DNA of 64,000 nt, taken from assembly GCA_003402315.1 (NCBI GenBank), contig QFXI01000026.1, positions 1 through 64,000 on the forward strand, given 5' to 3'. Each line of letters starts with the position of its first letter. Position 1 is the stretch's first letter. Below, piece after piece: positions 1 to 64,000 of this stretch. A program made the position numbers and the translations under genes. Below the pieces are notes generated by a model. It was given only the letters and a program-made list of their open reading frames with translations, searched no databases and was not told where the DNA came from. This DNA is from Candidatus Nitrotoga sp. LAW. Its GTDB lineage: Bacteria > Pseudomonadota > Gammaproteobacteria > Burkholderiales > Gallionellaceae.

Positions 1-2
1 GG

Positions 3-119
3 CATGGTCAACGCGCGGTTGATTGGCCTCATTCGACATTTCACCGCTATGTGCGTGATGGGATATATGCGCATGACTGGGCTGTTGCGATGGAAAGTAC
101 TGTGCTGGGGTATGATTAA
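3..119 (+). pseudogene. C-terminal fragment of REP-associated tyrosine transposase (RAYT)
   Basis: The third frame is open from the window edge to a TAA at 117-119 and encodes about 38 residues. The stretch DWPHSTFHRYVRDGIY followed by DW is the typical C-terminal signature of REP-associated Y1 transposases (TnpA_REP family). The upstream part, with the HUH motif and catalytic Tyr, lies outside the window, so it cannot be said whether this is the end of an intact gene or a remnant. REP-like inverted repeats at 742-770 and 17519-17546 and an N-terminal RAYT fragment at 14260-14376 fit an old RAYT/REP system in this genome. Confidence 0.7.
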
Positions 120-208
120 CGCTGCCTACATAGCCACACCCTCCGGGTGCGAGAACCTCTATGAGGCAAAGACGTGCCCACCCTTGACTATCCCAATGGA
201 GAAATGAC

Positions 209-694
209 ATGACGACACCCGCAAAAAATAGGATTTGCCTTTGGTACAACGGCGGCGCTGAAGAGGCGGCACGATTTTACGCCGATACATTTCCAGACTC
301 CTTCATTGGCGCCGTGTACCGCGCGCCGGGAGACTTTCCGTCAGGAAAAGAAAAGGACGTGTTGACCGTGGAATTCACTGTAATGGGTATCCCATGCCTC
401 GGACTCAACGGTGGGCTTGCATTCACGCAAAGCGAAGCGTTTTCGTTCCAGGTGGCAACCACTGACCAAGCTGAAACGGACCGTTATTGGAACGCGATCG
501 TTGGTAATGGTGGCCAGGAAAGCGCTTGCGGCTGGTGTAAGGACAAATGGGGGGTGTCATGGCAAATAATACCGACTGTTCTGATGGACGCCATTACGAA
601 CCCCGATCCGGCTGCCGCCAAGCGCGCATTCGATGCGATGATGGAAATGGCAAAAATCGATGTCAGTGCAATTGAAGCAGCGCTTCGCGGCTGA
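209..694 (+). CDS. VOC family protein (PhnB / 3-demethylubiquinone methyltransferase-like fold)
   Basis: This 161-residue protein resembles the PF06983 branch of the vicinal-oxygen-chelate superfamily. It has an N-terminal LWYNGGAEEAARFYADTF segment, a central GIPCLGLNGG strand, and a C-terminal WGVSWQIIPTVL followed by a helical tail with repeated Ala/Met. Members are small cytoplasmic metal-binding dimers of mostly unknown substrate; the ubiquinone methyltransferase name in databases is historical and not supported here. A GGAGAAATGAC ribosome site lies just upstream of the ATG at 209. It stands alone in an accessory region. The family call is firm, the function unknown. Confidence 0.8.
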   Translation: MTTPAKNRICLWYNGGAEEAARFYADTFPDSFIGAVYRAPGDFPSGKEKDVLTVEFTVMGIPCLGLNGGLAFTQSEAFSFQVATTDQAETDRYWNAIVGNGGQESACGWCKDKWGVSWQIIPTVLMDAITNPDPAAAKRAFDAMMEMAKIDVSAIEAALRG

Positions 695-741
695 TTGGCG
701 GCTAATGATCCGCTACAGCCATGTAGGCCGGATGCAAGGAT

Positions 742-770
742 CCCCACGGGGCAAAACATGCCCACCCTGC
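742..770. repeat. REP-like inverted repeat
   Basis: A GGGGCA arm and a TGCCCACC arm are separated by AAACA, giving an imperfect stem. It shares the TGCCCACCCT arm with the better-preserved copy at 17519-17546. A further TGCCCACCCT half-site is near 176-186. This is the usual form of REP sequences that accompany RAYT transposases, a fragment of which lies at the window start. Confidence 0.45.
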
Positions 771-793
771 TTAATTTTTTGTTAGAAACCTCT

Positions 794-1201
794 ATGAAGC
801 CAGATTTTGATACAGCGCTACAAAAACATTTCGCGGCCATTTCCAGCAGAGATATAGAGGCATTTAAGGCACATCTCACAAAAAATGACACCCTTTATAC
901 TATTGTTCAAAATGGGCACGCTTTTACCACCCCATCTGAAACAATTGAACTTCACAAGCAATGGTTCAAAGACCCGAACTGGATTTGGGAAGGGACAGTT
1001 GTCCATAAAGTGGTGGGTGAAGACATGGCTATGGCTCTCATCAAATACCAATATCGGGCTAAAGCAGATGATGCGCCCTTCACCACTTGGCTTACTTATG
1101 TATTTCAGTTACAAGAAGGTCAGTGGCGAATTGTGCATGACCAAAATACAGCACTGGATTACGCCGCTTTTGCCCGTGCGGTAGGAATAGAAATTAAGTG
1201 A
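794..1201 (+). CDS. NTF2-like / SnoaL-like protein
   Basis: The protein has 135 residues from the ATG at 794 (MKPDFDTALQKHFAAISSRDIEAF). The alternation of an N-terminal helix pair, a central WIWEGTVVHKVVGEDMAMALIKYQYR strand region and a final TYVFQLQEGQWRIVHDQNT hairpin is typical of the NTF2-like cone-shaped fold, here close to DUF4440/SnoaL-type proteins. Such proteins are small cytoplasmic binding or isomerase-like proteins. The reading frame extends upstream to 695 through a TTG, but that part is REP-derived, so 794 is preferred. No specific substrate can be given. Confidence 0.7.
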   Translation: MKPDFDTALQKHFAAISSRDIEAFKAHLTKNDTLYTIVQNGHAFTTPSETIELHKQWFKDPNWIWEGTVVHKVVGEDMAMALIKYQYRAKADDAPFTTWLTYVFQLQEGQWRIVHDQNTALDYAAFARAVGIEIK

Positions 1202-1251
1202 GCTGGCCTAATTCTTCTATCAACCGGACATTATTCTTCCTCCAAAATAAT

Positions 1252-1352
1252 TGACACCTCCCCCTAACGGAATGGAGGAGTTTTATGGACAAATCAAGAC
1301 CGCCGAAAGTGCATTGTTACAGCATGTACTTCAAGGCAACCGCAGTACGTTT
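1252..1352 (+). pseudogene. 5' remnant of an IS3-family element (left end plus start of orfA)
   Basis: TGACACCTCCCCC at 1252 looks like an IS3-family terminal repeat. It is followed by a GGAGG ribosome site and an ATG at 1285 whose first residues are MDKSRPPKVHCYSMYFKATAVRL. This matches the usual start of IS3-group OrfA helix-turn-helix proteins (KSRPPKxxYSxEFKATAVxL). The frame then runs into the 3' end of the convergent beta-propeller gene and stops. Only about 100 bp of the element is left. The IS identification rests on this short N-terminus. Confidence 0.55.
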
Positions 1353-2448
1353 ACATGCCGTATTTTTTCCATAGCGCAATCCCCAGAGGCTGCTTGTCAA
1401 CTTGGATGGTTTGAATCTTATTGCGCGTAAGATCTATGACGCTAATACCATTCCAGCCTTCCGTAAAACTATTTCCGCCAGTTAGATAGGCTATCTTGCC
1501 ATCGTCGCTTAGCACAATTTGTTCATGGTCTACCTGTAGCGGAATATGTGTTTCCCGTCCATCGCGCAGATTAATACGACTAAGTACGGCTGCACCGCTA
1601 ACCTCGCCAGCGGGACCTGTACCCACAACAAATAGCGTAAAAGCATCGTTGCTCAATGCAACACCGTGCTGATGGGTTTGGGCAGACAGAGGAATTTGTG
1701 TTTGCTCTCCCGTCTTCGGGTTCAACTGAAGTAGAGTGCGGCCTTGTATCGGCAACAAGAGAAGTCCCTTTGCGTTAATAGCGGCATAGTGTGGTTTAGC
1801 AAACCCCCCATAGCCGAGCGGTGCCACGTCAAAGACCCGCAATGAACGGTCGTCCAAATTATAAGCGGTCACTGAATACGAGTCGTGGTCAATGCTATAA
1901 ACCTCGTGGCCCTCGTTGCTGAATAACACCTGGAAGGGCCGAATACCTATCGGCACACTGGCCGTGACGGTTTGCGATTGCGTCGAGATGATCTCCAACT
2001 GCCCGGCGCGATTGCCGCGATTGACGCCCACGGCCACCGTTTTCCCGTCTGAAGAAACGGCGATGCCCATGCCACCTTGCCGATACTCACCCCATTGCAC
2101 GCCGGTCAATGAACTTTGGTACGGTATCAGTGCGGTACGCAGACGCGAACGGATGTCAACAACCGCAACGCCTTCAGCGGTGGCAACATAGGCATACCCA
2201 TCCTGGCTAACGGCAACACCGTATGGGGCACGCCCTACTTGTACCCGCGCGATGACACCTTTTTGAGGATCCAAATAAGCCAAGTGATGGGCCTTGAATT
2301 GGCTGACAAGTAACACGTCAGAATTCGACGTTGTGGACTCGCCGCTGGCATGCACACTACCCATCCAACTCAAGGCGATGACGAGCAATAAGTTTTGGAA
2401 CCAGCCCTGACGGGCAAATTCCATATGCTTTGGTTGTCGCCCGCGCAT
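1351..2448 (-). CDS. YVTN-type beta-propeller protein, exported
   Basis: This 365-residue protein has an N-terminal hydrophobic signal (NLLLVIALSWMGSVHA) followed by repeated blades of about 40 residues, for example PYGVAVSQDGYAYVAT, GMGIAVSSDGKTVAVG, PFQVLFSNEGHEVYSI and HGVALSNDAFTLFVVG. This is the pattern of YVTN/NHL-like seven-bladed propellers found in the periplasm. The ATG at 2448 overlaps the TAA of the upstream gene as TAATG, so translation is probably coupled; an internal ATG at 2424 is possible. Its partner is the GlcG-like gene, and together they probably form a periplasmic pair controlled by the divergent LysR protein. The ligand is unknown. Confidence 0.75.
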   Translation of the reverse strand: MRGRQPKHMEFARQGWFQNLLLVIALSWMGSVHASGESTTSNSDVLLVSQFKAHHLAYLDPQKGVIARVQVGRAPYGVAVSQDGYAYVATAEGVAVVDIRSRLRTALIPYQSSLTGVQWGEYRQGGMGIAVSSDGKTVAVGVNRGNRAGQLEIISTQSQTVTASVPIGIRPFQVLFSNEGHEVYSIDHDSYSVTAYNLDDRSLRVFDVAPLGYGGFAKPHYAAINAKGLLLLPIQGRTLLQLNPKTGEQTQIPLSAQTHQHGVALSNDAFTLFVVGTGPAGEVSGAAVLSRINLRDGRETHIPLQVDHEQIVLSDDGKIAYLTGGNSFTEGWNGISVIDLTRNKIQTIQVDKQPLGIALWKKYGM

Positions 2449-2984
2449 TACATGGCGCCGATCTGTTGCAGGCCGTGCGTCGCGCAGGCTTCATCCAGAT
2501 TTCCGCCCGGTGCGCCACCTACGCCAATGCCTCCGACGCGTTGGCCATCAATGACAATGGGCAAGCCTCCGGCAAGAATCACCATTCTGGAATCCATGTC
2601 ACGCATACCGTTAAGCGCGGGGTTCTCTGCGATGGCATTAGCCACGCGCGCTGTTGGCTGTCCCATGCTGGCGGATGTAAACGCCTTGCCTAAGCTACTG
2701 CCAATGGTATGGGGGCCCGCCGCTGGGTTGCGCACTTGGGTAATAAGTAACCCGCTACGATCGACCACGGCGACACTGACCGCATAGCCTTCCTGACGGC
2801 ACTGTTGTAAAGTCGACATCGCAATTTTCTGGGCCAATTCCAGAGTCAGCTGAGGCGTTGCAGCTGGAGTGGTCGGTTTATCTTCTGCGTGGGCAGAATG
2901 ACCGAATCCAAATACACTGAACAAAGTGATGGTTGCTAAAGTTCGGGCACTTTTTTTAACGCCAAATCCAAGAGTCGTTTTCAT
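2448..2984 (-). CDS. GlcG/HbpS family (DUF336) exported protein
   Basis: The protein has 178 residues and starts at the ATG at 2984, which has an AAAGGAAAAG site seven bases upstream. The upstream ATG at 3014 would overlap the palindrome in the divergent promoter and is not preferred. A signal peptide ends at SAHA-ED. The mature part has the DUF336 pattern: LTLELAQKIAMSTLQQC, VSVAVVDRSGLLI, SLGKAFTSASMGQPT, GGLPIVIDGQRVGGIGVGGAPGGNLDEACA. Family members such as HbpS bind heme or related redox ligands, but no ligand is shown here. It overlaps the following propeller gene by one base, which implies a two-gene operon. Confidence 0.8.
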   Translation of the reverse strand: MKTTLGFGVKKSARTLATITLFSVFGFGHSAHAEDKPTTPAATPQLTLELAQKIAMSTLQQCRQEGYAVSVAVVDRSGLLITQVRNPAAGPHTIGSSLGKAFTSASMGQPTARVANAIAENPALNGMRDMDSRMVILAGGLPIVIDGQRVGGIGVGGAPGGNLDEACATHGLQQIGAM

Positions 2985-3004
2985 TTTACTTTTCCTTTTC
3001 ATGT

Positions 3005-3020
3005 CATCGAACATTCGATG
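3005..3020. promoter_or_regulatory. palindromic operator candidate for the LysR regulator
   Basis: CATCGAA-CA-TTCGATG has perfect 7-bp arms around a 2-bp centre. It lies in the 70-bp space between the divergent GlcG-like gene and the LysR gene, about 20 bp upstream of the former. LysR-type regulators usually bind dyads in exactly this position. Binding is inferred from location only. Confidence 0.5.
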
Positions 3021-3054
3021 GAGAAAGCTTAGTTGCCCTGCTATAATTTGTAAA

Positions 3055-4002
3055 ATGAATAATAATGATTCAGGTATTCACGAAATCAATAATGACTCGG
3101 CACTGCGTCAGATTGATCTCAATTTATTGCTGATTTTTGATGTGCTAATGCAAGAGAAAAATGTATCTCGGGCTGCTGAGCGTATCTTTCTAAGTCAGTC
3201 AGCCATGAGTAATGCACTGAAGCGATTACGCGAGATGCTTGACGACCCCATTCTGGTGCGCGGTGCCAAGGGGATGCAACCGACGCCGCGCGCCCTTGCT
3301 TTGGAAGCGCCGGTGCGCTCCATCCTGAAACAAGTGGTTCGTACCATACAGCCCGCACAGCCCTTCGAGCCAGACACCTCGCGGGCGCGATTCCTTATTG
3401 GCATGAATGACTACAGTGAGAATGTCGTTATACCGGCGTTAGCTGCGTGCCTACGCCAGTCAGCGCCCAATGTTGAGCTTGTTGTACATATGCTAACAGC
3501 GGAGGACCCCGAGCCTTTACTGGAAACCGGTCAGCTCAGTTTCATCATTGGTGTGGAGACGTACAGCAAGGTTTCCAAGCGATTGCGCTCTGAAAATTGG
3601 ATTAGTGATCGGCTAGTTTGTCTGGTCAGCCAGAACCACCCGTTGGCAGGCCGTCAGCATTTAAACCTCAAACAATTCGAGGAATTACGTCATGTTTATC
3701 CCTCGCCCTTAGGCTTGCGTACGAATATTGTGGAAACCTGGCTTGCCGAGCAGGGGTTACAAAGATCCATCGCAGTGACGACGCGAAATTACTGGGTAGC
3801 TGCACAAATTGTTAGTGGAAGCGACTACTTACTGAGTGTTCCATTTCGCATCGCGACAAAGCTAATGAACCATTTTCCCCTCTGCCTCCTAGAGCCGCCT
3901 AAAGGGTTTCCAGGCTTTCGGTTAAATCTCATTTGGCACCCTTTATATGAAAGCGATCCCGAGACTCAGTGGGTATTGAATCAAGTGCGTAAATTATTTT
4001 AA
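3055..4002 (+). CDS. LysR-type transcriptional regulator
   Basis: The protein has 315 residues from the ATG at 3055. The N-terminal winged helix is clear: ALRQIDLNLLLIFDVL, then EKNVSRAAERIFLSQSAMSNALKRLREML and DPILVRGAKGMQPTPRA, the DNA-contact and wing segments of the NodD/LinR-like subgroup (initial Leu-Leu-Ile-Phe). Residues from about 100 onward form the periplasmic-binding-protein-like effector domain. It is divergent from the GlcG/propeller operon with a perfect palindrome between them, so it most likely controls that operon and itself. The effector is unknown. Confidence 0.88.
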   Translation: MNNNDSGIHEINNDSALRQIDLNLLLIFDVLMQEKNVSRAAERIFLSQSAMSNALKRLREMLDDPILVRGAKGMQPTPRALALEAPVRSILKQVVRTIQPAQPFEPDTSRARFLIGMNDYSENVVIPALAACLRQSAPNVELVVHMLTAEDPEPLLETGQLSFIIGVETYSKVSKRLRSENWISDRLVCLVSQNHPLAGRQHLNLKQFEELRHVYPSPLGLRTNIVETWLAEQGLQRSIAVTTRNYWVAAQIVSGSDYLLSVPFRIATKLMNHFPLCLLEPPKGFPGFRLNLIWHPLYESDPETQWVLNQVRKLF

Positions 4003-4085
4003 GCTGTCACCAAATATTGGGTCTCTGGATATAAGTGGACGAGCCCGGTAGATACCGTGGCGAATTCAAATTCGGAGCGCAAGAA

Positions 4086-5066
4086 ATGATGATCGAATCC
4101 ATTGGCACCCCGGTGCTCTATCTCGGCTTCACACTGCTCGTCATCGTCTTGCTGGCGGTCGACTTTGTTATGCTCAAGACCCAAGGCAGCCACCGGGTGA
4201 GTGTGAAGGAAGCGGCCGCGTGGTCGGTGGTGTGGATCGCGATCTCGCTCACTTTCTGCGCTTGGTTCTGGTGGTACCTCGATGGGCTTTTTGGGCGGGA
4301 GGTAGCCAACGAAAAGGCGTTGGAATACCTCACCGGGTACCTGATCGAAAAATCGCTCGCGGTAGACAACGTCTTCGTGTGGATCACCCTATTCAGCTTC
4401 TTCGCCGTGCCCGCCGCATTCCAAAAACGAGTGCTGCTCTATGGCGTGCTCGGCGCCATCGTTATGCGCGCCGGGCTCATCTACATCGGCGCGCTGCTGC
4501 TCGCCCAGTTTCACTGGATTCTCTACGTCTTTGGCCTTTTTCTCTTGCTGACGGGCATCAAGATGCTGGTGCTCTCTACACACGAGCCCAATCTGGAGAA
4601 AAACCCGATCCTCCGCTGGATGCGCGGTCACATGAAGATCACCAACGAGTACCACGGGGAAAAGTTCTTCGTGTTCAAGGAAGGAATGCGTTACGCCACG
4701 CCGATGTTCGTGGTGCTGGTGCTTGTGGAGGCAACCGACCTTATCTTCGCGGTGGACTCAATCCCCGCGATCTTCGCCGTGACCGGCGACCCATTCATTG
4801 TCTTTACCTCCAACATCTTCGCCATTCTGGGGCTACGGGCGATGTATTTTCTGCTCGCCGATATGGCGGAACGGTTTCATCTTCTCAAGTATGGACTGGC
4901 GATAATCCTGATGTTCATCGGGGCGAAAATGCTGCTGCTCGACGTCTACAAAATTTCTACGGGGATCGCCCTGGGGATCGTCGGATTGATCTTGTTGTTG
5001 TCGGTGGCAGCAAGTCTCGTCACATCCCGCCGCTCCGGTCCAAAGGCAGAGGATAGGACTGACTAA
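4086..5066 (+). CDS. TerC/Alx family integral membrane protein
   Basis: The protein has 326 residues when started at the ATG at 4086, which follows a GGAGCGCAAGAA site; an upstream in-frame ATG at 4035 lacks a good site. It has about eight or nine hydrophobic segments. The acidic membrane motifs EKSLAVDNVFVW and VEATDLIFAVDSIPA are the hallmark of the TerC family (PF03741), whose members are linked to manganese or other metal export, tellurite resistance and pH response (Alx, MeeY-type). No yybP-ykoY riboswitch could be recognised in the 83-bp leader. It appears monocistronic. Confidence 0.88.
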   Translation: MMIESIGTPVLYLGFTLLVIVLLAVDFVMLKTQGSHRVSVKEAAAWSVVWIAISLTFCAWFWWYLDGLFGREVANEKALEYLTGYLIEKSLAVDNVFVWITLFSFFAVPAAFQKRVLLYGVLGAIVMRAGLIYIGALLLAQFHWILYVFGLFLLLTGIKMLVLSTHEPNLEKNPILRWMRGHMKITNEYHGEKFFVFKEGMRYATPMFVVLVLVEATDLIFAVDSIPAIFAVTGDPFIVFTSNIFAILGLRAMYFLLADMAERFHLLKYGLAIILMFIGAKMLLLDVYKISTGIALGIVGLILLLSVAASLVTSRRSGPKAEDRTD

Positions 5067-5190
5067 CAAAGTACATAGCCACAAGGCAAGGCCTGAAGGA
5101 AGGTGTAGATCAGCCCAGTAGACACCGTCTTTAACGCCAAGTATTTTTTAATGCTACAATTTTAACTATTAACCAATAAGGAGAGCTCTC

Positions 5191-5652
5191 ATGCCAACAC
5201 TTAGCACACCCACCCTCACTTTGGGCGCCACCACTAACAATAAGCGCGACGTTACGGTCGCGGGCAACATCACTTTTACCGCAAGCGACGTAGGCAGAAC
5301 CTACCGCTTGGAAATCAAGATTTTCGGTGAAGATAAAGGCGACGACTCGTTGCCATCGGATGATGCGGTCGGTGACGACTTGCTCTACACTTACCTGTTT
5401 CCCGGCTCCAGCATTTTTCTCCCATTCAAGAGTATCACCGTGTCCGCTGCCGGCACGATAAGCTATTCCGAGAAGCGCGCGATCGATACCGGAAAGCTCG
5501 ATGAAGACAAGGGTATGGTGAAGGTTGGCGAAGCTGACATCAACACGCCGGTCTTTATGCCCCGCAAGGACGAGGTATACGCCAGCGTGACGGTATCAAC
5601 GGCGTCGGTGACGAAGAAGTCAGCGACGGTGTCGTCGGGCGCCGGGGTTTAA
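5191..5652 (+). CDS. uncharacterised beta-rich protein
   Basis: This 153-residue protein has a strong AAGGAGAG ribosome site. No signal peptide or membrane segment is visible. The sequence is rich in Thr, Val, Asp and Gly, with alternating short strands (LTLGATTNNKRDVTVAGNITFTASDVGRTYRLEIKIFGEDKGDDS) and a Ser/Thr/Val-rich tail. This composition suggests an all-beta sandwich, perhaps a structural or ligand-binding domain. No family is recognised. Its last codons lie close to the IS200 remnant at 5743-6073, so the original C-terminus could have been altered by that insertion. Confidence 0.6.
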   Translation: MPTLSTPTLTLGATTNNKRDVTVAGNITFTASDVGRTYRLEIKIFGEDKGDDSLPSDDAVGDDLLYTYLFPGSSIFLPFKSITVSAAGTISYSEKRAIDTGKLDEDKGMVKVGEADINTPVFMPRKDEVYASVTVSTASVTKKSATVSSGAGV

Positions 5653-5742
5653 AAACGAAGTGAGCGTGCTCTTTAAAATGGCCGCGTGCACATTATTAAT
5701 ATACGGCATCCATACATTGAAGCGCCGTTTAGTCAAAGTAAG

Positions 5743-6073
5743 TCTCCCCCGGTAAAGCCGGGGGTTTTCATTTGCGGGTCGCCCAAAGCGGTTTAACGGG
5801 ATCGTTCCCTGCTCTTGTGGCCACTTTCGGTGGTCGTTGAATACTTGCCCAAAGTATGGCCGCAACTGCCCGTACAACGTTTTATGTCTACACCTCGGAA
5901 TGAATATCACGTGATATTTGCATTCCCGTTTACTATGGCTTAGGCTTTCGTTGCCGTCCGTATCGATCCTCCCTTCTTCGTTTGCTTGGCGGCTCACGAT
6001 TCAGGGTGTCGCAAACGGACTCCCGTAAATGTCAAACTTCTACTACCACCCCAGCATAGCCGGGGGATTTCCT
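5743..6073 (-). mobile_element. remnant of an IS200-like element with end hairpins
   Basis: A perfect 7-bp stem CCCCCGG-TAAAG-CCGGGGG at 5746-5764, followed by TTTTC, marks one end. A decayed form (CCCC-AGCATAGCC-GGGG) at 6049-6065 marks the other. Between them is a degraded tnpA on the minus strand. Subterminal hairpins at both ends and no terminal inverted repeats are typical of IS200/IS605 elements. At about 330 bp it is roughly half the length of a complete IS200, so an internal deletion is likely. Confidence 0.6.
5767..5952 (-). pseudogene. truncated IS200 transposase (tnpA)
   Basis: The minus strand encodes NESLSHSKRECKYHVIFIPRC followed by RHKTLYGQLRPYFGQVF, which closely matches the first 45 or so residues of IS200 TnpA (N-terminus with the KYHVVFIPKCRRK motif). 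There is no ATG at the expected start, the HUH and catalytic Tyr regions are absent, and the frame runs out through the end hairpin. It cannot be active, although the hairpins could be used in trans by an intact TnpA elsewhere. Confidence 0.7.
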
Positions 6074-6097
6074 ATATTGGGTTAAGGTGAACATTCA

Positions 6098-6973
6098 GTG
6101 AACATTATTTCAATTTCTTTGCTTGCCACATTATTGCTAATACTTGCCAATGGCGGAGCACAAGCGGCTGGCAACAAGAACAAAACAGCTACGCCTTCTG
6201 TGCAGAAAAAAATATCAGTCCCTTCTGTACAGAAAAAAACATCAGCGCCACAAAACGAATTTTTGTCGTTACAAAAATCTGCCGCACAGGGAGTTGCTGA
6301 GGCGCAATACAAACTCGGCTGGATGTATTCAAAGGGTGACGGCGTACCCAAAGATGCTGCCAAGAGTTTTGAGTGGTTCCAGAAAGCGGCTAACCAAGGG
6401 CATACCGAAGCGCAATTTTTCCTCGGCGTGATTTACGCCAAAGGTGAAGGAATACCCAAGGATTCCGCTAAAGCCATTGAATGGTTCCAAAAAGCGGCTA
6501 CTCAAGGACATGCTGAGGCGCAATTTTTCCTTGGAGTAATCTATACCTATGGCGAAGGCGTATCCAAAGACGCCACAAAAGCGATAGAGTGGTATCAGAA
6601 AGCGGCAATTCAAGGACATGCCGAAGCGCAATACAACCTTGGTTGGATGTATTCCAATGGCGAAGGTGTTCCTAAAAATGTAACCAAAACTTTTGAGTGG
6701 TTTCAAAAAGCAGCCGCCCAGCAACATGCCGAAGCGCAATACAACCTAGGTTTAATGTATCGGGATAGTGAAGACGTACCCAAGGACGTTGCGAAAGCCA
6801 TCGAGTGGCTACAGAAAGCGGCTGCCCAGCAACATGCTGACGCACAATACAATCTAGGTTTGATGTATCGGGATGGCGAAGGTGTACCCAAGGACGCTAC
6901 AAAAGCGATTGAATGGTTTCAAAAAGCGGCGAATCAAGGGCATGCCAAAGCGCAGTTTGTACTTAACATGTGA
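6098..6973 (+). CDS. exported Sel1-like repeat protein
   Basis: The protein has 291 residues and a GTG start at 6098 preceded by AAGGTG. An N-terminal signal (LLATLLLILANGGAQAAG) is followed by a short TPSVQKK-type duplication. Six 36-residue Sel1-like repeats then run from about residue 70 to 285, each with the pattern AQYxLGxMYxxGEGVPKDxxKAIEWFQKAAxQGHAE, and a partial seventh (AQFVLNM) ends the chain. Sel1 repeats form an alpha-solenoid for protein-protein contacts, in bacteria often periplasmic. The repeats are very similar at DNA level (108-bp period), so copy number may vary between strains. The partner is unknown. Confidence 0.85.
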   Translation: MNIISISLLATLLLILANGGAQAAGNKNKTATPSVQKKISVPSVQKKTSAPQNEFLSLQKSAAQGVAEAQYKLGWMYSKGDGVPKDAAKSFEWFQKAANQGHTEAQFFLGVIYAKGEGIPKDSAKAIEWFQKAATQGHAEAQFFLGVIYTYGEGVSKDATKAIEWYQKAAIQGHAEAQYNLGWMYSNGEGVPKNVTKTFEWFQKAAAQQHAEAQYNLGLMYRDSEDVPKDVAKAIEWLQKAAAQQHADAQYNLGLMYRDGEGVPKDATKAIEWFQKAANQGHAKAQFVLNM

Positions 6974-7095
6974 GGCATTGCCCTTGGGAAATAACAGTAA
7001 CGTACTGTCATTTTAAATTTGGGCGAGGGCTCAGTGTCTAAAGTTGGGGCGATCTTATTACCTATAATTTTTGATCATCAAGGCCAATGATTTCA

Positions 7096-8181
7096 TCAGA
7101 AACTGATAGCCAATGCCGTCGTCACAAAAGCATTGTTGTTAGCGATATTATTATTCTTAATGAAAATACTATCTTTGCTACTTAATGTCCTAGCTTCCAC
7201 TCTCCACACAATATTATTTGTAATGGCATAGTCAAAATTGCTTGAAAAGCCCCATGTTTTAAAACCATTAGGTGTACCAGTTGCGATGATTACCCCATTT
7301 TTATCATCATAATATTCAGCTCTTATAGCGATAGCGGTTTTTGCTGTTGGCGTAAGCTTCAAGATCATCGTGGGGTTGAACCACGTATTCATGGCTGATG
7401 AGCCCTTGTTTTCTTGTTCAGCGCCTATATCAAAAGCAACTATTGCGGCAAGCCCATTATTAAGCTGAAAAACTCCATAAAAATTATTGAAATAACGCAT
7501 TTTCTTATCATTGTCAGGCTTGTCGTTTCCAATAAATGTGCTCCAATTCAAGGTTACTTTTGTGGAAGGTTTATAAGTAACCTGCGTACCAAATGAAGGG
7601 GAAGAATTCCCCTCCACACGCCGAATATGTTGCCAGCCATTCAAAACTAATGCACTCACAAACCATACATCATTCTCTGACGTATAACTGATTTTGGCGC
7701 CAGTTTCATAATAAGGTGTGTTATCTGCTGATAAGCTTCTGGACAAAGTCCAATTGTCTTTACCAACCGCACTTTCAAAACCTATATGTGAAGAAAAAAC
7801 ACCCGCGTCAAGCCACAGGTTATCGTTTTTAGAAAGCTTCAGGCCAACATTGCCTTCATAGATATTATTCAACATGCCAGGCTCAGATGCATAATTTGAA
7901 TTCATATAGCTACCACCCGCCAACGCGAGATTAGCCCTGACATTACCTGTGTTGTACGATCCTTTCACAAAAGCCAAATTTACTGAAACTTCGTTATTTT
8001 TGTTATAGCTGTAAATAAATGGTGGCTTTGTGTTGTTGGTTGGTTTATTAAAATCGTAGCTATAGTACGTTTCAGCATAACCGTTAAAGGTTAACGCGGC
8101 ATCTGGGGCTTTTTCTTCCCCATATGCAAAGCCGCCTGCAAATGCAGCGATTACTGTAATCGTGATAATTAATTTTTTCAT
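7096..8181 (-). CDS. outer-membrane beta-barrel protein (BBP2/OmpL-like porin)
   Basis: The protein has 361 residues from the ATG at 8181. The longer frame to 8271 adds residues before an obvious signal peptide (MKKLIITITVIAAFAGGFAYG) and is rejected. The mature chain is a series of amphipathic strands with many aromatic and Asn residues, starts with LTFNGYAETYYSYDFNKP and ends in ALAISF. A terminal Phe is the usual BAM recognition signal. The strand pattern and the start resemble putative beta-barrel porin-2 (PF07642). It would form an outer-membrane channel of unknown selectivity. It is monocistronic, with about 200 bp of upstream DNA in which no operator was recognised. Confidence 0.78.
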   Translation of the reverse strand: MKKLIITITVIAAFAGGFAYGEEKAPDAALTFNGYAETYYSYDFNKPTNNTKPPFIYSYNKNNEVSVNLAFVKGSYNTGNVRANLALAGGSYMNSNYASEPGMLNNIYEGNVGLKLSKNDNLWLDAGVFSSHIGFESAVGKDNWTLSRSLSADNTPYYETGAKISYTSENDVWFVSALVLNGWQHIRRVEGNSSPSFGTQVTYKPSTKVTLNWSTFIGNDKPDNDKKMRYFNNFYGVFQLNNGLAAIVAFDIGAEQENKGSSAMNTWFNPTMILKLTPTAKTAIAIRAEYYDDKNGVIIATGTPNGFKTWGFSSNFDYAITNNIVWRVEARTLSSKDSIFIKNNNIANNNAFVTTALAISF

Positions 8182-8379
8182 GGGATTTGCTGCTTTACTG
8201 ATGATTATATTCATCCAGGTTTTGCGCAACTGAAGTTGAAAACACACCCGAAGGTAAGTTGGGAAGCGCAATCACAGTCAGCAGGCTGACTCCAGATTGG
8301 CCCGAAGCGATTATTTGTTCTGCACCTCTGTAAATGATCCAGCTTCAGTTTTATTTTTCAATTTCCACAACGTCTTTTC

Positions 8380-10842
8380 TTAAACAGATTGCAACACTTG
8401 TAATGGCGACATCCCCGCTACCCGCCGCGTAGCTAACCATCCTGCCACGGTCACCGTAACAATCCCGCCGCCCACGCCAACCAACCAGATTAACGCGCCC
8501 GAATGATAAGGAATTTCCAGAACTTTAATTGCCAGCACCCAGCCCAGCAAGGTTCCACCTGCTGCCGCAAACAGGCCACTCAATGCGCCCAGCACGGCAA
8601 ACTCGGTCAAGTGCAATCGCCGCAAATAGCGGCTGTCGGCTCCCAATGTGCGCAGGATGGCGGCCTGATGAATACGTTCATCTTGCGTAGCGAGCAGCGC
8701 GGCATATAGCACAGCCAAGCCGCTCAGCAGGGTAAACAGAAAGACGGCGCTCATGGTTTTGGCTATCTGGTCCATGATTTGGCGGACTTGTTCGATCACC
8801 GCATCGGTATCTATCAGTAGCAAATTGGGGAAGGCTTTGATCAACGCATCACTTGCCTGCGCCTTATCAGCTGGCAAATAAAAGCTGGTCAAGTAGCTGG
8901 CCGGATAATCTTTCATCATATCGGGCGCAGTGACCACGTAAAAATTCACCTGCATGGAATCCCACTGGACCTTGCGCAGGTTTACCACTTTCGCACTGAA
9001 TGGGCTGCCCGCCACGTCGTAAGTCAAGGTATCGCCCATATTGATACCCAACGTTTTAGCTATCCCCTCCTCCACCGATAACACCGATGACACGCCCTGC
9101 CCCCACCATGCCCCTCGTACCAAGGCATTATCAGTTGGCAAATGGTCTGACCAGGATAGGTTGAACTCTCGTTCCACAAGCGCACGGGCACGCGCCTCGG
9201 GGTAATCATTCCCGCTGATTGCGTGGTTGTTGATTGCTATCAGCCGTCCACGCACCATGGGAAATAATTGTGGCGCTGGTAATTGCTGCTGTGTAAAAAA
9301 ATTCTTTATCGCGGCACGCTGATCGGGCTGGATATTGACGATAAAACGATTCGGCGCATCCGGCGGCATACGCCCACGCCAACTTTCCAACAGGTCGGCA
9401 CGCACAAAGGTAAGCAGCAACAAGGCCATGCCGCCTAAACTTAGTGCCACAATTTGCAGCGCATTAGTGCGCCCGTGCCTGGCCAAATTCGCAAAGGCAT
9501 GACTCCCGCGCAGGGGCAGCCATGTCAAAGTGCGCACGGCAAGCCATGCCAGCAAACCAAACACCAGCATACCCACCGCCAAACCCGCCAACACGGTCAA
9601 TCCCAGCTTGAGTGAACCGGCCTGCCACAGGAATAACGCGCTCAGCACAGCGGCGCCTGACGCATACAGCAAGCCGGTGCGCGCCGGGGGCATACCCAAT
9701 TCACGGCGAATAACACGCAACGGCGACACGCTTTTCAGCTGCCATAACGGCAAGAAAGTGAATCCAAACAGAAGCGCCATACCGCTGGCTGCAGCCTGCC
9801 ACAATGGTAGCCAGCCCGGCGGGGGCAAAGCAGCCTCACGCATGGTCTCTATGGACTGCACCAGGGCATATTGCGCCACGTATCCGAGCAAACCACCCAA
9901 CAGTACGGCAAAACCACCCAGCAGCAAAAACTGGAACATAAAAACGCGCAATACCTGCGCCTGCGTTGCCCCCAAACAGCGCATCATGGCGCAGGTGTCG
10001 AGATGGCGCACGATGAAATGGCTCGCGGCCAGCGCCATCGCCACACCTGCCAACACTACAGCAGTAAGCGCCGCCAGCCCTAAGAAATGTTCGGCACGCT
10101 CCAATGCAGTTCTAATTTCCGGACGCGCATCGCGCACGTCCTCCAGTTTTTCACCCACTGCCAGCTGTCCTTTCAGCCAGGTACGCAAATCGGCAAGCTG
10201 GGCCGAGTCACCCGCAAACAGGATTTTGTAGCTGATACGGCTGCCAGGCTGGACCAGACCGCTAGCTGGCAGATCGGCAGCATTGATCAGCACACGCGGC
10301 GCAAAACTGGCGAAGCCGACAGATTGATCCACGTCGCGCACCACGCGCGCAGCCACACGCATGTGCAGCGCGCCGATAACAACTTCATTGCCCAGCTGCA
10401 ATCCCATGCGTTGTAGCAAACGCTTGTCCGCCCACACCGTGCCGGGCGCAGGGTTGCCTTGCGCGACATGTTGCGTACCATCATCAATGTGAATTTTACC
10501 GCGCAGCGGATAGCCTTCTTCCGCTGCCTGAATTTCCGCCAGCACGTTTTGTTGGCCGTAAACCACCATACTGGGAAAAGTCGCAACCTCGACTACTCGC
10601 AGACCCCGTTGCAGTGCGGCTGCCCGATAAGCTGGCGGGAATGGATGTGTGGCGACAAGGCGCAGATCGGCACCCAAAAGACTGGTTGCCTCCTGCTGCA
10701 AAGCCAGGCCAACCCGGTTGGCAAACAATCCCACGGTAGCAATGCTGCCTACCGCCAGCACCAAAGCAATCAACAGCACGCGCCATTCCCCAGAACGCCA
10801 GTCCCGCCGCAGCATAAGCCATGACAGACGCAATGTATTCAC
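8380..10842 (-). CDS. ybbP: ABC transporter permease, YbbP-like (two FtsX domains)
   Basis: The protein has 820 residues. The GTG start at 10842 overlaps the TGA of the ATPase gene as GTGA, which supports coupling. It has an N-terminal membrane anchor (VLLIALVLAVGSIATVGLF), a large periplasmic region, then FtsX/MacB-like permease bundles around residues 240-470 and 690-820 (PF02687). The final RRVAGMSPLQVLQSV is typical. Together with the adjacent ATPase and the divergent tesA this reproduces the E. coli tesA-ybbA-ybbP neighbourhood. The E. coli pair has no settled substrate; lipid or lysophospholipid handling is often suggested because of tesA. Confidence 0.88.
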   Translation of the reverse strand: MNTLRLSWLMLRRDWRSGEWRVLLIALVLAVGSIATVGLFANRVGLALQQEATSLLGADLRLVATHPFPPAYRAAALQRGLRVVEVATFPSMVVYGQQNVLAEIQAAEEGYPLRGKIHIDDGTQHVAQGNPAPGTVWADKRLLQRMGLQLGNEVVIGALHMRVAARVVRDVDQSVGFASFAPRVLINAADLPASGLVQPGSRISYKILFAGDSAQLADLRTWLKGQLAVGEKLEDVRDARPEIRTALERAEHFLGLAALTAVVLAGVAMALAASHFIVRHLDTCAMMRCLGATQAQVLRVFMFQFLLLGGFAVLLGGLLGYVAQYALVQSIETMREAALPPPGWLPLWQAAASGMALLFGFTFLPLWQLKSVSPLRVIRRELGMPPARTGLLYASGAAVLSALFLWQAGSLKLGLTVLAGLAVGMLVFGLLAWLAVRTLTWLPLRGSHAFANLARHGRTNALQIVALSLGGMALLLLTFVRADLLESWRGRMPPDAPNRFIVNIQPDQRAAIKNFFTQQQLPAPQLFPMVRGRLIAINNHAISGNDYPEARARALVEREFNLSWSDHLPTDNALVRGAWWGQGVSSVLSVEEGIAKTLGINMGDTLTYDVAGSPFSAKVVNLRKVQWDSMQVNFYVVTAPDMMKDYPASYLTSFYLPADKAQASDALIKAFPNLLLIDTDAVIEQVRQIMDQIAKTMSAVFLFTLLSGLAVLYAALLATQDERIHQAAILRTLGADSRYLRRLHLTEFAVLGALSGLFAAAGGTLLGWVLAIKVLEIPYHSGALIWLVGVGGGIVTVTVAGWLATRRVAGMSPLQVLQSV

Positions 10843-11507
10843 GGCACAATCCGCCCTGCCGCCAAATGCAACTGCCGGCCACATTGTTGCGCCAACGCTT
10901 TATCATGGGTCACTAATATAAGCGTAGTGCCCTGCGCACTATTTAACTCCAGCATCAGATCAATGATCTGGCCGCCAGTGGCGGCATCAAGATTGCCTGT
11001 GGGTTCGTCCGCAAACAGGATTTTCGGCTGCGCGACAAACGCGCGCGCCATCGCCACGCGCTGTTGCTCGCCACCGGACAAATGTTTGGGTAAATGGCCC
11101 AGGCGCGCGGCCAGCCCCACGCGCTGCAAGGCAGCTGTAGCACGCTCGCGCGCATCGGATGCGCCGTGTAATTCCAGCGGCAGCATCACGTTTTCCAGCG
11201 CGGTCAACGCTGGCAGCAACTGAAATGATTGGAAAACAAAACCTGCCAGACGACCCCGTAAACGCGCGCGCTCATCCTCATCAAAAGAAAAAATATCAAC
11301 TTCGTCGAGGTACACTGTCCCGCTACTGGGAACATCTAGCCCGGCTAACAGTCCCAACAATGTGGATTTGCCGGAACCGGACGCACCCAAAATCGCAAGG
11401 CTGTCGCCCGGCTCGACGGCAAAACTGACCTCGTGCAAGATAACAAGAGGCTGGCCACCACTTTCTACTTGCTTACCCAGATTCATTGCCCGCAAAATAG
11501 ACGCCAT
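10839..11507 (-). CDS. ybbA: ABC transporter ATPase, YbbA/LolD-like
   Basis: The protein has 222 residues. It has Walker A GASGSGKSTL, the Q-loop in FVFQSFQLLPALTALENVMLPLEL, signature LSGGEQQRVAMARAF, Walker B ILFADEPTGNLD and the H-loop VTHD, all characteristic of the MacB/LolD subfamily. The proposed ATG at 11507 shares two bases with the ATG of tesA on the opposite strand (CATG at 11505-11508). No strong ribosome site is visible; an ATG seven codons later is an alternative. It pairs with the YbbP-like permease immediately downstream. Confidence 0.9.
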   Translation of the reverse strand: MASILRAMNLGKQVESGGQPLVILHEVSFAVEPGDSLAILGASGSGKSTLLGLLAGLDVPSSGTVYLDEVDIFSFDEDERARLRGRLAGFVFQSFQLLPALTALENVMLPLELHGASDARERATAALQRVGLAARLGHLPKHLSGGEQQRVAMARAFVAQPKILFADEPTGNLDAATGGQIIDLMLELNSAQGTTLILVTHDKALAQQCGRQLHLAAGRIVP

Positions 11508-12135
11508 GAAATTTTCTACTTTCTTTAAATCAGTTTTATTATGTGCGTGTTGCCTGCTGCCTGGGGTGAGTAGCGCACAACAACAAACCATACTGGTGTT
11601 TGGCGATAGCCTATCGGCGGCGTATGGCATTCCACGGGCATCGGGTTGGGTCAACCTGTTACAGCAAGAATTACAACACAGCCATCCACAATATAAAGTA
11701 GTGAACGCCAGCATCAGCGGCGAAACAACCAGTGGCGGCCGGCAGCGTATTGCCCCAACCTTGCGCCAGCATTCCCCCGACATTGTCATTCTGGAACTGG
11801 GCGCCAATGACGGCCTGCGCGGCACGCCTATCGCCGATATCGAAAGCAATCTCAGCGCCCTTATCCAACAATCGCAGAAAGGCAACGGAAAAGTGCTGCT
11901 TGTGGGAATCCAGTTACCGCCCAATTATGGCAAAAACTACACCGACCAATTCAAGGCGCTCTTTTCCCGGCTGGCGCAGCGCCACAAGGTGGAGCTGGTT
12001 CCATTTATGCTGAAAAATGTCCAACCGGAACAATTTCAGGCCGACAACCTGCACCCCACAGCGTCGGCGCAAGCGCTAATCCTTCAAACTATTCTGGACA
12101 AGCTGAAACCTTTATTAAAGACGAAAAATTTATAA
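11506..12135 (+). CDS. tesA: arylesterase / thioesterase I / lysophospholipase L1 (GDSL family)
   Basis: The protein has 209 residues with a signal peptide ending near SSA-QQQ, so it is periplasmic. The SGNH motifs are complete: block I FGDSLSAAYG with the catalytic Ser, block II with SGETTSGG (Gly), block III LELGANDGLRG (Asn) and block V DNLHPT with the catalytic Asp and His. It hydrolyses acyl thioesters, aryl esters and lysophospholipids. Its start codon overlaps that of the divergent ATPase gene. A solitary MITE end begins one base after its TAA. Confidence 0.92.
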   Translation: MKFSTFFKSVLLCACCLLPGVSSAQQQTILVFGDSLSAAYGIPRASGWVNLLQQELQHSHPQYKVVNASISGETTSGGRQRIAPTLRQHSPDIVILELGANDGLRGTPIADIESNLSALIQQSQKGNGKVLLVGIQLPPNYGKNYTDQFKALFSRLAQRHKVELVPFMLKNVQPEQFQADNLHPTASAQALILQTILDKLKPLLKTKNL

Positions 12136-12136
12136 A

Positions 12137-12152
12137 GGGCACCTCTAAAATA
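12137..12152 (+). repeat. solitary end of the GGGCACC MITE family
   Basis: GGGCACCTCTAAAA is identical to the first 14 bases of the terminal repeat of the MITE copies at 26092, 40356 and 42259. No internal element sequence or second end follows. It begins one base after the tesA stop and lies between the convergent tesA and sppA genes. A similar solitary end follows hypE at 43462. Confidence 0.6.
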
Positions 12153-12158
12153 TCGTAT

Positions 12159-13106
12159 TTAACGAAGTTTGATGCCAGCCTGTGTAGATAAACCCGGAAA
12201 AGCACTCGCCATTCCCGCGCCAAAACGCTTGGCGAGCCGCTCTGCGATACCCTCATGGGTAGTGAAATCGACAATCTCCTCCGCCTTGATCACATCGCGC
12301 GCCACGCTTTCCATATTGCCCATTTCATCCGCCAAGCCCAGCTCGATACTTTTTTGGCCGGTCCAAATCAAGCCACTGAATATATCGGGTGACTCCTTCA
12401 GGCGCTTGCCACGTCCTTGTTTCACCACCTCAATAAATTGCTGGTGAATTTCGGCGAGCATATTTTTAGCATGTTCCTGCTGCCCCACATTAACTGGCGA
12501 AAACGGGTCCATGAAACCCTTATTTTCACCCGCCGTCATCAAGCGGCGCTCCACACCCAGCTTGTCCATCGTGCCAGTAAAACCAAAACTATCCATCAAC
12601 ACACCGATTGACCCAACCAAGCTCGCCTTATTGACAAAAATCTTGTCCGCCGCAGCCGCCACGTAATAGCAGCCGGAAGCGCATACGTCTTCAATGACTA
12701 CATACAACGGGATCTTGGGGTACTTGACACGTAAGCGGCGGATTTCATCATTTATATAGCCCGATTGCACCGGACTACCGCCGGGGCTATCCATACGCAA
12801 GATCACCCCTTGCGTATGGCTATCCTTGAATGCATCCTGCAAGCTGGTCATGATGCTGTCGGCATTGGCCGCGGTTTCTGCCGCGATCACGCCATGCATA
12901 TCGACCAACGCGGTGTGCTTACCGGTTAAAGGCAATTCGGATTTGCCTATCCAACCCATAAAAAGAAATAGCAAAACACACAAATAGCCAAACGTCAGCA
13001 CCTTGAAAAAAATACTCCAGTGGCGCGCCCGGCGCTGCTCCTGAATGGCCGACAAAGCGAGTTTCTCCAGCACGCCTCGTTCCCAGTTATTGTTTTGTTC
13101 TGACAT
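12159..13106 (-). CDS. sppA: S49 family signal peptide peptidase (SppA-like)
   Basis: The protein has 315 residues. A single membrane anchor is at about residues 33-53 (VLTFGYLCVLLFLFMGWIG). The periplasmic protease domain has the RMDSPGGSPVQSG motif, the nucleophile Ser in CASGCYYVA, and the candidate Lys in NKASLVGSIGVLMDSFG. This is the short one-domain SppA form, which assembles into octamers in other bacteria and degrades cleaved signal peptides and membrane peptides. It lies 33 bp downstream of the HAD phosphatase gene in the same direction, a common betaproteobacterial arrangement. Confidence 0.9.
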   Translation of the reverse strand: MSEQNNNWERGVLEKLALSAIQEQRRARHWSIFFKVLTFGYLCVLLFLFMGWIGKSELPLTGKHTALVDMHGVIAAETAANADSIMTSLQDAFKDSHTQGVILRMDSPGGSPVQSGYINDEIRRLRVKYPKIPLYVVIEDVCASGCYYVAAAADKIFVNKASLVGSIGVLMDSFGFTGTMDKLGVERRLMTAGENKGFMDPFSPVNVGQQEHAKNMLAEIHQQFIEVVKQGRGKRLKESPDIFSGLIWTGQKSIELGLADEMGNMESVARDVIKAEEIVDFTTHEGIAERLAKRFGAGMASAFPGLSTQAGIKLR

Positions 13107-13139
13107 AATTATTCCTCAATAAAAATTGCATCCAGTATA

Positions 13140-13796
13140 TCAGGCGTATTCTTTAAACCATGCGCGCAACCCGACAAAATCGTCCAGCAACGCCAGCGGT
13201 TCCAGGGCACGTAACTGGTCTACCGGATGCGCACCGTGCGTCATGCCAATCGCGTCCACTCCGGCGTTACGCGCCATTTGCAAATCATGCGTGGTATCGC
13301 CCACCATCAGCACGCGCGGCGCCATAACGCCAAGCTCATCCATAATTTCCAGCAACATCGCTGGATGCGGCTTGGAAAATGTTTGGTCAGCCGTGCGGGT
13401 AGCGTGGAAATAAGACTCCATCCCGCTTGTCTGCATGGCCCGCTTTAATCCCTGTCGGCTCTTGCCTGTCGCCACTGCCAGCCAGTGCCCGGCAGCATGC
13501 AGCTCCGCAATTGTCTGCTGCGCTCCCTCGAACAATGGAATAGCCTCGCCCTGCGCTAAAAAATGATGGCGATAACGCGCCACCAAGTCATCGCGCTGAT
13601 TCTCCTGAACATCCGGCACGGCGTGGCGCAGCGCCTCAGATAACCCCAAACCAATTACATGCTTCGCAACAGCATCACTAGGTTCGTTTAAGCCTAAATC
13701 CCGACATGCGGCCTGGATCGAACCCGCTATTACTGCGGTGGAGTCCATCACTGTGCCATCCCAATCAAACACAATTAAATCATAACGTTTCGCCAT
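13140..13796 (-). CDS. HAD family hydrolase, phosphoglycolate phosphatase-like
   Basis: The protein has 218 residues. HAD motif I FDWDGTVMDS, motif II ATGKS, motif III with Lys in SKPHP and motif IV MVGDTTHDLQMA are all present, with an alpha-helical cap (C1 type) between about residues 20 and 85. This is the Gph/PpaX group, which dephosphorylates small phosphorylated metabolites; exact substrate cannot be read from sequence. In related genomes this gene often lies between rluC and sppA, and the following gene here is indeed sppA. Confidence 0.85.
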   Translation of the reverse strand: MAKRYDLIVFDWDGTVMDSTAVIAGSIQAACRDLGLNEPSDAVAKHVIGLGLSEALRHAVPDVQENQRDDLVARYRHHFLAQGEAIPLFEGAQQTIAELHAAGHWLAVATGKSRQGLKRAMQTSGMESYFHATRTADQTFSKPHPAMLLEIMDELGVMAPRVLMVGDTTHDLQMARNAGVDAIGMTHGAHPVDQLRALEPLALLDDFVGLRAWFKEYA

Positions 13797-14259
13797 AGAA
13801 ATCCACCAAAAAATAAGGCGCGGATATTAGCATTTTTGCCGGCATCACTTCCAAGCATTGCTAATCTACATACTACCGCCTGGCATTGCGCGCTATGAAA
13901 ACAACTCGACAATCAAATTCAAGTGACGTTCGTTTGGCTGGGAATGAGTATAAAAATCATGGTTAATTCCATGAAACCTACAAGCTGAATCCGCGAAGCG
14001 TTCGCCGAACAATGGCGAACTTGGTTTTAGCGGTGCGCCCGAAGAGATAAAACTGGCCACTGGATAGAGAGTCTTATTTCTGCCTTAACGTTTCGATAGG
14101 CATGGATGGCGTCCTCCGGCAACCAAACGTATTTCAGTATTTCGCCGAGAATTTCAGGATGGAGAGATAATGGAGAGTTTCCAGATTCAGACCGATAAGG
14201 CAGAGCCCGGTAAGTTAGGCTGAATGAAATGAAGCCCAACATCACAAGGGAATGAACAC
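13797..14259. other. non-coding, decayed sequence
   Basis: No credible gene was found here. A 72-codon minus-strand frame at 14027-14245 has no ribosome site and no recognisable motif. The stretch contains a short repeat GCGTTCGCCGAAC / ATGGCGAAC near 13998-14020. It is best read as decayed accessory DNA leading into the RAYT fragment. Confidence 0.4.
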
Positions 14260-14376
14260 ATGCGTTACCGACGTGCCGATACAGCGTGAGGCACTACCTC
14301 TTCACAGTTAATCTGGCTGAACGGCACTCCGATTTATTGGTGCGGCATATCGATGACTTGCGCGCGGCCATGAATA
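14260..14376 (+). pseudogene. N-terminal fragment of a REP-associated transposase, frameshifted
   Basis: The ATG at 14260 gives MRYRRADTA and then a stop. One frame over, the sequence continues RHYLFTVNLAERHSDLLVRHIDDLRAAM. Joined, these match the conserved start of RAYT proteins (MRYRRAxxxGGxYFFTVNLAER). The homology ends near 14376, before the HUH motif. It is a dead fragment and complements the C-terminal RAYT piece at 3-119, though the two need not come from the same copy. Confidence 0.7.
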
Positions 14377-14415
14377 CTATGACAATAACTACTATCAATT
14401 AACCGAGAAAAACCT

Positions 14416-14925
14416 ATGTCCACTTATATGTACACCACGTCCATACCTGTTTTCAAACAGCTATTGAACAGCCTCAGTGTTATTTTGACCAAAGCTGAGG
14501 CATACGCTACCGAGAAAAAAATTAATCCGACAGTATTGTTGGAGGCACGGCTATACCCTGATATGTTCCCCTTGAGCCGCCAAGTGCAAATCGCTGCCGA
14601 TTTCGCCAAGAGCGTATCTGCGAGGCTGGCGGGTGTTGAGGTACCAGCCTATGACGATAACGAACAAAGCTTCGCCGAGTTGCAGACACGAATTAGCAAG
14701 ACGCTGTCGTTTATTGAAAGTCTAACGCCCTCACAATTCGAAGGCAGCGAAACGCGTGAAATCGTGTTACGCCCAGGCACACCGAAAGAGAAAAAAATGG
14801 TTGGCCACACCTACCTATCCAACTACGGTTTGCCGCAATTTTTATTCCATGTCACCACGGCTTATGCGATTTTGCGGCACAATGGCCTGGAAGTCGGCAA
14901 AGGTGACTTTATGGGTGCCTATTAA
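14416..14925 (+). CDS. DUF1993 family protein
   Basis: The protein has 169 residues. The segments MYTTSIPVFKQLLNSLSVIL, LLEARLYPDMFPLSRQVQIAADFAK and the C-terminal NYGLPQFLFHVTTAYAILRHNGLEVGKGDFMG match DUF1993 (PF09351), a DinB-like four-helix-bundle family. Members are predicted cytoplasmic enzymes or binding proteins without a defined reaction. It is monocistronic, preceded by AACCGAGAAAAACCT. It is intact although the DNA on both sides is decayed. Confidence 0.88.
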   Translation: MSTYMYTTSIPVFKQLLNSLSVILTKAEAYATEKKINPTVLLEARLYPDMFPLSRQVQIAADFAKSVSARLAGVEVPAYDDNEQSFAELQTRISKTLSFIESLTPSQFEGSETREIVLRPGTPKEKKMVGHTYLSNYGLPQFLFHVTTAYAILRHNGLEVGKGDFMGAY

Positions 14926-15117
14926 GGTTATTTGAGTTTAGAGCGATGCGCGATATAGCCGCCAAAATATTGGGGATACGCTTCGTTATAGTTCAAAGGT
15001 GGGGCGCTTGCACGCGCCTCCCGCTTTAATGAATTCCGAAACATCAACCTCGATAACGTAAATATTATTTTTACCGGATACGAACGGACTTTTCGTACTC
15101 CAACACCCTCGGCTGGG
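14926..15117. other. decayed intergenic DNA
   Basis: Two minus-strand frames together could encode a short chain (…NNIYVIEVDVSEFIKAGG in one frame, then SAPPLNYNEAYPQYFGGYIAH in another), which suggests a frameshifted gene end. No family was recognised, so it is not called as a gene. Confidence 0.3.
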
Positions 15118-15434
15118 ACCTTCCCCGTGCCCTTGCTCACCGAACAAAACAAAGCCGATCTCACCGAGTGCTTTGAAAACATCCTGCTGGCGCGCGAAAC
15201 CCATTTCCCCGCCACCATCGCCGACCTGTACGACCCAACACCATGCCGGACAACCTGCGCCACGCCCACGAGCGCAACGACGAAGTACTGAAGCGCATTT
15301 ACATCGGACGTCACTTCAAGAACGACACCGAGCGGCTGGAAAAACTGTTTGAGCTTTATACCAAGATGACGGCTGGTTCAGACAAACAGGGCAAAGACCG
15401 CAAGGAGGGTGGCAACGGTTGGTCAAAACAATAG
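15118..15434 (+). pseudogene. C-terminal fragment of a class I SAM-dependent DNA methyltransferase (type IIG/MmeI-like), frameshifted
   Basis: One frame reads TFPVPLLTEQNKADLTECFE…ETHFPATIADLYDP. After loss of one base near 15234 the next frame reads MPDNLRHAHERNDEVLKRIY…FKNDTERLEKLFELYTKM. The order ADLYDPxxMPxxLRxAHxxxDxxVxxxY…ERxExLFxLY is the typical C-terminus of MmeI-like restriction-modification methyltransferases. The catalytic NPPY and nuclease regions are absent. With the DUF3800 fragment at 15966-16154 it marks a degraded restriction-modification locus. Confidence 0.65.
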
Positions 15435-15479
15435 CGCTGTGATACAGAGAATACACGCATTCAATTGGAGACTCTGAAT

Positions 15480-15713
15480 ATGGCAACTTCAATTCGCCTT
15501 GCTCCTGAAATCGAACAAAGGCTTGATTACCTCGCCTCCCATACTGGGCGCACCAAGGCGTACTACCTACGCGAAATTATCGAGCGGGGTATCGAGGAAA
15601 TGGAGGACTATTACCTTGCCGCCGACGTGCTGGAGCGTGTCCGCAAAGGACAAGAACAGGTGCATTCCGCTGCCGACGTGAGAAAAGACCTTGGCCTTGG
15701 CCTGGACAATTGA
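15480..15713 (+). CDS. relB: RelB/StbD-like ribbon-helix-helix antitoxin
   Basis: The protein has 77 residues from the ATG at 15480 (TTGGAGACTCTGAAT upstream); an earlier ATG at 15465 is less well placed. The N-terminus ATSIRLAPEIEQRLDYLASHTGRTKAYYLREIIERGIEEMEDYYLA is a MetJ/Arc-type ribbon-helix-helix domain. The C-terminal part should wrap the toxin. It overlaps the toxin gene by 17 bp. It probably represses its own operon. The pair lies between two pieces of a decayed restriction-modification locus. Confidence 0.85.
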   Translation: MATSIRLAPEIEQRLDYLASHTGRTKAYYLREIIERGIEEMEDYYLAADVLERVRKGQEQVHSAADVRKDLGLGLDN

Positions 15714-15963
15714 TTACGCGGAGACGGCCAAAGGGCAGCTACGCAAGCTGGACAAGCAGACGGCGCGGCGTATTGTTGATTTTATGGATGAACGGGTCGC
15801 CGGACGGAAAAATCCACGCGACTCAAGCAAAGCGTTGACCGGCTCGCTGGGCGGTTTCTGGTGTTATCGCGTGGGCGACTGCCGGGTGATTTGCGACATT
15901 CAGGACGGTGTATTGCGCGTACTCGTGGTGCAGGTTGGCAACTGGCGCGATATTTACCGATAA
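15697..15963 (+). CDS. relE: RelE family mRNA interferase toxin
   Basis: The protein has 88 residues with a TTG start at 15697, giving (M)AWTIDYAETAKGQLRKLDKQ, the usual start of this RelE subgroup; a TTG at 15691 is also possible. The conserved core RIVDFMDERVA, LTGSLGGFWCYRVGDCRVICDIQD and LVVQVGNWRDIYR is complete, including the C-terminal Arg/Tyr region used for ribosome-bound mRNA cleavage. It is translated from inside the antitoxin gene, so antitoxin translation comes first. Full length; likely functional. Confidence 0.87.
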   Translation: MAWTIDYAETAKGQLRKLDKQTARRIVDFMDERVAGRKNPRDSSKALTGSLGGFWCYRVGDCRVICDIQDGVLRVLVVQVGNWRDIYR

Positions 15964-15965
15964 GG

Positions 15966-16154
15966 GGATTCACGGTGTATTTCACCCAGTCGCATCACAG
16001 CCGATTTTTACAGGTGGCCGATTTGCTGGCTTACATGGCAGGACGCTACGGGAACCATAACAATATTCCAGATCGCTGGCATGAAAAAGAAGTGCAAGCG
16101 GCGTGGGAAAAGATAAAGGCCAGCGGGGCTGTGTTCACTCAACGCTGGCCTTAA
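15966..16154 (+). pseudogene. C-terminal fragment of a DUF3800 protein
   Basis: The frame reads QSHHSRFLQVADLLAYMAGRY…IPDRWHEKEVQAAWEKIKASGAVFTQRWP before a TAA. SxxSxxLQxADLxAY is the C-terminal motif of DUF3800, an RNase H-like family that is often encoded beside restriction-modification genes. The N-terminal half with the first acidic residues is missing, replaced by the relE gene. Together with the methyltransferase fragment it suggests the relBE module was inserted into, or survived deletion of, a defence locus. Confidence 0.6.
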
Positions 16155-16303
16155 AGAATTTGGAACGACTAGGCCCAGAAGGAACGGCTCGCATCGAAAC
16201 GAGGTGCGTTAGTCGCAGGCGTAGCTGTAGCCCAGTTATGGTGTTCTCAACAATTGGTACAAAAACAGAAAGAACATGAACTCAGCCAGCAACCCCACCA
16301 AAA

Positions 16304-16410
16304 ATATGTAAGGAAACATTTTTTGTAGGTAACAACGTATTGTGACGAAACGGGTTAAGCAGGCAATCCCCGAAGGGAATGCTCGCAAATCTGAATTTTT
16401 AGAGGTACCC
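16304..16410. mobile_element. MITE copy A, truncated at its left end
   Basis: From 16304 the sequence follows the shared core of this family (ATATGTAAGGAAACATTTTT, AACAACGTATTGTGACG). It then has the hairpin CAATCCCCGAAGGGAATGC and the terminal repeat AATTTTTAGAGGTACCC ending at 16410. About 70 bp of the other end is missing compared with copies B and D. It ends 10 bp before the DUF1853 start codon, so it supplies the leader of that gene. The adjacent 16155-16303 contains only a short unassigned reading-frame remnant. Confidence 0.8.
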
Positions 16411-16420
16411 TTTAGTCAAT

Positions 16421-17380
16421 ATGTCTCCCCTCCCGAAAAATTTATTCTTGGATTCATTGCGCGACCCCATTGTTCGTGACCTCGCATGGGTTATCGGTTC
16501 GCCGGGATTGTTGGATGAAACTTGGACCGCTTATGCTGGACGTGTAGTGGATGACGCATGGTGCCGTACGCAATTAAATACATCTGTACAGTGGTTGGCT
16601 GAGTTAGATAATGAACCGCGCAACCTGCACAATTTTATTGCCCAGCGTCCGACACGCCGCCTTGGCCAGTATTTTGAATCGCTTATCGCATTCTGGTTAG
16701 CGCACATACCCAATACACAAATCATCGCCACCAATTTGCAGGTTCAAAATGCGCAACGTACTTTGGGTGAATATGACTTTTTATTTCGTGATGCCGATGG
16801 AAATATTTGTCATTGGGAAACCGCCGTAAAGTTCTACCTGCAAGCGGAACCATTGCTCGAACAACGTGCATTCATCGGCCTTGCGGTACGCGACCGGCTC
16901 GATATTAAATTGGATCGCGTATTCCAGCATCAACTTGAATTAGGCCACACACCCGCTGGGCGCGCAGCACTGCCAACAGGAGTAGTGCTGAAAAGAATAC
17001 AGGCTTTCATCAAAGGCTACTTGTTCTATCCTGCGACACAAGCAGGAAAATATTCTATTCCCGTCACCCCCATCCCTGGCGTATCTGACAACCATTTGTC
17101 CGGCTGGTGGATACGCCACCCGGTTAGCTCACTACCGCAAACAACACCGGATAGCTACTGGACTATATTGCCACGCTTACGATTTTTGGCCCCAGTGCGC
17201 CTGGATGCGGAAGCCAGCGTAATGGGGTGGGCTGAGATATGTGCTGCACTTGATGCACATTTCACGGTTTCCGACGAGTCTGTACAGGTGATCGAGCTCC
17301 AGCGTGATAGGGATAATAGCTGGCACGAAGCGACACGCGGATTTGTGATGTGCAGTATGTGGCCAATCATAAATACCTGA
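16421..17380 (+). CDS. DUF1853 family protein, predicted PD-(D/E)XK-like
   Basis: The protein has 319 residues, the usual length of DUF1853 (PF08907). The conserved blocks are RDPIVRDLAWVIGSPGLL, RLGQYFESLIAFWL, GEYDFLFRDADGNICHWETAVKFYL and HPVSSLP followed by the RLRFLAPVRL segment. The spacing E…G-E-Y-D-F…H-W-E-x-A-V-K-F resembles the catalytic core of a PD-(D/E)XK nuclease fold, but no activity is known to me for this family. Its ATG lies 10 bp from the end of a MITE copy, and transcription may start in the MITE or upstream of it. Confidence 0.85.
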   Translation: MSPLPKNLFLDSLRDPIVRDLAWVIGSPGLLDETWTAYAGRVVDDAWCRTQLNTSVQWLAELDNEPRNLHNFIAQRPTRRLGQYFESLIAFWLAHIPNTQIIATNLQVQNAQRTLGEYDFLFRDADGNICHWETAVKFYLQAEPLLEQRAFIGLAVRDRLDIKLDRVFQHQLELGHTPAGRAALPTGVVLKRIQAFIKGYLFYPATQAGKYSIPVTPIPGVSDNHLSGWWIRHPVSSLPQTTPDSYWTILPRLRFLAPVRLDAEASVMGWAEICAALDAHFTVSDESVQVIELQRDRDNSWHEATRGFVMCSMWPIINT

Positions 17381-17390
17381 GGTAAGCTGA
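17377..17390. repeat. 14-bp repeat CTGAGGTAAGCTGA, copy 1
   Basis: The same 14 bases recur at 36057-36070, in both places directly after the end of a coding region and followed by an A-rich stretch. The meaning is unknown. Confidence 0.4.
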
Positions 17391-17770
17391 GAAAACTGGA
17401 GTGGGCAAAGGTCAAACGGAAGCTGGCAGGTGATGAGGCTGCTGTTGCCCAGAGTGAAGGTGTTGGCGCCGGGAGAGGTCGTTAGCCCAGGCTACGCTTA
17501 CTCCAAAATGACGAATCCGCGTGGGCATAAAGCGTGCCCACCCTATATGGCTTAAGAGAGTAGAGACAAGACTATCGCCTGCCAACTACGCTACCATTTA
17601 TTTTTATCCAAAAAGCCATTCGCATTAAGCTTGTCGGAAATGTTATGCTTCGACAGGCTCAGCACGAACAGCTGCCAAGTTCATTCGTGCCGGATTAATA
17701 GCTCCGCATCGGCCAGTACAACTGGCTTGCGATTGACCTTCAATCGTTCAGTCAATTCAAAAATCTAAAT
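17391..17770. other. intergenic region with repeats upstream of hypC
   Basis: No gene was seen. The region carries the REP-like element at 17519-17546. A CTTCGACAGGCTCAGCACG sequence at 17648-17666 has a core that recurs at 42190-42202 on the other strand. A short dyad GCCAGT-ACA-ACTGGC is at 17712-17726, about 45 bp upstream of hypC. No clear sigma-54 promoter was found. Confidence 0.5.
17519..17546. repeat. REP-like inverted repeat
   Basis: GTGGGCA and TGCCCAC form a perfect 7-bp stem around TAAAGCG, followed by CCTAT. This is the canonical REP design and is related to the copy at 742-770. It fits with the RAYT fragments in this window. Confidence 0.6.
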
Positions 17771-18013
17771 ATGTGCCTAGCCATTCCCGCCCGCATCGAA
17801 CAATTAATCGCTGAAGACAGCGCCATCATCAATCTGGGCGGGATGCGCAAGGAAGTCTCGCTCGCCTTGGTGGAGAATATCGTGGTGGGCGATTATGTGA
17901 TCGTGCATGCCGGCTATGCGCTACAAAAGCTTGACCAGGAAGAAGCTGCACACACGCTGGCGATGTTCGCCGAGATAAGCACGATGAATGACTTGCACGG
18001 TGATGAAGCTTGA
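17771..18013 (+). CDS. hypC: hydrogenase assembly chaperone HypC
   Basis: The protein has 80 residues. It starts MCLAIPARIEQL, with the essential Cys2 that binds HypD and the hydrogenase large-subunit precursor, followed by a small OB-like barrel (INLGGMRKEVSLALV, VGDYVIVHAGYALQKLD). It carries the Fe(CN)2CO unit from the HypCD complex to HoxH. Its TGA overlaps the TTG start of hypD. hypCD stand alone here, about 10 kb before the hox genes. Confidence 0.93.
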   Translation: MCLAIPARIEQLIAEDSAIINLGGMRKEVSLALVENIVVGDYVIVHAGYALQKLDQEEAAHTLAMFAEISTMNDLHGDEA

Positions 18014-19122
18014 AATATGTAGACGAATTTCGCGACGGTGAATTGGCCAAGAATATTGCCGCTAACATCGCGCGCGAAGCGACCGCCGCATCAGGCTATC
18101 GCCTGATGGAATTTTGCGGCGGCCATACTCACGCCCTTTCCCGCTACGGCATTGCGGACTTGTTGCCAGCTAGTGTGCGCATGATTCATGGCCCGGGTTG
18201 CCCGGTCTGCGTGCTGCCGATCGGTCGCGTGGATCAGGCGATTCGGCTGGCACGCGAGTATGGCGTGATCTTGTGCACCTATGCTGACACCATGCGCGTG
18301 CCGTGCTCCGATAATCTCACCCTGATGCGCGCCAAGTCGGGCGGAGCGGATGTGCGCATGATCTACTCGACACAGGATGCGCTGAAGATCGCGCGGGATA
18401 ACCCGGATCGACAGGTAGTATTTTTCGCCATCGGCTTCGAGACCACTACTCCGCCCACGGCTGTGGCGGTCAAACAGGCGACAGCCGAGGGGCTGAAGAA
18501 CTTCAGCGTTTTGTGCAACCACGTACTGACTCCGGCGGCGATGCACGCGATTCTATCTGTAGAGGGCGGAGTGGCGCTGGATGGGTTCGTCGGCCCGGCG
18601 CATGTTTCCACTGTCATTGGCAGCAAACCGTATGAAGTGTTCGCCGACGATTACGGCAAACCGGTGGTGATCGCCGGATTCGAACCGCTCGATGTGATGC
18701 AGGCAATACTCATGCTGATACGCCAGATCAATGAGAGCCGTGCAGCAGTAGAAAACGAATTCACCCGCGCGGTGACGCGTGAAGGCAATCTCAAGGCACA
18801 GGCATTGGTTCAAGAGGTGTTCGAGTTGCGCGAGGTGTTTGAGTGGAGAGGCCTGGGCAGCATCCCTCACAGCGCCTTGAAACTGCGACCCGAATTCGCC
18901 GAATTCGACGCGGAGCTGAAATTCAGCATCGATTATGTGGCCGTGCGCGATCACAAAGCTTGCGAATGCGCCGCTATCCTGCGCGGTGAAAAGCGTCCGC
19001 AGGAGTGCAAGATCTTTGGCACGGTGTGTACGCCGGACAACCCAATCGGCTCCTGCATGGTGTCATCGGAAGGCGCTTGTGCCGCGCATTACAGCTATGG
19101 GCGTTTTCGGGATGTTGCTTAA
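18010..19122 (+). CDS. hypD: hydrogenase maturation protein HypD
   Basis: The protein has 370 residues from a TTG at 18010 that overlaps the hypC stop (TTGA). The conserved cysteine motifs are intact: FCGGHTH with the active Cys, GPGCPVC, and the C-terminal [4Fe-4S] ligand region around CECAAILRGEKRPQECKIFG, CTPDNPIGSCMVSSEGAC. HypD is the scaffold on which iron receives two CN and one CO ligands, acting with HypC and HypE. Family length is normal. It is the only HypD in the window and must serve the group 3d enzyme. Confidence 0.95.
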   Translation: MKYVDEFRDGELAKNIAANIAREATAASGYRLMEFCGGHTHALSRYGIADLLPASVRMIHGPGCPVCVLPIGRVDQAIRLAREYGVILCTYADTMRVPCSDNLTLMRAKSGGADVRMIYSTQDALKIARDNPDRQVVFFAIGFETTTPPTAVAVKQATAEGLKNFSVLCNHVLTPAAMHAILSVEGGVALDGFVGPAHVSTVIGSKPYEVFADDYGKPVVIAGFEPLDVMQAILMLIRQINESRAAVENEFTRAVTREGNLKAQALVQEVFELREVFEWRGLGSIPHSALKLRPEFAEFDAELKFSIDYVAVRDHKACECAAILRGEKRPQECKIFGTVCTPDNPIGSCMVSSEGACAAHYSYGRFRDVA

Positions 19123-19491
19123 TGAATAAGACTCTATGTAATTCGTGTTGGGTAACCCTTTGATGGGTTCAAGATGAAAAATAAAAAAATCAGCTCAAAA
19201 TCCTTTTATCCTTTGACAGGCGGACTTTAAACATAATCTGGCCGGATCAATACGTTAGTTAGGATATATTTGAACTTATTTGCCAGTCAAACTGCCAAAT
19301 TGTACGGTGACTGTACCTTGCCACTTCAAACTTCACTTGGCTATATTAGCTAGATGAAAAATACTTACAATTACACTTATTCGGGCTCACCGAGAGATTC
19401 GGTCAAGCCTAAATGATCAAAAGCTTATAATATAAACTTCTAAATTAACTCAATTTGAGTCATTAATTATCAATTACGTTCAGGAAACCCT
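19123..19491. other. AT-rich intergenic region with one member of a 29-bp repeat pair
   Basis: No gene was seen. A 29-bp sequence at 19223-19251 beginning GACTTTAAACATAATC matches 26771-26799 at 26 of 29 positions. The 3' part, with long A/T runs, is the leader of the DUF3617 gene, which has a CAGGAAACC ribosome site. Confidence 0.45.
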
Positions 19492-20022
19492 ATGCGAAAA
19501 ATCATTCTTTTAATATCATTATTGCTCACGATATCAACAGTAAACTCGGCAGAATCTCATATGCGCCCGGGATTATGGGAAATGACGACGACATCAGGCT
19601 TGTTATCGCTTGTACCAATGATTCCACCGGATCAAATGCAAAACTTGACGAACTTAGCTAAACAGTACGGGCTTGATATGCCCAAGATTAATAATGGTGC
19701 GGCAACATCCCAGGTTTGCATTACCCAGGAAATGGCGAATCAAAAAATTCCAACTGTTTTGAATCAAAACCAATATGGATGTGATGTTAAAAATGCTGTC
19801 CAAAATGGAAACGATTACAAAATAAACCTTATCTGTGAAAACTCTGTCCTTAAGGGGAATGGGGTAACTGAGGGAATTTTTACGAGCCCAGAGAGTTTTA
19901 CCGGGCGGACTGAATTTAACGGAGTTGTACAGGGCAATCCTGTTAGTGAACGCGCTTACACTGACGGCAGATGGCTTAGTGAAAACTGCGGAACAGTGAA
20001 ACCTTTCCGTGATCCTCGTTAA
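19492..20022 (+). CDS. exported DUF3617 protein
   Basis: The protein has 176 residues with a signal peptide (ILLISLLLTISTVNSA-ES). The mature start RPGLWEMTTT and the later CITQEMANQKIP and C-terminal GNPVSERAYTDGRWLSENCG fit DUF3617 (PF12276). Four cysteines in the mature part suggest periplasmic disulfides. Family members are uncharacterised. It lies upstream of the efflux operon but is separated from it by about 170 bp and a weak hairpin, so it is probably a separate unit. Confidence 0.78.
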   Translation: MRKIILLISLLLTISTVNSAESHMRPGLWEMTTTSGLLSLVPMIPPDQMQNLTNLAKQYGLDMPKINNGAATSQVCITQEMANQKIPTVLNQNQYGCDVKNAVQNGNDYKINLICENSVLKGNGVTEGIFTSPESFTGRTEFNGVVQGNPVSERAYTDGRWLSENCGTVKPFRDPR

Positions 20023-20030
20023 GCAAATTT

Positions 20031-20047
20031 ACGGCACTTTATGCCGT
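20031..20047 (+). terminator. weak hairpin terminator candidate
   Basis: ACGGCA-CTTTA-TGCCGT forms a 6-bp stem just after the DUF3617 stop, followed by only TTTG. The short T-tract makes factor-independent termination doubtful. Confidence 0.3.
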
Positions 20048-20195
20048 TTGGGAAAACTTATCCCATAACGCCCCGAAGCTGAAGTGCGGTAAAATGAACC
20101 GAGAAATTAACCGTTCATGCGGGGAAAAGCTGATCATCTGAATGATTTTCAAAATCTGTTACTACTAAATTTCAATAACAATAACTACTCCAGGT

Positions 20196-21803
20196 TTGCA
20201 ATTTAAAATTAAAAATTTATATATAAATGGCTGCCCCGCCTTTATAAGGTTTATTTCACGGTTAACCGCAGGGTTGCTATTGGGAGCCACACTATCGCTG
20301 TTTGGTTGTACGAGTGTAGGGCCTGATTTTAAGCAGCCTGACCCGCCCGCCGTAACAAGTTACACCACTCAAAAATTACCGGAACAAACCGCAACAGCAT
20401 TAGGTTCCTTTGGCAAAGCGCAACGTTTCGTGCCCGGCAAAGATGTACCAGTGGACTGGTGGCGAAATTTTGGCTCAGCCAAACTTAATACGCTCATCGG
20501 CCAAGCCTTCAGCGCCAGTCCAACATTAGATGCGGCGCAAGCTACGCTGCTGCAAGCACAGCAAACCTATACTGCGCAAATGGGTTCCTTGCAATATCCC
20601 AAGGTGAACGGCAAGCTGGATGGACAGCGACAAAAATTCAATCCTTCAATTTTTGGCCAGCCGGGCGGCAGCAGAATATTCGATTTGTATAACGCGGGCG
20701 TAACGGTTAGTTATAACCTCGATCTTTTCGGTGGTAACCGACGCTCGCTCGAATCTTTTGCCGCGCAGGCTGATTATCAACGTTACCAGCTTGAAGGCGC
20801 GCGGCTGACGCTTGCCGCCAATATCACGACAACGGCAATGTCACAGGCACAATTTGCCGCACAGATTGATGCCACCGTGGCCATTTTGGCGGCGCAAAAT
20901 AAACAGCTAGATATTGCGAGACAACGCTTCAAACTGGGCGCTGTACCCCGCAGTGATGAATTCACTTTGCTTACCCAAGTAGAGCAAACCCGCGCTAGCA
21001 TTCCGCTCTTGCGTAACAATCTTGAAAAAGCAAATAACTTACTTGCTGTGTTAGTGGGTCAGTTACCTGGTGCGGCGCAAATACCAAAATTTACTTTAGC
21101 GGATTTTAATCTGCCGACAGATATTCCTCTTGTCATCCCTTCAGAATTAGTGCGCCAGCGACCTGACATTCAAGCGTCTGAGGCTTTGTTACATGTAGCG
21201 AATGCACAATATGGCGTGGCCATGTCCACTGCCTATCCGCAAATTAACTTATCGTCTAATCTGAACTCGCAGGCACTTGCCGCATCCAGCTTATTTGGAG
21301 CCGGATCAATGGTTTGGAGCTTGGTAGGCCAAATAGCGCAGCCATTGTTCAATGCTGGCCTCAAAGCCGGGATTAAGTCAGCGAAAGCGGGGGTTAGTGC
21401 AGCAACGGCTAACTATCGCCAAACCGTACTGCAAGCTTTACGCAATGTTGCTGATGTTCTGCATACACTGGACAACGACGCACAAATATTGCAAGCGCAA
21501 GCCGCCGCTGATGCTTCGGCGCAAGCGTCGCTGAATCTTATCCAACAACAATTTTTATTAGGAAGCGTGAGTTATTTGCAGCTACTTACCGCGCAGCAGC
21601 AGGTACAACAAACCCAGATCAACTTAATTGCCGCACAAGTTCAGCGTTTAACTGACACCGCAGCGCTTTATCAAGCTATGGGCGGTGGTTGGGCTACCGC
21701 GTCAAAAAAAGAGACGGCGCTCCTATCGCAACGTACTGAATTAGTATTGCAAAATACCACCGGGCACAAAAATTTTGTGCGCCATCTTTGGAACCCAAAT
21801 TGA
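20196..21803 (+). CDS. outer-membrane efflux lipoprotein (NodT/OprM family)
   Basis: The protein has up to 535 residues with a TTG start at 20196; no ATG fits the signal region. A lipoprotein signal peptide (TAGLLLGATLSLFGC-TSVGPDF) gives a lipidated Cys, followed by the standard family start VGPDFKQPDPP. Two OEP repeats (PF02321) follow, with SYNLDLFGGNRRSLE and RQRPDIQASEALLHVANAQYG typical of RND outer-membrane factors. It forms the trimeric outer-membrane duct for the adaptor and pump encoded next. Spacing to the adaptor gene is 15 bp. Confidence 0.9.
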   Translation: MQFKIKNLYINGCPAFIRFISRLTAGLLLGATLSLFGCTSVGPDFKQPDPPAVTSYTTQKLPEQTATALGSFGKAQRFVPGKDVPVDWWRNFGSAKLNTLIGQAFSASPTLDAAQATLLQAQQTYTAQMGSLQYPKVNGKLDGQRQKFNPSIFGQPGGSRIFDLYNAGVTVSYNLDLFGGNRRSLESFAAQADYQRYQLEGARLTLAANITTTAMSQAQFAAQIDATVAILAAQNKQLDIARQRFKLGAVPRSDEFTLLTQVEQTRASIPLLRNNLEKANNLLAVLVGQLPGAAQIPKFTLADFNLPTDIPLVIPSELVRQRPDIQASEALLHVANAQYGVAMSTAYPQINLSSNLNSQALAASSLFGAGSMVWSLVGQIAQPLFNAGLKAGIKSAKAGVSAATANYRQTVLQALRNVADVLHTLDNDAQILQAQAAADASAQASLNLIQQQFLLGSVSYLQLLTAQQQVQQTQINLIAAQVQRLTDTAALYQAMGGGWATASKKETALLSQRTELVLQNTTGHKNFVRHLWNPN

Positions 21804-21818
21804 GCATGGAGTATTTTC

Positions 21819-22961
21819 ATGACTAAAGGAACGACCAAACGCATGGTCATCATGTTGCTATTGGCCGCATTAGTGTTTGGCGGAATTTATGCTTTTCAAC
21901 AATTTCGCAACAAAATGATACAACAGTCTATCCGAGGACAAGCTAGCCCTCCGCAAAGCGTATCTACCACCGTGGCGCAAACATCTACTTGGCAACCTTT
22001 AGTCGAAGCGGTAGGTAATCTGCGTGCCTCTAATGGCACCAGCCTGGCAGCCGAGGTCAGCGGCATAGTCACCGCCATACACTTTGATTCTGGAGCGATG
22101 GTAAAAGCGGGGCAGCTAATATTAGAACTAAATGCCGCGCCACTTAAAGCCCAGCTCGAACAGCTCAAGGCGGCCGCCCGGCTCGCCAAACAGAATTACG
22201 ACCGCGATCTTGCCCAACTCAAAATACAAGCGGTTAGCCAAGCTGCGGTAGATATTGCTGCGGCCAATTTGAAAAGTGCTTTAGCCCAGGTAACGATGCA
22301 AGAATCCATCATTGCGCAGAAAAGTATCCACGCTCCCTTTGCTGGCCAGCTCGGTATACGTCAAGTAGACCTTGGTCAATATCTGGCGCCAGGCACTACC
22401 CTGGTGAATCTGCAAAAACTTGATCCTATGTATCTGGACTTTACGGTACCACAGGCTCAAATTGACTTAGTCCATGTTGGCGAGAACGTTACCGTACAAA
22501 CCAATGCATTTCCAAACAAGGTTTTCACCGGCACCATTTCCGCGATTGAGCCACAGGTGGATATATCAACACGTAATCTTAAAGTACGGGCAAGTCTGGC
22601 CAATCCAAAAGGTGAATTGCTGCCCGGATTATTCGCAACGGCGCGGGTGAAGAGAGGGGAAGAAAAACAGTACGTCACCGTGCCAAATTCAGCCATTGCC
22701 TATAACCCCTATGGCAGCACCGTGTTTATTGTGAAAAATGAAGGAAAAGGAACCGATGGCAAGCCTAAACTGGTGGCCGCGCAGCGTTTTGTTACGACCG
22801 GCTTGACACGTGGCGATCAGGTGGCCGTGCTTAGCGGTCTGCAAATGGGTGAGGTTGTGGTCACTTCGGGTCAACTCAAACTACGCAATGGCACCCCGGT
22901 AATCGTAAATAATAGCGTGCAACCGTCTAACAATCCCAATCCTGAGGTAAAAGACGAATGA
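21819..22961 (+). CDS. RND efflux periplasmic adaptor (HlyD/MFP family)
   Basis: The protein has 380 residues. An N-terminal membrane helix is at about residues 8-26 (MVIMLLLAALVFGGIYAFQQF). It then shows a lipoyl half (NGTSLAAEVSGIVTAIHFDSGAMVKAGQLILELN), a helical hairpin, the second lipoyl half (IHAPFAGQLGIRQVDLGQYLAPG), and beta-barrel and membrane-proximal domains. It bridges the inner-membrane pump and outer-membrane factor. Its TGA overlaps the first ATG of the pump frame (ATGA), so the three genes form one operon. Confidence 0.92.
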   Translation: MTKGTTKRMVIMLLLAALVFGGIYAFQQFRNKMIQQSIRGQASPPQSVSTTVAQTSTWQPLVEAVGNLRASNGTSLAAEVSGIVTAIHFDSGAMVKAGQLILELNAAPLKAQLEQLKAAARLAKQNYDRDLAQLKIQAVSQAAVDIAAANLKSALAQVTMQESIIAQKSIHAPFAGQLGIRQVDLGQYLAPGTTLVNLQKLDPMYLDFTVPQAQIDLVHVGENVTVQTNAFPNKVFTGTISAIEPQVDISTRNLKVRASLANPKGELLPGLFATARVKRGEEKQYVTVPNSAIAYNPYGSTVFIVKNEGKGTDGKPKLVAAQRFVTTGLTRGDQVAVLSGLQMGEVVVTSGQLKLRNGTPVIVNNSVQPSNNPNPEVKDE

Positions 22962-22981
22962 ACAGCACTGCTGGAGCTGTG

Positions 22982-25900
22982 ATGAAAAAATTTACTGACA
23001 TTTTCGTCGAACGTCCAGTTCTGGCAATCGTCATTAGCCTGGTCATACTGGTTTTGGGCTTACGCTCACTGGCTTCATTGCCGGTACTGCAATATCCTTA
23101 TACCCAAAACGCGGTAGTTACGGTCAACACTGCGTATCCAGGCGCTGATGCCAATCTAGTGGCTAGCTTCATCACCACTCCGCTGGAAAATGCCGTAGCA
23201 CAGGCCAACGGTATTGATTACATGACCTCCAACAGCACCCAGGGAGTAAGCACTATTAGTGCCAATCTTCGGTTAAATTATGACCCAAGCAAGGCCTTAA
23301 CTGAAATTAACACCAAAGTTAATGCAGTTCTCAATCAATTGCCGCCACAGGCGCAAAAACCCACACTCTCTGTCAGTATCGGGCAGACCATCGATGCGAT
23401 GTATATCGGTTTCTACAGCGATGTTCTCAAACCTAATCAAGTCACTGACTATCTCGTGCGCTCCGTACAACCTAGGCTACAAGCGACTGAAGGCGTGCAA
23501 GTTGCCGAATTACTGGGTGCAAAAAACTTCGCCCTGCGGGCATGGCTAGACCCACAAAAACTCGCCGCAGTTGGTCTCACCGCTGCCGATGTATATGCCC
23601 TTTTGGCCGCAAATAATTTTCTTTCATCCAGCGGCCAATCCAAAGGGCAAATGGTGCAGATTAACCTGAATGCATCTACCGCACTGCATTCAGTAGATGA
23701 ATTCAAGCAGATGATAATCAAGCAACAAGGCAACTCGGTCGTGCGTTTGGCAGACGTAGCGAGTGTTACTTTGGGCGCTGATGACTATGATACCAGCGTA
23801 TCTTTTGACGGTAAAAAAGCGGTTTATGTGGGCATTCAGGTTGCGCCAGGCGCAAATTTGCTGGATGTAATCGCCCGGGTACGCAAAGTTATGCCTGAAA
23901 TTCAGGCACAACTACCGCTGGGTTTGAATAGCAATATCGTTTATGACTCGACCAAATTCGTCAATTCGTCGATTAACGAGGTCGTAAAAACGCTTGTAGA
24001 AGCCGTCCTCATTGTTACTGCAGTGGTATTTGTTTTTTTGGGTTCGCTACGCTCGGTGCTGATCCCGGTGATTGCGATACCCCTTTCACTGGTCGGAACT
24101 TTCTCAGTGATGCTGGCCTTGGGCTATTCCATCAACCTACTCACGCTATTGGCTCTCGTACTTGCCATCGGGCTAGTCGTAGACGATGCCATCATCGTAG
24201 TGGAAAACGTCAGCCGTCATTTGGAAGAAGGATTGTCGCCTTTCGAATCAGCTATAAAAGCGGCACGTGAGCTGGCTAATCCTATTATTGCGATGACCAT
24301 TGTGCTTGTCGCGGTATATGTACCGATCGGTTTTATGACTGGCCTTACTGGCGCGTTGTTTACCGAGTTTGCTTTTACTTTGGTGGGTGCAGTAACGATG
24401 TCAGCCGTGATAGCGCTGACACTTTCGCCAATGATGTGTTCGCGGCTTCTGCGTTCACCTAAACGCGAAGGCGGCAACTGGCAAGACCGTTTGGAAATAT
24501 GGTTAGATAAACAATTTGAACGTTTACACATCCGTTATGAAAGAACCCTGCACGGCACACTCAACTTCGTCACGGTAATAGCCATATTCGCTTTGGTGGT
24601 AATAGGTGGAATCTATTTTCTGTACACCACCTCGATGTCTGAGCTTGCGCCACAGGAAGACCAAGGTGTGCTGATTGCGGCTTCTTTTAACGCGCCGGAC
24701 GCGACCCTACAGCAACGGGAAATATTTGGTGAGCAGATTCAAAAAACTTTTAAGGCTTACCCGGAAACAGATCACATATTCCAGCTCAATATGCCGACAC
24801 AGGTTATCACCGGTATGGTGCTTAAGCCCTGGAATGAACGTGCTAAAACCTCGATTCAGCTACAACCCGAAGTACAAAATGAATTGGGGAAAATCGCAGG
24901 CACGCAAAATGCCCTTTTCCAGCCACCCCCGCTGCCCGGTGCGCGCGGCTTGCCAATACAGTTTGTGATTACCACTACAGAACCATTTGCCAAACTCTAT
25001 GACGTGTCACAAAAATTTTTGCAAGACGCAGAAAAAACAGGCGAATTTATTTTCATACAGTCGGACTTGCGCATTGACTTACCACAAACTACGGTAGTGA
25101 TTGACCGCAATATGGCGTCACAGCTCGGGCTAAATATGCAAGACATAGGCTCTGGCCTATCTGCCATGCTAGGCGGGGGATATGTGAACTATTTCGAGCT
25201 TGAAGGCCGGTCTTATAAAGTTATTCCCCAAGTAGCACAGCGTTTCCGTCTTAATACAGATCAGCTCAAACACTATTATCTGCGTACCGCAAGCGGGCAG
25301 ATGGTGCCTCTGTCAACAGTAGCCCATCTTAAAAGCAGTACTGAACCGGAAACCATCAATCACTTTCAGCAACAAAATATGGCAACCATACAGGGGGTGG
25401 CTTTCCCTACTATCTCGCAAGGCCAAGCACTGGACAGGCTTAAAACTTTAGCGCAGGAAACCTTACCTGCCGGATACGGCTACGACTACTCAGGACCCTC
25501 ACGACAATTTATACAGGAATCGGGTGGACTATTACTTACCTTTTTCTTTGCTATCGTCATTATTTTTCTGGCACTTGCGGCCCAATTTGAAAGCTTCCGC
25601 GACCCGGTTATCATTTTAGTGTCTGTACCCATGTCTATAGCAGGCGCATTGATTTTTATCAACCTTGGCATTGGACACACCAAGCTTAATATTTACACTG
25701 AAGTTGGCTTGGTAACACTCATTGCTCTCGTCTCAAAACACGGTATTTTGATTGTTGAGTTTGCCAATAATTTGCAAAAAATGGGATTAAGCAAGCGGGA
25801 TGCCATTGAGAAAGCGGCTGGTTTACGTCTGCGTCCGATACTAATGACAACCGCCGCCATGGTACTGGGTGTTTTGCCGCTTATCACAGCCAGTGGTGCC

Positions 25901-26053
25901 GGTGCAGTAAGCCGCATTAATATGGGCTTAGTGATCGCCAGCGGCCTATCGATAGGTACATTGTTTACCTTGTTTGTTGTACCTGGTATGTACATGTTGC
26001 TTGCCGCTGAACGTAAGCATGAAGCAATATCAGTTTCGAATGCCGAAACTTGA
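22982..26053 (+). CDS. RND multidrug efflux pump permease (HAE1 family)
   Basis: The protein has 1023 residues from the ATG at 22982, which follows GGAGCTGTG and gives the family-typical MKKFTDIFVERPVLA; an ATG at 22958 overlapping the adaptor stop is the alternative. It has twelve membrane segments, two large periplasmic porter domains, and the proton-relay motif GLVVDDAIIVVENV in TM4 with two Asp residues. The C-terminal half has GLVTLIALVSKHGILIVEFAN and RLRPILMTTAAMVLGVLPL. This is the HAE1 (MexF/MdtBC-like) class that exports hydrophobic drugs. No local repressor gene is present. Confidence 0.93.
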   Translation: MKKFTDIFVERPVLAIVISLVILVLGLRSLASLPVLQYPYTQNAVVTVNTAYPGADANLVASFITTPLENAVAQANGIDYMTSNSTQGVSTISANLRLNYDPSKALTEINTKVNAVLNQLPPQAQKPTLSVSIGQTIDAMYIGFYSDVLKPNQVTDYLVRSVQPRLQATEGVQVAELLGAKNFALRAWLDPQKLAAVGLTAADVYALLAANNFLSSSGQSKGQMVQINLNASTALHSVDEFKQMIIKQQGNSVVRLADVASVTLGADDYDTSVSFDGKKAVYVGIQVAPGANLLDVIARVRKVMPEIQAQLPLGLNSNIVYDSTKFVNSSINEVVKTLVEAVLIVTAVVFVFLGSLRSVLIPVIAIPLSLVGTFSVMLALGYSINLLTLLALVLAIGLVVDDAIIVVENVSRHLEEGLSPFESAIKAARELANPIIAMTIVLVAVYVPIGFMTGLTGALFTEFAFTLVGAVTMSAVIALTLSPMMCSRLLRSPKREGGNWQDRLEIWLDKQFERLHIRYERTLHGTLNFVTVIAIFALVVIGGIYFLYTTSMSELAPQEDQGVLIAASFNAPDATLQQREIFGEQIQKTFKAYPETDHIFQLNMPTQVITGMVLKPWNERAKTSIQLQPEVQNELGKIAGTQNALFQPPPLPGARGLPIQFVITTTEPFAKLYDVSQKFLQDAEKTGEFIFIQSDLRIDLPQTTVVIDRNMASQLGLNMQDIGSGLSAMLGGGYVNYFELEGRSYKVIPQVAQRFRLNTDQLKHYYLRTASGQMVPLSTVAHLKSSTEPETINHFQQQNMATIQGVAFPTISQGQALDRLKTLAQETLPAGYGYDYSGPSRQFIQESGGLLLTFFFAIVIIFLALAAQFESFRDPVIILVSVPMSIAGALIFINLGIGHTKLNIYTEVGLVTLIALVSKHGILIVEFANNLQKMGLSKRDAIEKAAGLRLRPILMTTAAMVLGVLPLITASGAGAVSRINMGLVIASGLSIGTLFTLFVVPGMYMLLAAERKHEAISVSNAET

Positions 26054-26091
26054 AAGATTTTGCTATAGCTTCTTCGTATGAAACGCCATAT

Positions 26092-26269
26092 GAGCACCTC
26101 TAAAAATTCAGATTTGCCAGCATCCCCTTCGGGGATTGCCTGCTTAACCCGTCTCGTCACAATACGTTGTTGCTCACAAAAATATTCATTACATATCAAT
26201 TACATGCCGCGTCAACATTTTTTATTCGCGCCTAGTCTTGCTTAGAACTCTTAATTTTTAGAGGCGCCC
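26092..26269. mobile_element. MITE copy B, full length (178 bp)
   Basis: Terminal inverted repeats GAGCACCTCTAAAAATT and AATTTTTAGAGGCGCCC bound the element. Inside are the hairpin ATCCCC-TTCG-GGGAT, the core GTCACAATACGTTGTTGCTC, and TTATTCGCGCCTAGTCTTGC. ATAT on both flanks is compatible with a 4-bp target duplication. It has no reading frame that fits a transposase. It lies just after the RND operon, between convergent genes. Confidence 0.88.
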
Positions 26270-26274
26270 ATATA

Positions 26275-26634
26275 TTATTTTTTCAAAATATTTTTAAGGT
26301 CGGCGAAAGGATTAAAAGTAGCCGCGGATTGAGAGGGGTTACCATCGGAACGGCCTGCTGAGTCCTTGACCCGAGAGTGCTCATTTTCGTGGCAATAGGT
26401 ACACAAAAGCTCCCAGTTGCTACCATCCGGGGGATTATGGTCATGGTTATGATTTTTGTGATGGACTTCTAATAATTGAAGGTTTTCACGGGTGAAAGTA
26501 CGGGCACAGCGACCACAAACCCACGGATACATCTTGAGTGCTTGTTCCCGATATCCCATCGCACGCTTTTCTGCATTTTGACGTGCATCCAGCACAAGCT
26601 TGTCTAGCTTACTATTTTTTATAGTCATAACCAT
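26275..26634 (-). CDS. YajD family HNH nuclease
   Basis: The protein has 119 residues; the start could be the ATG at 26634 or the third codon ATG. Two CxxC pairs (VCGRCARTF and LCTYCHENEH) hold a structural zinc. The HNH core is LEVHHKNHNHDHNPPDGSNWELLCTYCHENEHSR, with the HH-N-N-H pattern intact. E. coli YajD is of similar size (115 aa). It is predicted to nick or cut DNA, but its physiological role is not established. It ends 5 bp from MITE copy B. Confidence 0.88.
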   Translation of the reverse strand: MVMTIKNSKLDKLVLDARQNAEKRAMGYREQALKMYPWVCGRCARTFTRENLQLLEVHHKNHNHDHNPPDGSNWELLCTYCHENEHSRVKDSAGRSDGNPSQSAATFNPFADLKNILKK

Positions 26635-26960
26635 TTGTTTAAAATTTAATTAATTAATTCGTATCACGGTAAATTTTGCACCCCCCCAATACTGCCACAC
26701 GCACACCAACAAAATGGAAGGTGTTTATTATACGGGGAGATCATTTCCGTTGGCTGGCTCAAGGCGAACAGACTTCAAACATAATCGGGCCGAATCAATC
26801 ATCATCAAAGATACCAATAACGTGTGTTACGCGTACTTTCCTGGCTGATCCTGGCGCGTAACTACCAGTCACATAAGACACTTTCCGATTTATGTTGTTG
26901 AATTTCATCACCCTGCACATGCTAAAATTCAAGCCGTTGACTTGATACTGAATTCGGCAC
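26635..26960. other. intergenic region with second copy of the 29-bp repeat
   Basis: No gene was seen. It contains a TTAATTAATTAATT tract just upstream of the YajD gene and the 29-bp repeat at 26771-26799 (partner at 19223-19251). The last 150 bp is the leader of the MscS gene. Confidence 0.45.
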
Positions 26961-28232
26961 ATGTCCAGTTCTACCCACAACCTGCTCATTGATTTTTTTT
27001 CCGATCTGGAGCAAACCGCCATTCTTTGGCAGATAGCTCTGCTGGCACTGAGTTTGGCACTTGCCTGGGGAATAAACCACTTGTTGTTGGGCCGGCTTTC
27101 CAAGTCGGAATGGGTGTCGAAAATCGGTTTGGGTGGCGTATCCCGAATCGCTTTTCCGCTGATTGCGTTATTGTTGGTGTTGATCGGAAGAGCCATACTC
27201 AAAAACTGGCATTCCATCAATATTCTGAATATTGTTGTGCCCCTCCTGTTTGCATTGATGCTGATTCGCCTGGTCGTATACATCATCCGCCAAGTTTTTG
27301 TGTCGAGCAGTTGGCTCCAAGGCTCTGAACAATTCATCGCCATGACAATTTGGGTTGGGTTCGCCCTACACCTCACAGGGTATCTCCCTGAAATCCTGGA
27401 TGCAATGGATCACCTCGACTTTCATATTGGCAAGCAGCGAATTTCATTGCTCCTTATTCTGAGCGGCATTCTCTCGATTTTTGTCACTATGCTTGTGGCG
27501 ATGTGGCTTGGGAAGACGTTGGAACATAAGGTAATGGCCACAAAAAACTTGGACATGAATTTGCGCGTGGTGCTATCCAAGCTGATCCGTGCTTGTTTGG
27601 TCGTACTTGGTGTTTTGATCGCGTTATCTTTGGTGGGCATCGACATTACCGTGCTTTCCGTATTCGGTGGAGCCTTAGGTGTAGGTATGGGTTTTGGTTT
27701 GCAGAAAATTGCCAGCAATTACGTTAGCGGGTTCATTATCCTGCTGGATCGTTCTATCCATCCGGGTGATATCTTGACGGTAGATGGCCGTTTCGGCAAG
27801 GTTTCGCAATTAACCACTCGCTACTTGGTACTGGAAAATACTGATGGCACCGAAGCAATTATCCCAAATGAAATTCTAATCACCTCTACGGTTGTCAATC
27901 ATTCCTTCACCAACCGCCAAATACGTGTCGGCATTTCGGTACAGGTCAGTTACCAGAGCGACTTGCACCTTGCTATGGAAATCATGAAGCAGGCAGCAGA
28001 GAATCAGACCAGGGTACTGGCCGATCCTGAAATAAAAGTTTATCTCAAGTCGTTTAGTGACAACGGTATCGATTTGGAAATGGGTGTCTGGATTAACGAC
28101 CCCGAAGAGGGACAGCTGAACCTGCGCTCCGACATCAATATGGAAATTTGGCGTAAATTCCAGGCATCAGGCATAGAAATTCCCTTTCCGCAGCGGGATG
28201 TCCGTATTATTAGCGGGAAACCCTCCGTCTAA
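26961..28232 (+). CDS. MscS-family mechanosensitive ion channel
   Basis: The protein has 423 residues. About five N-terminal membrane segments precede the conserved MscS pore helix and upper beta domain: VFGGALGVGMGFGLQKIASNYVSGFIILLDRSIHPGDILTVDGRFGKVSQLTTRY. The pore segment with its Gly/Ala pattern and the N-P-N-E motif (IIPNEILITSTVVNHS) are typical. It opens under membrane tension to release solutes during hypo-osmotic shock. It is longer than E. coli MscS at the N-terminus. It is separated by 94 bp from hoxF and is probably independent. Confidence 0.9.
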   Translation: MSSSTHNLLIDFFSDLEQTAILWQIALLALSLALAWGINHLLLGRLSKSEWVSKIGLGGVSRIAFPLIALLLVLIGRAILKNWHSINILNIVVPLLFALMLIRLVVYIIRQVFVSSSWLQGSEQFIAMTIWVGFALHLTGYLPEILDAMDHLDFHIGKQRISLLLILSGILSIFVTMLVAMWLGKTLEHKVMATKNLDMNLRVVLSKLIRACLVVLGVLIALSLVGIDITVLSVFGGALGVGMGFGLQKIASNYVSGFIILLDRSIHPGDILTVDGRFGKVSQLTTRYLVLENTDGTEAIIPNEILITSTVVNHSFTNRQIRVGISVQVSYQSDLHLAMEIMKQAAENQTRVLADPEIKVYLKSFSDNGIDLEMGVWINDPEEGQLNLRSDINMEIWRKFQASGIEIPFPQRDVRIISGKPSV

Positions 28233-28326
28233 TATTGGTTAGTTGAATAGCTAGCCCATAAATATTTTATTGGGTCAGGCAATAAAGTATTCTTTATAAC
28301 AGCAGAGCAAACAATGGGGTGCCATC

Positions 28327-30138
28327 TTGAAGAATGTCTCGGACGCGGATTCGAACACTGCGGGTACGACCGGTTTGATCCACTCGATTATCGCTAAAGC
28401 CTATACGGAATCACCACACTTGTTGCACGTGTTGTATACACTACAACAACAGTGTTTGCATATCTCCGAAGAGGCTGTTCATAAAGTTGCCGCACATCTT
28501 GACCTTCCCCACAGCCAAGTGGATTCGGTGGTCGAATTTTATTCCTTCTTTCACAAAATTCCACGCGGACGATACGATATTCTGTTTAGCAACTGTACCA
28601 GTTGCGGCTATATGGCCGGGGGCGTGGATCTAATGGCTATACTCGGCCAGCGGCTGGGCATTGTTGCTAGCAATACGCGCAACGATGGGTTGGTCAGCAT
28701 GGGTCAGACTTCTTGCATCGGCATGTGCGACCATGGCGCAGCATTGTTGGTTAACGGCATGCCGATCGTCAACCTGGATGCCGCCATGATAGCCCGCATC
28801 GCTGCTTTGGTTGAGGCAGAGATACCTCTGGAGGATTGGCCGTCTGGGTGGTTCCAGGTCGACGACAATATTCGTGTCAGTGGCTTGTTGCTCAAAGATA
28901 GGCTTTCAGCAGGTACGGGTTTGCGAGCGATGCTCGCGCTTGGCGCCGCAGACACGTTGAGCAAGATTATCCAGTCGGGTTTGCGCGGCCGTGGAGGTGC
29001 GGGGTTCAGTACCGGCATGAAGTGGCAGTTCTGCCGCGAAGCGCAGGGTGCCGCACATTATGTGGTATGCAATGCCGATGAAGGCGAGCCCGGCACATTC
29101 AAAGATCGTGTTTTATTGCATAGCCATGCAGATAGTTTGTTCGAGGGCATGACTGTGTGTGCCTTTGCGGTGGGGGCAAAACAGGGCTACCTCTATCTGC
29201 GCGGCGAGTACCGATACCTGCTGCCGCATCTGCAATCCGTATTAGCGCGCCGCCGCAAACTGGGTTTGCTGGGTGTCGACATCCTCGGCCAGCCTGGATT
29301 CAGTTTTGACATTGATATCGTGGTGGGCGCAGGCGCCTACATCTGCGGCGAGGAATCGGCGCTGATCGAATCACTGGAAGGCAAACGCGGTATTCCGCGG
29401 GTGCGTCCGCCATTCCCGGTGACACATGGCTATCGTGGCCAACCTACTGTCGTCAACAATGTCGAGACATTCATCGCGGCTGCCCATATTGTGCTGCGCG
29501 GCAGTGCCTGGTTCAGGGCAGTGGGTACCGGGAAGTCGGCTGGCAGCAAGATTCTGAGCATCAGCGGTGATTGCGCTGCACCGGGAATTTATGAATATCC
29601 GTTCGGTGTCACTATCCGGCAGGTGCTGCACGACTGTATGGCTAAAGACGCCCAAGCAGTACAAGTCGGCGGACCTTCCGGGACATTGATTGGCAGCACG
29701 GAATTCGACCGCAGACTTAGCTTTGATGATTTGTCCACGGGTGGTTCGTTAATGGTATTTAGTCAGGCACGGGATTTGCTGGCGGTCATAGTCAATTTTG
29801 CGCACTTTTTTGCCCATGAGAGTTGTGGTTTTTGCACCCCGTGTCGGGCCGGTACCACGCTGCTCAAAAATGGTTTGGACAAAATCGCCGGCGGACACGG
29901 CACGCGATATGATCTGGATGAAATGCAGCGCCTTGCTACGCTGGTCAAATGCCGCTCGCATTGCGGTCTGGGGCAGACCGCAGCGAACCCTATTCTGGAT
30001 GGTTTGCAGCGTTTCCCGCAGGTGTTCGGGCAACGCTTGGTGCATCGCGATTTTGAGCCGCATTTTGATCTGGACGCGGCACTTGAGGAAGCTCGCCAGA
30101 TCAGCCACCGCGATGATGCGGCAGCCCACATTGAATGA
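28327..30138 (+). CDS. hoxF: HoxF: NAD-reducing hydrogenase diaphorase subunit with fused NuoE-like domain
   Basis: The protein has 603 residues from a TTG at 28327 (GGGGTGCC upstream). Residues 1 to about 160 form a NuoE/HoxE-like thioredoxin-fold module with NCTSCG and SCIGMC cysteines. The rest is NuoF-like, with LRGRGGAGFSTGMKW and NADEGEPGTFKDR (FMN/NADH site), GAGAYICGEESALIESLEGK, and the [4Fe-4S] ligands in SCGFCTPCRAGT plus the Cys of CGLG. This two-in-one form is that of Ralstonia eutropha HoxF (about 600 aa), not the separate HoxE and HoxF of cyanobacteria. It passes electrons from the hydrogenase module to NAD. Confidence 0.93.
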   Translation: MKNVSDADSNTAGTTGLIHSIIAKAYTESPHLLHVLYTLQQQCLHISEEAVHKVAAHLDLPHSQVDSVVEFYSFFHKIPRGRYDILFSNCTSCGYMAGGVDLMAILGQRLGIVASNTRNDGLVSMGQTSCIGMCDHGAALLVNGMPIVNLDAAMIARIAALVEAEIPLEDWPSGWFQVDDNIRVSGLLLKDRLSAGTGLRAMLALGAADTLSKIIQSGLRGRGGAGFSTGMKWQFCREAQGAAHYVVCNADEGEPGTFKDRVLLHSHADSLFEGMTVCAFAVGAKQGYLYLRGEYRYLLPHLQSVLARRRKLGLLGVDILGQPGFSFDIDIVVGAGAYICGEESALIESLEGKRGIPRVRPPFPVTHGYRGQPTVVNNVETFIAAAHIVLRGSAWFRAVGTGKSAGSKILSISGDCAAPGIYEYPFGVTIRQVLHDCMAKDAQAVQVGGPSGTLIGSTEFDRRLSFDDLSTGGSLMVFSQARDLLAVIVNFAHFFAHESCGFCTPCRAGTTLLKNGLDKIAGGHGTRYDLDEMQRLATLVKCRSHCGLGQTAANPILDGLQRFPQVFGQRLVHRDFEPHFDLDAALEEARQISHRDDAAAHIE

Positions 30139-30148
30139 GAGTGGCAAC

Positions 30149-30895
30149 ATGAGCGCGGACACAAAACAAAATACCATCACGATAGACGGACAAGAGATTC
30201 CGTTTCTGGCGGGGCAGACCATCATGGATGCGGCACTGGCAGCCGGTGTCTATATCCCGCATCTGTGCCACCGGCAGGGGCTCACGCCGCATGGCAGTTG
30301 CAAGCTTTGTGTGGTCGATGCCGACAACAGGAGCGTATCGGCCTGCACCATGCCCGCCGTGGCCGGACAGCGAATCAGCAACAATACGCCGGCGCTGAAC
30401 GAAGTGCGCAAAACCATCACGCAAATGTTGTTCATCGAAGGCAACCATATCTGCCCATCCTGCGAAAAGTGCGGCGACTGCACGCTGCAGGCAATGGCCT
30501 ATCATCTAGGAATGCTGGACGGACATTTTCCGCAGTTCTTCCAGCGCCGCAAAGTGGATGCCTCGCATCCGACAATTATGCTGGACCGCGACCGTTGCAT
30601 ACTGTGCGAGCTGTGCGTGCGCGCCAGCCGTGAAGTGGATGGCAAGAACGTGTTCGCGATTGCAGGACGTGGAATCAATGCGCATCTGATCGTGAACTCA
30701 GCGAGCGGAAAGCTGGTGGATAGCGATCTTGAAACCAGTGACATGGCGGCACACATTTGTCCGGTAGGTGCGATCCTGATCAAGGAACATGGCTATGAAG
30801 TGCCGATCGGACAGCGCACCTTTGACCTGCACCAAGTCAGCGAGATTGGTTTGGAAAAAACCATCCTGACTAAAGCGAGGCAACCTGATGAGTAA
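30149..30895 (+). CDS. hoxU: HoxU: iron-sulfur subunit of the diaphorase module
   Basis: The protein has 248 residues from the ATG at 30149. An N-terminal [2Fe-2S] ferredoxin domain has CHRQGLTPHGSCKLCVV and a later ACTMP Cys. It is followed by a NuoG-like segment with HICPSCEKCGDCTLQ and by a [4Fe-4S] region with RCILCELCVRA and CPVGAI. It connects the FMN site in HoxF to HoxY. Its last eight bases overlap the start of hoxY (ATGAGTAA), so translation is coupled. Length and motif order match R. eutropha HoxU. Confidence 0.94.
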   Translation: MSADTKQNTITIDGQEIPFLAGQTIMDAALAAGVYIPHLCHRQGLTPHGSCKLCVVDADNRSVSACTMPAVAGQRISNNTPALNEVRKTITQMLFIEGNHICPSCEKCGDCTLQAMAYHLGMLDGHFPQFFQRRKVDASHPTIMLDRDRCILCELCVRASREVDGKNVFAIAGRGINAHLIVNSASGKLVDSDLETSDMAAHICPVGAILIKEHGYEVPIGQRTFDLHQVSEIGLEKTILTKARQPDE

Positions 30896-31424
30896 AATCA
30901 GAATTGCCACCACTTCGCTGGCAGGTTGTTTCGGCTGCCATATGTCCTTTCTCGATATGGATGAACGACTGGTCGCCTTGCTGGAACATGTCGAGTTCAA
31001 TCGCTCGCCGTTTACCGACATCAAACATTGCGGCCCTTGCGATATCGGCCTGATCGAGGGCGGAGTATGCAACGCGGACAATGTACATGTGCTGCGCGAA
31101 TTTCGCGATAACTGCAAGATACTCATCGCGGTCGGCGCCTGCGCCATCAATGGCGGAGTGCCCGCCATGCGCAACCATTTCAGTTTACGCGAATGTCTGG
31201 AAGAGGCTTATGTAAATGGAGTGGGTGTGGAAAATCCACAGATCCCGAATGATGTGGAACTGCCGCTGCTGCTCGACAAAGTGCACCCTATCCATGATGT
31301 AGTGCGCGTCGATTACTATCTGCCTGGCTGTCCGCCGTCGGCTGATGAGTTTCTCAAGATATTGGGTGATCTGTTAGCGGGCAAAGAGCCTTCACTCCCT
31401 AATAATCTGCTGCATTACGATTAA
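30888..31424 (+). CDS. hoxY: HoxY: small subunit of group 3d [NiFe] hydrogenase
   Basis: The protein has 178 residues. SLAGCFGCHMSFLDMDE, GACAINGGVPAMRN and YLPGCPPSADEF carry the cysteines for the proximal [4Fe-4S] cluster. There is no Tat signal and only one cluster domain, as expected for the short cytoplasmic small subunits of bidirectional NAD-linked enzymes. It pairs with HoxH, encoded 12 bp downstream. Confidence 0.95.
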   Translation: MSKIRIATTSLAGCFGCHMSFLDMDERLVALLEHVEFNRSPFTDIKHCGPCDIGLIEGGVCNADNVHVLREFRDNCKILIAVGACAINGGVPAMRNHFSLRECLEEAYVNGVGVENPQIPNDVELPLLLDKVHPIHDVVRVDYYLPGCPPSADEFLKILGDLLAGKEPSLPNNLLHYD

Positions 31425-31436
31425 CGAAACACAGCT

Positions 31437-32936
31437 ATGGAACAGAACGCCGGCCCCTCATCCGACATTGACCCTCCGCCTAATCTCCGGCGCGTTGCCA
31501 TTGACCCGATCTCGCGTGTTGAGGGGCATGGCAAAATCACGCTACTGCTCGACGCGGATAACCATATCCATGAGGCACGTTTTCACATCGTCGAGTTTCG
31601 GGGTTTCGAAAAATTCATTCAGGGGCGCCCCTACTGGGAAGTGCCGTTTATCGTTCAGCGGTTGTGCGGGATCTGTCCGGTCAGCCATCAACTGGCGGCG
31701 GCCAAGGCGGTGGATCAGTTGGTCGGTATGGAGCGGCTCACGCCGACGGCCGAGAAGCTGCGCCGCCTGCTGCACTTTGGTCAGACCTTGCAATCGCATG
31801 CACTGCACTTTTTTCATTTGTCTTCTCCCGATTTGCTGTTCGGCTTCGGCAGCGATCCGGTGCAGCGCAATATCTTCGGCGTGCTGGAAAAATATCCCGA
31901 TCTCGCGCTGAAAGGCGTGAAATTGCGCAAGTACGGGCAACAGATCATCGCGGCGATCAGCGGCAAGCGCATCCACGGCACCGCCACCGTGCCGGGTGGC
32001 ATGAACAAGCCGCTCACCGTCGCCGAGCGCGATACCTTGCTGGTCGATATAAAAAACATTCTGGCCTGGAGCCAGGAAGCGCTGGCAGTGAACGAACAGA
32101 TTCATACCGCGCATCCCGAGCATTACCGCTTCGCCACTATTCATAGCAACTTCCTGAGCGTGGTTGGAGGCGGCGGGGAGCTGGAGTTATATCACGGCGG
32201 ATTGCGCGCGCGTTCGGCGACGGGTGCGATGCTTTTCGACCAGTTCGACTATCGCGGCTTTCAGGACATCCTGCGCGAAGAAGTGCGCCCATGGAGTTAT
32301 ATGAAGTTTCCGTATTTGGTCGAGCTGGGCAAGGAGCAAGGCTGGTACCGTGTCGGTCCACTGGCGCGCGTGAACAACTGCGATTTCATTTCAACGCCTT
32401 TGGCGGAAGCCGCGCGCAAGCACTTCAGGGAATTCGGCCGGGGCGGTTTCGTGCAAGACACGCTGGCCTATCACTGGGCGCGCATGATCGAAGCGCTGCA
32501 TTGCGCGGAATCGATTCAGGCGTTGCTGCATGATTCAGATATTACCGGCACCGACCTGGTCGCAGATTTGGGCGAAAAGCGCAGTGCGGGGATCGGCGTG
32601 ATCGAAGCGCCGCGCGGGACACTATTCCATCATTATCAGATCGATGAGCAAGGGCTGATTGTTAAGGCCAATCTGATCGTCTCGACTACCAGCAACAATC
32701 AGGCGATGAACGAATCGGTGCGCTCGGTCGCCAATGAATACCTTGAAGGCCGCGAGATCACCGAAGGCTTGCTGAACCATCTGGAAGTCGCAGTGCGCGC
32801 CTACGATCCCTGCCTGTCCTGTGCCACTCATGCCTTGGGCAAGATGCCGTTGCAGGTGGAGTTACTTGATGCCGACGGTACGCTGCTTGATCGGCTGGTC
32901 AAGGGTAGCAATGGCGTGATCGAACGAACGGTCTGA
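31437..32936 (+). CDS. hoxH: HoxH: large subunit of group 3d [NiFe] hydrogenase
   Basis: The protein has 499 residues. The two metal-binding motifs are intact: L1 RLCGICPVSHQ near residue 77 and L2 DPCLSCATH near residue 458, whose four Cys hold Ni and Fe(CN)2CO. The wording of both motifs is that of group 3d enzymes. About 34 residues follow the conserved His of L2 and should be removed by HoxW after nickel insertion; this tail is somewhat longer than I recall for R. eutropha HoxH. The enzyme reversibly couples H2 oxidation to NAD reduction in the cytoplasm. Confidence 0.96.
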   Translation: MEQNAGPSSDIDPPPNLRRVAIDPISRVEGHGKITLLLDADNHIHEARFHIVEFRGFEKFIQGRPYWEVPFIVQRLCGICPVSHQLAAAKAVDQLVGMERLTPTAEKLRRLLHFGQTLQSHALHFFHLSSPDLLFGFGSDPVQRNIFGVLEKYPDLALKGVKLRKYGQQIIAAISGKRIHGTATVPGGMNKPLTVAERDTLLVDIKNILAWSQEALAVNEQIHTAHPEHYRFATIHSNFLSVVGGGGELELYHGGLRARSATGAMLFDQFDYRGFQDILREEVRPWSYMKFPYLVELGKEQGWYRVGPLARVNNCDFISTPLAEAARKHFREFGRGGFVQDTLAYHWARMIEALHCAESIQALLHDSDITGTDLVADLGEKRSAGIGVIEAPRGTLFHHYQIDEQGLIVKANLIVSTTSNNQAMNESVRSVANEYLEGREITEGLLNHLEVAVRAYDPCLSCATHALGKMPLQVELLDADGTLLDRLVKGSNGVIERTV

Positions 32937-32941
32937 GCGCC

Positions 32942-33430
32942 ATGGTAAAGCTGCTGCTGTTCGGATACGGTAATCCCGGGCGCGGAGACGATGCTCTCGG
33001 CCCGGAGTTGATCGGGTGCATTGCGCAATTGCATCTCGCCGGTATTGAATGTCAGAACGACATGCAACTGCAAGTCGAGCACGTCACGGACCTGGCAGCT
33101 TGTGACCGGGTGTTGTTCATTGATGCCGATATGTCCTGTGCGGAGCCTTGCGTTTTTTCCGAAATCGCAGCTGAAAAAGATGGCAGCTATACTAGCCATG
33201 CGATGAGCCCGACGGCCTTGTTATACGCCTATCGACAGGTGTATGGGAAGGATGCGCCACCGGCTTTTTTGTTGCGCATACGCGGCTACAATTTCGCGCT
33301 GGGCGATCCATTGACCGACCAAGCTGCGGCCAATTTGGATACGGCAACAAAGCTGGTTCGTGGGCTGTGCATGGATGCAAGTCTGCAACGCTGGCGGCGC
33401 TTGGTGAACAAAGGAGATTTGATTGCATGA
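32942..33430 (+). CDS. hoxW: HoxW: hydrogenase maturation endopeptidase
   Basis: The protein has 162 residues. The HybD/HoxW fold shows FGYGNPGRGDDALGPEL with the first metal-binding acidic residue, then DRVLFIDADMS and the YTSHAMSPTALLY segment with the His ligand. It recognises nickel in the HoxH precursor and removes the C-terminal tail. It starts six bases after the hoxH stop and is specific for that large subunit in related systems. Confidence 0.9.
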   Translation: MVKLLLFGYGNPGRGDDALGPELIGCIAQLHLAGIECQNDMQLQVEHVTDLAACDRVLFIDADMSCAEPCVFSEIAAEKDGSYTSHAMSPTALLYAYRQVYGKDAPPAFLLRIRGYNFALGDPLTDQAAANLDTATKLVRGLCMDASLQRWRRLVNKGDLIA

Positions 33431-33459
33431 ACCGATCATGGAACTGGATTATCTAAGCC

Positions 33460-33801
33460 ATGCATGAAATGTCGCTGGCCGAAAGCGTGCTGCAAATCAT
33501 TGAGAATACAGCGCGCAAGCAAGGATACACGCGGGTCAAGACGGTGTGGCTGGAGATTGGTCAACTGGCTTGTGTGGAACAGGAGTCTCTACGTTTTTGC
33601 TTCGATGTGGTGATGCGCGACAGCATTGCCCATCAGGCGCAGCTGGAAATCATCAAGACAGCGGGGCAAGGACGTTGTGCAAAATGTTCGATTGAAATGC
33701 CGATTGCTGCGCTTTATGAAGCCTGCCCTAATTGCGGGAGCTATGAGATTCATGTAACCGGTGGCGACGAGATGCGGGTCAAAGAACTTGAGGTTGAATA
33801 G
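33460..33801 (+). CDS. hypA: nickel chaperone HypA
   Basis: The protein has 113 residues. The invariant start MHEMSLAESVLQIIE has the nickel-binding His2. The zinc site is CAKCSIEMP…CPNCGS with two CxxC pairs. HypA delivers nickel to HoxH together with HypB. It follows hoxW with a 29-bp gap. The hox transcription unit is interrupted after it by MITE copy C before hypB. Confidence 0.94.
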   Translation: MHEMSLAESVLQIIENTARKQGYTRVKTVWLEIGQLACVEQESLRFCFDVVMRDSIAHQAQLEIIKTAGQGRCAKCSIEMPIAALYEACPNCGSYEIHVTGGDEMRVKELEVE

Positions 33802-33822
33802 AAAGATTTTTGTAGAGGTTTT

Positions 33823-33960
33823 GGGCACTTCTAAAAATTCAGAGTTCTAAACACTAGGCGCGAATAAAAAATGTTGACGCAGCATATAACTGATATGTAA
33901 GGAAATATTTTTTGTGAGCAACAACGTATTGTGACGGAATCTGATTTTTTAGAAGTGCCC
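33823..33960. mobile_element. MITE copy C, internally deleted (138 bp), between hypA and hypB
   Basis: The ends are GGGCACTTCTAAAAATTC and AATCTGATTTTTTAGAAGTGCCC-like sequence, ending at 33960. The core TTGTGAGCAACAACG and the TAGGCGCGAATAAAAAATG region are present, but the ATCCCC-TTCG-GGGAT hairpin block is missing. Flanks are T-rich, so a target duplication (TTT) is uncertain. It separates hypA from hypB by 176 bp in an otherwise tight gene string and ends 17 bp before the hypB ATG. Confidence 0.82.
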
Positions 33961-33977
33961 TTTGGAAAGGTTTAGAT

Positions 33978-34892
33978 ATGTGTACAACATGCGGATGCGG
34001 AATCGGTCAGACGCTCATCGCAGGCCATGCGCTTAAACAGCCGCGCAAACCGGGTGAGGTTATGCGCTATCGGGTGCATGAGGATGGTGCAGCACTCGCA
34101 TATCCTCACACGCATCAACATGGTGGTGTGTTGGATGGAGTGCTGGACTTTGGCGCAGGCGCGGCAGGCACGCATGCGCCTGGAATCAGCCAGTCCAGAA
34201 TGGTCAAGATCGAGCGCGACATTCTCGCAAAAAATAATGATTACGCCGCCGAGAACCGTGACTACTTTTCGATGCACGGCATTTTTACGCTCAATCTGGT
34301 CTCCAGTCCCGGTTCAGGCAAGACTACCTTGCTGGTAAAAACCATCGCAGCCCTGCATGGCGTGCTGCAAATTGCGGTGATCGAAGGCGACCAGCAAACC
34401 GACAACGATGCAGCACGCATTCGCGCCGCCGGTGCGCCAGCCCTGCAAATCAACACCGGCAAAGGCTGCCATCTGGATGCGTACATGGTCGGTCAGGCAA
34501 TGCAGCAACTGCACTTGCAGGACCACAGTCTGCTGCTGATCGAAAACGTCGGCAATCTGGTTTGTCCGGCCAGCTTTGATCTGGGCGAGACGCACAAGGT
34601 CGTGATCCTTTCGGTGACCGAAGGCGAAGACAAGCCGCTCAAATATCCCGACATGTTCCGCGCCGCCGATTTGATGTTGCTGAACAAATGCGATCTGTTG
34701 CCGTATCTGGAATTCGATGCCGGGCTCGCTGTTGATTATGCGCGCCGCATTAACCCCAAATTGAAAGTGATCCGCATTTCCGCCAGCAGTGGCGAGGGAA
34801 TGGCGGAATGGCTGGACTGGATAGCAATGGGCTGCCGCAATGCAGTCGCCGCTATACAGCGCTCCGCAGAACCGAAAGTCCTGCTTGAATAA
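33978..34892 (+). CDS. hypB: hydrogenase nickel-incorporation GTPase HypB
   Basis: The protein has 304 residues. The N-terminal [10 protein letters not shown] is the high-affinity nickel site (CxxCGCG). A short His-containing linker ([11 protein letters not shown]) follows. The GTPase domain has [11 protein letters not shown] (P-loop), [29 protein letters not shown] with the metal-binding Cys, and NKCDLLPYL. It releases nickel to HypA and HoxH on GTP hydrolysis. Its TAA overlaps the TTG start of hypF. Confidence 0.95.
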
Positions 34893-35988
34893 ACCCATCG
34901 TCCTGCCAGTTTCCGGCCCGCCGATATTGGCCTGTGGCGCGTGGCTGAAAAATACTGTCTGCGTTACTCGCGGCAACGAGGCTTATGTCTCGCAGCTTAT
35001 CGGCGATCTGGATAGTGCCGAAGCGAGGCTGATGTTGGAGCAAAGCGTAATGCACTTGTGCGCAGATCTTGATGTGCAACCGGAAGTGGTGGCGCACGAT
35101 CTGCACCCCGATTTTTACAGTACACAATTTGCGCAATCCTATGCCGCGCAGCGCGGATTACCGATAGTGGCGGTGCAACATCACCATGCGCACATCGCCG
35201 CCCTTTGCGCTGAACATGGTGTCATCCAGCCCGTGCTGGGATTGGCTCTGGATGGCGTGGGGCTGGGCACTGATAACATGCCGTGGGGCGGCGAACTGTT
35301 GCGCGTGGAGGGGGCGGATTTCCAGCGCCTGGGGCATTTGGCTCCACTCGCCATGCCGGGCGGTGACCGTGCCGCGCGCGAGCCGTGGCGCATGGCGGCG
35401 GCGGTGTTGTTCCAGTTGGGGCGGGGCGACGAGATTACGCAGCGTTTTCCCAACCAGCCGGGGGCGAATACAGTGGCGACCATGCTGCAATGCGGCTTGA
35501 ACTGTCCAGCCACCTCCAGTATGGGACGGTTGTTTGATGCCGCTGCAGGATTGCTGGGCGTGTGCGGGATTCAAACCTTTGAAGCCCAAGCCGCGATACA
35601 GTTGCAGGAGTTGGCGCAGCGTCATGGCCAGATCGCGCCGCTGGCTGAAGGCTATTGGATCACTGATAATCGCGTGCTGGATTTTTCGCCGCTACTTGCT
35701 GTGCTGAGTGATTGCCGGGATGCTTCTTACGGCGCTGCACTGTTCCATGCCACGCTTGCCGCTGGTCTGGCCGAGTGGGTAGAACGTGCCGCCAGCGAGT
35801 ACAACATAGCCTATATCGCGTTGGGCGGCGGCTGCTTCCATAATGATATTTTGCTACGCGCACTGACTGACAGGCTAGCTAAGCATGGGCTGCAAGTGTT
35901 GGCTGCGCAGCAGATGCAGCCCAACGATAGTGCAATTTCATTAGGTCAGGCGTGGGTCGCGTTGCAAATTATTAAACAAGGGAAATGA
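34885..35988 (+). CDS. hypF: short HypF: Kae1/TsaD-like carbamoyltransferase domain only
   Basis: The protein has 367 residues from a TTG at 34885 overlapping the hypB stop. Only the C-terminal third of usual HypF (about 750 aa) is present: [31 protein letters not shown] with metal-binding His, [35 protein letters not shown] and [15 protein letters not shown]. The acylphosphatase, zinc-finger and YrdC domains are missing, and no trace of them is seen upstream. R. eutropha encodes a comparable short HypF1 of about 394 residues. Carbamoyl-adenylate formation would need another protein or a second full HypF elsewhere. Confidence 0.9.
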
Positions 35989-36065
35989 AAATGGCTGGCA
36001 CGCTAACCTGGACGCGCGGCGGCCCATTCGATCGCATGAAAGTGTACATGCCATGGCTGAGGTAA
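35985..36065 (+). CDS. possible 26-residue ORF or gene remnant after hypF
   Basis: The ATG at 35985 overlaps the hypF TGA (ATGA), and the preceding AAGGGAA could serve as a ribosome site. The peptide contains WTRGGPFDRMKVYMPWLR. No family is recognised. It ends inside the 14-bp repeat at 36057-36070, which suggests it may be the truncated start of a further accessory gene rather than a real small protein. Confidence 0.25.
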   Translation: MKMAGTLTWTRGGPFDRMKVYMPWLR

Positions 36066-36070
36066 GCTGA
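36057..36070. repeat. 14-bp repeat CTGAGGTAAGCTGA, copy 2
   Basis: Identical to 17377-17390. It lies at the end of the short frame that follows hypF. Confidence 0.4.
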
Positions 36071-36134
36071 AAACCAAAGAGTCCAGCGTTTCACTAAAAT
36101 GACGAAACGGAGGAACAAAATAGAAAGGTATTTT

Positions 36135-36953
36135 TTATACGGGCTTATAGCCCACGCTAATGAGAATTTCAACATTTAGCCAAATGCCTTGCTCGTCGGC
36201 AAGTAATTCTACTTCTTCCTGATGTGCTTGACGGAAGCTTGCCAGTTCAGGGGAAGAAAGCTGACTCAATAAACCCCGGAAGCCGCTATACCATAAAATA
36301 TCCCACCATTCTTCAAACCCGGCAAGATAGTAACCAACCTGATATGTCTGCGTATGCAATTGTTCCAGCCCCGCTGATTGATACAAAGTGCGGATTTTCT
36401 CTACACTATCCAGCCGTTTCCAGGACAAAGCTGGCATAGCTACCCCATAAGCCAAAATGCGGTCGATAAATTTTTGCGACAGGGGTTCCATAACCACGCC
36501 CGTAAAACTTGAGATTCCAATAGCGCCGCCGGATTTAACAAATTTGGCGATTGTCTTGAATCCGGCCTCCATATCTGACAGGAAGAAGATGCCAAAACCG
36601 CAGCAAGCGGCATCGAATGAGTCGGCGGTAAAATTCGAGGCTTCTATATCCATACACAAAAAATCGAAATTACTTAACTGCTGTTCCTGGGCTTTGGCCT
36701 TGGCTTGCGCCAACATTCCATCGGATAAATCAATGGCCGTTACATGCCCTGCACCCAACCGCTGTGCACAAGCCAACGCAACTGAACCTGTGCCAGTGGC
36801 TACATCCAAAATATGTTCATTTCCAGCAAATTTCATGCTGTCCGCTAAATATTCTGCTGCCGCTGAAAAAAAGCGCAGCGCAGGTTTGTCATAGCCTTCT
36901 GCCGCATTATTAAAGGTTTCTTTGATTTTATATTTGCGTTCTTGCATATCCAT
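36135..36953 (-). CDS. class I SAM-dependent methyltransferase (UbiE-like)
   Basis: The protein has 272 residues. SAM-binding motif I is ILDVATGTGSVALACAQRLG, then VTAIDLSDGMLAQAKAKA (acidic loop), FDAACCGFGIFFLSDMEAGF and a GGAIGIS strand. The N-terminal KETFNNAAEGYDKPALRFF resembles UbiE/COQ5-type small-molecule methyltransferases. The substrate is unknown. It is convergent with the hypF string and divergent from the DUF2325 gene. Confidence 0.85.
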   Translation of the reverse strand: MDMQERKYKIKETFNNAAEGYDKPALRFFSAAAEYLADSMKFAGNEHILDVATGTGSVALACAQRLGAGHVTAIDLSDGMLAQAKAKAQEQQLSNFDFLCMDIEASNFTADSFDAACCGFGIFFLSDMEAGFKTIAKFVKSGGAIGISSFTGVVMEPLSQKFIDRILAYGVAMPALSWKRLDSVEKIRTLYQSAGLEQLHTQTYQVGYYLAGFEEWWDILWYSGFRGLLSQLSSPELASFRQAHQEEVELLADEQGIWLNVEILISVGYKPV

Positions 36954-37368
36954 TTACCATTTCCCGAATTAGGTTTAATTGGGCGCACATAACAACATTT
37001 TATAGCACGGATACCTATTAAATTAATACCCATATTTCGACGCAACTATATGGCTGCAATAAGGTATTCCAGCTATCCAGGGAGAAAAGTTTCTTGAAAT
37101 TGCATCATTTATGATGCTGTGATTGACGTCCCTCTTGTTGCTTGCCCTTGATGCACTAGATGATAATAATTATCAAATACATTTACATTGCAAATGATAA
37201 CTGTTATCGTTAGAGCAGTTGTTAGCTATAAACAGCGCTAACTCAGAATCATTTAAATAAAATAAAAATCAAATACATAACAGCTTAACCGTTGGCCATA
37301 CTGCTTTTTCATTTGGTAATAAGCAGAAACTGCGGCCAATTAATATGCATCAACCGTAAAGGAAAAAC
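36954..37368. other. 415-bp intergenic region with Fur-like boxes
   Basis: Apart from the two Fur-type palindromes at 37162-37208 no gene or repeat was recognised. The region is AT-rich and supplies divergent promoters for the methyltransferase and the DUF2325/FMN pair. The DUF2325 start is preceded by AAAGGAAAAAC. Confidence 0.5.
37162..37208. promoter_or_regulatory. two Fur-box-like 6-1-6 palindromes
   Basis: GATAATAATTATC at 37162-37174 and GATAACTGTTATC at 37196-37208 are both perfect 6-1-6 dyads close to the Fur consensus unit GATAAT-x-ATTATC. Their centres are 34 bp apart. They lie about 160-200 bp upstream of the DUF2325 gene, which suggests iron-dependent control by Fur. Confidence 0.65.
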
Positions 37369-37701
37369 ATGAACGCAATGGTAATAGGTGCAGATCATTT
37401 GGGAAATATCCCTAAACTTCTTTCTGACTGGGATATAAACATTACCCAGCATGTCACGGGACGGCATGTGTCACATCAACGAAAACCACAAGGATTGCCC
37501 AGGAATACAGAACTTTTGATATTATTCACCGATTTCTTGGGACATAACGTAATGCGCCATTTTCGTAACATGGCGCAAGCACAAGGTGTACCTTTTATCG
37601 CTTGCCGCCGATCTGCAAGCTGCTTGGCACAGTCGCTGGAGTATTGTTTTAATAGAAAAGATGATCAATCAAAATGCCAAAATTGTCCATTCCGCCCCTG
37701 A
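37369..37701 (+). CDS. DUF2325 family protein
   Basis: The protein has 110 residues. It shows the DUF2325 pattern of an N-terminal nucleotide-fold-like strand (MVIGADHLGNIPKLLSDW), a central HxxG/H segment (QHVTGRHVSHQRK) and LLILFTDFLGHNVMRHFRNMAQAQGVPFIACRRS. The C-terminus has a Cys cluster (KCQNCPF). Members are small cytoplasmic proteins without known function. It overlaps the FMN-binding gene by 28 bp. The Fur-like boxes upstream suggest a role under iron limitation. Confidence 0.75.
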   Translation: MNAMVIGADHLGNIPKLLSDWDINITQHVTGRHVSHQRKPQGLPRNTELLILFTDFLGHNVMRHFRNMAQAQGVPFIACRRSASCLAQSLEYCFNRKDDQSKCQNCPFRP

Positions 37702-38207
37702 CTTTTTTTATCGCTTTTTTGCTTATGTTATCGCCATGCTTGGCACAAGCCGTAGAACACGTTTACCAGCAGCCAGAAGAATTCATTGATGAATTATTTA
37801 AGGTAAAGCCGAAAGTAAAATTGCTATTGTTGACTAAGGATATGCAATCCGAGGTTTCCCGCATCCTTGGCCATGCACCCAGACAGTTGCGACAACGATA
37901 TTGGAGTGAGGGTGCGCGAACATTATGGATTCTGGAAGAGATCGGTAAAGATGATCCAATTACCGCAGGGTTTGTCGTAAAAGAGGGCCGGATCGAACAG
38001 GCTAAAGTATTGATTTACCGTGAGCATAGGGGGATGGAAGTGCGCTTTCCAGCTTTTTTGAAGCAATTCACCGGTGTTTCCCTAAGCAGTGGAAATAATC
38101 TTGATCGGCAAATCGACGGTATTTCCGGCGCCACGCTTTCGGTGCATGCCATGGAACGCATGGCGCGTACCGCACTGTATTTTGACAAACTTAGCCGCAC
38201 CAAATAA
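37674..38207 (+). CDS. exported FMN-binding domain protein
   Basis: The protein has 177 residues. An N-terminal signal (PPLTFFIAFLLMLSPCLAQA-VE) is followed by a single FMN-binding domain (PF04205). DGISGATLSVHAM carries the S-G-A-T motif whose Thr takes a covalent FMN in NqrC/RnfG proteins. It would act as a small periplasmic flavin electron carrier. The overlap with DUF2325 and the shared Fur-like promoter suggest an iron-related redox task, for example reduction linked to iron uptake; this is inference. Confidence 0.82.
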   Translation: MPKLSIPPLTFFIAFLLMLSPCLAQAVEHVYQQPEEFIDELFKVKPKVKLLLLTKDMQSEVSRILGHAPRQLRQRYWSEGARTLWILEEIGKDDPITAGFVVKEGRIEQAKVLIYREHRGMEVRFPAFLKQFTGVSLSSGNNLDRQIDGISGATLSVHAMERMARTALYFDKLSRTK

Positions 38208-38244
38208 ATTCAAATCCATTGCATTGCTGACCACAATTCCTGGC

Positions 38245-40215
38245 TTATTGAATAACGTTCTTTAGTTGCTCAAGAATCGCCGGGTTTTCCAGCGTCGAAA
38301 TGTCCTGCGTTATTTCTTCTCCCTTGGCAATGGCGCGCAACAGGCGACGCATGATCTTGCCGGAGCGTGTCTTGGGCAGGTTGTCACCGAAGCGAATTTC
38401 GTCTGGCTTAGCGATTGGGCCGAGTTCCTTGCTAACCCAGTTTCGCAGGCTTTCCGAAACTTGTTTTGCAATAGTGGCATCCTCTGGCCGCGAGCCTTTC
38501 AATACCACAAACGCCACTATGGCCTCTCCTTTTATATCATGCGGCTTTCCGACGACAGCGGCTTCCGCCACCAGCGGATTTGACGCCAGCGCAGATTCTA
38601 TTTCCATAGTGCCCAAACGGTGGCCGGATACTTTCAGTACGTCGTCAATGCGTCCCAATATCCAGAAATAACCGTCCTCATTGCGGTGTGCTGAATCGCC
38701 CGCCAAGTAAGCGCCTTTCATTTCTTCTGGAAAATAGCCTTTGCGATAGCGCTCATCATCGCCCCATATGGTACGGATTTGCGATGGGAAAGAACGTTTA
38801 ATGACGAGAAAGCCTCCATGTTGGTCGTGTACTTCGTCACCTGCTTCGTTGACGATAGCGGCCATTATGCCGGGCAGCGGCAGGGTGCAGGAACCAGGTT
38901 TGGTCGCCATTGCTCCCGGCAGAGGTGCAATCATGTGACAGCCGGTTTCGGTCTGCCACCAGGTGTCCACAATAGGACAGCGCGACTGGCCGACTACGGT
39001 GTAATACCACATCCATGCGTCTGGATTGATCGGCTCGCCTACACTACCGAGCAGACGCAGACTGGAAAGGTCGTATTGCTTCGGTAATTCGCCCCCTAAT
39101 TTAATCAGCGAGCGGATGGCAGTGGGCGCAGTGTAAAAAGTAGTGACCTGATGGTCCTGAATCATTTTCCAAAAACGCCCGGCATCGGGCCAAGTGGGCA
39201 CGCCCTCAAATATTACCTGTGTCGCACCCATCGCCAGCGGGCCATATGTCACATAGCTGTGGCCAGTCACCCAGCCCACGTCAGCGGTGCACCAAAAAAC
39301 GTCAGTAGGCTTGTAGTCAAATACCCATTGCATGGAAACCATGGTGCCCAACAGATAGCCGCCGCTGGAATGCTGCACTCCTTTGGGTTTTCCGGTAGAA
39401 CCTGAGGTGTATAAAATAAATAATGGATGTTCCGCGCCCACCCATTCCGGTTCGCATGTGAATGGAAGATCGGCGATCAGATCATGCCACCACAGGTCAT
39501 GTTTCGCATTCCACTGCACATCATTGCCCGCACGTTTATAAACAATGACGCTATGCACAGCATCGCAACCGCCCATACTAAGCGCCTCATCCACAGCGGA
39601 TTTGAGCGGCATCATCTTGCCGCCACGAAGTTGCGCATCGGCGGTAATGACGGCGCATGCCTGCGCATTTTCGATACGCTCATTTAGGCTTTTGGAAGAG
39701 AAGCCGCCAAAAACGACTGAATGGATTGCGCCAATGCGCGCGCATGCCTGCATCGCTACTACTACCTCAATACTCATGGGCATATAGATAACCACACGGT
39801 CGCCCTTCTGAATATTGCGCGACTTCAGCGCATTGGCGAACTGGCATACGCGGGCGTGCAACTCACGGTAAGAAATCTTGGTCACCTGGCCATCATCCGC
39901 TTCAAAAATCAGTGCAGTTTTTTCAGGTTGCGTCACCAGATGCTTGTCCAGGCAGTTATAAGAAACATTTAATTCACCATCCGCAAACCACTCGTAAAAT
40001 GGCGCGCGGCTCTCGTCCAACACCGTATTGAACGACTTGCGCCATACAATATGCTCGCGTGCCAACCGTGCCCAATACCCTTCATAATTTTGTGCCGCCT
40101 CCACGCATAGTGCCTGGTACGCTGCCATGCCAGAAACATTAGCCTGTTCGGCAAATTCATTGGCAGGCTGGAAAACGCGGGTTTCTTGCAAAACTGATTG
40201 GATGTTGGTGGGCAT
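38245..40215 (-). CDS. acs: acetyl-CoA synthetase (AMP-forming)
   Basis: The protein has 656 residues, normal for Acs. It has the ANL-family motifs [12 protein letters not shown] (P-loop), [10 protein letters not shown], the hinge region [23 protein letters not shown], and the C-terminal [14 protein letters not shown] with the catalytic Lys that Pat/PatZ-type enzymes acetylate. It activates acetate to acetyl-CoA through acetyl-AMP in the cytoplasm. It is monocistronic, and MITE copy D lies 140 bp upstream of its start. Confidence 0.96.
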
Positions 40216-40355
40216 GACGCTCCCTCGGTATGGTTAATGTTTCATATTTTTGGCGGGATTTAATGTAGATTTATTTTCGGGTAGCGTCAACATTAAAGCT
40301 CTCAGATGTAATTGGGTCTATAAAGGTCGCATGAAGTGGTGTGCTTTTAGCTAAT

Positions 40356-40535
40356 GGACACCTCTAAAAATTCAGGTTTGCGAGCATCCCCTTCGGGGAT
40401 TACCTGCTTAACACGTCTCGTCACAATACGTTGTTGCCCACAAAAAATGTTTCCTTACATATCAATTATATGCTGCGTTAACATTTTTTATTCGCGCCTA
40501 GTCTTATTTAGAGCTCTTAATTTTTAGAGGTGCCC
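40356..40535. mobile_element. MITE copy D, full length (180 bp)
   Basis: Ends GGACACCTCTAAAAATTC and TTAATTTTTAGAGGTGCCC bound the element, with the hairpin ATCCCC-TTCG-GGGAT, the GTCACAATACGTTGTTGCCC core and the ATTCGCGCCTAGTCTTATTT block. TAAT stands directly before the left end and directly after the right end, a clean candidate 4-bp target duplication. It lies between the divergent leader of acs and the end of the GGDEF gene. Confidence 0.9.
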
Positions 40536-40604
40536 TAATACTCCCTCGTGCATGTAATGCATTGCTAGGCTCCATTTTTTATTGCGCTCTCCGCCGGCGA
40601 TACC

Positions 40605-41945
40605 TCAGCATCGGTCGCCCAGCGTAGCGTTTTTAGTTCGCGCCTGATTTGCAGCCAACGGCTCTACCATAGCTGATTCAACGCGGTTGCGCCCGCCCGA
40701 TTTGGCCTTGTACATCGCTTCATCGGCGGCTTTAAACAGGGTTTTGAAATCTACTACCATGCCCTTGGGCACTGTGGCCAAACCGATGCTGCCGGTGACA
40801 AAAATTCCCTCGGGCTGGCTGGCCTCAATTTTCTTTAGCAGTTTTTCGGCGAAGCCGATGGCGTTGGTCCGGTCACGGTTGATCAGGGTGACACAGAATT
40901 CTTCGCCACCTGCCCGCGAAGCAATGTCCCCGCTCAAACAACACTCGCGTATCACCTTGGCTGTCTCAAACAGGACGATGTCGCCTACGTCATGGCCCAT
41001 GGTGTCGTTGATATTCTTGAAATGATCCAGGTCAAGCAGCAAAAGGCTAACTGGAATGCCATGTTTCATCGCCTCAGTCATCCGCCGGGAACCGACCTCT
41101 GACATATAGTGCCGATTAAACAGACCGGTGAGCTGGTCAGTTAGCGCCAGACGTCGCAGGTGATCACGTTGGGCCTCAACTTGGTCAAACAATTGCTTAT
41201 GCTTGACCATATTGTGTACCCGAACTTCAAGTTCCTTTGGGGTAACCGGTTTCGCTACAAAGTCGTTGGCACCATAACCAATGACATCAAACTGGCGCTC
41301 TTTGCTGGTGATGCCGGAAATAGCAAGAAAAGGTACACGACAGTAGGGTTCGTCAAGCCGCCTGATGGCGCGCACCAGGCCAAGCCCGGTGAGATCGCCT
41401 TCAAGCTGAACATCCGAGATCACGATGTCGAATTTTCGTTTCCTGAAGATTTCAAAGGCGTCTTCGGCGCTCGCCAATGTCGTCACCATAAGGCCCATGC
41501 CCCGTAATATTTCGCTCAGAAAATTGGCGATTGTTGGGCTGTCTTCGACCAACAGTGCATTACCGGTTAGCGCTTCAGCCGTCCGGCTAGCCTTTTCATA
41601 TTCGGCGATGTAATCAGCCAGTGCGCCAAGGTTAGTTTTGTAAAATATCTGGGTGATGCCTGCTTCCTTAGCATCTATTTCGAGATTTGGATCTTCTGAC
41701 CCGGTAAGCAGCAGAATCGGGATGTTATGGCCTGAGGGATGTTTCCTGATTTCCTTGCATAACTCCATACCGGATCCATCAGGCAGTATGCCTTCAACGC
41801 AGACAACGTCCATTTCGCCTGCCACGATAAACATCCGCGCGTCTTGAACTGAATAGGTAAAAGTAAATTCTTCTGAAAGAAATGACAAATGCCGCCGGAT
41901 GGCGTTTTGCGAAAAATTTGACGAAACCAATATTAGGACTTTCAT
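40605..41945 (-). CDS. PleD-like diguanylate cyclase with two receiver domains
   Basis: The protein has 446 residues: receiver 1 (1 to about 120), receiver 2 (about 128-245) and GGDEF (about 280-420). Receiver 2 keeps the phospho-acceptor in DIVISDVQLEGD and the Lys in VAKPVTP. Receiver 1 reads DVVCVEGILPDG, with Glu where the acceptor Asp should be, so it is probably a dimerising pseudo-receiver. The cyclase motif is AGGEEF, an active variant. The residues that normally form the RxxD inhibitory site read LSGD, so product inhibition may be absent. It makes cyclic di-GMP in response to an unknown kinase. Confidence 0.9.
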   Translation of the reverse strand: MKVLILVSSNFSQNAIRRHLSFLSEEFTFTYSVQDARMFIVAGEMDVVCVEGILPDGSGMELCKEIRKHPSGHNIPILLLTGSEDPNLEIDAKEAGITQIFYKTNLGALADYIAEYEKASRTAEALTGNALLVEDSPTIANFLSEILRGMGLMVTTLASAEDAFEIFRKRKFDIVISDVQLEGDLTGLGLVRAIRRLDEPYCRVPFLAISGITSKERQFDVIGYGANDFVAKPVTPKELEVRVHNMVKHKQLFDQVEAQRDHLRRLALTDQLTGLFNRHYMSEVGSRRMTEAMKHGIPVSLLLLDLDHFKNINDTMGHDVGDIVLFETAKVIRECCLSGDIASRAGGEEFCVTLINRDRTNAIGFAEKLLKKIEASQPEGIFVTGSIGLATVPKGMVVDFKTLFKAADEAMYKAKSGGRNRVESAMVEPLAANQARTKNATLGDRC

Positions 41946-42258
41946 TATTCATCTTTAATTTAAATAAATATTTGAGTAAATTAACACGAAATCAGTAGCT
42001 GCCGATGAAATCATTTTTTGCCTACATCAATGCCAATATGGCACAAAATTGAGTCAGCAGTAGTGGCACACCATTGATCCGGTTAGTTAAAGTTTTGATG
42101 CCGCATATTTCACACGAGCATCCTGAAAATATTTTTTGACACGCTCAATTATTAATCCGGCACGGTGAAGTATTAACCCCGTTCTGGCCGAGCCTGTCGA
42201 AGGATGAGCGGATTTACTTCTTGGGGAGATTGAAAATTGATTGCCCACTTCTATTTCA
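41946..42258. other. intergenic region with short dispersed repeat
   Basis: No gene was seen. GAGCCTGTCGAAG at 42190-42202 is the reverse complement of the CTTCGACAGGCTC found at 17648. The remainder is unremarkable AT-rich sequence running into MITE copy E. Confidence 0.45.
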
Positions 42259-42398
42259 GGGCACCGCTAAAAATTTAGAGTTCTATAATTGATATGTAAA
42301 GAGACATTTTTTGTGGACAACAACGTATTGTAACGAGACGGGTTAAGCAGGCAATCCCCGAAGGGGATGCTCGGAAATCTGAATTTTTAGAGGTGCCC
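42259..42398. mobile_element. MITE copy E, internally deleted (140 bp), upstream of hypE
   Basis: Ends GGGCACCGCTAAAAATTT and GAATTTTTAGAGGTGCCC bound the element. The hairpin block and the AACAACGTATTGTAACG core are present, but the ATTCGCGCCTAGTC block is missing, the opposite deletion to copy C. TTCA precedes the left end and follows the right end, a candidate 4-bp duplication. It ends 13 bp before the hypE ATG, so hypE expression must start in or before the element. Confidence 0.88.
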
Positions 42399-42411
42399 TT
42401 CATATAGAGCC

Positions 42412-43461
42412 ATGAATAGAGTCAAACCAAATTACTCGCGCCCGCTTGATTTTAAACAAGGACGGGTAGAGATGTCACATGGTTCCGGTGGGCGCGCCAT
42501 GGCGCAATTGATCGCCGAGTTGTTCACTACCGGTTTTGATAACGCATATCTGGCACAGGGCAACGATGGCGCGTTACTACCGCAAATTGCCGGGCGGCTG
42601 GTGATGTCTTGCGACGGCCACGTCGTGTCGCCGTTGTTCTTCGCGGGCGGTGATATCGGCTGCCTGTCAGTGCATGGCACCATTAACGATGTCGCGATGA
42701 TGGGAGCGAGGCCGTTGTATTTGGCGGCTTCTTTCATACTCGAAGAAGGCTTTCCTCTCGCCGATCTGAAATGCATCGTCGCGTCCATGGCGAACGCTGC
42801 AAGAGTCGCGGGTGTACCCATCGTCGCAGGTGATACTAAAGTGGTGGAGCAGGGCAAGGGCGATGGGGTATTCATCACCACTACCGGAGTCGGTGTGGCA
42901 CGTGAGGACATCACTCTGTCCGGCGATCTTGCGCAACCGGGCGACACTATCCTGCTGTCCGGCACGATAGGGGATCACGGTATGGCGGTGCTTTCGCAAC
43001 GTGAAAACCTGACTTTCGATGCGCCCATCGTGTCGGATACGGCGGCGTTGCATGGGTTGGTCGCAGCCATGCTGGACAGCGGAGTGAAGTTGCGCGTGCT
43101 GCGCGACCCGACGCGCGGCGGGCTGGCGACGACACTCAATGAGATCGCCAAACAATCCGGCGTGGGCATGATGCTGCATGAATCTGCCATTGCGGTAAAT
43201 CAGCCGGTTGAAGCAGCCTGCGAGTTTCTCGGGCTGGATCCACTATATGTCGCCAACGAAGGCAAACTGGTAGCCATTTGTGCACCGGAGGATGCCGGGC
43301 GCTTGCTTGAAGTGATGCGTGCCCATCCGCTGGCGCGTGAGGCGGCCATCATCGGAGAGATCACAGAAGATGCCCATGGATTTGTGCAAATGATCACCAA
43401 GCTCGGTGGCTGTCGTATCGTTGATTGGCTGGCAGGTGAGCAATTGCCGAGGATCTGTTGA
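42412..43461 (+). CDS. hypE: hydrogenase maturation protein HypE
   Basis: The protein has 349 residues. The AIR-synthase-like fold shows MSHGSGGRAMAQLI, LSVHGTINDVAMMGARPLYL, VAGDTKVVEQGKGDG and RDPTRGGLATTLNEIA. The C-terminus ends PRIC, with the terminal Cys that receives the carbamoyl group and is dehydrated to thiocyanate. HypE works with HypF to make the CN ligands. It is detached from the other hyp genes, preceded by MITE copy E, and its TGA directly abuts a solitary MITE end. Confidence 0.95.
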   Translation: MNRVKPNYSRPLDFKQGRVEMSHGSGGRAMAQLIAELFTTGFDNAYLAQGNDGALLPQIAGRLVMSCDGHVVSPLFFAGGDIGCLSVHGTINDVAMMGARPLYLAASFILEEGFPLADLKCIVASMANAARVAGVPIVAGDTKVVEQGKGDGVFITTTGVGVAREDITLSGDLAQPGDTILLSGTIGDHGMAVLSQRENLTFDAPIVSDTAALHGLVAAMLDSGVKLRVLRDPTRGGLATTLNEIAKQSGVGMMLHESAIAVNQPVEAACEFLGLDPLYVANEGKLVAICAPEDAGRLLEVMRAHPLAREAAIIGEITEDAHGFVQMITKLGGCRIVDWLAGEQLPRIC

Positions 43462-43478
43462 GGGCACCTCTAAAAATC
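43462..43478 (+). repeat. solitary end of the GGGCACC MITE family
   Basis: GGGCACCTCTAAAAATCC starts at the base after the hypE stop and ends four bases before the stop of the convergent PatZ-like gene. No internal MITE sequence is attached. It probably marks a breakpoint of a rearrangement that joined hypE to the truncated patZ-like gene. Confidence 0.7.
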
Positions 43479-43481
43479 CAA

Positions 43482-45644
43482 TTAGGGATGGATGGCCATG
43501 TGCGCGTAGCGGTCGGCGCTGGGCTGACGATATTCCACTATCACGCGCGCATCGGCGGCCAATGCGCCATTCTCATCGAGGATCAGGGGATTGATGTCCA
43601 TTTCTTTGAGCAAGGGCAGTTCGCAGACCATTTCCGACACGTGCAATAATACGTCTTCCAGCGCCGCCATATTGGCCGGAGCCATGTTGCGGAATGTGCC
43701 CAGCATCTTGGCGATGCGGGTATTCTGGATCAGCTCTCTGGCCAGGAAGCTGTTCAGCGGCGGCAGGGCGACAGCACGGTCACCCATAATTTCGACGGCA
43801 GTCCCGCCCGCGCCGAACGTGATCACCGGCCCGAACACCGGGTCGCTGGTGACGCCTACCATCAACTCACGGCCATTCGGTTTGGTGATCATTGGTTCGA
43901 TGGAAACGCCATTAATCTGCGCGCCAGGGCGATTGTGCTGAACGTTATCGAGAATTTTTTGGTAGGCAGTGCGAACTTCATCCGCATTATTCAAGTTGAG
44001 CAATACGCCACCGCTATCGCTCTTGTGCGTGATGTCGGGCGAATTAATTTTCATCGCCACCGGGAATCCTAGTTGCTGCGAAATCAGTAGCGCTTCGTCG
44101 GGCGAATGGGCGACTATGGTTTTTACGACGGGAATATGGAAAGCGGACAGCAAGGCTTTGGATTCCACTTCAGTCAGCACCTTGCGATGTTCCTGCATGG
44201 CGCCCTCGATAATTAGCCGCGCGCTTTCTACATCAGACACGACGTGATGCGGGAACAGGTCGGACATCTGCATCAGCAACCTCTGATTTCGATAGTAGCT
44301 GAATAAATACGAGAACACCTCCACCGCCGACTCCGGCGTGCAAAAATGCGGTATGTGCGCTTTGGAAAATGCCTTGCGCGCATCTGCGACCTGCGTCTCG
44401 CCCATCCAGCAGGTCAACAGTGGTTTGCTGTGCGTGTTGGAAAGCTCGATCAGGATTTGCGCCGATTCCAGTGGCTTGGTCATCGCCTGTGGCGTGAGGA
44501 TGGCCAGCACGCCGTCCACATTTTCATCTTCCAGGCAAGCTTTGACTGCACGATGGTAACGGTTCGCTTGGGCATCGCCGATAATGTCTACTGGATTGCC
44601 GTGGGGCCAATTGAGCGGTAAATGCTGGTTGAGATATTGAATCGTGGCCTCCGACAAAGTGGCCATCGTGAGCCCCAAGTCGGCGGCATGATCCACCGCC
44701 ATCACAGCGGGGCCGCCACCATTGGTGACGATGGCAAGGCGGTTGCCGACCGGGTGGAAGCCGCATGACAGCGCCTTGGCGGCGGCGAACAGTTGCGTGA
44801 TGGTCTGCACCCGCACCACACCTACCCGACTGACTGCCGCATCGAACACATCGTCCGCTCCAACCAGCGAGGCGGTATGTGACATCGCGGCTTTTGAGCC
44901 TGCTATATGGCGGCCGACCTTGATTAGAATCACTGGCTTGATGCGCGCGGCGGCACGTAGCGCGCTCATGAAACTGCGCGCGTTGCGGATGCCTTCAATG
45001 TACATCAGGATACTGTGGGTATTAACGTCGGATACCAGATAATCAAGAATATCGCCGAAATCAACATCAATCGATAAACCCATGGATACCAGGTTGGAAA
45101 AACCTACGCCGTTGCTCTGCGCCCAATCCAGGATTGCGGTGCATAGTGCGCCGGACTGGGAAACGAACGCAATGTTGCCGGTGTTCGCACCGCCCTTATT
45201 GAAGGTGGCGTTGAGGCCGATAGATGGGCACATGATGCCCAGACAATTCGGACCGACCAAGCGAATGCCATAACGGCGTGCGGTTTCCAGCAATTCTTTT
45301 TCCAGTGCCTCACCTTCAGGGCCCGCTTCACCAAATCCGGCGGTGATAATGACCGCTGCCTTTACGCCGTGGATGCCGCAACTCTCGATGATGCACGGTA
45401 CAGTCTGTGGCGGTGTGGCGATTACCACCAGTTCAACCGGTTCGCCAATGTTGGCAATCGAGGCGTAGGCGCGCTTGCCTTGCACCTCTACGTGTTTCGG
45501 GTTGACCGGATAAAGCAAACCATTAAAGCCGCTTCCCAGCATATTCTGAAACACGATTTGACCGACTGAGTCGGGCCGGTCACTCGCGCCAAATACAGCG
45601 ACAGACTTGGGTGAGAATAGTGCGCTAAGGTAGTGTTTACCCAT
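43482..45644 (-). CDS. PatZ/Acd-like acyl-CoA synthetase (NDP-forming), GNAT domain missing
   Basis: The protein has 720 residues. The order is a CoA-binding Rossmann domain (SPKSVAVFGASDRPDSVGQIVFQNML), a succinyl-CoA-ligase-like domain (GPNCLGIM, VSQSGALCTAILDWA, MSHTASLVGADDVFDAA with the His/phosphorylation region) and an ATP-grasp domain (FPVAMKINSPDITHKSDSGGVLLNL, FGPVITFGAGGTAVEIMGD, DINPLIL). The chain stops at DRYAHMAIHP. In PatZ/Pka proteins this is the linker into a C-terminal GNAT acetyltransferase of about 170 residues, absent here. The stop lies four bases from a MITE end. It may be a remnant or may work as an ADP-forming ligase only. Confidence 0.85.
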   Translation of the reverse strand: MGKHYLSALFSPKSVAVFGASDRPDSVGQIVFQNMLGSGFNGLLYPVNPKHVEVQGKRAYASIANIGEPVELVVIATPPQTVPCIIESCGIHGVKAAVIITAGFGEAGPEGEALEKELLETARRYGIRLVGPNCLGIMCPSIGLNATFNKGGANTGNIAFVSQSGALCTAILDWAQSNGVGFSNLVSMGLSIDVDFGDILDYLVSDVNTHSILMYIEGIRNARSFMSALRAAARIKPVILIKVGRHIAGSKAAMSHTASLVGADDVFDAAVSRVGVVRVQTITQLFAAAKALSCGFHPVGNRLAIVTNGGGPAVMAVDHAADLGLTMATLSEATIQYLNQHLPLNWPHGNPVDIIGDAQANRYHRAVKACLEDENVDGVLAILTPQAMTKPLESAQILIELSNTHSKPLLTCWMGETQVADARKAFSKAHIPHFCTPESAVEVFSYLFSYYRNQRLLMQMSDLFPHHVVSDVESARLIIEGAMQEHRKVLTEVESKALLSAFHIPVVKTIVAHSPDEALLISQQLGFPVAMKINSPDITHKSDSGGVLLNLNNADEVRTAYQKILDNVQHNRPGAQINGVSIEPMITKPNGRELMVGVTSDPVFGPVITFGAGGTAVEIMGDRAVALPPLNSFLARELIQNTRIAKMLGTFRNMAPANMAALEDVLLHVSEMVCELPLLKEMDINPLILDENGALAADARVIVEYRQPSADRYAHMAIHP

Positions 45645-45991
45645 AGTTATGTTATATATTTTTTGATATAAAATAGTTTTTATAAAAATACCGTACAGCT
45701 AAATCTAAAGATATTTTTATAGCAGAAAACCGCATTCAGCCCGGGTTTGTCCAACAAACGGCTCAGATCGTGGCGTCGCTTCGTCCGCACGATCTAGCCT
45801 TATTCGTCATTGCTTGGCAATTATTTTTTGAATTGTTTAGAATACCACTACCCCCTACTTTGCATAAATAACGTCAACGATGGTGCGTAACATATCAGTA
45901 GGTATCATACGAAATAAATTTTTTGCGAAATGCAACATTAATTATTAAGTAGGAAACAGTACTTAGCGTACTTAGTCTACAAGGAGACCGT
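45645..45991. other. intergenic region with one long dyad
   Basis: No gene was seen. AGATCGTG at 45765-45772 and CACGATCT at 45788-45795 form a perfect 8-bp stem with a 15-base loop. AAGGAGACC upstream of 45992 is the ribosome site of the following gene. Confidence 0.45.
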
Positions 45992-46777
45992 GTGGAAAAG
46001 ATTGAAAAGGATGTTGCTAAAGAATATTGGGAAAATCAGGCCAAAACCCATAAAGGTTCACATCTAGCATCTTGGAGCGATAACTTTATGATTGAACTTG
46101 AAATCGATGCCATAGGAGAGCATATATCAAGTGGGAATCATGTTCTTGACATCGGTTGTGCGAATGGATATTCCGCGTTCCAACAATTAGAACGGCACAA
46201 AGATGTTGGTTCTATTACGGGAGTTGATTTTGCTGAAAACATGATTAAACAGGCCAATTTGCTGAAAAAAGCTCAGTGGATCGGCGATATTATAAAGTTT
46301 GAAGTAGGCGACATTAACTCCTTACAATTCCCTGATGATACTTTTGATGTAGCGTATGCCACACGAGTGGTTACCCTTATGCCTACTTGGGAAGAGCAAC
46401 AAATTGCTATCAATGAATGTCTGCGGGTTGTTAAGCCAGGCGGTAAAGTGATTTTTTCTGAGCCCTTTTTGGAGCCATTTACATTGCTCAATGCAATGAG
46501 GCAACTTAAGGATATGCCGCCATTGATCGAACATGACTCAAACCGATTCTTTAAGAAAGCTGTATTAGAGGAATTTTTCACGCAAAAGGGTTTGACGTTT
46601 AAGGTAAATGATTTCTCATCAATTTATTACTTGGGATCAAGATTTTTGAGAGAGTTAGTAACAGACCCGGCAGCATATCCAGGCTTTAACCCAATTAACC
46701 GCATATTTTTTGATATAGAGAAAGACTTTTCTGGCGGCGGCTTTGGCATTCAGCAAGCTTATATTGTTACTAAATAA
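45992..46777 (+). CDS. class I SAM-dependent methyltransferase
   Basis: The protein has 261 residues with a GTG start 6 bp after AAGGAG. SAM motif I is [17 protein letters not shown], followed by [40 protein letters not shown] and [16 protein letters not shown]. This is the Methyltransf_11/25 type, substrate unknown. The gene is clearly richer in A+T than the flanking patZ-like and fumC genes, which suggests later acquisition. It ends 11 bp before fumC, so read-through is likely. Confidence 0.85.
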
Positions 46778-46788
46778 AAATATACTGC

Positions 46789-48171
46789 ATGACTCAAACC
46801 AGAATAGAGCACGACACATTCGGCCCCATAGAGGTTGTGGCAGACCGGCTTTGGGGCGCGCAAACGCAACGTTCGCTTGAACATTTCCACATTTCCTCCG
46901 AACGCATGCCGAAGGAACTCATACTCGCGCTCGCTATGGTCAAGCGCGCTTGCGCGTTGGTGAACCGCGATTTAAATCTATTAAATGCTGCCAAGGCGGA
47001 TGCCATTGTGCAAGCGGCGGATGAAATACTGGCTGGCCAGCATACGCAAGAGTTTCCACTTTCTGTTTGGCAGACGGGTTCCGGTACCCAGACCAATATG
47101 AACCTGAACGAGGTGCTCGCTAACCGTGCCTCTGAACTGCTAGGCGGAAAATGGGGCAAAGACCGGCTGGTACATCCCAATGATGACGTGAATCTCGGTC
47201 AATCATCCAATGATATTTTCCCCACTGCCATGCACGTCGCAGCCAGCCTCAGTATCACTCAATCCTTGCTTCCCGCGCTACGCAAGCTGCGCTCGACACT
47301 GGAGGAAAAATCCCGCAATTTTGACGGCATCGTCAAAATTGGGCGCACACACTTACAGGATGCTACCCCGCTAACGCTTGGACAGGAATTTTCTGCTTAC
47401 GTGACACAATTGGATTATGCAGAATCCATAATTAACGCTACCCTGCCCTCGCTTTGTGAACTTGCGGCCGGGGGGACTGCAGTGGGTACCGGACTTAACA
47501 CACACGCCGAATTCGGGGAGCGCGTTGCTGCGGAATTGGCCCGCAGTACTAGCTTACCATTCAAAAGCGCTGCCAACAAGTTTGCGGCCCTAGCCGCACA
47601 TGACGCCCTAGTGGCCACACATGGCATGCTCAAAACACTCGCTGCCGCTCTTATGAAAATTGCCAACGACATCCGCTGGATGGCTTCGGGACCACGCTCT
47701 GGCCTTGGGGAAATAAGTATTCCCGAGAACGAGCCGGGCAGCTCAATTATGCCGGGCAAAGTTAATCCGACACAATGCGAAGCTCTTACCATGCTGTGTT
47801 GCCAAGTATTTGGCAATGACGTTGCCATCAATATAGGTGGCGCTTCGGGAAATTTTGAACTCAACGTTTTCAAGCCACTCATCATCCATAATTTCCAACA
47901 AAGCGTACGCCTACTTGCTGATGGAATGGCAAGCTTTGAGGCACATTGCGTGTCCGGCATTCAAGCCAACCACGAGCGTATTGCAGAACTTATGGAACGG
48001 TCGCTCATGCTGGTGACCGCGTTGACTCCGCATATCGGCTACGATAAAGCCGCCGAAATCGCCAAGCAAGCACACCGGGATGGCGGTACGCTAAAACAAA
48101 CGGCGTTAATTTTAGGCTATGTTACGGAAGAAGAATTCGACTGCTGGGTGCAGCCAGCGAAGATGACTTGA
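46789..48171 (+). CDS. fumC: class II fumarate hydratase
   Basis: The protein has 460 residues. The fumarase/aspartase signature [11 protein letters not shown] is present, with the [10 protein letters not shown]-like start ([20 protein letters not shown]), [21 protein letters not shown], and the [19 protein letters not shown] region with the catalytic His. It interconverts fumarate and malate in the TCA cycle and is iron-independent. Length is normal for FumC. Confidence 0.96.
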
Positions 48172-48248
48172 TCTATCTAAAAAAACTTAATGTACCAAGT
48201 CATCGCGCAGCTGAAAGCCTATTGTTCAATTTCACATTTCCACTTTTC

Positions 48249-48836
48249 TTACTCATCCACCAAATGTTGGTTTGGATACAGCACATCAGTAAAGCCAAAT
48301 TGGCTGAAATCGCGGATACGCATGGGATACAGAATCCCGTCCAGATGATCACACTCATGCTGTACCACGCGGGCATGAAAACCATTTACTGCACGGTCTA
48401 TTAATACGCCATATTCATCCCGTCCCTGATAATGGATGGATTGAAAACGCGGTACCAACCCACGTAATCCCGGCACGCTCAAGCAGCCTTCCCATCCTTC
48501 CACCATATCTGGATTCAATATAGGATCTACATGCGAATCTACTACACTTGATGAACTACTTAATTTTGTTAGCGGAGTAATAACCGGATTGATCAATACC
48601 GTTTCTGGAACAATTTCGGCATCGGGATAACGCGGATTGAACCCCACACCAAAAATCACTACACGCAAATTCACGCCTATCTGTGGTGCGGCCAGCCCCG
48701 CGCCGTTTAGCGCTTGCATGGTGTCGCGCATATCGGCCAATAAAGCGTGCAGTTCCGGCGTATCGAAATCCGTCACCTCTTCCGCACAAAGCAGCAAGCG
48801 CGCATCGCCCATACGCAATACTTCCCTAATCGACAT
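48249..48836 (-). CDS. def: peptide deformylase with a serine-rich insertion
   Basis: The protein has 195 residues from the ATG at 48836, which overlaps the end of mtnP by 11 bp. The three active-site motifs are intact: [19 protein letters not shown] with the metal Cys, and QHECDHLDG with the two metal His and catalytic Glu. Between ITPLT and [13 protein letters not shown] there is an extra segment of about 19 residues ([19 protein letters not shown]) not usual in this family. It removes the N-formyl group from new proteins. The insertion lies before the Cys motif and may form a surface loop. Confidence 0.92.
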
Positions 48837-49572
48837 CAGAATCCACCACGCATTCAAGGATGTTCCGCACGCGCACCATGGCAGGTTGTGCCACTGCACT
48901 GATCGTTTCCAAATGCACGCCATTGCGGCTGCTACCGCGACCGGCAGCATGATTCACCACCACCGCGATAGCGGCATAATTCAAGCCGAGCTCTTTGGCC
49001 AGAGCGGCTTCAGGCATACCGGTCATGCCCACCATATCGGCACCGTCCCGCTCCAAGCGATTAATCTCCGCTGCCGTATCCAGGCGCGGCCCCTGAGTAG
49101 CGGCATATACTCCGCCATCCAGGCAAGGGATGTCGGCACATCTGCCGGCATTCAGAATTTGTTGGCGTAGTTGCTGACTATAAGGCTGGGTAAAATCAAT
49201 ATGCGTTACCGAGCAATCGCGCCCATCAAAGTAGGTGAACTCGCGCCCATAGGTGTAATCAATAATCTGATCTGGCAACACAATCACACCGGGCAACAGG
49301 TCAGCACGGATCCCTCCAACTGCCGCGACAGAAATAATGCGTTGCGCTCCCTGTTCTTTTAACGCCCAAAGATTGGCACGATAATTCACCTCATGCGGCG
49401 GGATCGTATGGCCGTAACCATGACGGGCAATAAACATTACCTCATGCTGGCGCAAGCGGCCAAAGGTAATCGCTCCGGAAGGTTCACCATAAGGCGTGCG
49501 CATCACCTGTCGATGTGATATTTGCAGGTTGGCCAGTTGTGTCAGTCCCGTGCCGCCAATAATTGCTAGCAT
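48826..49572 (-). CDS. mtnP: S-methyl-5'-thioinosine phosphorylase (MTAP/PNP family)
   Basis: The protein has 248 residues. It starts [10 protein letters not shown] and has phosphate-site residues ([36 protein letters not shown]), then [14 protein letters not shown] and [33 protein letters not shown]. The NHAAG loop in place of the NYAAG/Ser-Thr Asp pair of adenosine-specific enzymes points to the 6-oxopurine branch, as in Pseudomonas MTIP. It acts in methylthioadenosine salvage. It shares an operon with def downstream, and hpt lies upstream after a 145-bp gap. Confidence 0.85.
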
Positions 49573-49717
49573 TTGTTATTACCTTTTGGAAAATCTAGGA
49601 CTCATTAATTCAATTCCCGAATTACCTGCATTCCATAACCCAGGCAGTATAAATAATCATTATATACAATCAAAATGTAACAAGATAAATAGCATGTATT
49701 GCTTTAATGTGGCTGGT

Positions 49718-50266
49718 CTATTTTTCCCTCGTTGCGTAAACTGCGGGTAGATTACGCCACGCGCCATGTATGTCCATGCCGAAGCCGAATACAAAGCGAT
49801 TAGGCAATTCTAACCCGACAAAATCGGCACGTATCGGCTTAACCTTTCCAGTCCGTTTATCAGCAAACACCGCACTGTAAAATTTGGTGGCACCCAAATC
49901 CAGCACACGCTGCTTAACTGCGGCCAGCGTTTCACCCTCGTCGAGAATATCATCCACCACCAACACCACACGGCCAGTTACATTTTCACGTGGCTCAACT
50001 TTCCAGTGTAAGATCCCGCCCTGCTGATTACTGCCATAGCGCGATATATGCACATAATCAAAATCGAGCGGAAAAGTAAGAAGTGGTAGTAACTGCCCAG
50101 TAAAGACCACCGCACCGCCCATTACTGATAGCAATAGTGGATGCATGTCAGCCAATACCGTATTGATTTCCCGCGCGACGCTCATTACGGCCGCCTGCAC
50201 TTCTTCAGTTGAAATAATCAACTCGGCTTGATTCAATATATCGCTCGCTTGCTGATTAGAGAGCAT
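49718..50266 (-). CDS. hpt: hypoxanthine-guanine phosphoribosyltransferase
   Basis: The protein has 182 residues. The PRPP loop VVLVVDDILDEGETLAAV is typical of 6-oxopurine PRTases. It also has the early LSVMGGAVVFTGQLLP segment and the LPNRFVFGFGMD purine-binding end. It salvages hypoxanthine and guanine with PRPP. Its ATG overlaps the galU stop as TAATG. Together with the MTI phosphorylase gene next to it, the enzyme completes a purine-salvage pair, since the phosphorylase releases hypoxanthine. Confidence 0.92.
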   Translation of the reverse strand: MLSNQQASDILNQAELIISTEEVQAAVMSVAREINTVLADMHPLLLSVMGGAVVFTGQLLPLLTFPLDFDYVHISRYGSNQQGGILHWKVEPRENVTGRVVLVVDDILDEGETLAAVKQRVLDLGATKFYSAVFADKRTGKVKPIRADFVGLELPNRFVFGFGMDIHGAWRNLPAVYATREK

Positions 50267-51132
50267 TATTTGATTGTTGCCAAATAAGTGGCAAACTCTT
50301 CACTTAGTTCAGGATGCTTAAGGCCGAATGCCACTGTTGCCTTGAGATAGCCCAGCTTAGAGCCGCAATCATAACGAATACCGTTAAACCTATATGCCAG
50401 CACTTTTTCTTCTTTTATCAACGCTGAAATCCCATCGGTTAGCTGAATTTCACCGCCCGCGCCCGCCTGTAATTTCGCCAAGTGATGAAAAATACGCGGC
50501 GTCAACACATAGCGCCCCACCACCGCCAGAGTGGAAGGCGCATCTGCCGGGCTGGGCTTTTCAACGATGGCATGTACCTGCTCCACACTCTGTTCCAGAT
50601 TGCTACTACTGACTATGCCATAGTGGCCCGTCTGTGAAGGGGGCACATTCTCCACGCCGAGCACGGAACATTGATAGCGTTGATATACGTCTGTCATCTG
50701 TCTAATGATGGATATGTCCCCGGCGATCAAGTCATCAGCCAAAATCACCGCAAACGGTTCGTTTTGCACCACTGGCTGCGCGCACAGGACTGCATGACCG
50801 AGCCCAAGCGTTTCTGACTGGCGGATGTAAATGCAATTCACATGCTTGGGGATTACTTCCTGAACTGCACGTAATAGCTCGCTCTTGCCGCGCGCGAAAA
50901 GTTCAGCCTCAATCTCATAAGCCGTATCGAAATGGTCCTCAATAGCGCGTTTGTTACGGCCAGTGATGAACACCATGTCCGTAATACCCGCCGCCACCGC
51001 CTCTTCCACCGCATATTGAATTAATGGTTTGTCGACTACCGGCATCATTTCTTTGGGACTAGCCTTGGTGGCGGGCAGAAAACGGCTGCCCAATCCAGCT
51101 ACCGGAAATACAGCCTTAGTAATTTTAGTCAT
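50266..51132 (-). CDS. galU: UTP-glucose-1-phosphate uridylyltransferase
   Basis: The protein has 288 residues from the ATG at 51132. The nucleotidyltransferase start [40 protein letters not shown], the VILADDLI metal site and [14 protein letters not shown] are standard GalU features. It makes UDP-glucose for cell-envelope polysaccharides. The hpt start overlaps its stop by one base. It follows ligA after about 50 bp, so the two may be cotranscribed. Confidence 0.95.
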
Positions 51133-51183
51133 AATATTTTTCCACAACTTCCCGGCTAAAAATTTTCAAAAAACAATTACGGT

Positions 51184-53235
<2,052 letters not shown>

Positions 53236-53251
53236 CTAATCTGAAAAAAAT

Positions 53252-54328
53252 CTAGGAAAACAGCCTGCGCGCCTGGGCGCTGCCAGCAATAATGTGGCTT
53301 GCCCGCATTTCAGCCTCAACAGCAGCAATGCGCTCACGGATTAGCGTAATGCTATTTTCGCTTAATGCCACATGGTTCGCATCCACTATAGTTGCGTGCA
53401 ATTCGTCAGCCAGTTGTTGTGCCAAAATCACCATTTGATCAAAACCTAGTGTGGGCTGCTCCACACGTGGCACATCCAGCAGCAAAGTCAGGCCATCTAC
53501 ATGCAATTCTCCCAATGTATGGTGTTGGAATGGGGTATTATCTTCATTACACAGGCTGAACAAAGTTTGACCGTGCATATCAATTAAGTGAAATGCACCG
53601 TCCGCTTGCAAACTTAAATCGTACTGCTCAGCCACGCGCGCGATATCGTTGCCAGACAGGTTGTGTTTATCGCTGGGCAACATATTAAGGCCAATCATCT
53701 GATCTACACCTGCGCAGAATTTATCCAACTCTAGCGCGTACGCGGCGGTTTTTGCTACATCCGGTAGTACCACACTGGTATGCAATTGTGCTGCAATCAT
53801 TCGCGCCAGCTCGCGAAAATCCATCAATTTAGCTTCACTCACCGCACCGGAACGATTTACCAATTGTAATGCCAGTTTAAACGAGGTATAGGCTAATGGA
53901 CTATCCGCAATCACTTTCTCCCATTCGCCGCTCACAGCATTTAAACCGCACACATGAACGTTTTTACCAAAATCAAAGCGTTGCTGCCACAACAACGTTA
54001 GCGCATCCGCACCCGCCGGGTTTTTAGGCGAAATCACTGCAATGTAATCGGTTTTCTCATCCAGTAACGCACACATAGCATCTACCGTGTGCCCATGTTG
54101 CGGCTCATTGGGCAATATACTCATGGGCACGGCCTGTTCCATTTTCTCGACCAGCAGTTCATCTGTCTGAATTTCTTCAGCTGGGCGATACAACGCATCT
54201 TCATGCCTATGCTTGAACGCCGTACCAAACTTGCGCCGATACCGGTGTTGTTGCCACCAATTATAAATATATATTGTCAGTACCACGGCGATGCCGATAC
54301 CGAGCAAGCTAATTTGTAGTTCACTCAT
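53252..54328 (-). CDS. zipA: cell division protein ZipA
   Basis: The protein has 358 residues. A single N-terminal membrane helix (LQISLLGIGIAVVLTIYIYNWWQQHRYRRKFG) in N-out orientation with a basic tail is followed by a variable linker. A C-terminal FtsZ-binding domain has LTLLLDVPRVEQPTLGFDQMVILAQQLADELHATIVDANHVALSE. It anchors FtsZ at the division site. smc, its usual upstream neighbour, is absent; the ArsR/SRPBCC cassette occupies that side. Confidence 0.88.
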   Translation of the reverse strand: MSELQISLLGIGIAVVLTIYIYNWWQQHRYRRKFGTAFKHRHEDALYRPAEEIQTDELLVEKMEQAVPMSILPNEPQHGHTVDAMCALLDEKTDYIAVISPKNPAGADALTLLWQQRFDFGKNVHVCGLNAVSGEWEKVIADSPLAYTSFKLALQLVNRSGAVSEAKLMDFRELARMIAAQLHTSVVLPDVAKTAAYALELDKFCAGVDQMIGLNMLPSDKHNLSGNDIARVAEQYDLSLQADGAFHLIDMHGQTLFSLCNEDNTPFQHHTLGELHVDGLTLLLDVPRVEQPTLGFDQMVILAQQLADELHATIVDANHVALSENSITLIRERIAAVEAEMRASHIIAGSAQARRLFS

Positions 54329-54537
54329 AATTGGAAATATTACAGTAGATTAATTTTCTGCATACACGGCACGTTACACCGTTATTATTGGATTATCGCA
54401 AGAGAGCTGAGAAATGGCAAAGGTCAGTGAACCCTATTATCGGCAAACGCCCGTATACGGTATACACCGCACCACCAGCGGCCATCTTTCTTGCGCCAGC
54501 CCTTAACACCAGCAATTGACTATCTTAAAAATTAGCC

Positions 54538-54565
54538 CTATAGTTAACTTGTTGGTTAACTATAG
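54538..54565. promoter_or_regulatory. 28-bp perfect-arm operator of the ArsR gene
   Basis: CTATAGTTAAC and GTTAACTATAG form perfect 11-bp inverted arms around TTGTTG. The dyad ends 16 bp before the ATG of the ArsR-family gene. Such long dyads at the start of ArsR-SRPBCC operons are usual autoregulatory operators. Confidence 0.75.
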
Positions 54566-54581
54566 AATTGGATAAGTGCAT

Positions 54582-54959
54582 ATGTCCACGAATATCACCG
54601 TAGACCACCTCAGCGCGACCTTCTCCGCTTTGGCCGACCCCACCCGGCGGGCGATGTTGACGCGTCTGGCTAAGGGTGAAGCATCAGTTAACGAGCTTGC
54701 TGCGCCATTTGCGATGAGCTTGCCTGCCGTATCAAAGCACATCAAAGTACTGGAAAAAGCTGGGTTGGTCACTAAAGGGCGCGACGCGCAGTGGCGCCCC
54801 TGCCGTATTGACGCTGAACAGCTCAAAGTGGCGATGGACTGGATTGGTCAATACAAACAGTTTTGGGAGGAACGGCTAGACCGCTTGGATGCTTATTTGC
54901 TCACCCTGCAACAAAACCCTGACCCCGATATCAACCCCACCAAAGGAGAGTTAAAGTGA
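54582..54959 (+). CDS. ArsR-family transcriptional regulator (no obvious metal site)
   Basis: The protein has 125 residues from the ATG at 54582. The winged helix is clear: [64 protein letters not shown]. The ELCV-type metal-binding Cys pair of arsenic sensors is missing, so this is the SdpR-like subgroup usually linked to SRPBCC proteins. It should bind the 28-bp dyad upstream and repress its own operon. Its TGA overlaps the GTG of the next gene (GTGA). Confidence 0.88.
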
Positions 54960-55480
54960 AAACCAAATCCAATGACACATATAGCCAATTCAACCCCAAA
55001 CTTGACCTCACTTTTGAGCGCATCGTCGATGTCCCCAAAGAACTTGTTTGGCGCGCTTGGACTGAGCCGGCGCTGCTCAAACCATGGTTTTGTCCGCTGC
55101 CGTGGAAAACGATAGACGCTGAGATTGATCTGCGCCCAGGCGGCATGTTCCGCACCACCATGCAGTCGCCGGAAGGTAAGGACTTCCCCAATATCGGCTG
55201 CTACCTGGAAGTCGTCCCCAACGAAAAACTGGTCTGGACGAATGCCTTGTTGCCAGGCTTTCGACCCAGCACACCCAGCCCCACTTGCGGAGACGAACAG
55301 GTAGATTTCAAGTTCACCGCCATAATCGGGCTGGCAGACCACCCCAACGGCACACGCTACACCGCCACGGTGATCCACGCGGATGAAACAGGTCGCGAGC
55401 AACACGCTGCGATGGGCTTTGAAAGCGGCTGGGGTACAGCGCTCAACCAATTGGTCGCGATGGTCAAGAAAGGCATCTGA
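54956..55480 (+). CDS. SRPBCC (AHSA1-type) domain protein
   Basis: The protein has 174 residues with a GTG start overlapping the ArsR stop. The helix-grip fold is indicated by [35 protein letters not shown], the [27 protein letters not shown] strands and the C-terminal helix [17 protein letters not shown]. Such proteins bind hydrophobic ligands; the ArsR regulator may sense the same ligand. It belongs to a compact operon with the next gene 3 bp downstream. Confidence 0.87.
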
Positions 55481-55482
55481 CC

Positions 55483-56421
55483 ATGTCTGCCGTGGCCCCC
55501 GAGAAATCCAACGAGATTATCATCACCCGTACCGTAAAAGCGCCCATCCAGCGCATCTGGCAAATGTTCACCCAGCCCGAACACATCCAACATTGGTGGG
55601 GGCCAAACGGTTTTACCAATACGATTTTTGAGATGGACGTGCGTGTGGGCGGACTGTGGCGCTACATCATGCACGCACCCGCCAACGCAGATGGTAGCCC
55701 AGGCACAAATTACAACAACTGGATTCGCTACACCACCCTCACCGAGCCGACTTTCATGGCTTACGAGCACGGCGGCGACGACCCTGACCATGCCGAGTTC
55801 AACGCCACCGTGTCGCTGCAAGACTTGGGCGACCAGACGCAGGTCACACTGCGAATAATCCTGGAATCAGAAGCGCAACGCAAAGCCATGGCTGAATTTG
55901 GCGCGATTGAAGGTGGCGAGCAAACGCTGGCGCGGCTCGATGCCTATTTAACAACCACCGGAAAACCCAATGAACTCATCATCACTCGAACATTCAATGC
56001 GCTAAGAGCGTTAGTGTGGAAGGCTTGGACTGATCCCAAGTACGCGTTGAATTGGTGGGGGCCAAGCCACCATCCCGCAGTCAATGTGATGTGGGATGCG
56101 CGGCCGGGCGCCCGCTGGCGCAATTGTTTGCGTTCAGTTGAAACCGGGGATTTGTTATGGCACGGTGGCGAATTTCGTGAGGTGGTTGAGCCTGAATTAT
56201 TGGTATTTACTTTTGCTTGGGAAGAAACAGGCGAGCGGGGCATAGAAAACTTAATCACTATTACACTTACCGAGAATCACGAAAAAACGACCATGGTTCT
56301 AAGGCAAACACCATTTCAGTCATTATCCGAGCAAGAGGGACATAACGAAGGCTGGAACAGCACATTTGACCGTTTAGCGAACTATCTGACACTGCTACTT
56401 AATCATTTTCAGCAAAAATAG
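55483..56421 (+). CDS. tandem SRPBCC (two AHSA1 domains) protein
   Basis: The protein has 312 residues formed by two AHSA1 domains. The first covers about 1-160 (IIITRTVKAPIQRIWQMFTQPEHIQHWWGP) and the second about 165-310 (LIITRTFNALRALVWKAWTDPKYALNWWGP). The repeated start shows a duplication and fusion. Each half could bind its own hydrophobic ligand. The linker TTTGKPNE is short. No enzymatic motif is seen. Confidence 0.85.
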   Translation: MSAVAPEKSNEIIITRTVKAPIQRIWQMFTQPEHIQHWWGPNGFTNTIFEMDVRVGGLWRYIMHAPANADGSPGTNYNNWIRYTTLTEPTFMAYEHGGDDPDHAEFNATVSLQDLGDQTQVTLRIILESEAQRKAMAEFGAIEGGEQTLARLDAYLTTTGKPNELIITRTFNALRALVWKAWTDPKYALNWWGPSHHPAVNVMWDARPGARWRNCLRSVETGDLLWHGGEFREVVEPELLVFTFAWEETGERGIENLITITLTENHEKTTMVLRQTPFQSLSEQEGHNEGWNSTFDRLANYLTLLLNHFQQK

Positions 56422-56431
56422 GAGGAAAACC

Positions 56432-56479
56432 ATGCAAAAAATCACCACCTGTTTATTGTTTAGCGGGCAAGCTAATTAA
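56432..56479 (+). pseudogene. stub of a VOC/PhnB-like gene
   Basis: A perfect AGGAGG site precedes an ATG at 56432 and a 15-codon frame MQKITTCLLFSGQAN. This is the usual first segment of PhnB-like VOC proteins (MQKITPxLWFDGQAEEA), cut at the point where AEEA would follow. The remaining gene is gone. A related intact VOC gene follows at 56553. Confidence 0.55.
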
Positions 56480-56552
56480 GCAGTTTGTCAGCAGGTAGCA
56501 CGCCCACTGAGCAAATAATTTTAATATTATCAATACTATAGGAGAATTAACC

Positions 56553-57020
56553 ATGACCAGTTTAAAAGTTAAAGCCATTCCTGATGGCATGCACTCGATC
56601 ACTCCGCACATCATCTGCGCAGACGCGTCGGAAGCTATTGAATTTTACAAAAAAGCATTTAATGCCATAGAGTTAATGCGCCTTCCAGCCCCAGACGGCA
56701 AACTCATGCACGCCTGTGTCCAGATTGGCGACTCACAATTAATGCTCGCTGAAGAAAACCCGCAATGGGGTGCATTTGGACCAAAAACATTGAAAGGCTC
56801 ACCGATCACGATCCATTTACAGGTCGAAAATGCGAATGAAACCATGGCGCAAGCCGCAGCAGCGGGTGCAAAAATCATCATGCCACTTGCGGATATGTTT
56901 TGGGGCGACCGTTACGGTCAAGTTGAAGACCCGTTTGGCCACCGCTGGGCGATCGCTACCCATACGCGCGATGTGACGCCCGAAGAAATGCAAGCGGACA
57001 TAGCCAAGATGGGCTGCTAA
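56553..57020 (+). CDS. VOC family protein (PhnB/glyoxalase-like)
   Basis: The protein has 155 residues. HSITPHIICADASEAIEFYKKAFNAIEL, LMHACVQIGDSQLMLAEE and the C-terminal RYGQVEDPFGHRWAIATH with the D-P-F-G-H-x-W motif are typical of the YdcC/PhnB-type VOC group. The ribosome site is TAGGAGAATTAACC. The position in the cassette with two SRPBCC proteins recalls clusters often annotated as stress or xenobiotic response genes. No substrate is known. Confidence 0.87.
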   Translation: MTSLKVKAIPDGMHSITPHIICADASEAIEFYKKAFNAIELMRLPAPDGKLMHACVQIGDSQLMLAEENPQWGAFGPKTLKGSPITIHLQVENANETMAQAAAAGAKIIMPLADMFWGDRYGQVEDPFGHRWAIATHTRDVTPEEMQADIAKMGC

Positions 57021-57062
57021 AACCCACTACCATATTTACTTTAACGAGTACGGAGATATTTA

Positions 57063-57410
57063 ATGATTTACAAAGGCAGCTGTCACTGCGGAAAAATTGA
57101 ATTTGAAGTTGAAGGTGAGCTAGACCAGGCGATCTCCTGCAACTGCTCAATTTGTTCACGTAGAGGATCGCTATTGTGGTTTGTACCACGCCCTAATCTT
57201 CGCCTGCTTACCGCCGAAGATGCCGCTAGCACCTATACCTTCAATAAGCACGTTATTAAGCATCGCTTCTGCCCCGTCTGCGGCATCCTTCCATACGGAG
57301 AAGGCGTCGATCAAAAAGGCAATCCGATGGCCGCCATCAATATTCGCTGTCTTGAGAATATTGACCTAGCGTCTGTACCCATACACAACTTCGATGGCCG
57401 CTCGATGTGA
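57063..57410 (+). CDS. GFA family zinc protein
   Basis: The protein has 115 residues. Zinc-binding motifs are YKGSCHCGKIEFEVEG, SCNCSICSRRGSLLWF and HRFCPVCGILPYGEG, the CxCG…CxxC…CxxCG pattern of the glutathione-dependent formaldehyde-activating enzyme family. Small members such as this have no proven role in formaldehyde metabolism. It is the last gene of the accessory cassette. Confidence 0.9.
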   Translation: MIYKGSCHCGKIEFEVEGELDQAISCNCSICSRRGSLLWFVPRPNLRLLTAEDAASTYTFNKHVIKHRFCPVCGILPYGEGVDQKGNPMAAINIRCLENIDLASVPIHNFDGRSM

Positions 57411-57531
57411 TCCCCAATAAGGCGCTTCAGCCTGCCAATGAACAAAACGATGGACACAGCTCAGGCACAACCGAGATATGATTTCAATAGTTAAAAATGA
57501 TGTTGCACTTGGGCACGGAGAAACATAAAAC

Positions 57532-58464
57532 TCATTCCTCACGGATCGATAATGGTATCAGCCCCGGCAAACGGTTAAAGCTGACCGTCCGCACGGTTTC
57601 CAGAAAATCCTGCATATAGGAAGCTTGCGCAGCCTCCACATGTGTGACGGCATACAGTTCACCGAACAATCCCTCCTTGCCTAGACGCACGCTATGCACG
57701 TAGCCGGTTTTCAAATAACTCTGAACCGCCCAGTTGGGCATGGCGGAGATACCCCGGCGGCTGGCAACCAATTGTAAAATCGCAACGGTCAGTTCGGCGG
57801 TGCGCCGTTTAGGCTCAACGCCGTGGGGCTTCAGAAAATTGCGGATAACGTCCAGCATCTCTTCAGGTACCGGGTAGGTCACTAACGTTTCGTCGGCAAA
57901 GTCATGTGCAGTGAGGTATTCTTTTTGCGCCAATTTGTGTAAACAAGAAACGATGCCGACGATCTCGAAACCGAATAAGGGGTGATAGGCCATTCCGTTC
58001 TTGCGGTACTCAGATACCACGGCAAGGTCGGCGCGGTCTTCGCGCAGCAACGCCAGCGGATCAACATGAAAACCGGATACCAAATCCAACTCGATCTCGG
58101 GCCAATGTTCGCGAAAAACATCCATCGCGGGCATTAGCCACTCGAAGCAAGTGTGGCACTCCACCGCTACGCGCAAACGTCCGGCCTGCCCTTCCACGAT
58201 GCGCGCGATATCGCGCTCGGCTTCCGCCACCTGCGCAAGCACCGCTCCCCCCAAGGCATGCAGCCGCTGCCCAGCAGCCGTCAGTCGCAATGGCTGGGTC
58301 TTGCGCTCAAACAACGGAACGCCGTAATGATCTTCCATCTGTTTGACTTGATGCGAAATTGCCGACTGTGTCAGGTGTAAGCGTTGCGCGGCACGCGACA
58401 GATTACCGCTCCCAACCAAGGCTTCCAACATGCGTAAATGGCGCAATTCCAGAATGGATAGCAT
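57532..58464 (-). CDS. metR: LysR-type regulator of methionine genes (MetR)
   Basis: The protein has 310 residues from the ATG at 58464; upstream codons to 58644 would run through metE and are rejected. It starts MLSILELRHLRMLEALVGSGNLSRAAQRLHLTQSAISHQVKQMEDHYGVPLFER, the N-terminus of MetR. It is divergent from metE with 93 bp between the start codons, the classical arrangement. MetR activates metE with homocysteine as co-effector. No clear TGAA-N5-TTCA site was recognised in the gap. Confidence 0.92.
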   Translation of the reverse strand: MLSILELRHLRMLEALVGSGNLSRAAQRLHLTQSAISHQVKQMEDHYGVPLFERKTQPLRLTAAGQRLHALGGAVLAQVAEAERDIARIVEGQAGRLRVAVECHTCFEWLMPAMDVFREHWPEIELDLVSGFHVDPLALLREDRADLAVVSEYRKNGMAYHPLFGFEIVGIVSCLHKLAQKEYLTAHDFADETLVTYPVPEEMLDVIRNFLKPHGVEPKRRTAELTVAILQLVASRRGISAMPNWAVQSYLKTGYVHSVRLGKEGLFGELYAVTHVEAAQASYMQDFLETVRTVSFNRLPGLIPLSIREE

Positions 58465-58557
58465 TATTAAATAATTTAATGATGAATACGAAAATAATGA
58501 TTTTGCATAATAATAGGAATTTGCCGAAGATACCATCCTTTCAAACGAAGGATCATC

Positions 58558-60825
58558 ATGATAATTACGCACAATCTTGGCTTTCCGCGCATCGGCGCGC
58601 AACGCGAACTCAAAAAGGCTTTGGAATCGTATTGGAATGGCCAATTGGACGAAGCATCCCTGCTCGCCATCGGCAAAGAATTACGCGCACGGCACTGGGC
58701 GGTGCAGCGCGATGCGGGGATTGCTCTGATTCCGGTAGGGGATTTCGCATGGTACGACCAAATGTTGAATATGACCGTCCTCTTAGGTGCCGTGCCCGAA
58801 CGATTCGGTTTTACAGGTACACCAACACTGGAGCAGTATTTCCAGCTTGCACGTGGCAATGCACAACAGCCCGCCATGGAAATGACCAAGTGGTTTGACA
58901 CCAACTACCACTATCTTGTCCCAGAATTCCTCAATTCCACCGAGTTCAATCTGAATAGCACATGGCTATTCGATGAAGTAGGTGAAGCGCAGGCACTGGG
59001 AGTCAACGCCAAGCCGGTATTAATTGGTCCGCTCACCTACCTATATCTCGGTAAGGAAAAACATACCGGTCTGAACCGCCTGAATTTACTGCCCAAGCTG
59101 ATTCCGGTGTACAAGCAAATTCTGGCGCGCCTGAAAACGCAAGGCGTGGAGTGGGTGCAGATGGACGAACCTGTGCTGGCACTCGATCTGCCGCAGGAAT
59201 GGGTGGCCGCACTCGCTCACACCTACGCCAGCCTGGCGCAGGATGCCCCCAAAATTCTGCTCGCTACCTATTTCGACAGCGTGGAAGACCATGCCGAAGC
59301 GCTAAAAGCCTTGCCGGTTGCCGGTTTGCACATCGACTTGGTGCGCGCTCCGCAACAGGCTGAACCCTTTATCAGCAACTTCCCAGCGGATAAAATCCTT
59401 TCTGCAGGCATCGTAGATGGACGTAATATCTGGCTCAACAACTTGCCTGCTTCGTTGGCTATCCTCGACGAGTTGCGTACAACACTGGGGGATCGGCTAT
59501 GGGTTGCACCTAGTTGTTCCCTGTTGCATGTGCCGGTGGATTTAACGCAAGAAACCGGACTGGATAAAATCCTCAAAAGTTGGATGGCGTTCGCCACGCA
59601 AAAACTCGGGGAGGTCGTCACTCTGGCGCAAGGTGTAGCGCACGGTAAGGAAGCCATCGCTCCTCAATTGGCAAAAACCAATGCCGCATTGGAAAGCCGG
59701 GTGTATTCGCCGCTGCGACATGATCGTGAAGTGCGTCAACGTATTGCAGCCTTGAAACCTGCCGATGAAAAACGCTCTACGCCGTTTGCCCAGCGCATCG
59801 CTGCACAGCAAGCGCAATTCAAACTGCCTGCTTTCCCGACCACGACTATCGGCTCTTTTCCCCAAACCGCAGCTATCCGCAGTGCCCGTGCGAACTACAA
59901 GCAAGGCAAACTCAGTGCGGAGCAATATCGCACGGCAATGCAGGCAGAAATCCACCACGTAGTGGCCAAGCAGGAAGAATTGGGAATCGACGTGCTGGTG
60001 CATGGTGAAGCCGAACGCAACGACATGGTGGAATACTTCGGCGAACAACTAAAAGGCTTCGCTTTTACGCAATACGGCTGGGTTCAAAGCTATGGCTCGC
60101 GCTGCGTAAAACCCCCTATCATCTACGGCGACATTTCACGCCCGCACCCAATGACCGTCGAATGGAGTCGCTACGCGCAAAGCCTGACCAACAAACCGAT
60201 GAAAGGAATGCTCACCGGACCCATCACCATTTTGCAATGGTCATTCGTGCGCAACGATATTCCTCGCGCTGCCACCGCCTTGCAAATCGCGCTGGCGATT
60301 CGCGCCGAAGTACAGGATTTGGAGCGGGCCGGCATCAGCATCATTCAGATTGACGAAGCCGCCTTACGCGAAGGCTTGCCAATCAAACGGCAGGACTGGG
60401 CGCATTACCTCGACTGGGCGGTGCGCGCTTTCCGCATCAGCACCAGCGGCGTGCGGGACACCACACAAATTCACACGCACATGTGCTATTCAGAATTCAA
60501 CGACATTTTGCCCGCCATCGCCGCGATGGATGCCGATGTGATTACGATAGAAACGTCGCGCTCGGATATGGAACTGCTGGAAGCCTTCCGTGCCTTTCAT
60601 TATCCGAACGACATAGGCCCCGGCGTATACGACATCCATTCACCGCGCGTGCCGAGTCAGGAAGAAATGCAGCGTCTCATGAATAAGGCATGTGCTGTTA
60701 TTCCGCGCGAACGCTTGTGGGTTAACCCAGACTGCGGATTGAAAACGCGCGGATGGCCGGAAGTGGAAGCGGCCCTACGCAACATGGTTGCCGTAGCGCA
60801 TACACTGCGGAACATTGCAGCCTGA
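58558..60825 (+). CDS. metE: cobalamin-independent methionine synthase
   Basis: The protein has 755 residues, the standard MetE length. It has the N-terminal TIM barrel ([19 protein letters not shown]) and the C-terminal barrel with TTIGSFPQT, the zinc and substrate regions around [47 protein letters not shown], and the zinc Cys in NPDCGLKTR. It transfers methyl from methyl-tetrahydropteroyl-triglutamate to homocysteine. Its TGA overlaps the ATG of the FolB-like gene (TGATG). Confidence 0.97.
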
Positions 60826-61166
60826 TGGCGCACACGCTCGTGCATGATGGGATTACGTTGTATACCATCATCGGCGTGTACGAATGGGAACGGGCAGACC
60901 CACGTCCGCTCGTTTTCGATTTACGACTAGAAAGCGTACATCCGCTTGGCTTAACGCGTGCGCACATCGAACGGCAACTTGCCGGTTGGCTTGCACCCTG
61001 CCGCTATCGATTGCTGGAAGCTTTGGCAGAACACCTCGCCCAGCGCATGTTAACTGAATGGCATTGCAGCCGGGTCGTACTCGGAATCGAAAAGCCTGGT
61101 GCATTAGGCGACCTAGCGCGCGTCGGCATACGCATTATGCGAGGCGCGGAAAAGCGAGATGGATAA
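60825..61166 (+). CDS. divergent FolB-like protein (dihydroneopterin aldolase family)
   Basis: The protein has 113 residues with its ATG overlapping the metE stop. YTIIGVYEWERADPRPLVFDLRLE, RYRLLEALAEHLAQRML and IEKPGALGDLARVGIRIMR follow the FolB pattern, including Glu in VYEWER, Glu in LLEALAE and Lys in EKPGA. The middle section that normally contains the DxLDY motif with the catalytic Tyr is shorter and replaced by HPLGLTRAHIERQLAGWLAP. It may be an altered pteridine enzyme linked to the folate use of MetE, or inactive. Confidence 0.65.
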   Translation: MAHTLVHDGITLYTIIGVYEWERADPRPLVFDLRLESVHPLGLTRAHIERQLAGWLAPCRYRLLEALAEHLAQRMLTEWHCSRVVLGIEKPGALGDLARVGIRIMRGAEKRDG

Positions 61167-61564
61167 TGCCGATACAACACGGATCATTTTTCTCATTATT
61201 CTCCCTTCAACTAATCAGTTTGTTGATCCCTTCATGCGCTGGACTGATTGAAAATCTTAGTAGATTGCTATCAAATCAGACTACTTCCAAGTACTCTTGC
61301 TCACATGGATGGTGCGGCCATCTTTACGCCGCAGACTGGTTATTACCTTGCACAGAAAGGCTAGCGACTCTCTCAATTGCGTTATTCCACCGGCCTTCTT
61401 TAAATTCAGCCATAGCGCCTGCACGCACTGATACGCCAGTACCATGAATAATGGGTCTAGGTTATTTGGATAACAATAAACTTACAGAAAATCCTCTACT
61501 TCATTCATCAATTCAATATCCTTGCTTATATGTACTAATCAAGCGACTTGTCCCGTTATTTCTA
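61167..61564. other. region without a supported gene
   Basis: Several short frames exist in both directions but none has a ribosome site plus recognisable motif. A minus-strand frame near 61340-61450 (AEFKEGRWNNAIERV) looks protein-like but short. Probably decayed accessory DNA. Confidence 0.35.
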
Positions 61565-61726
61565 ACAGCAGCTCCCGCAAAACTTCTTGCGCTGCCTCAT
61601 CTTGGAGAAAGACTGGATGAGTTTGCTCCTCGTGAGGTTCGTCGCATATTCATTGAGCACTATGAAATGCGTTACGAATTTCAGCAATCAACCATCTATG
61701 TGTTGCGACTCTGGCACCGGCGAGAA
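61565..61726 (+). pseudogene. C-terminal fragment of a ParE/RelE-type toxin
   Basis: LLALPHLGERLDEFAPREVRRI followed by YEMRYEFQQSTIYVLRLWHRRE matches the C-terminal two thirds of ParE-superfamily toxins (PxLGERLxxFxPREVRRxxxxxYEMRYExxxxxIxxLRxWHxRE). The N-terminal helix hairpin is not recognisable and no antitoxin gene is adjacent. The frame continues to 61879 into sequence antisense to the next gene, so the normal stop is lost. It is judged dead. Confidence 0.6.
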
Positions 61727-61791
61727 CCTGTTCTAATCTCTATCCGTTGCATGCATTTATTTCAAATGATTGGTTATAACAATTACATCAA

Positions 61792-62469
61792 TCAACAATT
61801 AGCGGCTTTATTTAATGCCACTGCCTTGCTGCGATGTAACATGACAATTAGGTATGTTGACAATATTGCCGAGAAATAGCACCAGACTGATATAAATGCG
61901 TAGTTATAATAATAACCTACAAAAAATATAGACATGAATATCATCAAGCCAAATATTTTCACCATTTTCAATGAAGAAAATAACAAAGGTGATACCACTA
62001 TCAAGGTATAAATAAGCTGGACAAATTCACGCGGCATAAATTCGTCATAAATTAATGTTGTTTCATAATAAATTGAGCGATTAACGATAGACACAGAAAA
62101 CCAGTTATCATTTAAGATAAATGGGATCGTTAAAGTAAGGCCAAAACCTAATCCCGCCAATATGCAATAAAACAGTAATTTCTTCTTAAGCTCATCCTTT
62201 TCTAACATCCAGGCAGAGAGCGGCACCCAAAATAACCAAAACAGATGTGAGAAAAACAAAAAACCATACACCGGTAGATGTGCTTCCACGTCATTTTCAA
62301 GTGACAGCCAAATCAGACCTTCAATAATTTGTTGAATAGCAAAGATTAACGGGAAAAAGCTAAAAGATATCAGGCTTTTGTTCCAGGATATTGTATCTTT
62401 AATGCAATAGAGACCTAACGGTAAAAGCACTGCACCTGCAGTGAAACTTGCTGTTGCTGAGAAGCACAT
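61792..62469 (-). CDS. DUF6629 family membrane protein
   Basis: The protein has 225 residues. The start MCFSATASFTAGAVLLPLGLYCI is the hallmark of DUF6629, a family of about seven transmembrane segments. Later motifs are FFPLIFAIQQIIEGLIWLSL and SHLFWLFWVPLSAWMLE. It is an integral inner-membrane protein without assigned role. It is AT-rich compared with its surroundings. It stands alone next to the IS110 element. Confidence 0.78.
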   Translation of the reverse strand: MCFSATASFTAGAVLLPLGLYCIKDTISWNKSLISFSFFPLIFAIQQIIEGLIWLSLENDVEAHLPVYGFLFFSHLFWLFWVPLSAWMLEKDELKKKLLFYCILAGLGFGLTLTIPFILNDNWFSVSIVNRSIYYETTLIYDEFMPREFVQLIYTLIVVSPLLFSSLKMVKIFGLMIFMSIFFVGYYYNYAFISVWCYFSAILSTYLIVMLHRSKAVALNKAANC

Positions 62470-62654
62470 AGAGACCGCCTTATAGTTTGTATTGTTATTC
62501 CCAGCAACAAGGGTTCAAGTCTTGACATGACACTTTTATTTCTAAAGGCATAGTCTCCGTTTATGTCTAGCCATCTCTCGCATCCGATAGAGCACGTTAT
62601 TTCCCAATTATTGGAATTGGTGGAATTGGGGTCTACCATCGAATTTGCAGATGA

Positions 62655-62850
62655 CGCCCGTCAGATGAAAGCGTAGCATATCTCACTGACGGGGGTGTGG
62701 CTCCTGGGGTCAGCGAACTTGGTAACGGGTCTCGCTTGAGTCTGAAATGCCGCCCCTGTCACCTGCATCATCCAACACGCCTGCCGGGATGGTGCCAATC
62801 AGTCAAGATTGTGGCTCTGAAAGTAGACGAGACGTTTGGATGATTTCCAA
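62655..62850 (+). ncRNA. candidate IS110 bridge RNA
   Basis: Just upstream of the IS110-type transposase lies a structured non-coding stretch. CCCGTCAG (62657-62664) and CTGACGGG (62686-62693) form a perfect 8-bp stem. TCAGCGA and TCGCTTGA enclose a loop near 62711-62740. GCCAATC and GATTGTGGC form a third hairpin near 62793-62815. IS110-subgroup elements encode a bridge RNA of about 180 nt in this position, with a 5' stem-loop and two loops that pair with target and donor DNA. Position and structure fit; loop pairing cannot be tested because the element ends are not known. Confidence 0.45.
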
Positions 62851-62880
62851 CTGGCTTATCTTTTACTCAAGGAGTCAATC

Positions 62881-64000
62881 ATGTACCCCCTCTCAATACG
62901 AGTTGCAGTAGATGTCGGCAGCAGTCGGGCTGCCGGACGGCAAGCTGTTGGATGAGTTCGATATTAGTCACAATGCAGGCGGCTTCAAGGAATTTTTTCA
63001 CCATATCGAACGCCTTGAAAAACGCCATCAATTGCCGGTAGCCGTTGTCATGGAAGGCTATAACGGCTGGGCGCGCCCGCTGGACGGACAAATTCTCCGG
63101 CACGGTTACCGCCTGTACAGTGTCAACAACCTCAAGCTCGCCCGCTACAAGGAAATATTCCCGGCACCAGCCAAGACCGATGCCATAGATGCGCGCAGGA
63201 TTCTCGAACTGTTCCGCCTGTCCGAACACCTGCCGCTGGCAAAAAACGCACTCCACGAAGTCGCGCCGACACCCGTTGAAAACGACCGACTCAAACGCAC
63301 CACGCGGCGGCGCAAACAGCTGGTGTGGGAACGGGTGCGCGTCATCAACCGGCTGCAAAGTGACCTTCATGCGGTGTGCCCGGGACTGATGGCAATCACC
63401 CGGGAAGCGGACAATATCTGGTTCTTGAATTTCCTCACCTGCCGCGACAAATTGACCAAGCTGGCCAATCTGCGACGATCCAGCCTGTTGGCCATACCCG
63501 GCGTGGGCAAGACCTATGCGGCACAGATACAGGCTTGGCAAGCGCAGGCACAATTTGCCCCCGATGCCGAATGGGTGGGCGAAATGATTTTGCAGGACGC
63601 GCACCGCATACTGGCGCTGGGAAAGGACATCAAGGCACTGGATCTGAAAATTGCGGGCATCGCCGCGCAATCAAAACTAGCGCAAACCATCGGCAACATA
63701 CCCGGCTTCGGAAAAACCTCGATGGCAGAAATCGCGGGGGAAGTTGGCACACTTGCGCGTTTCAAATCGGAAACCGGGCTGGCGATGTACATGGGCATGT
63801 CGGTGCTGGATAACAGCTCCGGCAAAAAGAACGGCGTGAAAACACCGCGCCACGTCAACACCCGCGCCAAGGCAGCCATGATGGTCGCGGTGGCACGGCA
63901 TATCGCTTACGTGCCGATGTCGCGCGCCTATTATGACAAAAAGCGTGCGGAAGGCAAACAGCACAACCAGGCGATTCGAGCCTTGGGCAGGCATCTTGTG
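62881..64000 (+). pseudogene. IS110-family transposase, frameshifted near the N-terminus and cut by the window end
   Basis: The ATG at 62881 follows AAGGAGTC and encodes MYPLSIRVAVDVGSS. From 62927 the chain continues in another frame as GLPDGKLLDEFDISHNAGGF, with about 10 bases apparently lost between. The RuvC-like DEDD part shows VAVDVGS, VVMEGYNGWARPL and AKTDAIDARRI. The C-terminal Transposase_20 part shows NIPGFGKTSMAEIAGEVG and NSSGKKNG with the catalytic Ser. The frame is open to 64000, so the end lies outside. The frameshift should prevent a full product unless recoded. Confidence 0.85.

Follow-up and report, generated by a model that had tools for sequence, protein, structure and literature searches.

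A MITE family of Candidatus Nitrotoga, probably mobilised by a larger element that shares its ends, in which the long form appears to carry an inserted 39-bp hairpin

Results

Copies and solitary ends in the window

The window, by which we mean the whole 64,000-nucleotide stretch of Candidatus Nitrotoga DNA analysed here, holds five copies (A to E) of a short repeat, all at the coordinates that an earlier note, made from the sequence alone, had assigned to them. A BLASTN search of the window with copy D as the query recovered A, B, C and E (E = 2.7e-66 to 3e-40), with A, C and E in the opposite orientation to B and D. The copies and the associated features are as follows:

12137..12150, plus strand: possible lone 14-bp MITE end; a perfect 14-bp match that could be chance
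16304..16410, minus strand: MITE copy A, long type, truncated with one end missing; 93% identity to D across 103 bp
26092..26269, plus strand: MITE copy B, long type, 178 bp, ATAT on both sides
33823..33960, minus strand: MITE copy C, 138 bp, the short type that lacks the hairpin module
40235..40238, no strand: empty target TAAT; in genome G003 a 180-bp copy stands here with TAAT on each side
40356..40535, plus strand: MITE copy D, long type, 180 bp, TAAT on both sides
42259..42398, minus strand: MITE copy E, long type minus 40 bp internally, 140 bp, TTCA on both sides
43462..43483, plus strand: lone 22-bp MITE end, directly 3' of the stop codon of an AIRS-domain (HypE-like) gene

The 4-bp duplications proposed earlier for B, D and E are real, as is the internal deletion in E, which measures 40 bp; the flanks of C (TTTT and TTTG) match at three of four bases. 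The earlier note had also claimed two solitary ends. The one at 43462 stands: it reads GGGCACCTCTAAAAATCCAATT, is also present in three other genomes of the same genus and is an inherited stub common to the four genomes. The one at 12137 is unproven, being a match short enough to arise by chance.

Size, duplications and genomic context of the family

The repeats belong to a dispersed family, as had been claimed: copy D has 32 matches in its own 2.8 Mb genome, and 29 of 61 genomes, its own included, are positive, spread over several genera of the Nitrosomonas-Gallionella group. Across the whole genome the 17-bp end, allowing at most three mismatches, gave 47+36 matches against 6+2 for a reversed control. 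Sizes and duplications were tallied in 148 of 161 elements, after removal of those whose flanks were short or repeated, whose ends were poor or whose lengths were odd. Two sizes are preferred, 141 bp (88/148) and 180 bp (35/148), and exact 4-bp target duplications, usually of the AT-rich form T..A, flank 96 of the 148 copies (shuffled mean 9.1, maximum 20).

Like other MITEs, the elements are shorter than 500 bp, have terminal inverted repeats and lack coding capacity. None of 30 copies examined among the 32 matches in the genome has its midpoint within an ORF of at least 100 codons, even with such ORFs making up 80% of the flanks, and 22 of the 30 lie between co-directional ORFs. The copies are not parts of a larger gene or of an rRNA-like structure, and no Rfam family reached its gathering score anywhere in the window, which rules out a known RNA family as their identity there. 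An exact-pattern search of viral contigs returned 0 stretches, and a search of plasmids gave no match. The family was not found in titles and abstract openings of the literature on Nitrosomonas, Nitrotoga or Gallionella repeats, and sequence words from the MITE and from the hairpin module are absent from the main texts searched.

The 141-bp element is an imperfect palindrome with the ends GGGCACCTCTAAAAATT. Two copies were folded and gave z-scores of -4.94 and -4.84. In a consensus fold of 34 elements, left from the 90 of 141 bp once near-duplicates had been removed, 10 of 40 pairs are changed on both sides; the covariation term is small (-1.24 kcal/mol) and takes no account of the kinship of the elements. 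Upstream of one gene, three genomes retain a decayed end that includes AGAGGTG or GGAGGTG, which resembles a Shine-Dalgarno sequence.

Comparison of relatives, which the earlier note had suggested, revealed filled and empty alleles at two sites, so the elements are not fixed at all orthologous positions. At the site of copy C the element is missing from all six relatives in which both flanks were found (nine searched). The second is the TAAT at 40235..40238, empty in the window and filled, with its TAAT duplication, in G003.

IS5-family elements with the same ends

Relatives carry IS5-family elements of 1.25-1.34 kb with the same ends as the MITE, alike over some 14-16 bp, and with 4-bp duplications. 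Nine end pairings lie 900-1600 bp apart; after removal of L103, an artefact in which an IS end was joined to a MITE end, matching 4-bp flanks were present in five of eight and lacking in three. Target duplications of 4 bp are characteristic of the IS5 subgroup. Three transposases score above the NCBIfam NF033581 (IS5) cut-off, and Pfam recognises PF01609 in two transposase proteins and PF05598 in one of those two. The complete same-genus genome G008 holds a 1320-bp IS with a 376-codon open frame and a TTAA duplication, the protein being assigned to IS5 only by its PF01609 match and its 39% identity to the IS5 protein P0001. The genome of the window itself yielded a decayed, collinear relative (C30:330-1407) and no intact donor, some transposase matches there lying at contig ends.

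The earlier guess at an IS5-like donor is therefore supported at the level of sequence, since IS5-family elements that have these ends and 4-bp duplications are present both in this genus and elsewhere among the relatives. The small gene-less element probably depends for its movement on a larger one whose ends match. Twelve IS ends were each matched against eight MITE arms, and their best matches showed no similarity beyond the terminal repeat that rose above chance, the lowest single p of 0.015 being unremarkable given the number of tests. IS likeness is thus confined to the ends, as in type II MITEs, and because the arms bear no such likeness, the relationship amounts to shared ends and not to demonstrated descent from these ISs; the idea that the MITEs arose recently by deletion from the IS elements found was rejected on the same grounds.

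A 39-bp hairpin module distinguishes the long from the short form

The ATCCCC-TTCG-GGGAT block, present in A, B, D and E and missing from C, is part of a 39-bp hairpin that consists of GCGAGCA, a 13-nt stem-loop, TTGCCTGC and an 11-nt tail. In the window it lies at:

16348..16386, minus strand: module in copy A (28-bp core 16359-16386 plus 11-nt tail)
26116..26154, plus strand: module in copy B (core 26116-26143 plus 11-nt tail)
40380..40418, plus strand: module in copy D (core 40380-40407 plus 11-nt tail)
42336..42374, minus strand: module in copy E (core 42347-42374 plus 11-nt tail)

The standard site of the module in the 180-bp form is in the left arm, at TTT^C. Relatives also carry it elsewhere in the MITE and inside palindromes of other kinds. 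No target duplication accompanies it, and empty counterparts exist; most of these counterparts are other copies of the host repeat and not orthologous sites. Both boundaries and the 39-bp length recur across hosts and families, and copies within hairpin loops are found also in genomes of families f46 and f15.

The classification of module copies covers the fetched loci, at most 30 per search, out of a longer list of places. In these loci 29 insertions are non-standard (three, L042, L257 and L316, look like decayed standard sites); 18 of the 29 are at TTT^C and eight at TGT^C, together 26, and 12 occupy the tetraloop position of a hairpin, against 3 of 1218 control positions. Fourteen non-canonical copies in the fetched loci have an empty counterpart, or ten once four (L008, L042, L208 and L316) are reassigned to the standard site with a decayed end, and two of 23 non-canonical copies (L220 and L253) resemble chance matches. 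The window's own genome has 14 module matches with at most one mismatch, all of them inside MITE copies, so this genome shows no independent movement of the module; of its 21 matches with two mismatches, four were inspected.

The earlier note had read copy C as an internal deletion. That reading falls, because what C lacks is an inserted hairpin, a unit separate from the element. The long forms are best understood as having gained the block, and the copies appear to differ in size through a 39-bp hairpin that jumped in.

A RAYT/Y1 transposase beside the module was not supported: none of the 46 Y1 loci fetched, from 95 matches counted in 19 genomes outside f46 and f15, carries the module, nor did ends common to the module and a Y1-bearing element turn up in them. 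The bases upstream of the module are TTT or TGT in most copies, in place of the GTAG/GTGG foot of REPs and REPINs. IS200/IS605 elements insert 3' of a fixed short motif and make no target duplication, and the module follows this pattern with its TTT^C/TGT^C motif.

Discussion

The explanation that we favour, with a probability of about 0.87, is that the repeats are type II MITEs inserted in trans by an IS5-family transposase, and that the 180-bp form is the 141-bp element plus a 39-bp hairpin insertion. Starting from what was observed directly (the copies, their duplications, the empty sites, the ISs with matching ends and the empty counterparts of the module), we propose that an IS5-family transposase, from an IS that shares the ends of the MITE, would insert the 141-bp element in trans, each insertion duplicating 4 bp and the copies seen sitting between genes. 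The hairpin would enter the left arm at TTT^C to give the 180-bp form, after which short and long forms would both be multiplied by the IS5-type transposase. In relatives the module would have moved separately, into other MITE sites and other palindromes, often into their loops, through the action of a putative enzyme. Our tentative suggestion, which we rate at slightly less than even odds, is that the hairpin is itself a mobile unit: the enzyme may insert it between TKT and C, with a preference for tetraloops exposed in DNA hairpins (on the opposite strand, GAAA or GACA loops entered just after their G) and without duplicating the target, the IS5-driven MITE serving as a secondary vehicle.

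A donor outside IS5, for instance an IS family since lost whose ends were similar, would account for the lack of homology to the IS past the ends, but is very improbable given the 14-16 bp of end likeness and the identical duplication length in IS5-family elements, one of them from the same genus. Nor do we think it probable that the MITEs, rather than being chiefly selfish DNA, are retained mainly for a host function, for example as RNA hairpins that govern mRNA stability. The pairs changed on both sides, the co-directional setting of 22 of 30 copies and the Shine-Dalgarno-like end kept in three genomes would fit such a role; however, the sites vary between species, and a mobilisation mechanism alone can preserve palindromy.

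How the long and short forms arose might be explained in reverse, with the long form ancestral and the short form produced by precise loss of a hairpin block that never moved alone. The two forms do exist side by side in the window's genome and in Nitrosomonas-labelled contigs, and every good block match of the own genome lies within the family, but the presence of the 39-bp unit at other MITE positions and in non-MITE palindromes, with empty counterparts, has largely refuted this account and leaves it little probability. A stronger contender, though still an unlikely one, is spread without a dedicated enzyme, by template switching or gene conversion between hairpins as DNA replicates. Many non-MITE hosts are hairpins with a TTTC or TGTC loop, the module has a small hairpin apex of its own, and no Y1 transposase adjoins it in 46 loci, all of which suit such a process, whereas the same boundaries and the same 39-bp length in different hosts and families speak against it.

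The MITE family is new but of a familiar type, and the evidence for it is unusually complete, comprising duplications, empty sites and a candidate donor from the same genus. Long and short forms also occur among the Correia/NEMIS elements. The comparisons that follow refer to the passages cited from each source. Type II bacterial MITEs are described as shorter than 500 bp, intergenic and hairpin-forming, with inverted ends, flanking duplications and IS homology at the ends only (PMC10969869); the present family is alike in all these traits and differs in having two fixed sizes through a nested hairpin and in spanning several genera. MITEAba12 of the Moraxellaceae, with 16-bp ends, 113 bp, 9-bp duplications and ISAba12 as its parent (PMC6382973), is likewise a short non-coding element found in several species of one bacterial family and with a proposed IS parent, but it differs in size and in its 9-bp rather than 4-bp duplications, and no nested module is mentioned in the passages cited. 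The Correia/NEMIS repeats of Neisseria (PMC2229807) are similarly short and hairpin-forming, with inverted ends and target duplications, although their termini are TA where our family has GGG ends and 4-bp duplications.

For the module, the closest parallels are tiny palindromes and the elements that exploit them. REP/REPIN sequences with their RAYTs (PMC3116915, PMC2817692) are also tiny imperfect palindromes that spread non-autonomously; most REPs open with one of GTAG, GTGG, TGTAG or TGTGG, and a REPIN is an inverted doublet, whereas the module lacks such a foot, is usually single and has no adjoining Y1 gene in the 46 loci. The pneumococcal BOX, RUP and SPRITE repeats (PMC10969869) insert into each other, as here, but in our case the nested unit is 39 bp, its target is TKT^C and it is often placed in a hairpin loop. 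ISs whose targets are REP palindromes, among them IS1397, ISKpn1 and IS621 (PMC1525189), resemble the module in inserting into palindromic repeats, yet they are full ISs with a transposase gene, for which the module is far too small.

The surprise is the nested hairpin: it is tiny, its boundaries recur, it has a 4-base target, and in several families it often enters hairpin loops. It raises the testable question of what mobilises it, and it offers a simple cause for long and short forms of palindromic repeats that would otherwise be easily taken for internal deletions.

A dispersed MITE family in the window and in the genome

The repeats of the window are present as the earlier note described them, with five copies and a solitary end at 43462, and the other copies are each recovered at E ≤ 3e-40 when copy D is used as the BLASTN query (strands below are those found with this query).

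16304-16410, minus strand: copy A, with the 39-bp hairpin module
26092-26269, plus strand: copy B, with the module
33823-33960, minus strand: copy C, short form
40356-40535, plus strand: copy D, long form, used as query
42259-42398, minus strand: copy E, with the module
43462: solitary end, a 22-bp stub
12137: candidate end, too short for judgement

A search of the 2.8 Mb genome with copy D, as had been proposed, returned 32 matches, and the 17-bp MITE end matches 83 times with at most three mismatches, compared with 8 times for the reversed control. When 30 of the 32 matches were examined, ORFs of at least 100 codons contained none of the midpoints and made up 80% of the flanks; co-directional ORFs lie on both sides of 22 of these 30 copies. 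The reading of the window repeats as MITEs is secure.

Nitrotoga is a genus of nitrite oxidisers in the family Gallionellaceae. Of 61 genomes, 29 carry the repeat: the own genome, 16 of the 18 other members of its genus, 11 of 18 genomes assigned to other genera of Gallionellaceae, and one (G051) of the 24 that belong to other families. Named genomes were also scanned with a pattern, which gave at least 118 stretches with labels that include Nitrotoga, Sideroxydans, Sideroxyarcus, Nitrosomonas and Nitrosovibrio. Among these stretches, two lie on contigs tentatively labelled Moraxellaceae (L206) and Gammaproteobacteria (L175), which may reflect either horizontal spread or mis-binned contigs. 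Keyword searches of titles and the beginnings of abstracts returned nothing on this family, and four sequence words from the MITE and module were absent from the main texts searched.

Anatomy and movement

We collected 161 distinct elements and retained 148 for statistics. Exact lengths of 141 bp (88 of 148) and 180 bp (35 of 148) were found, the shorter form being mostly a single imperfect palindrome. The inverted ends by themselves account for part of this symmetry. Folding z-scores were -4.94 for copy D (RNA) and -4.84 for copy C (DNA), and RNAalifold on 34 diverse copies predicted 40 pairs, of which 10 show changes in both partners, with a small covariation term of -1.24 kcal/mol.

Candidate 4-bp target duplications, noted earlier at single copies, recur in the family: identical 4-bp flanks border 96 of the 148 elements (shuffled mean 9.1, maximum 20), with T as the first base in 79 and A as the last in 83, whereas none of the other lengths tested (2 to 9 bp) exceeded its shuffled maximum in the same elements. 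Comparison with empty sites, also proposed earlier, revealed both alleles at 40235-40238, where the relative G003 carries a 180-bp copy with TAAT on either side and the site is unoccupied in the window, G017 and G009. Copy C is missing from all six relatives that yielded both flanks (nine searched); these empty junctions vary by as much as 20 nt, and thus not all of them restore the original site exactly. Across 39900-44000, alignments in other same-genus genomes end close to copies D and E among the matches listed, which places both copies at synteny breaks. The internal deletion attributed to copy E is real, with 40 bp of the right arm missing.

The 22-bp stub at 43462 is common to the window, G003, G009 and G013. 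Between the same flanks lies other sequence in G014 (1.3 kb), G018 (1.0 kb) and G005 (0.6 kb), while G001, G012 and G017 were each represented by one flank. The loss of most of an old MITE, along with a neighbouring stretch, fits this pattern. In G006:C1, a 50-bp unit (887340-887389) has GGGCACTTCTATAAATCC at both ends and may be a minimal derivative of the family; position 1561748 holds another lone end of the GGGCACTTCTATAAATCC type.

As for neighbouring genes, nickel-dependent hydrogenase and AIR-synthase-related (HypE-like) genes occupy 31437-32936 and 42412-43461 of the window, in line with the occurrence of hydrogenase genes in Nitrotoga. In three genomes of the genus (L258 in G006, L259 in G008 and L260 on own contig C9 near 268540), one and the same gene has a decayed MITE end immediately upstream; its product begins MSDAEM in two of the three when read by eye. 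These ends retain AGAGGTG or GGAGGTG at the position expected for a Shine-Dalgarno sequence and may possibly serve as ribosome-binding sites.

A candidate IS5-family donor

The earlier note had suggested an IS5-like donor and a search for a full IS with the MITE ends; such elements, of the IS5 family, were found in relatives by a DDE transposase search in the genus, one match of which was then searched in 61 genomes. Nine pairings with the two ends 900-1600 bp apart were obtained, of which one (L103) was dropped as an artefact that paired the end of an IS with that of a MITE. Five of the eight kept have a matching 4-bp duplication (AGAT, CTAA, ATAA, TTAT and TTAA), and three transposases (G012, G006 and G057) exceed the NCBIfam IS5 cut-off (NF033581).

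The best candidate donor is the IS of G008, a single-contig genome of the same genus: it is 1320 bp long, with GGGCACCTCTAAAAATTCA at one end, a TTAA duplication and a 376-codon open frame whose protein matches PF01609 and is 39% identical to P0001, an IS5 protein. A decayed collinear relative survives in the own genome (C30:330-1407), with five stops within the part matched by P0001. No homology between MITE and IS was found outside the ends, which makes the window repeats type II MITEs as that class is defined in PMC10969869. Judging from sequence comparison, trans-mobilisation of the MITEs by an IS5 element is very likely. Separately, G051:C1 carries nine near-identical IS5 copies and one decayed copy at several places, the transposase being split into slightly overlapping frames of 302 and 196 aa, as in programmed frameshifting.

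A nested 39-bp hairpin module

Copy C had been described as carrying an internal deletion. This is not borne out: the block it lacks is a separate module, with empty counterparts elsewhere. The module, the difference between the long and short forms, comprises GCGAGCA, a 13-nt stem-loop, TTGCCTGC and an 11-nt tail. In the own genome the module matches 14 times with 0-1 mismatches, each time at the single standard place in a MITE copy; of four inspected among the 21 two-mismatch matches, three resemble decayed MITE ends and the fourth (L262) is ambiguous. In relatives, the module also occurs outside the standard place, and ten such copies have a junction-spanning empty counterpart among the sequences compared (six gap-free), mostly other copies of the host repeat and not orthologous sites.

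Module copies with an empty counterpart, by host sequence
Other MITE places, seven copies: L056, L318, L332; L319, L321; L340; L058
CTCCCCTTGTCAGGGGAG repeat, two copies: L322, L333 (this last locus holds both filled and empty repeat copies)
Another sequence, one copy: L337, with the empty counterpart in a Nitrotoga contig

With a pattern that demanded one upstream T and left TTT and the downstream C optional, a search through 399 genomes of the order, the own one among them, found the module in 11, from families f1, f16, f46 and f15. The 29 non-standard insertions fall mainly at TTT^C (18) and TGT^C (8). Twelve lie at an NNN^N loop closed by a perfect stem of 5 bp or more; among 1218 shifted positions in these sequences, 3 did so. 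Seven genomes and no fewer than four stem sequences supply the twelve, which represent fewer than 12 independent events, since some hosts belong to one repeat family. The remaining 17, including every insertion in a MITE, lie outside such loops, which counts against a strict loop rule.

The absence of a target duplication at module insertions, together with the fixed 5' target, would fit a putative Y1-like mode. The module was absent from all 46 Y1-transposase loci examined, of 95 matches in 19 genomes (f46 and f15 genomes lay outside this search), and its upstream bases differ from the GTAG or GTGG foot of most REPs described in PMC3116915 and PMC2817692. The supposed deletion in copy C has led to the most interesting result of this analysis: a 39-bp hairpin with the behaviour of a mobile unit, often sited in hairpin loops.
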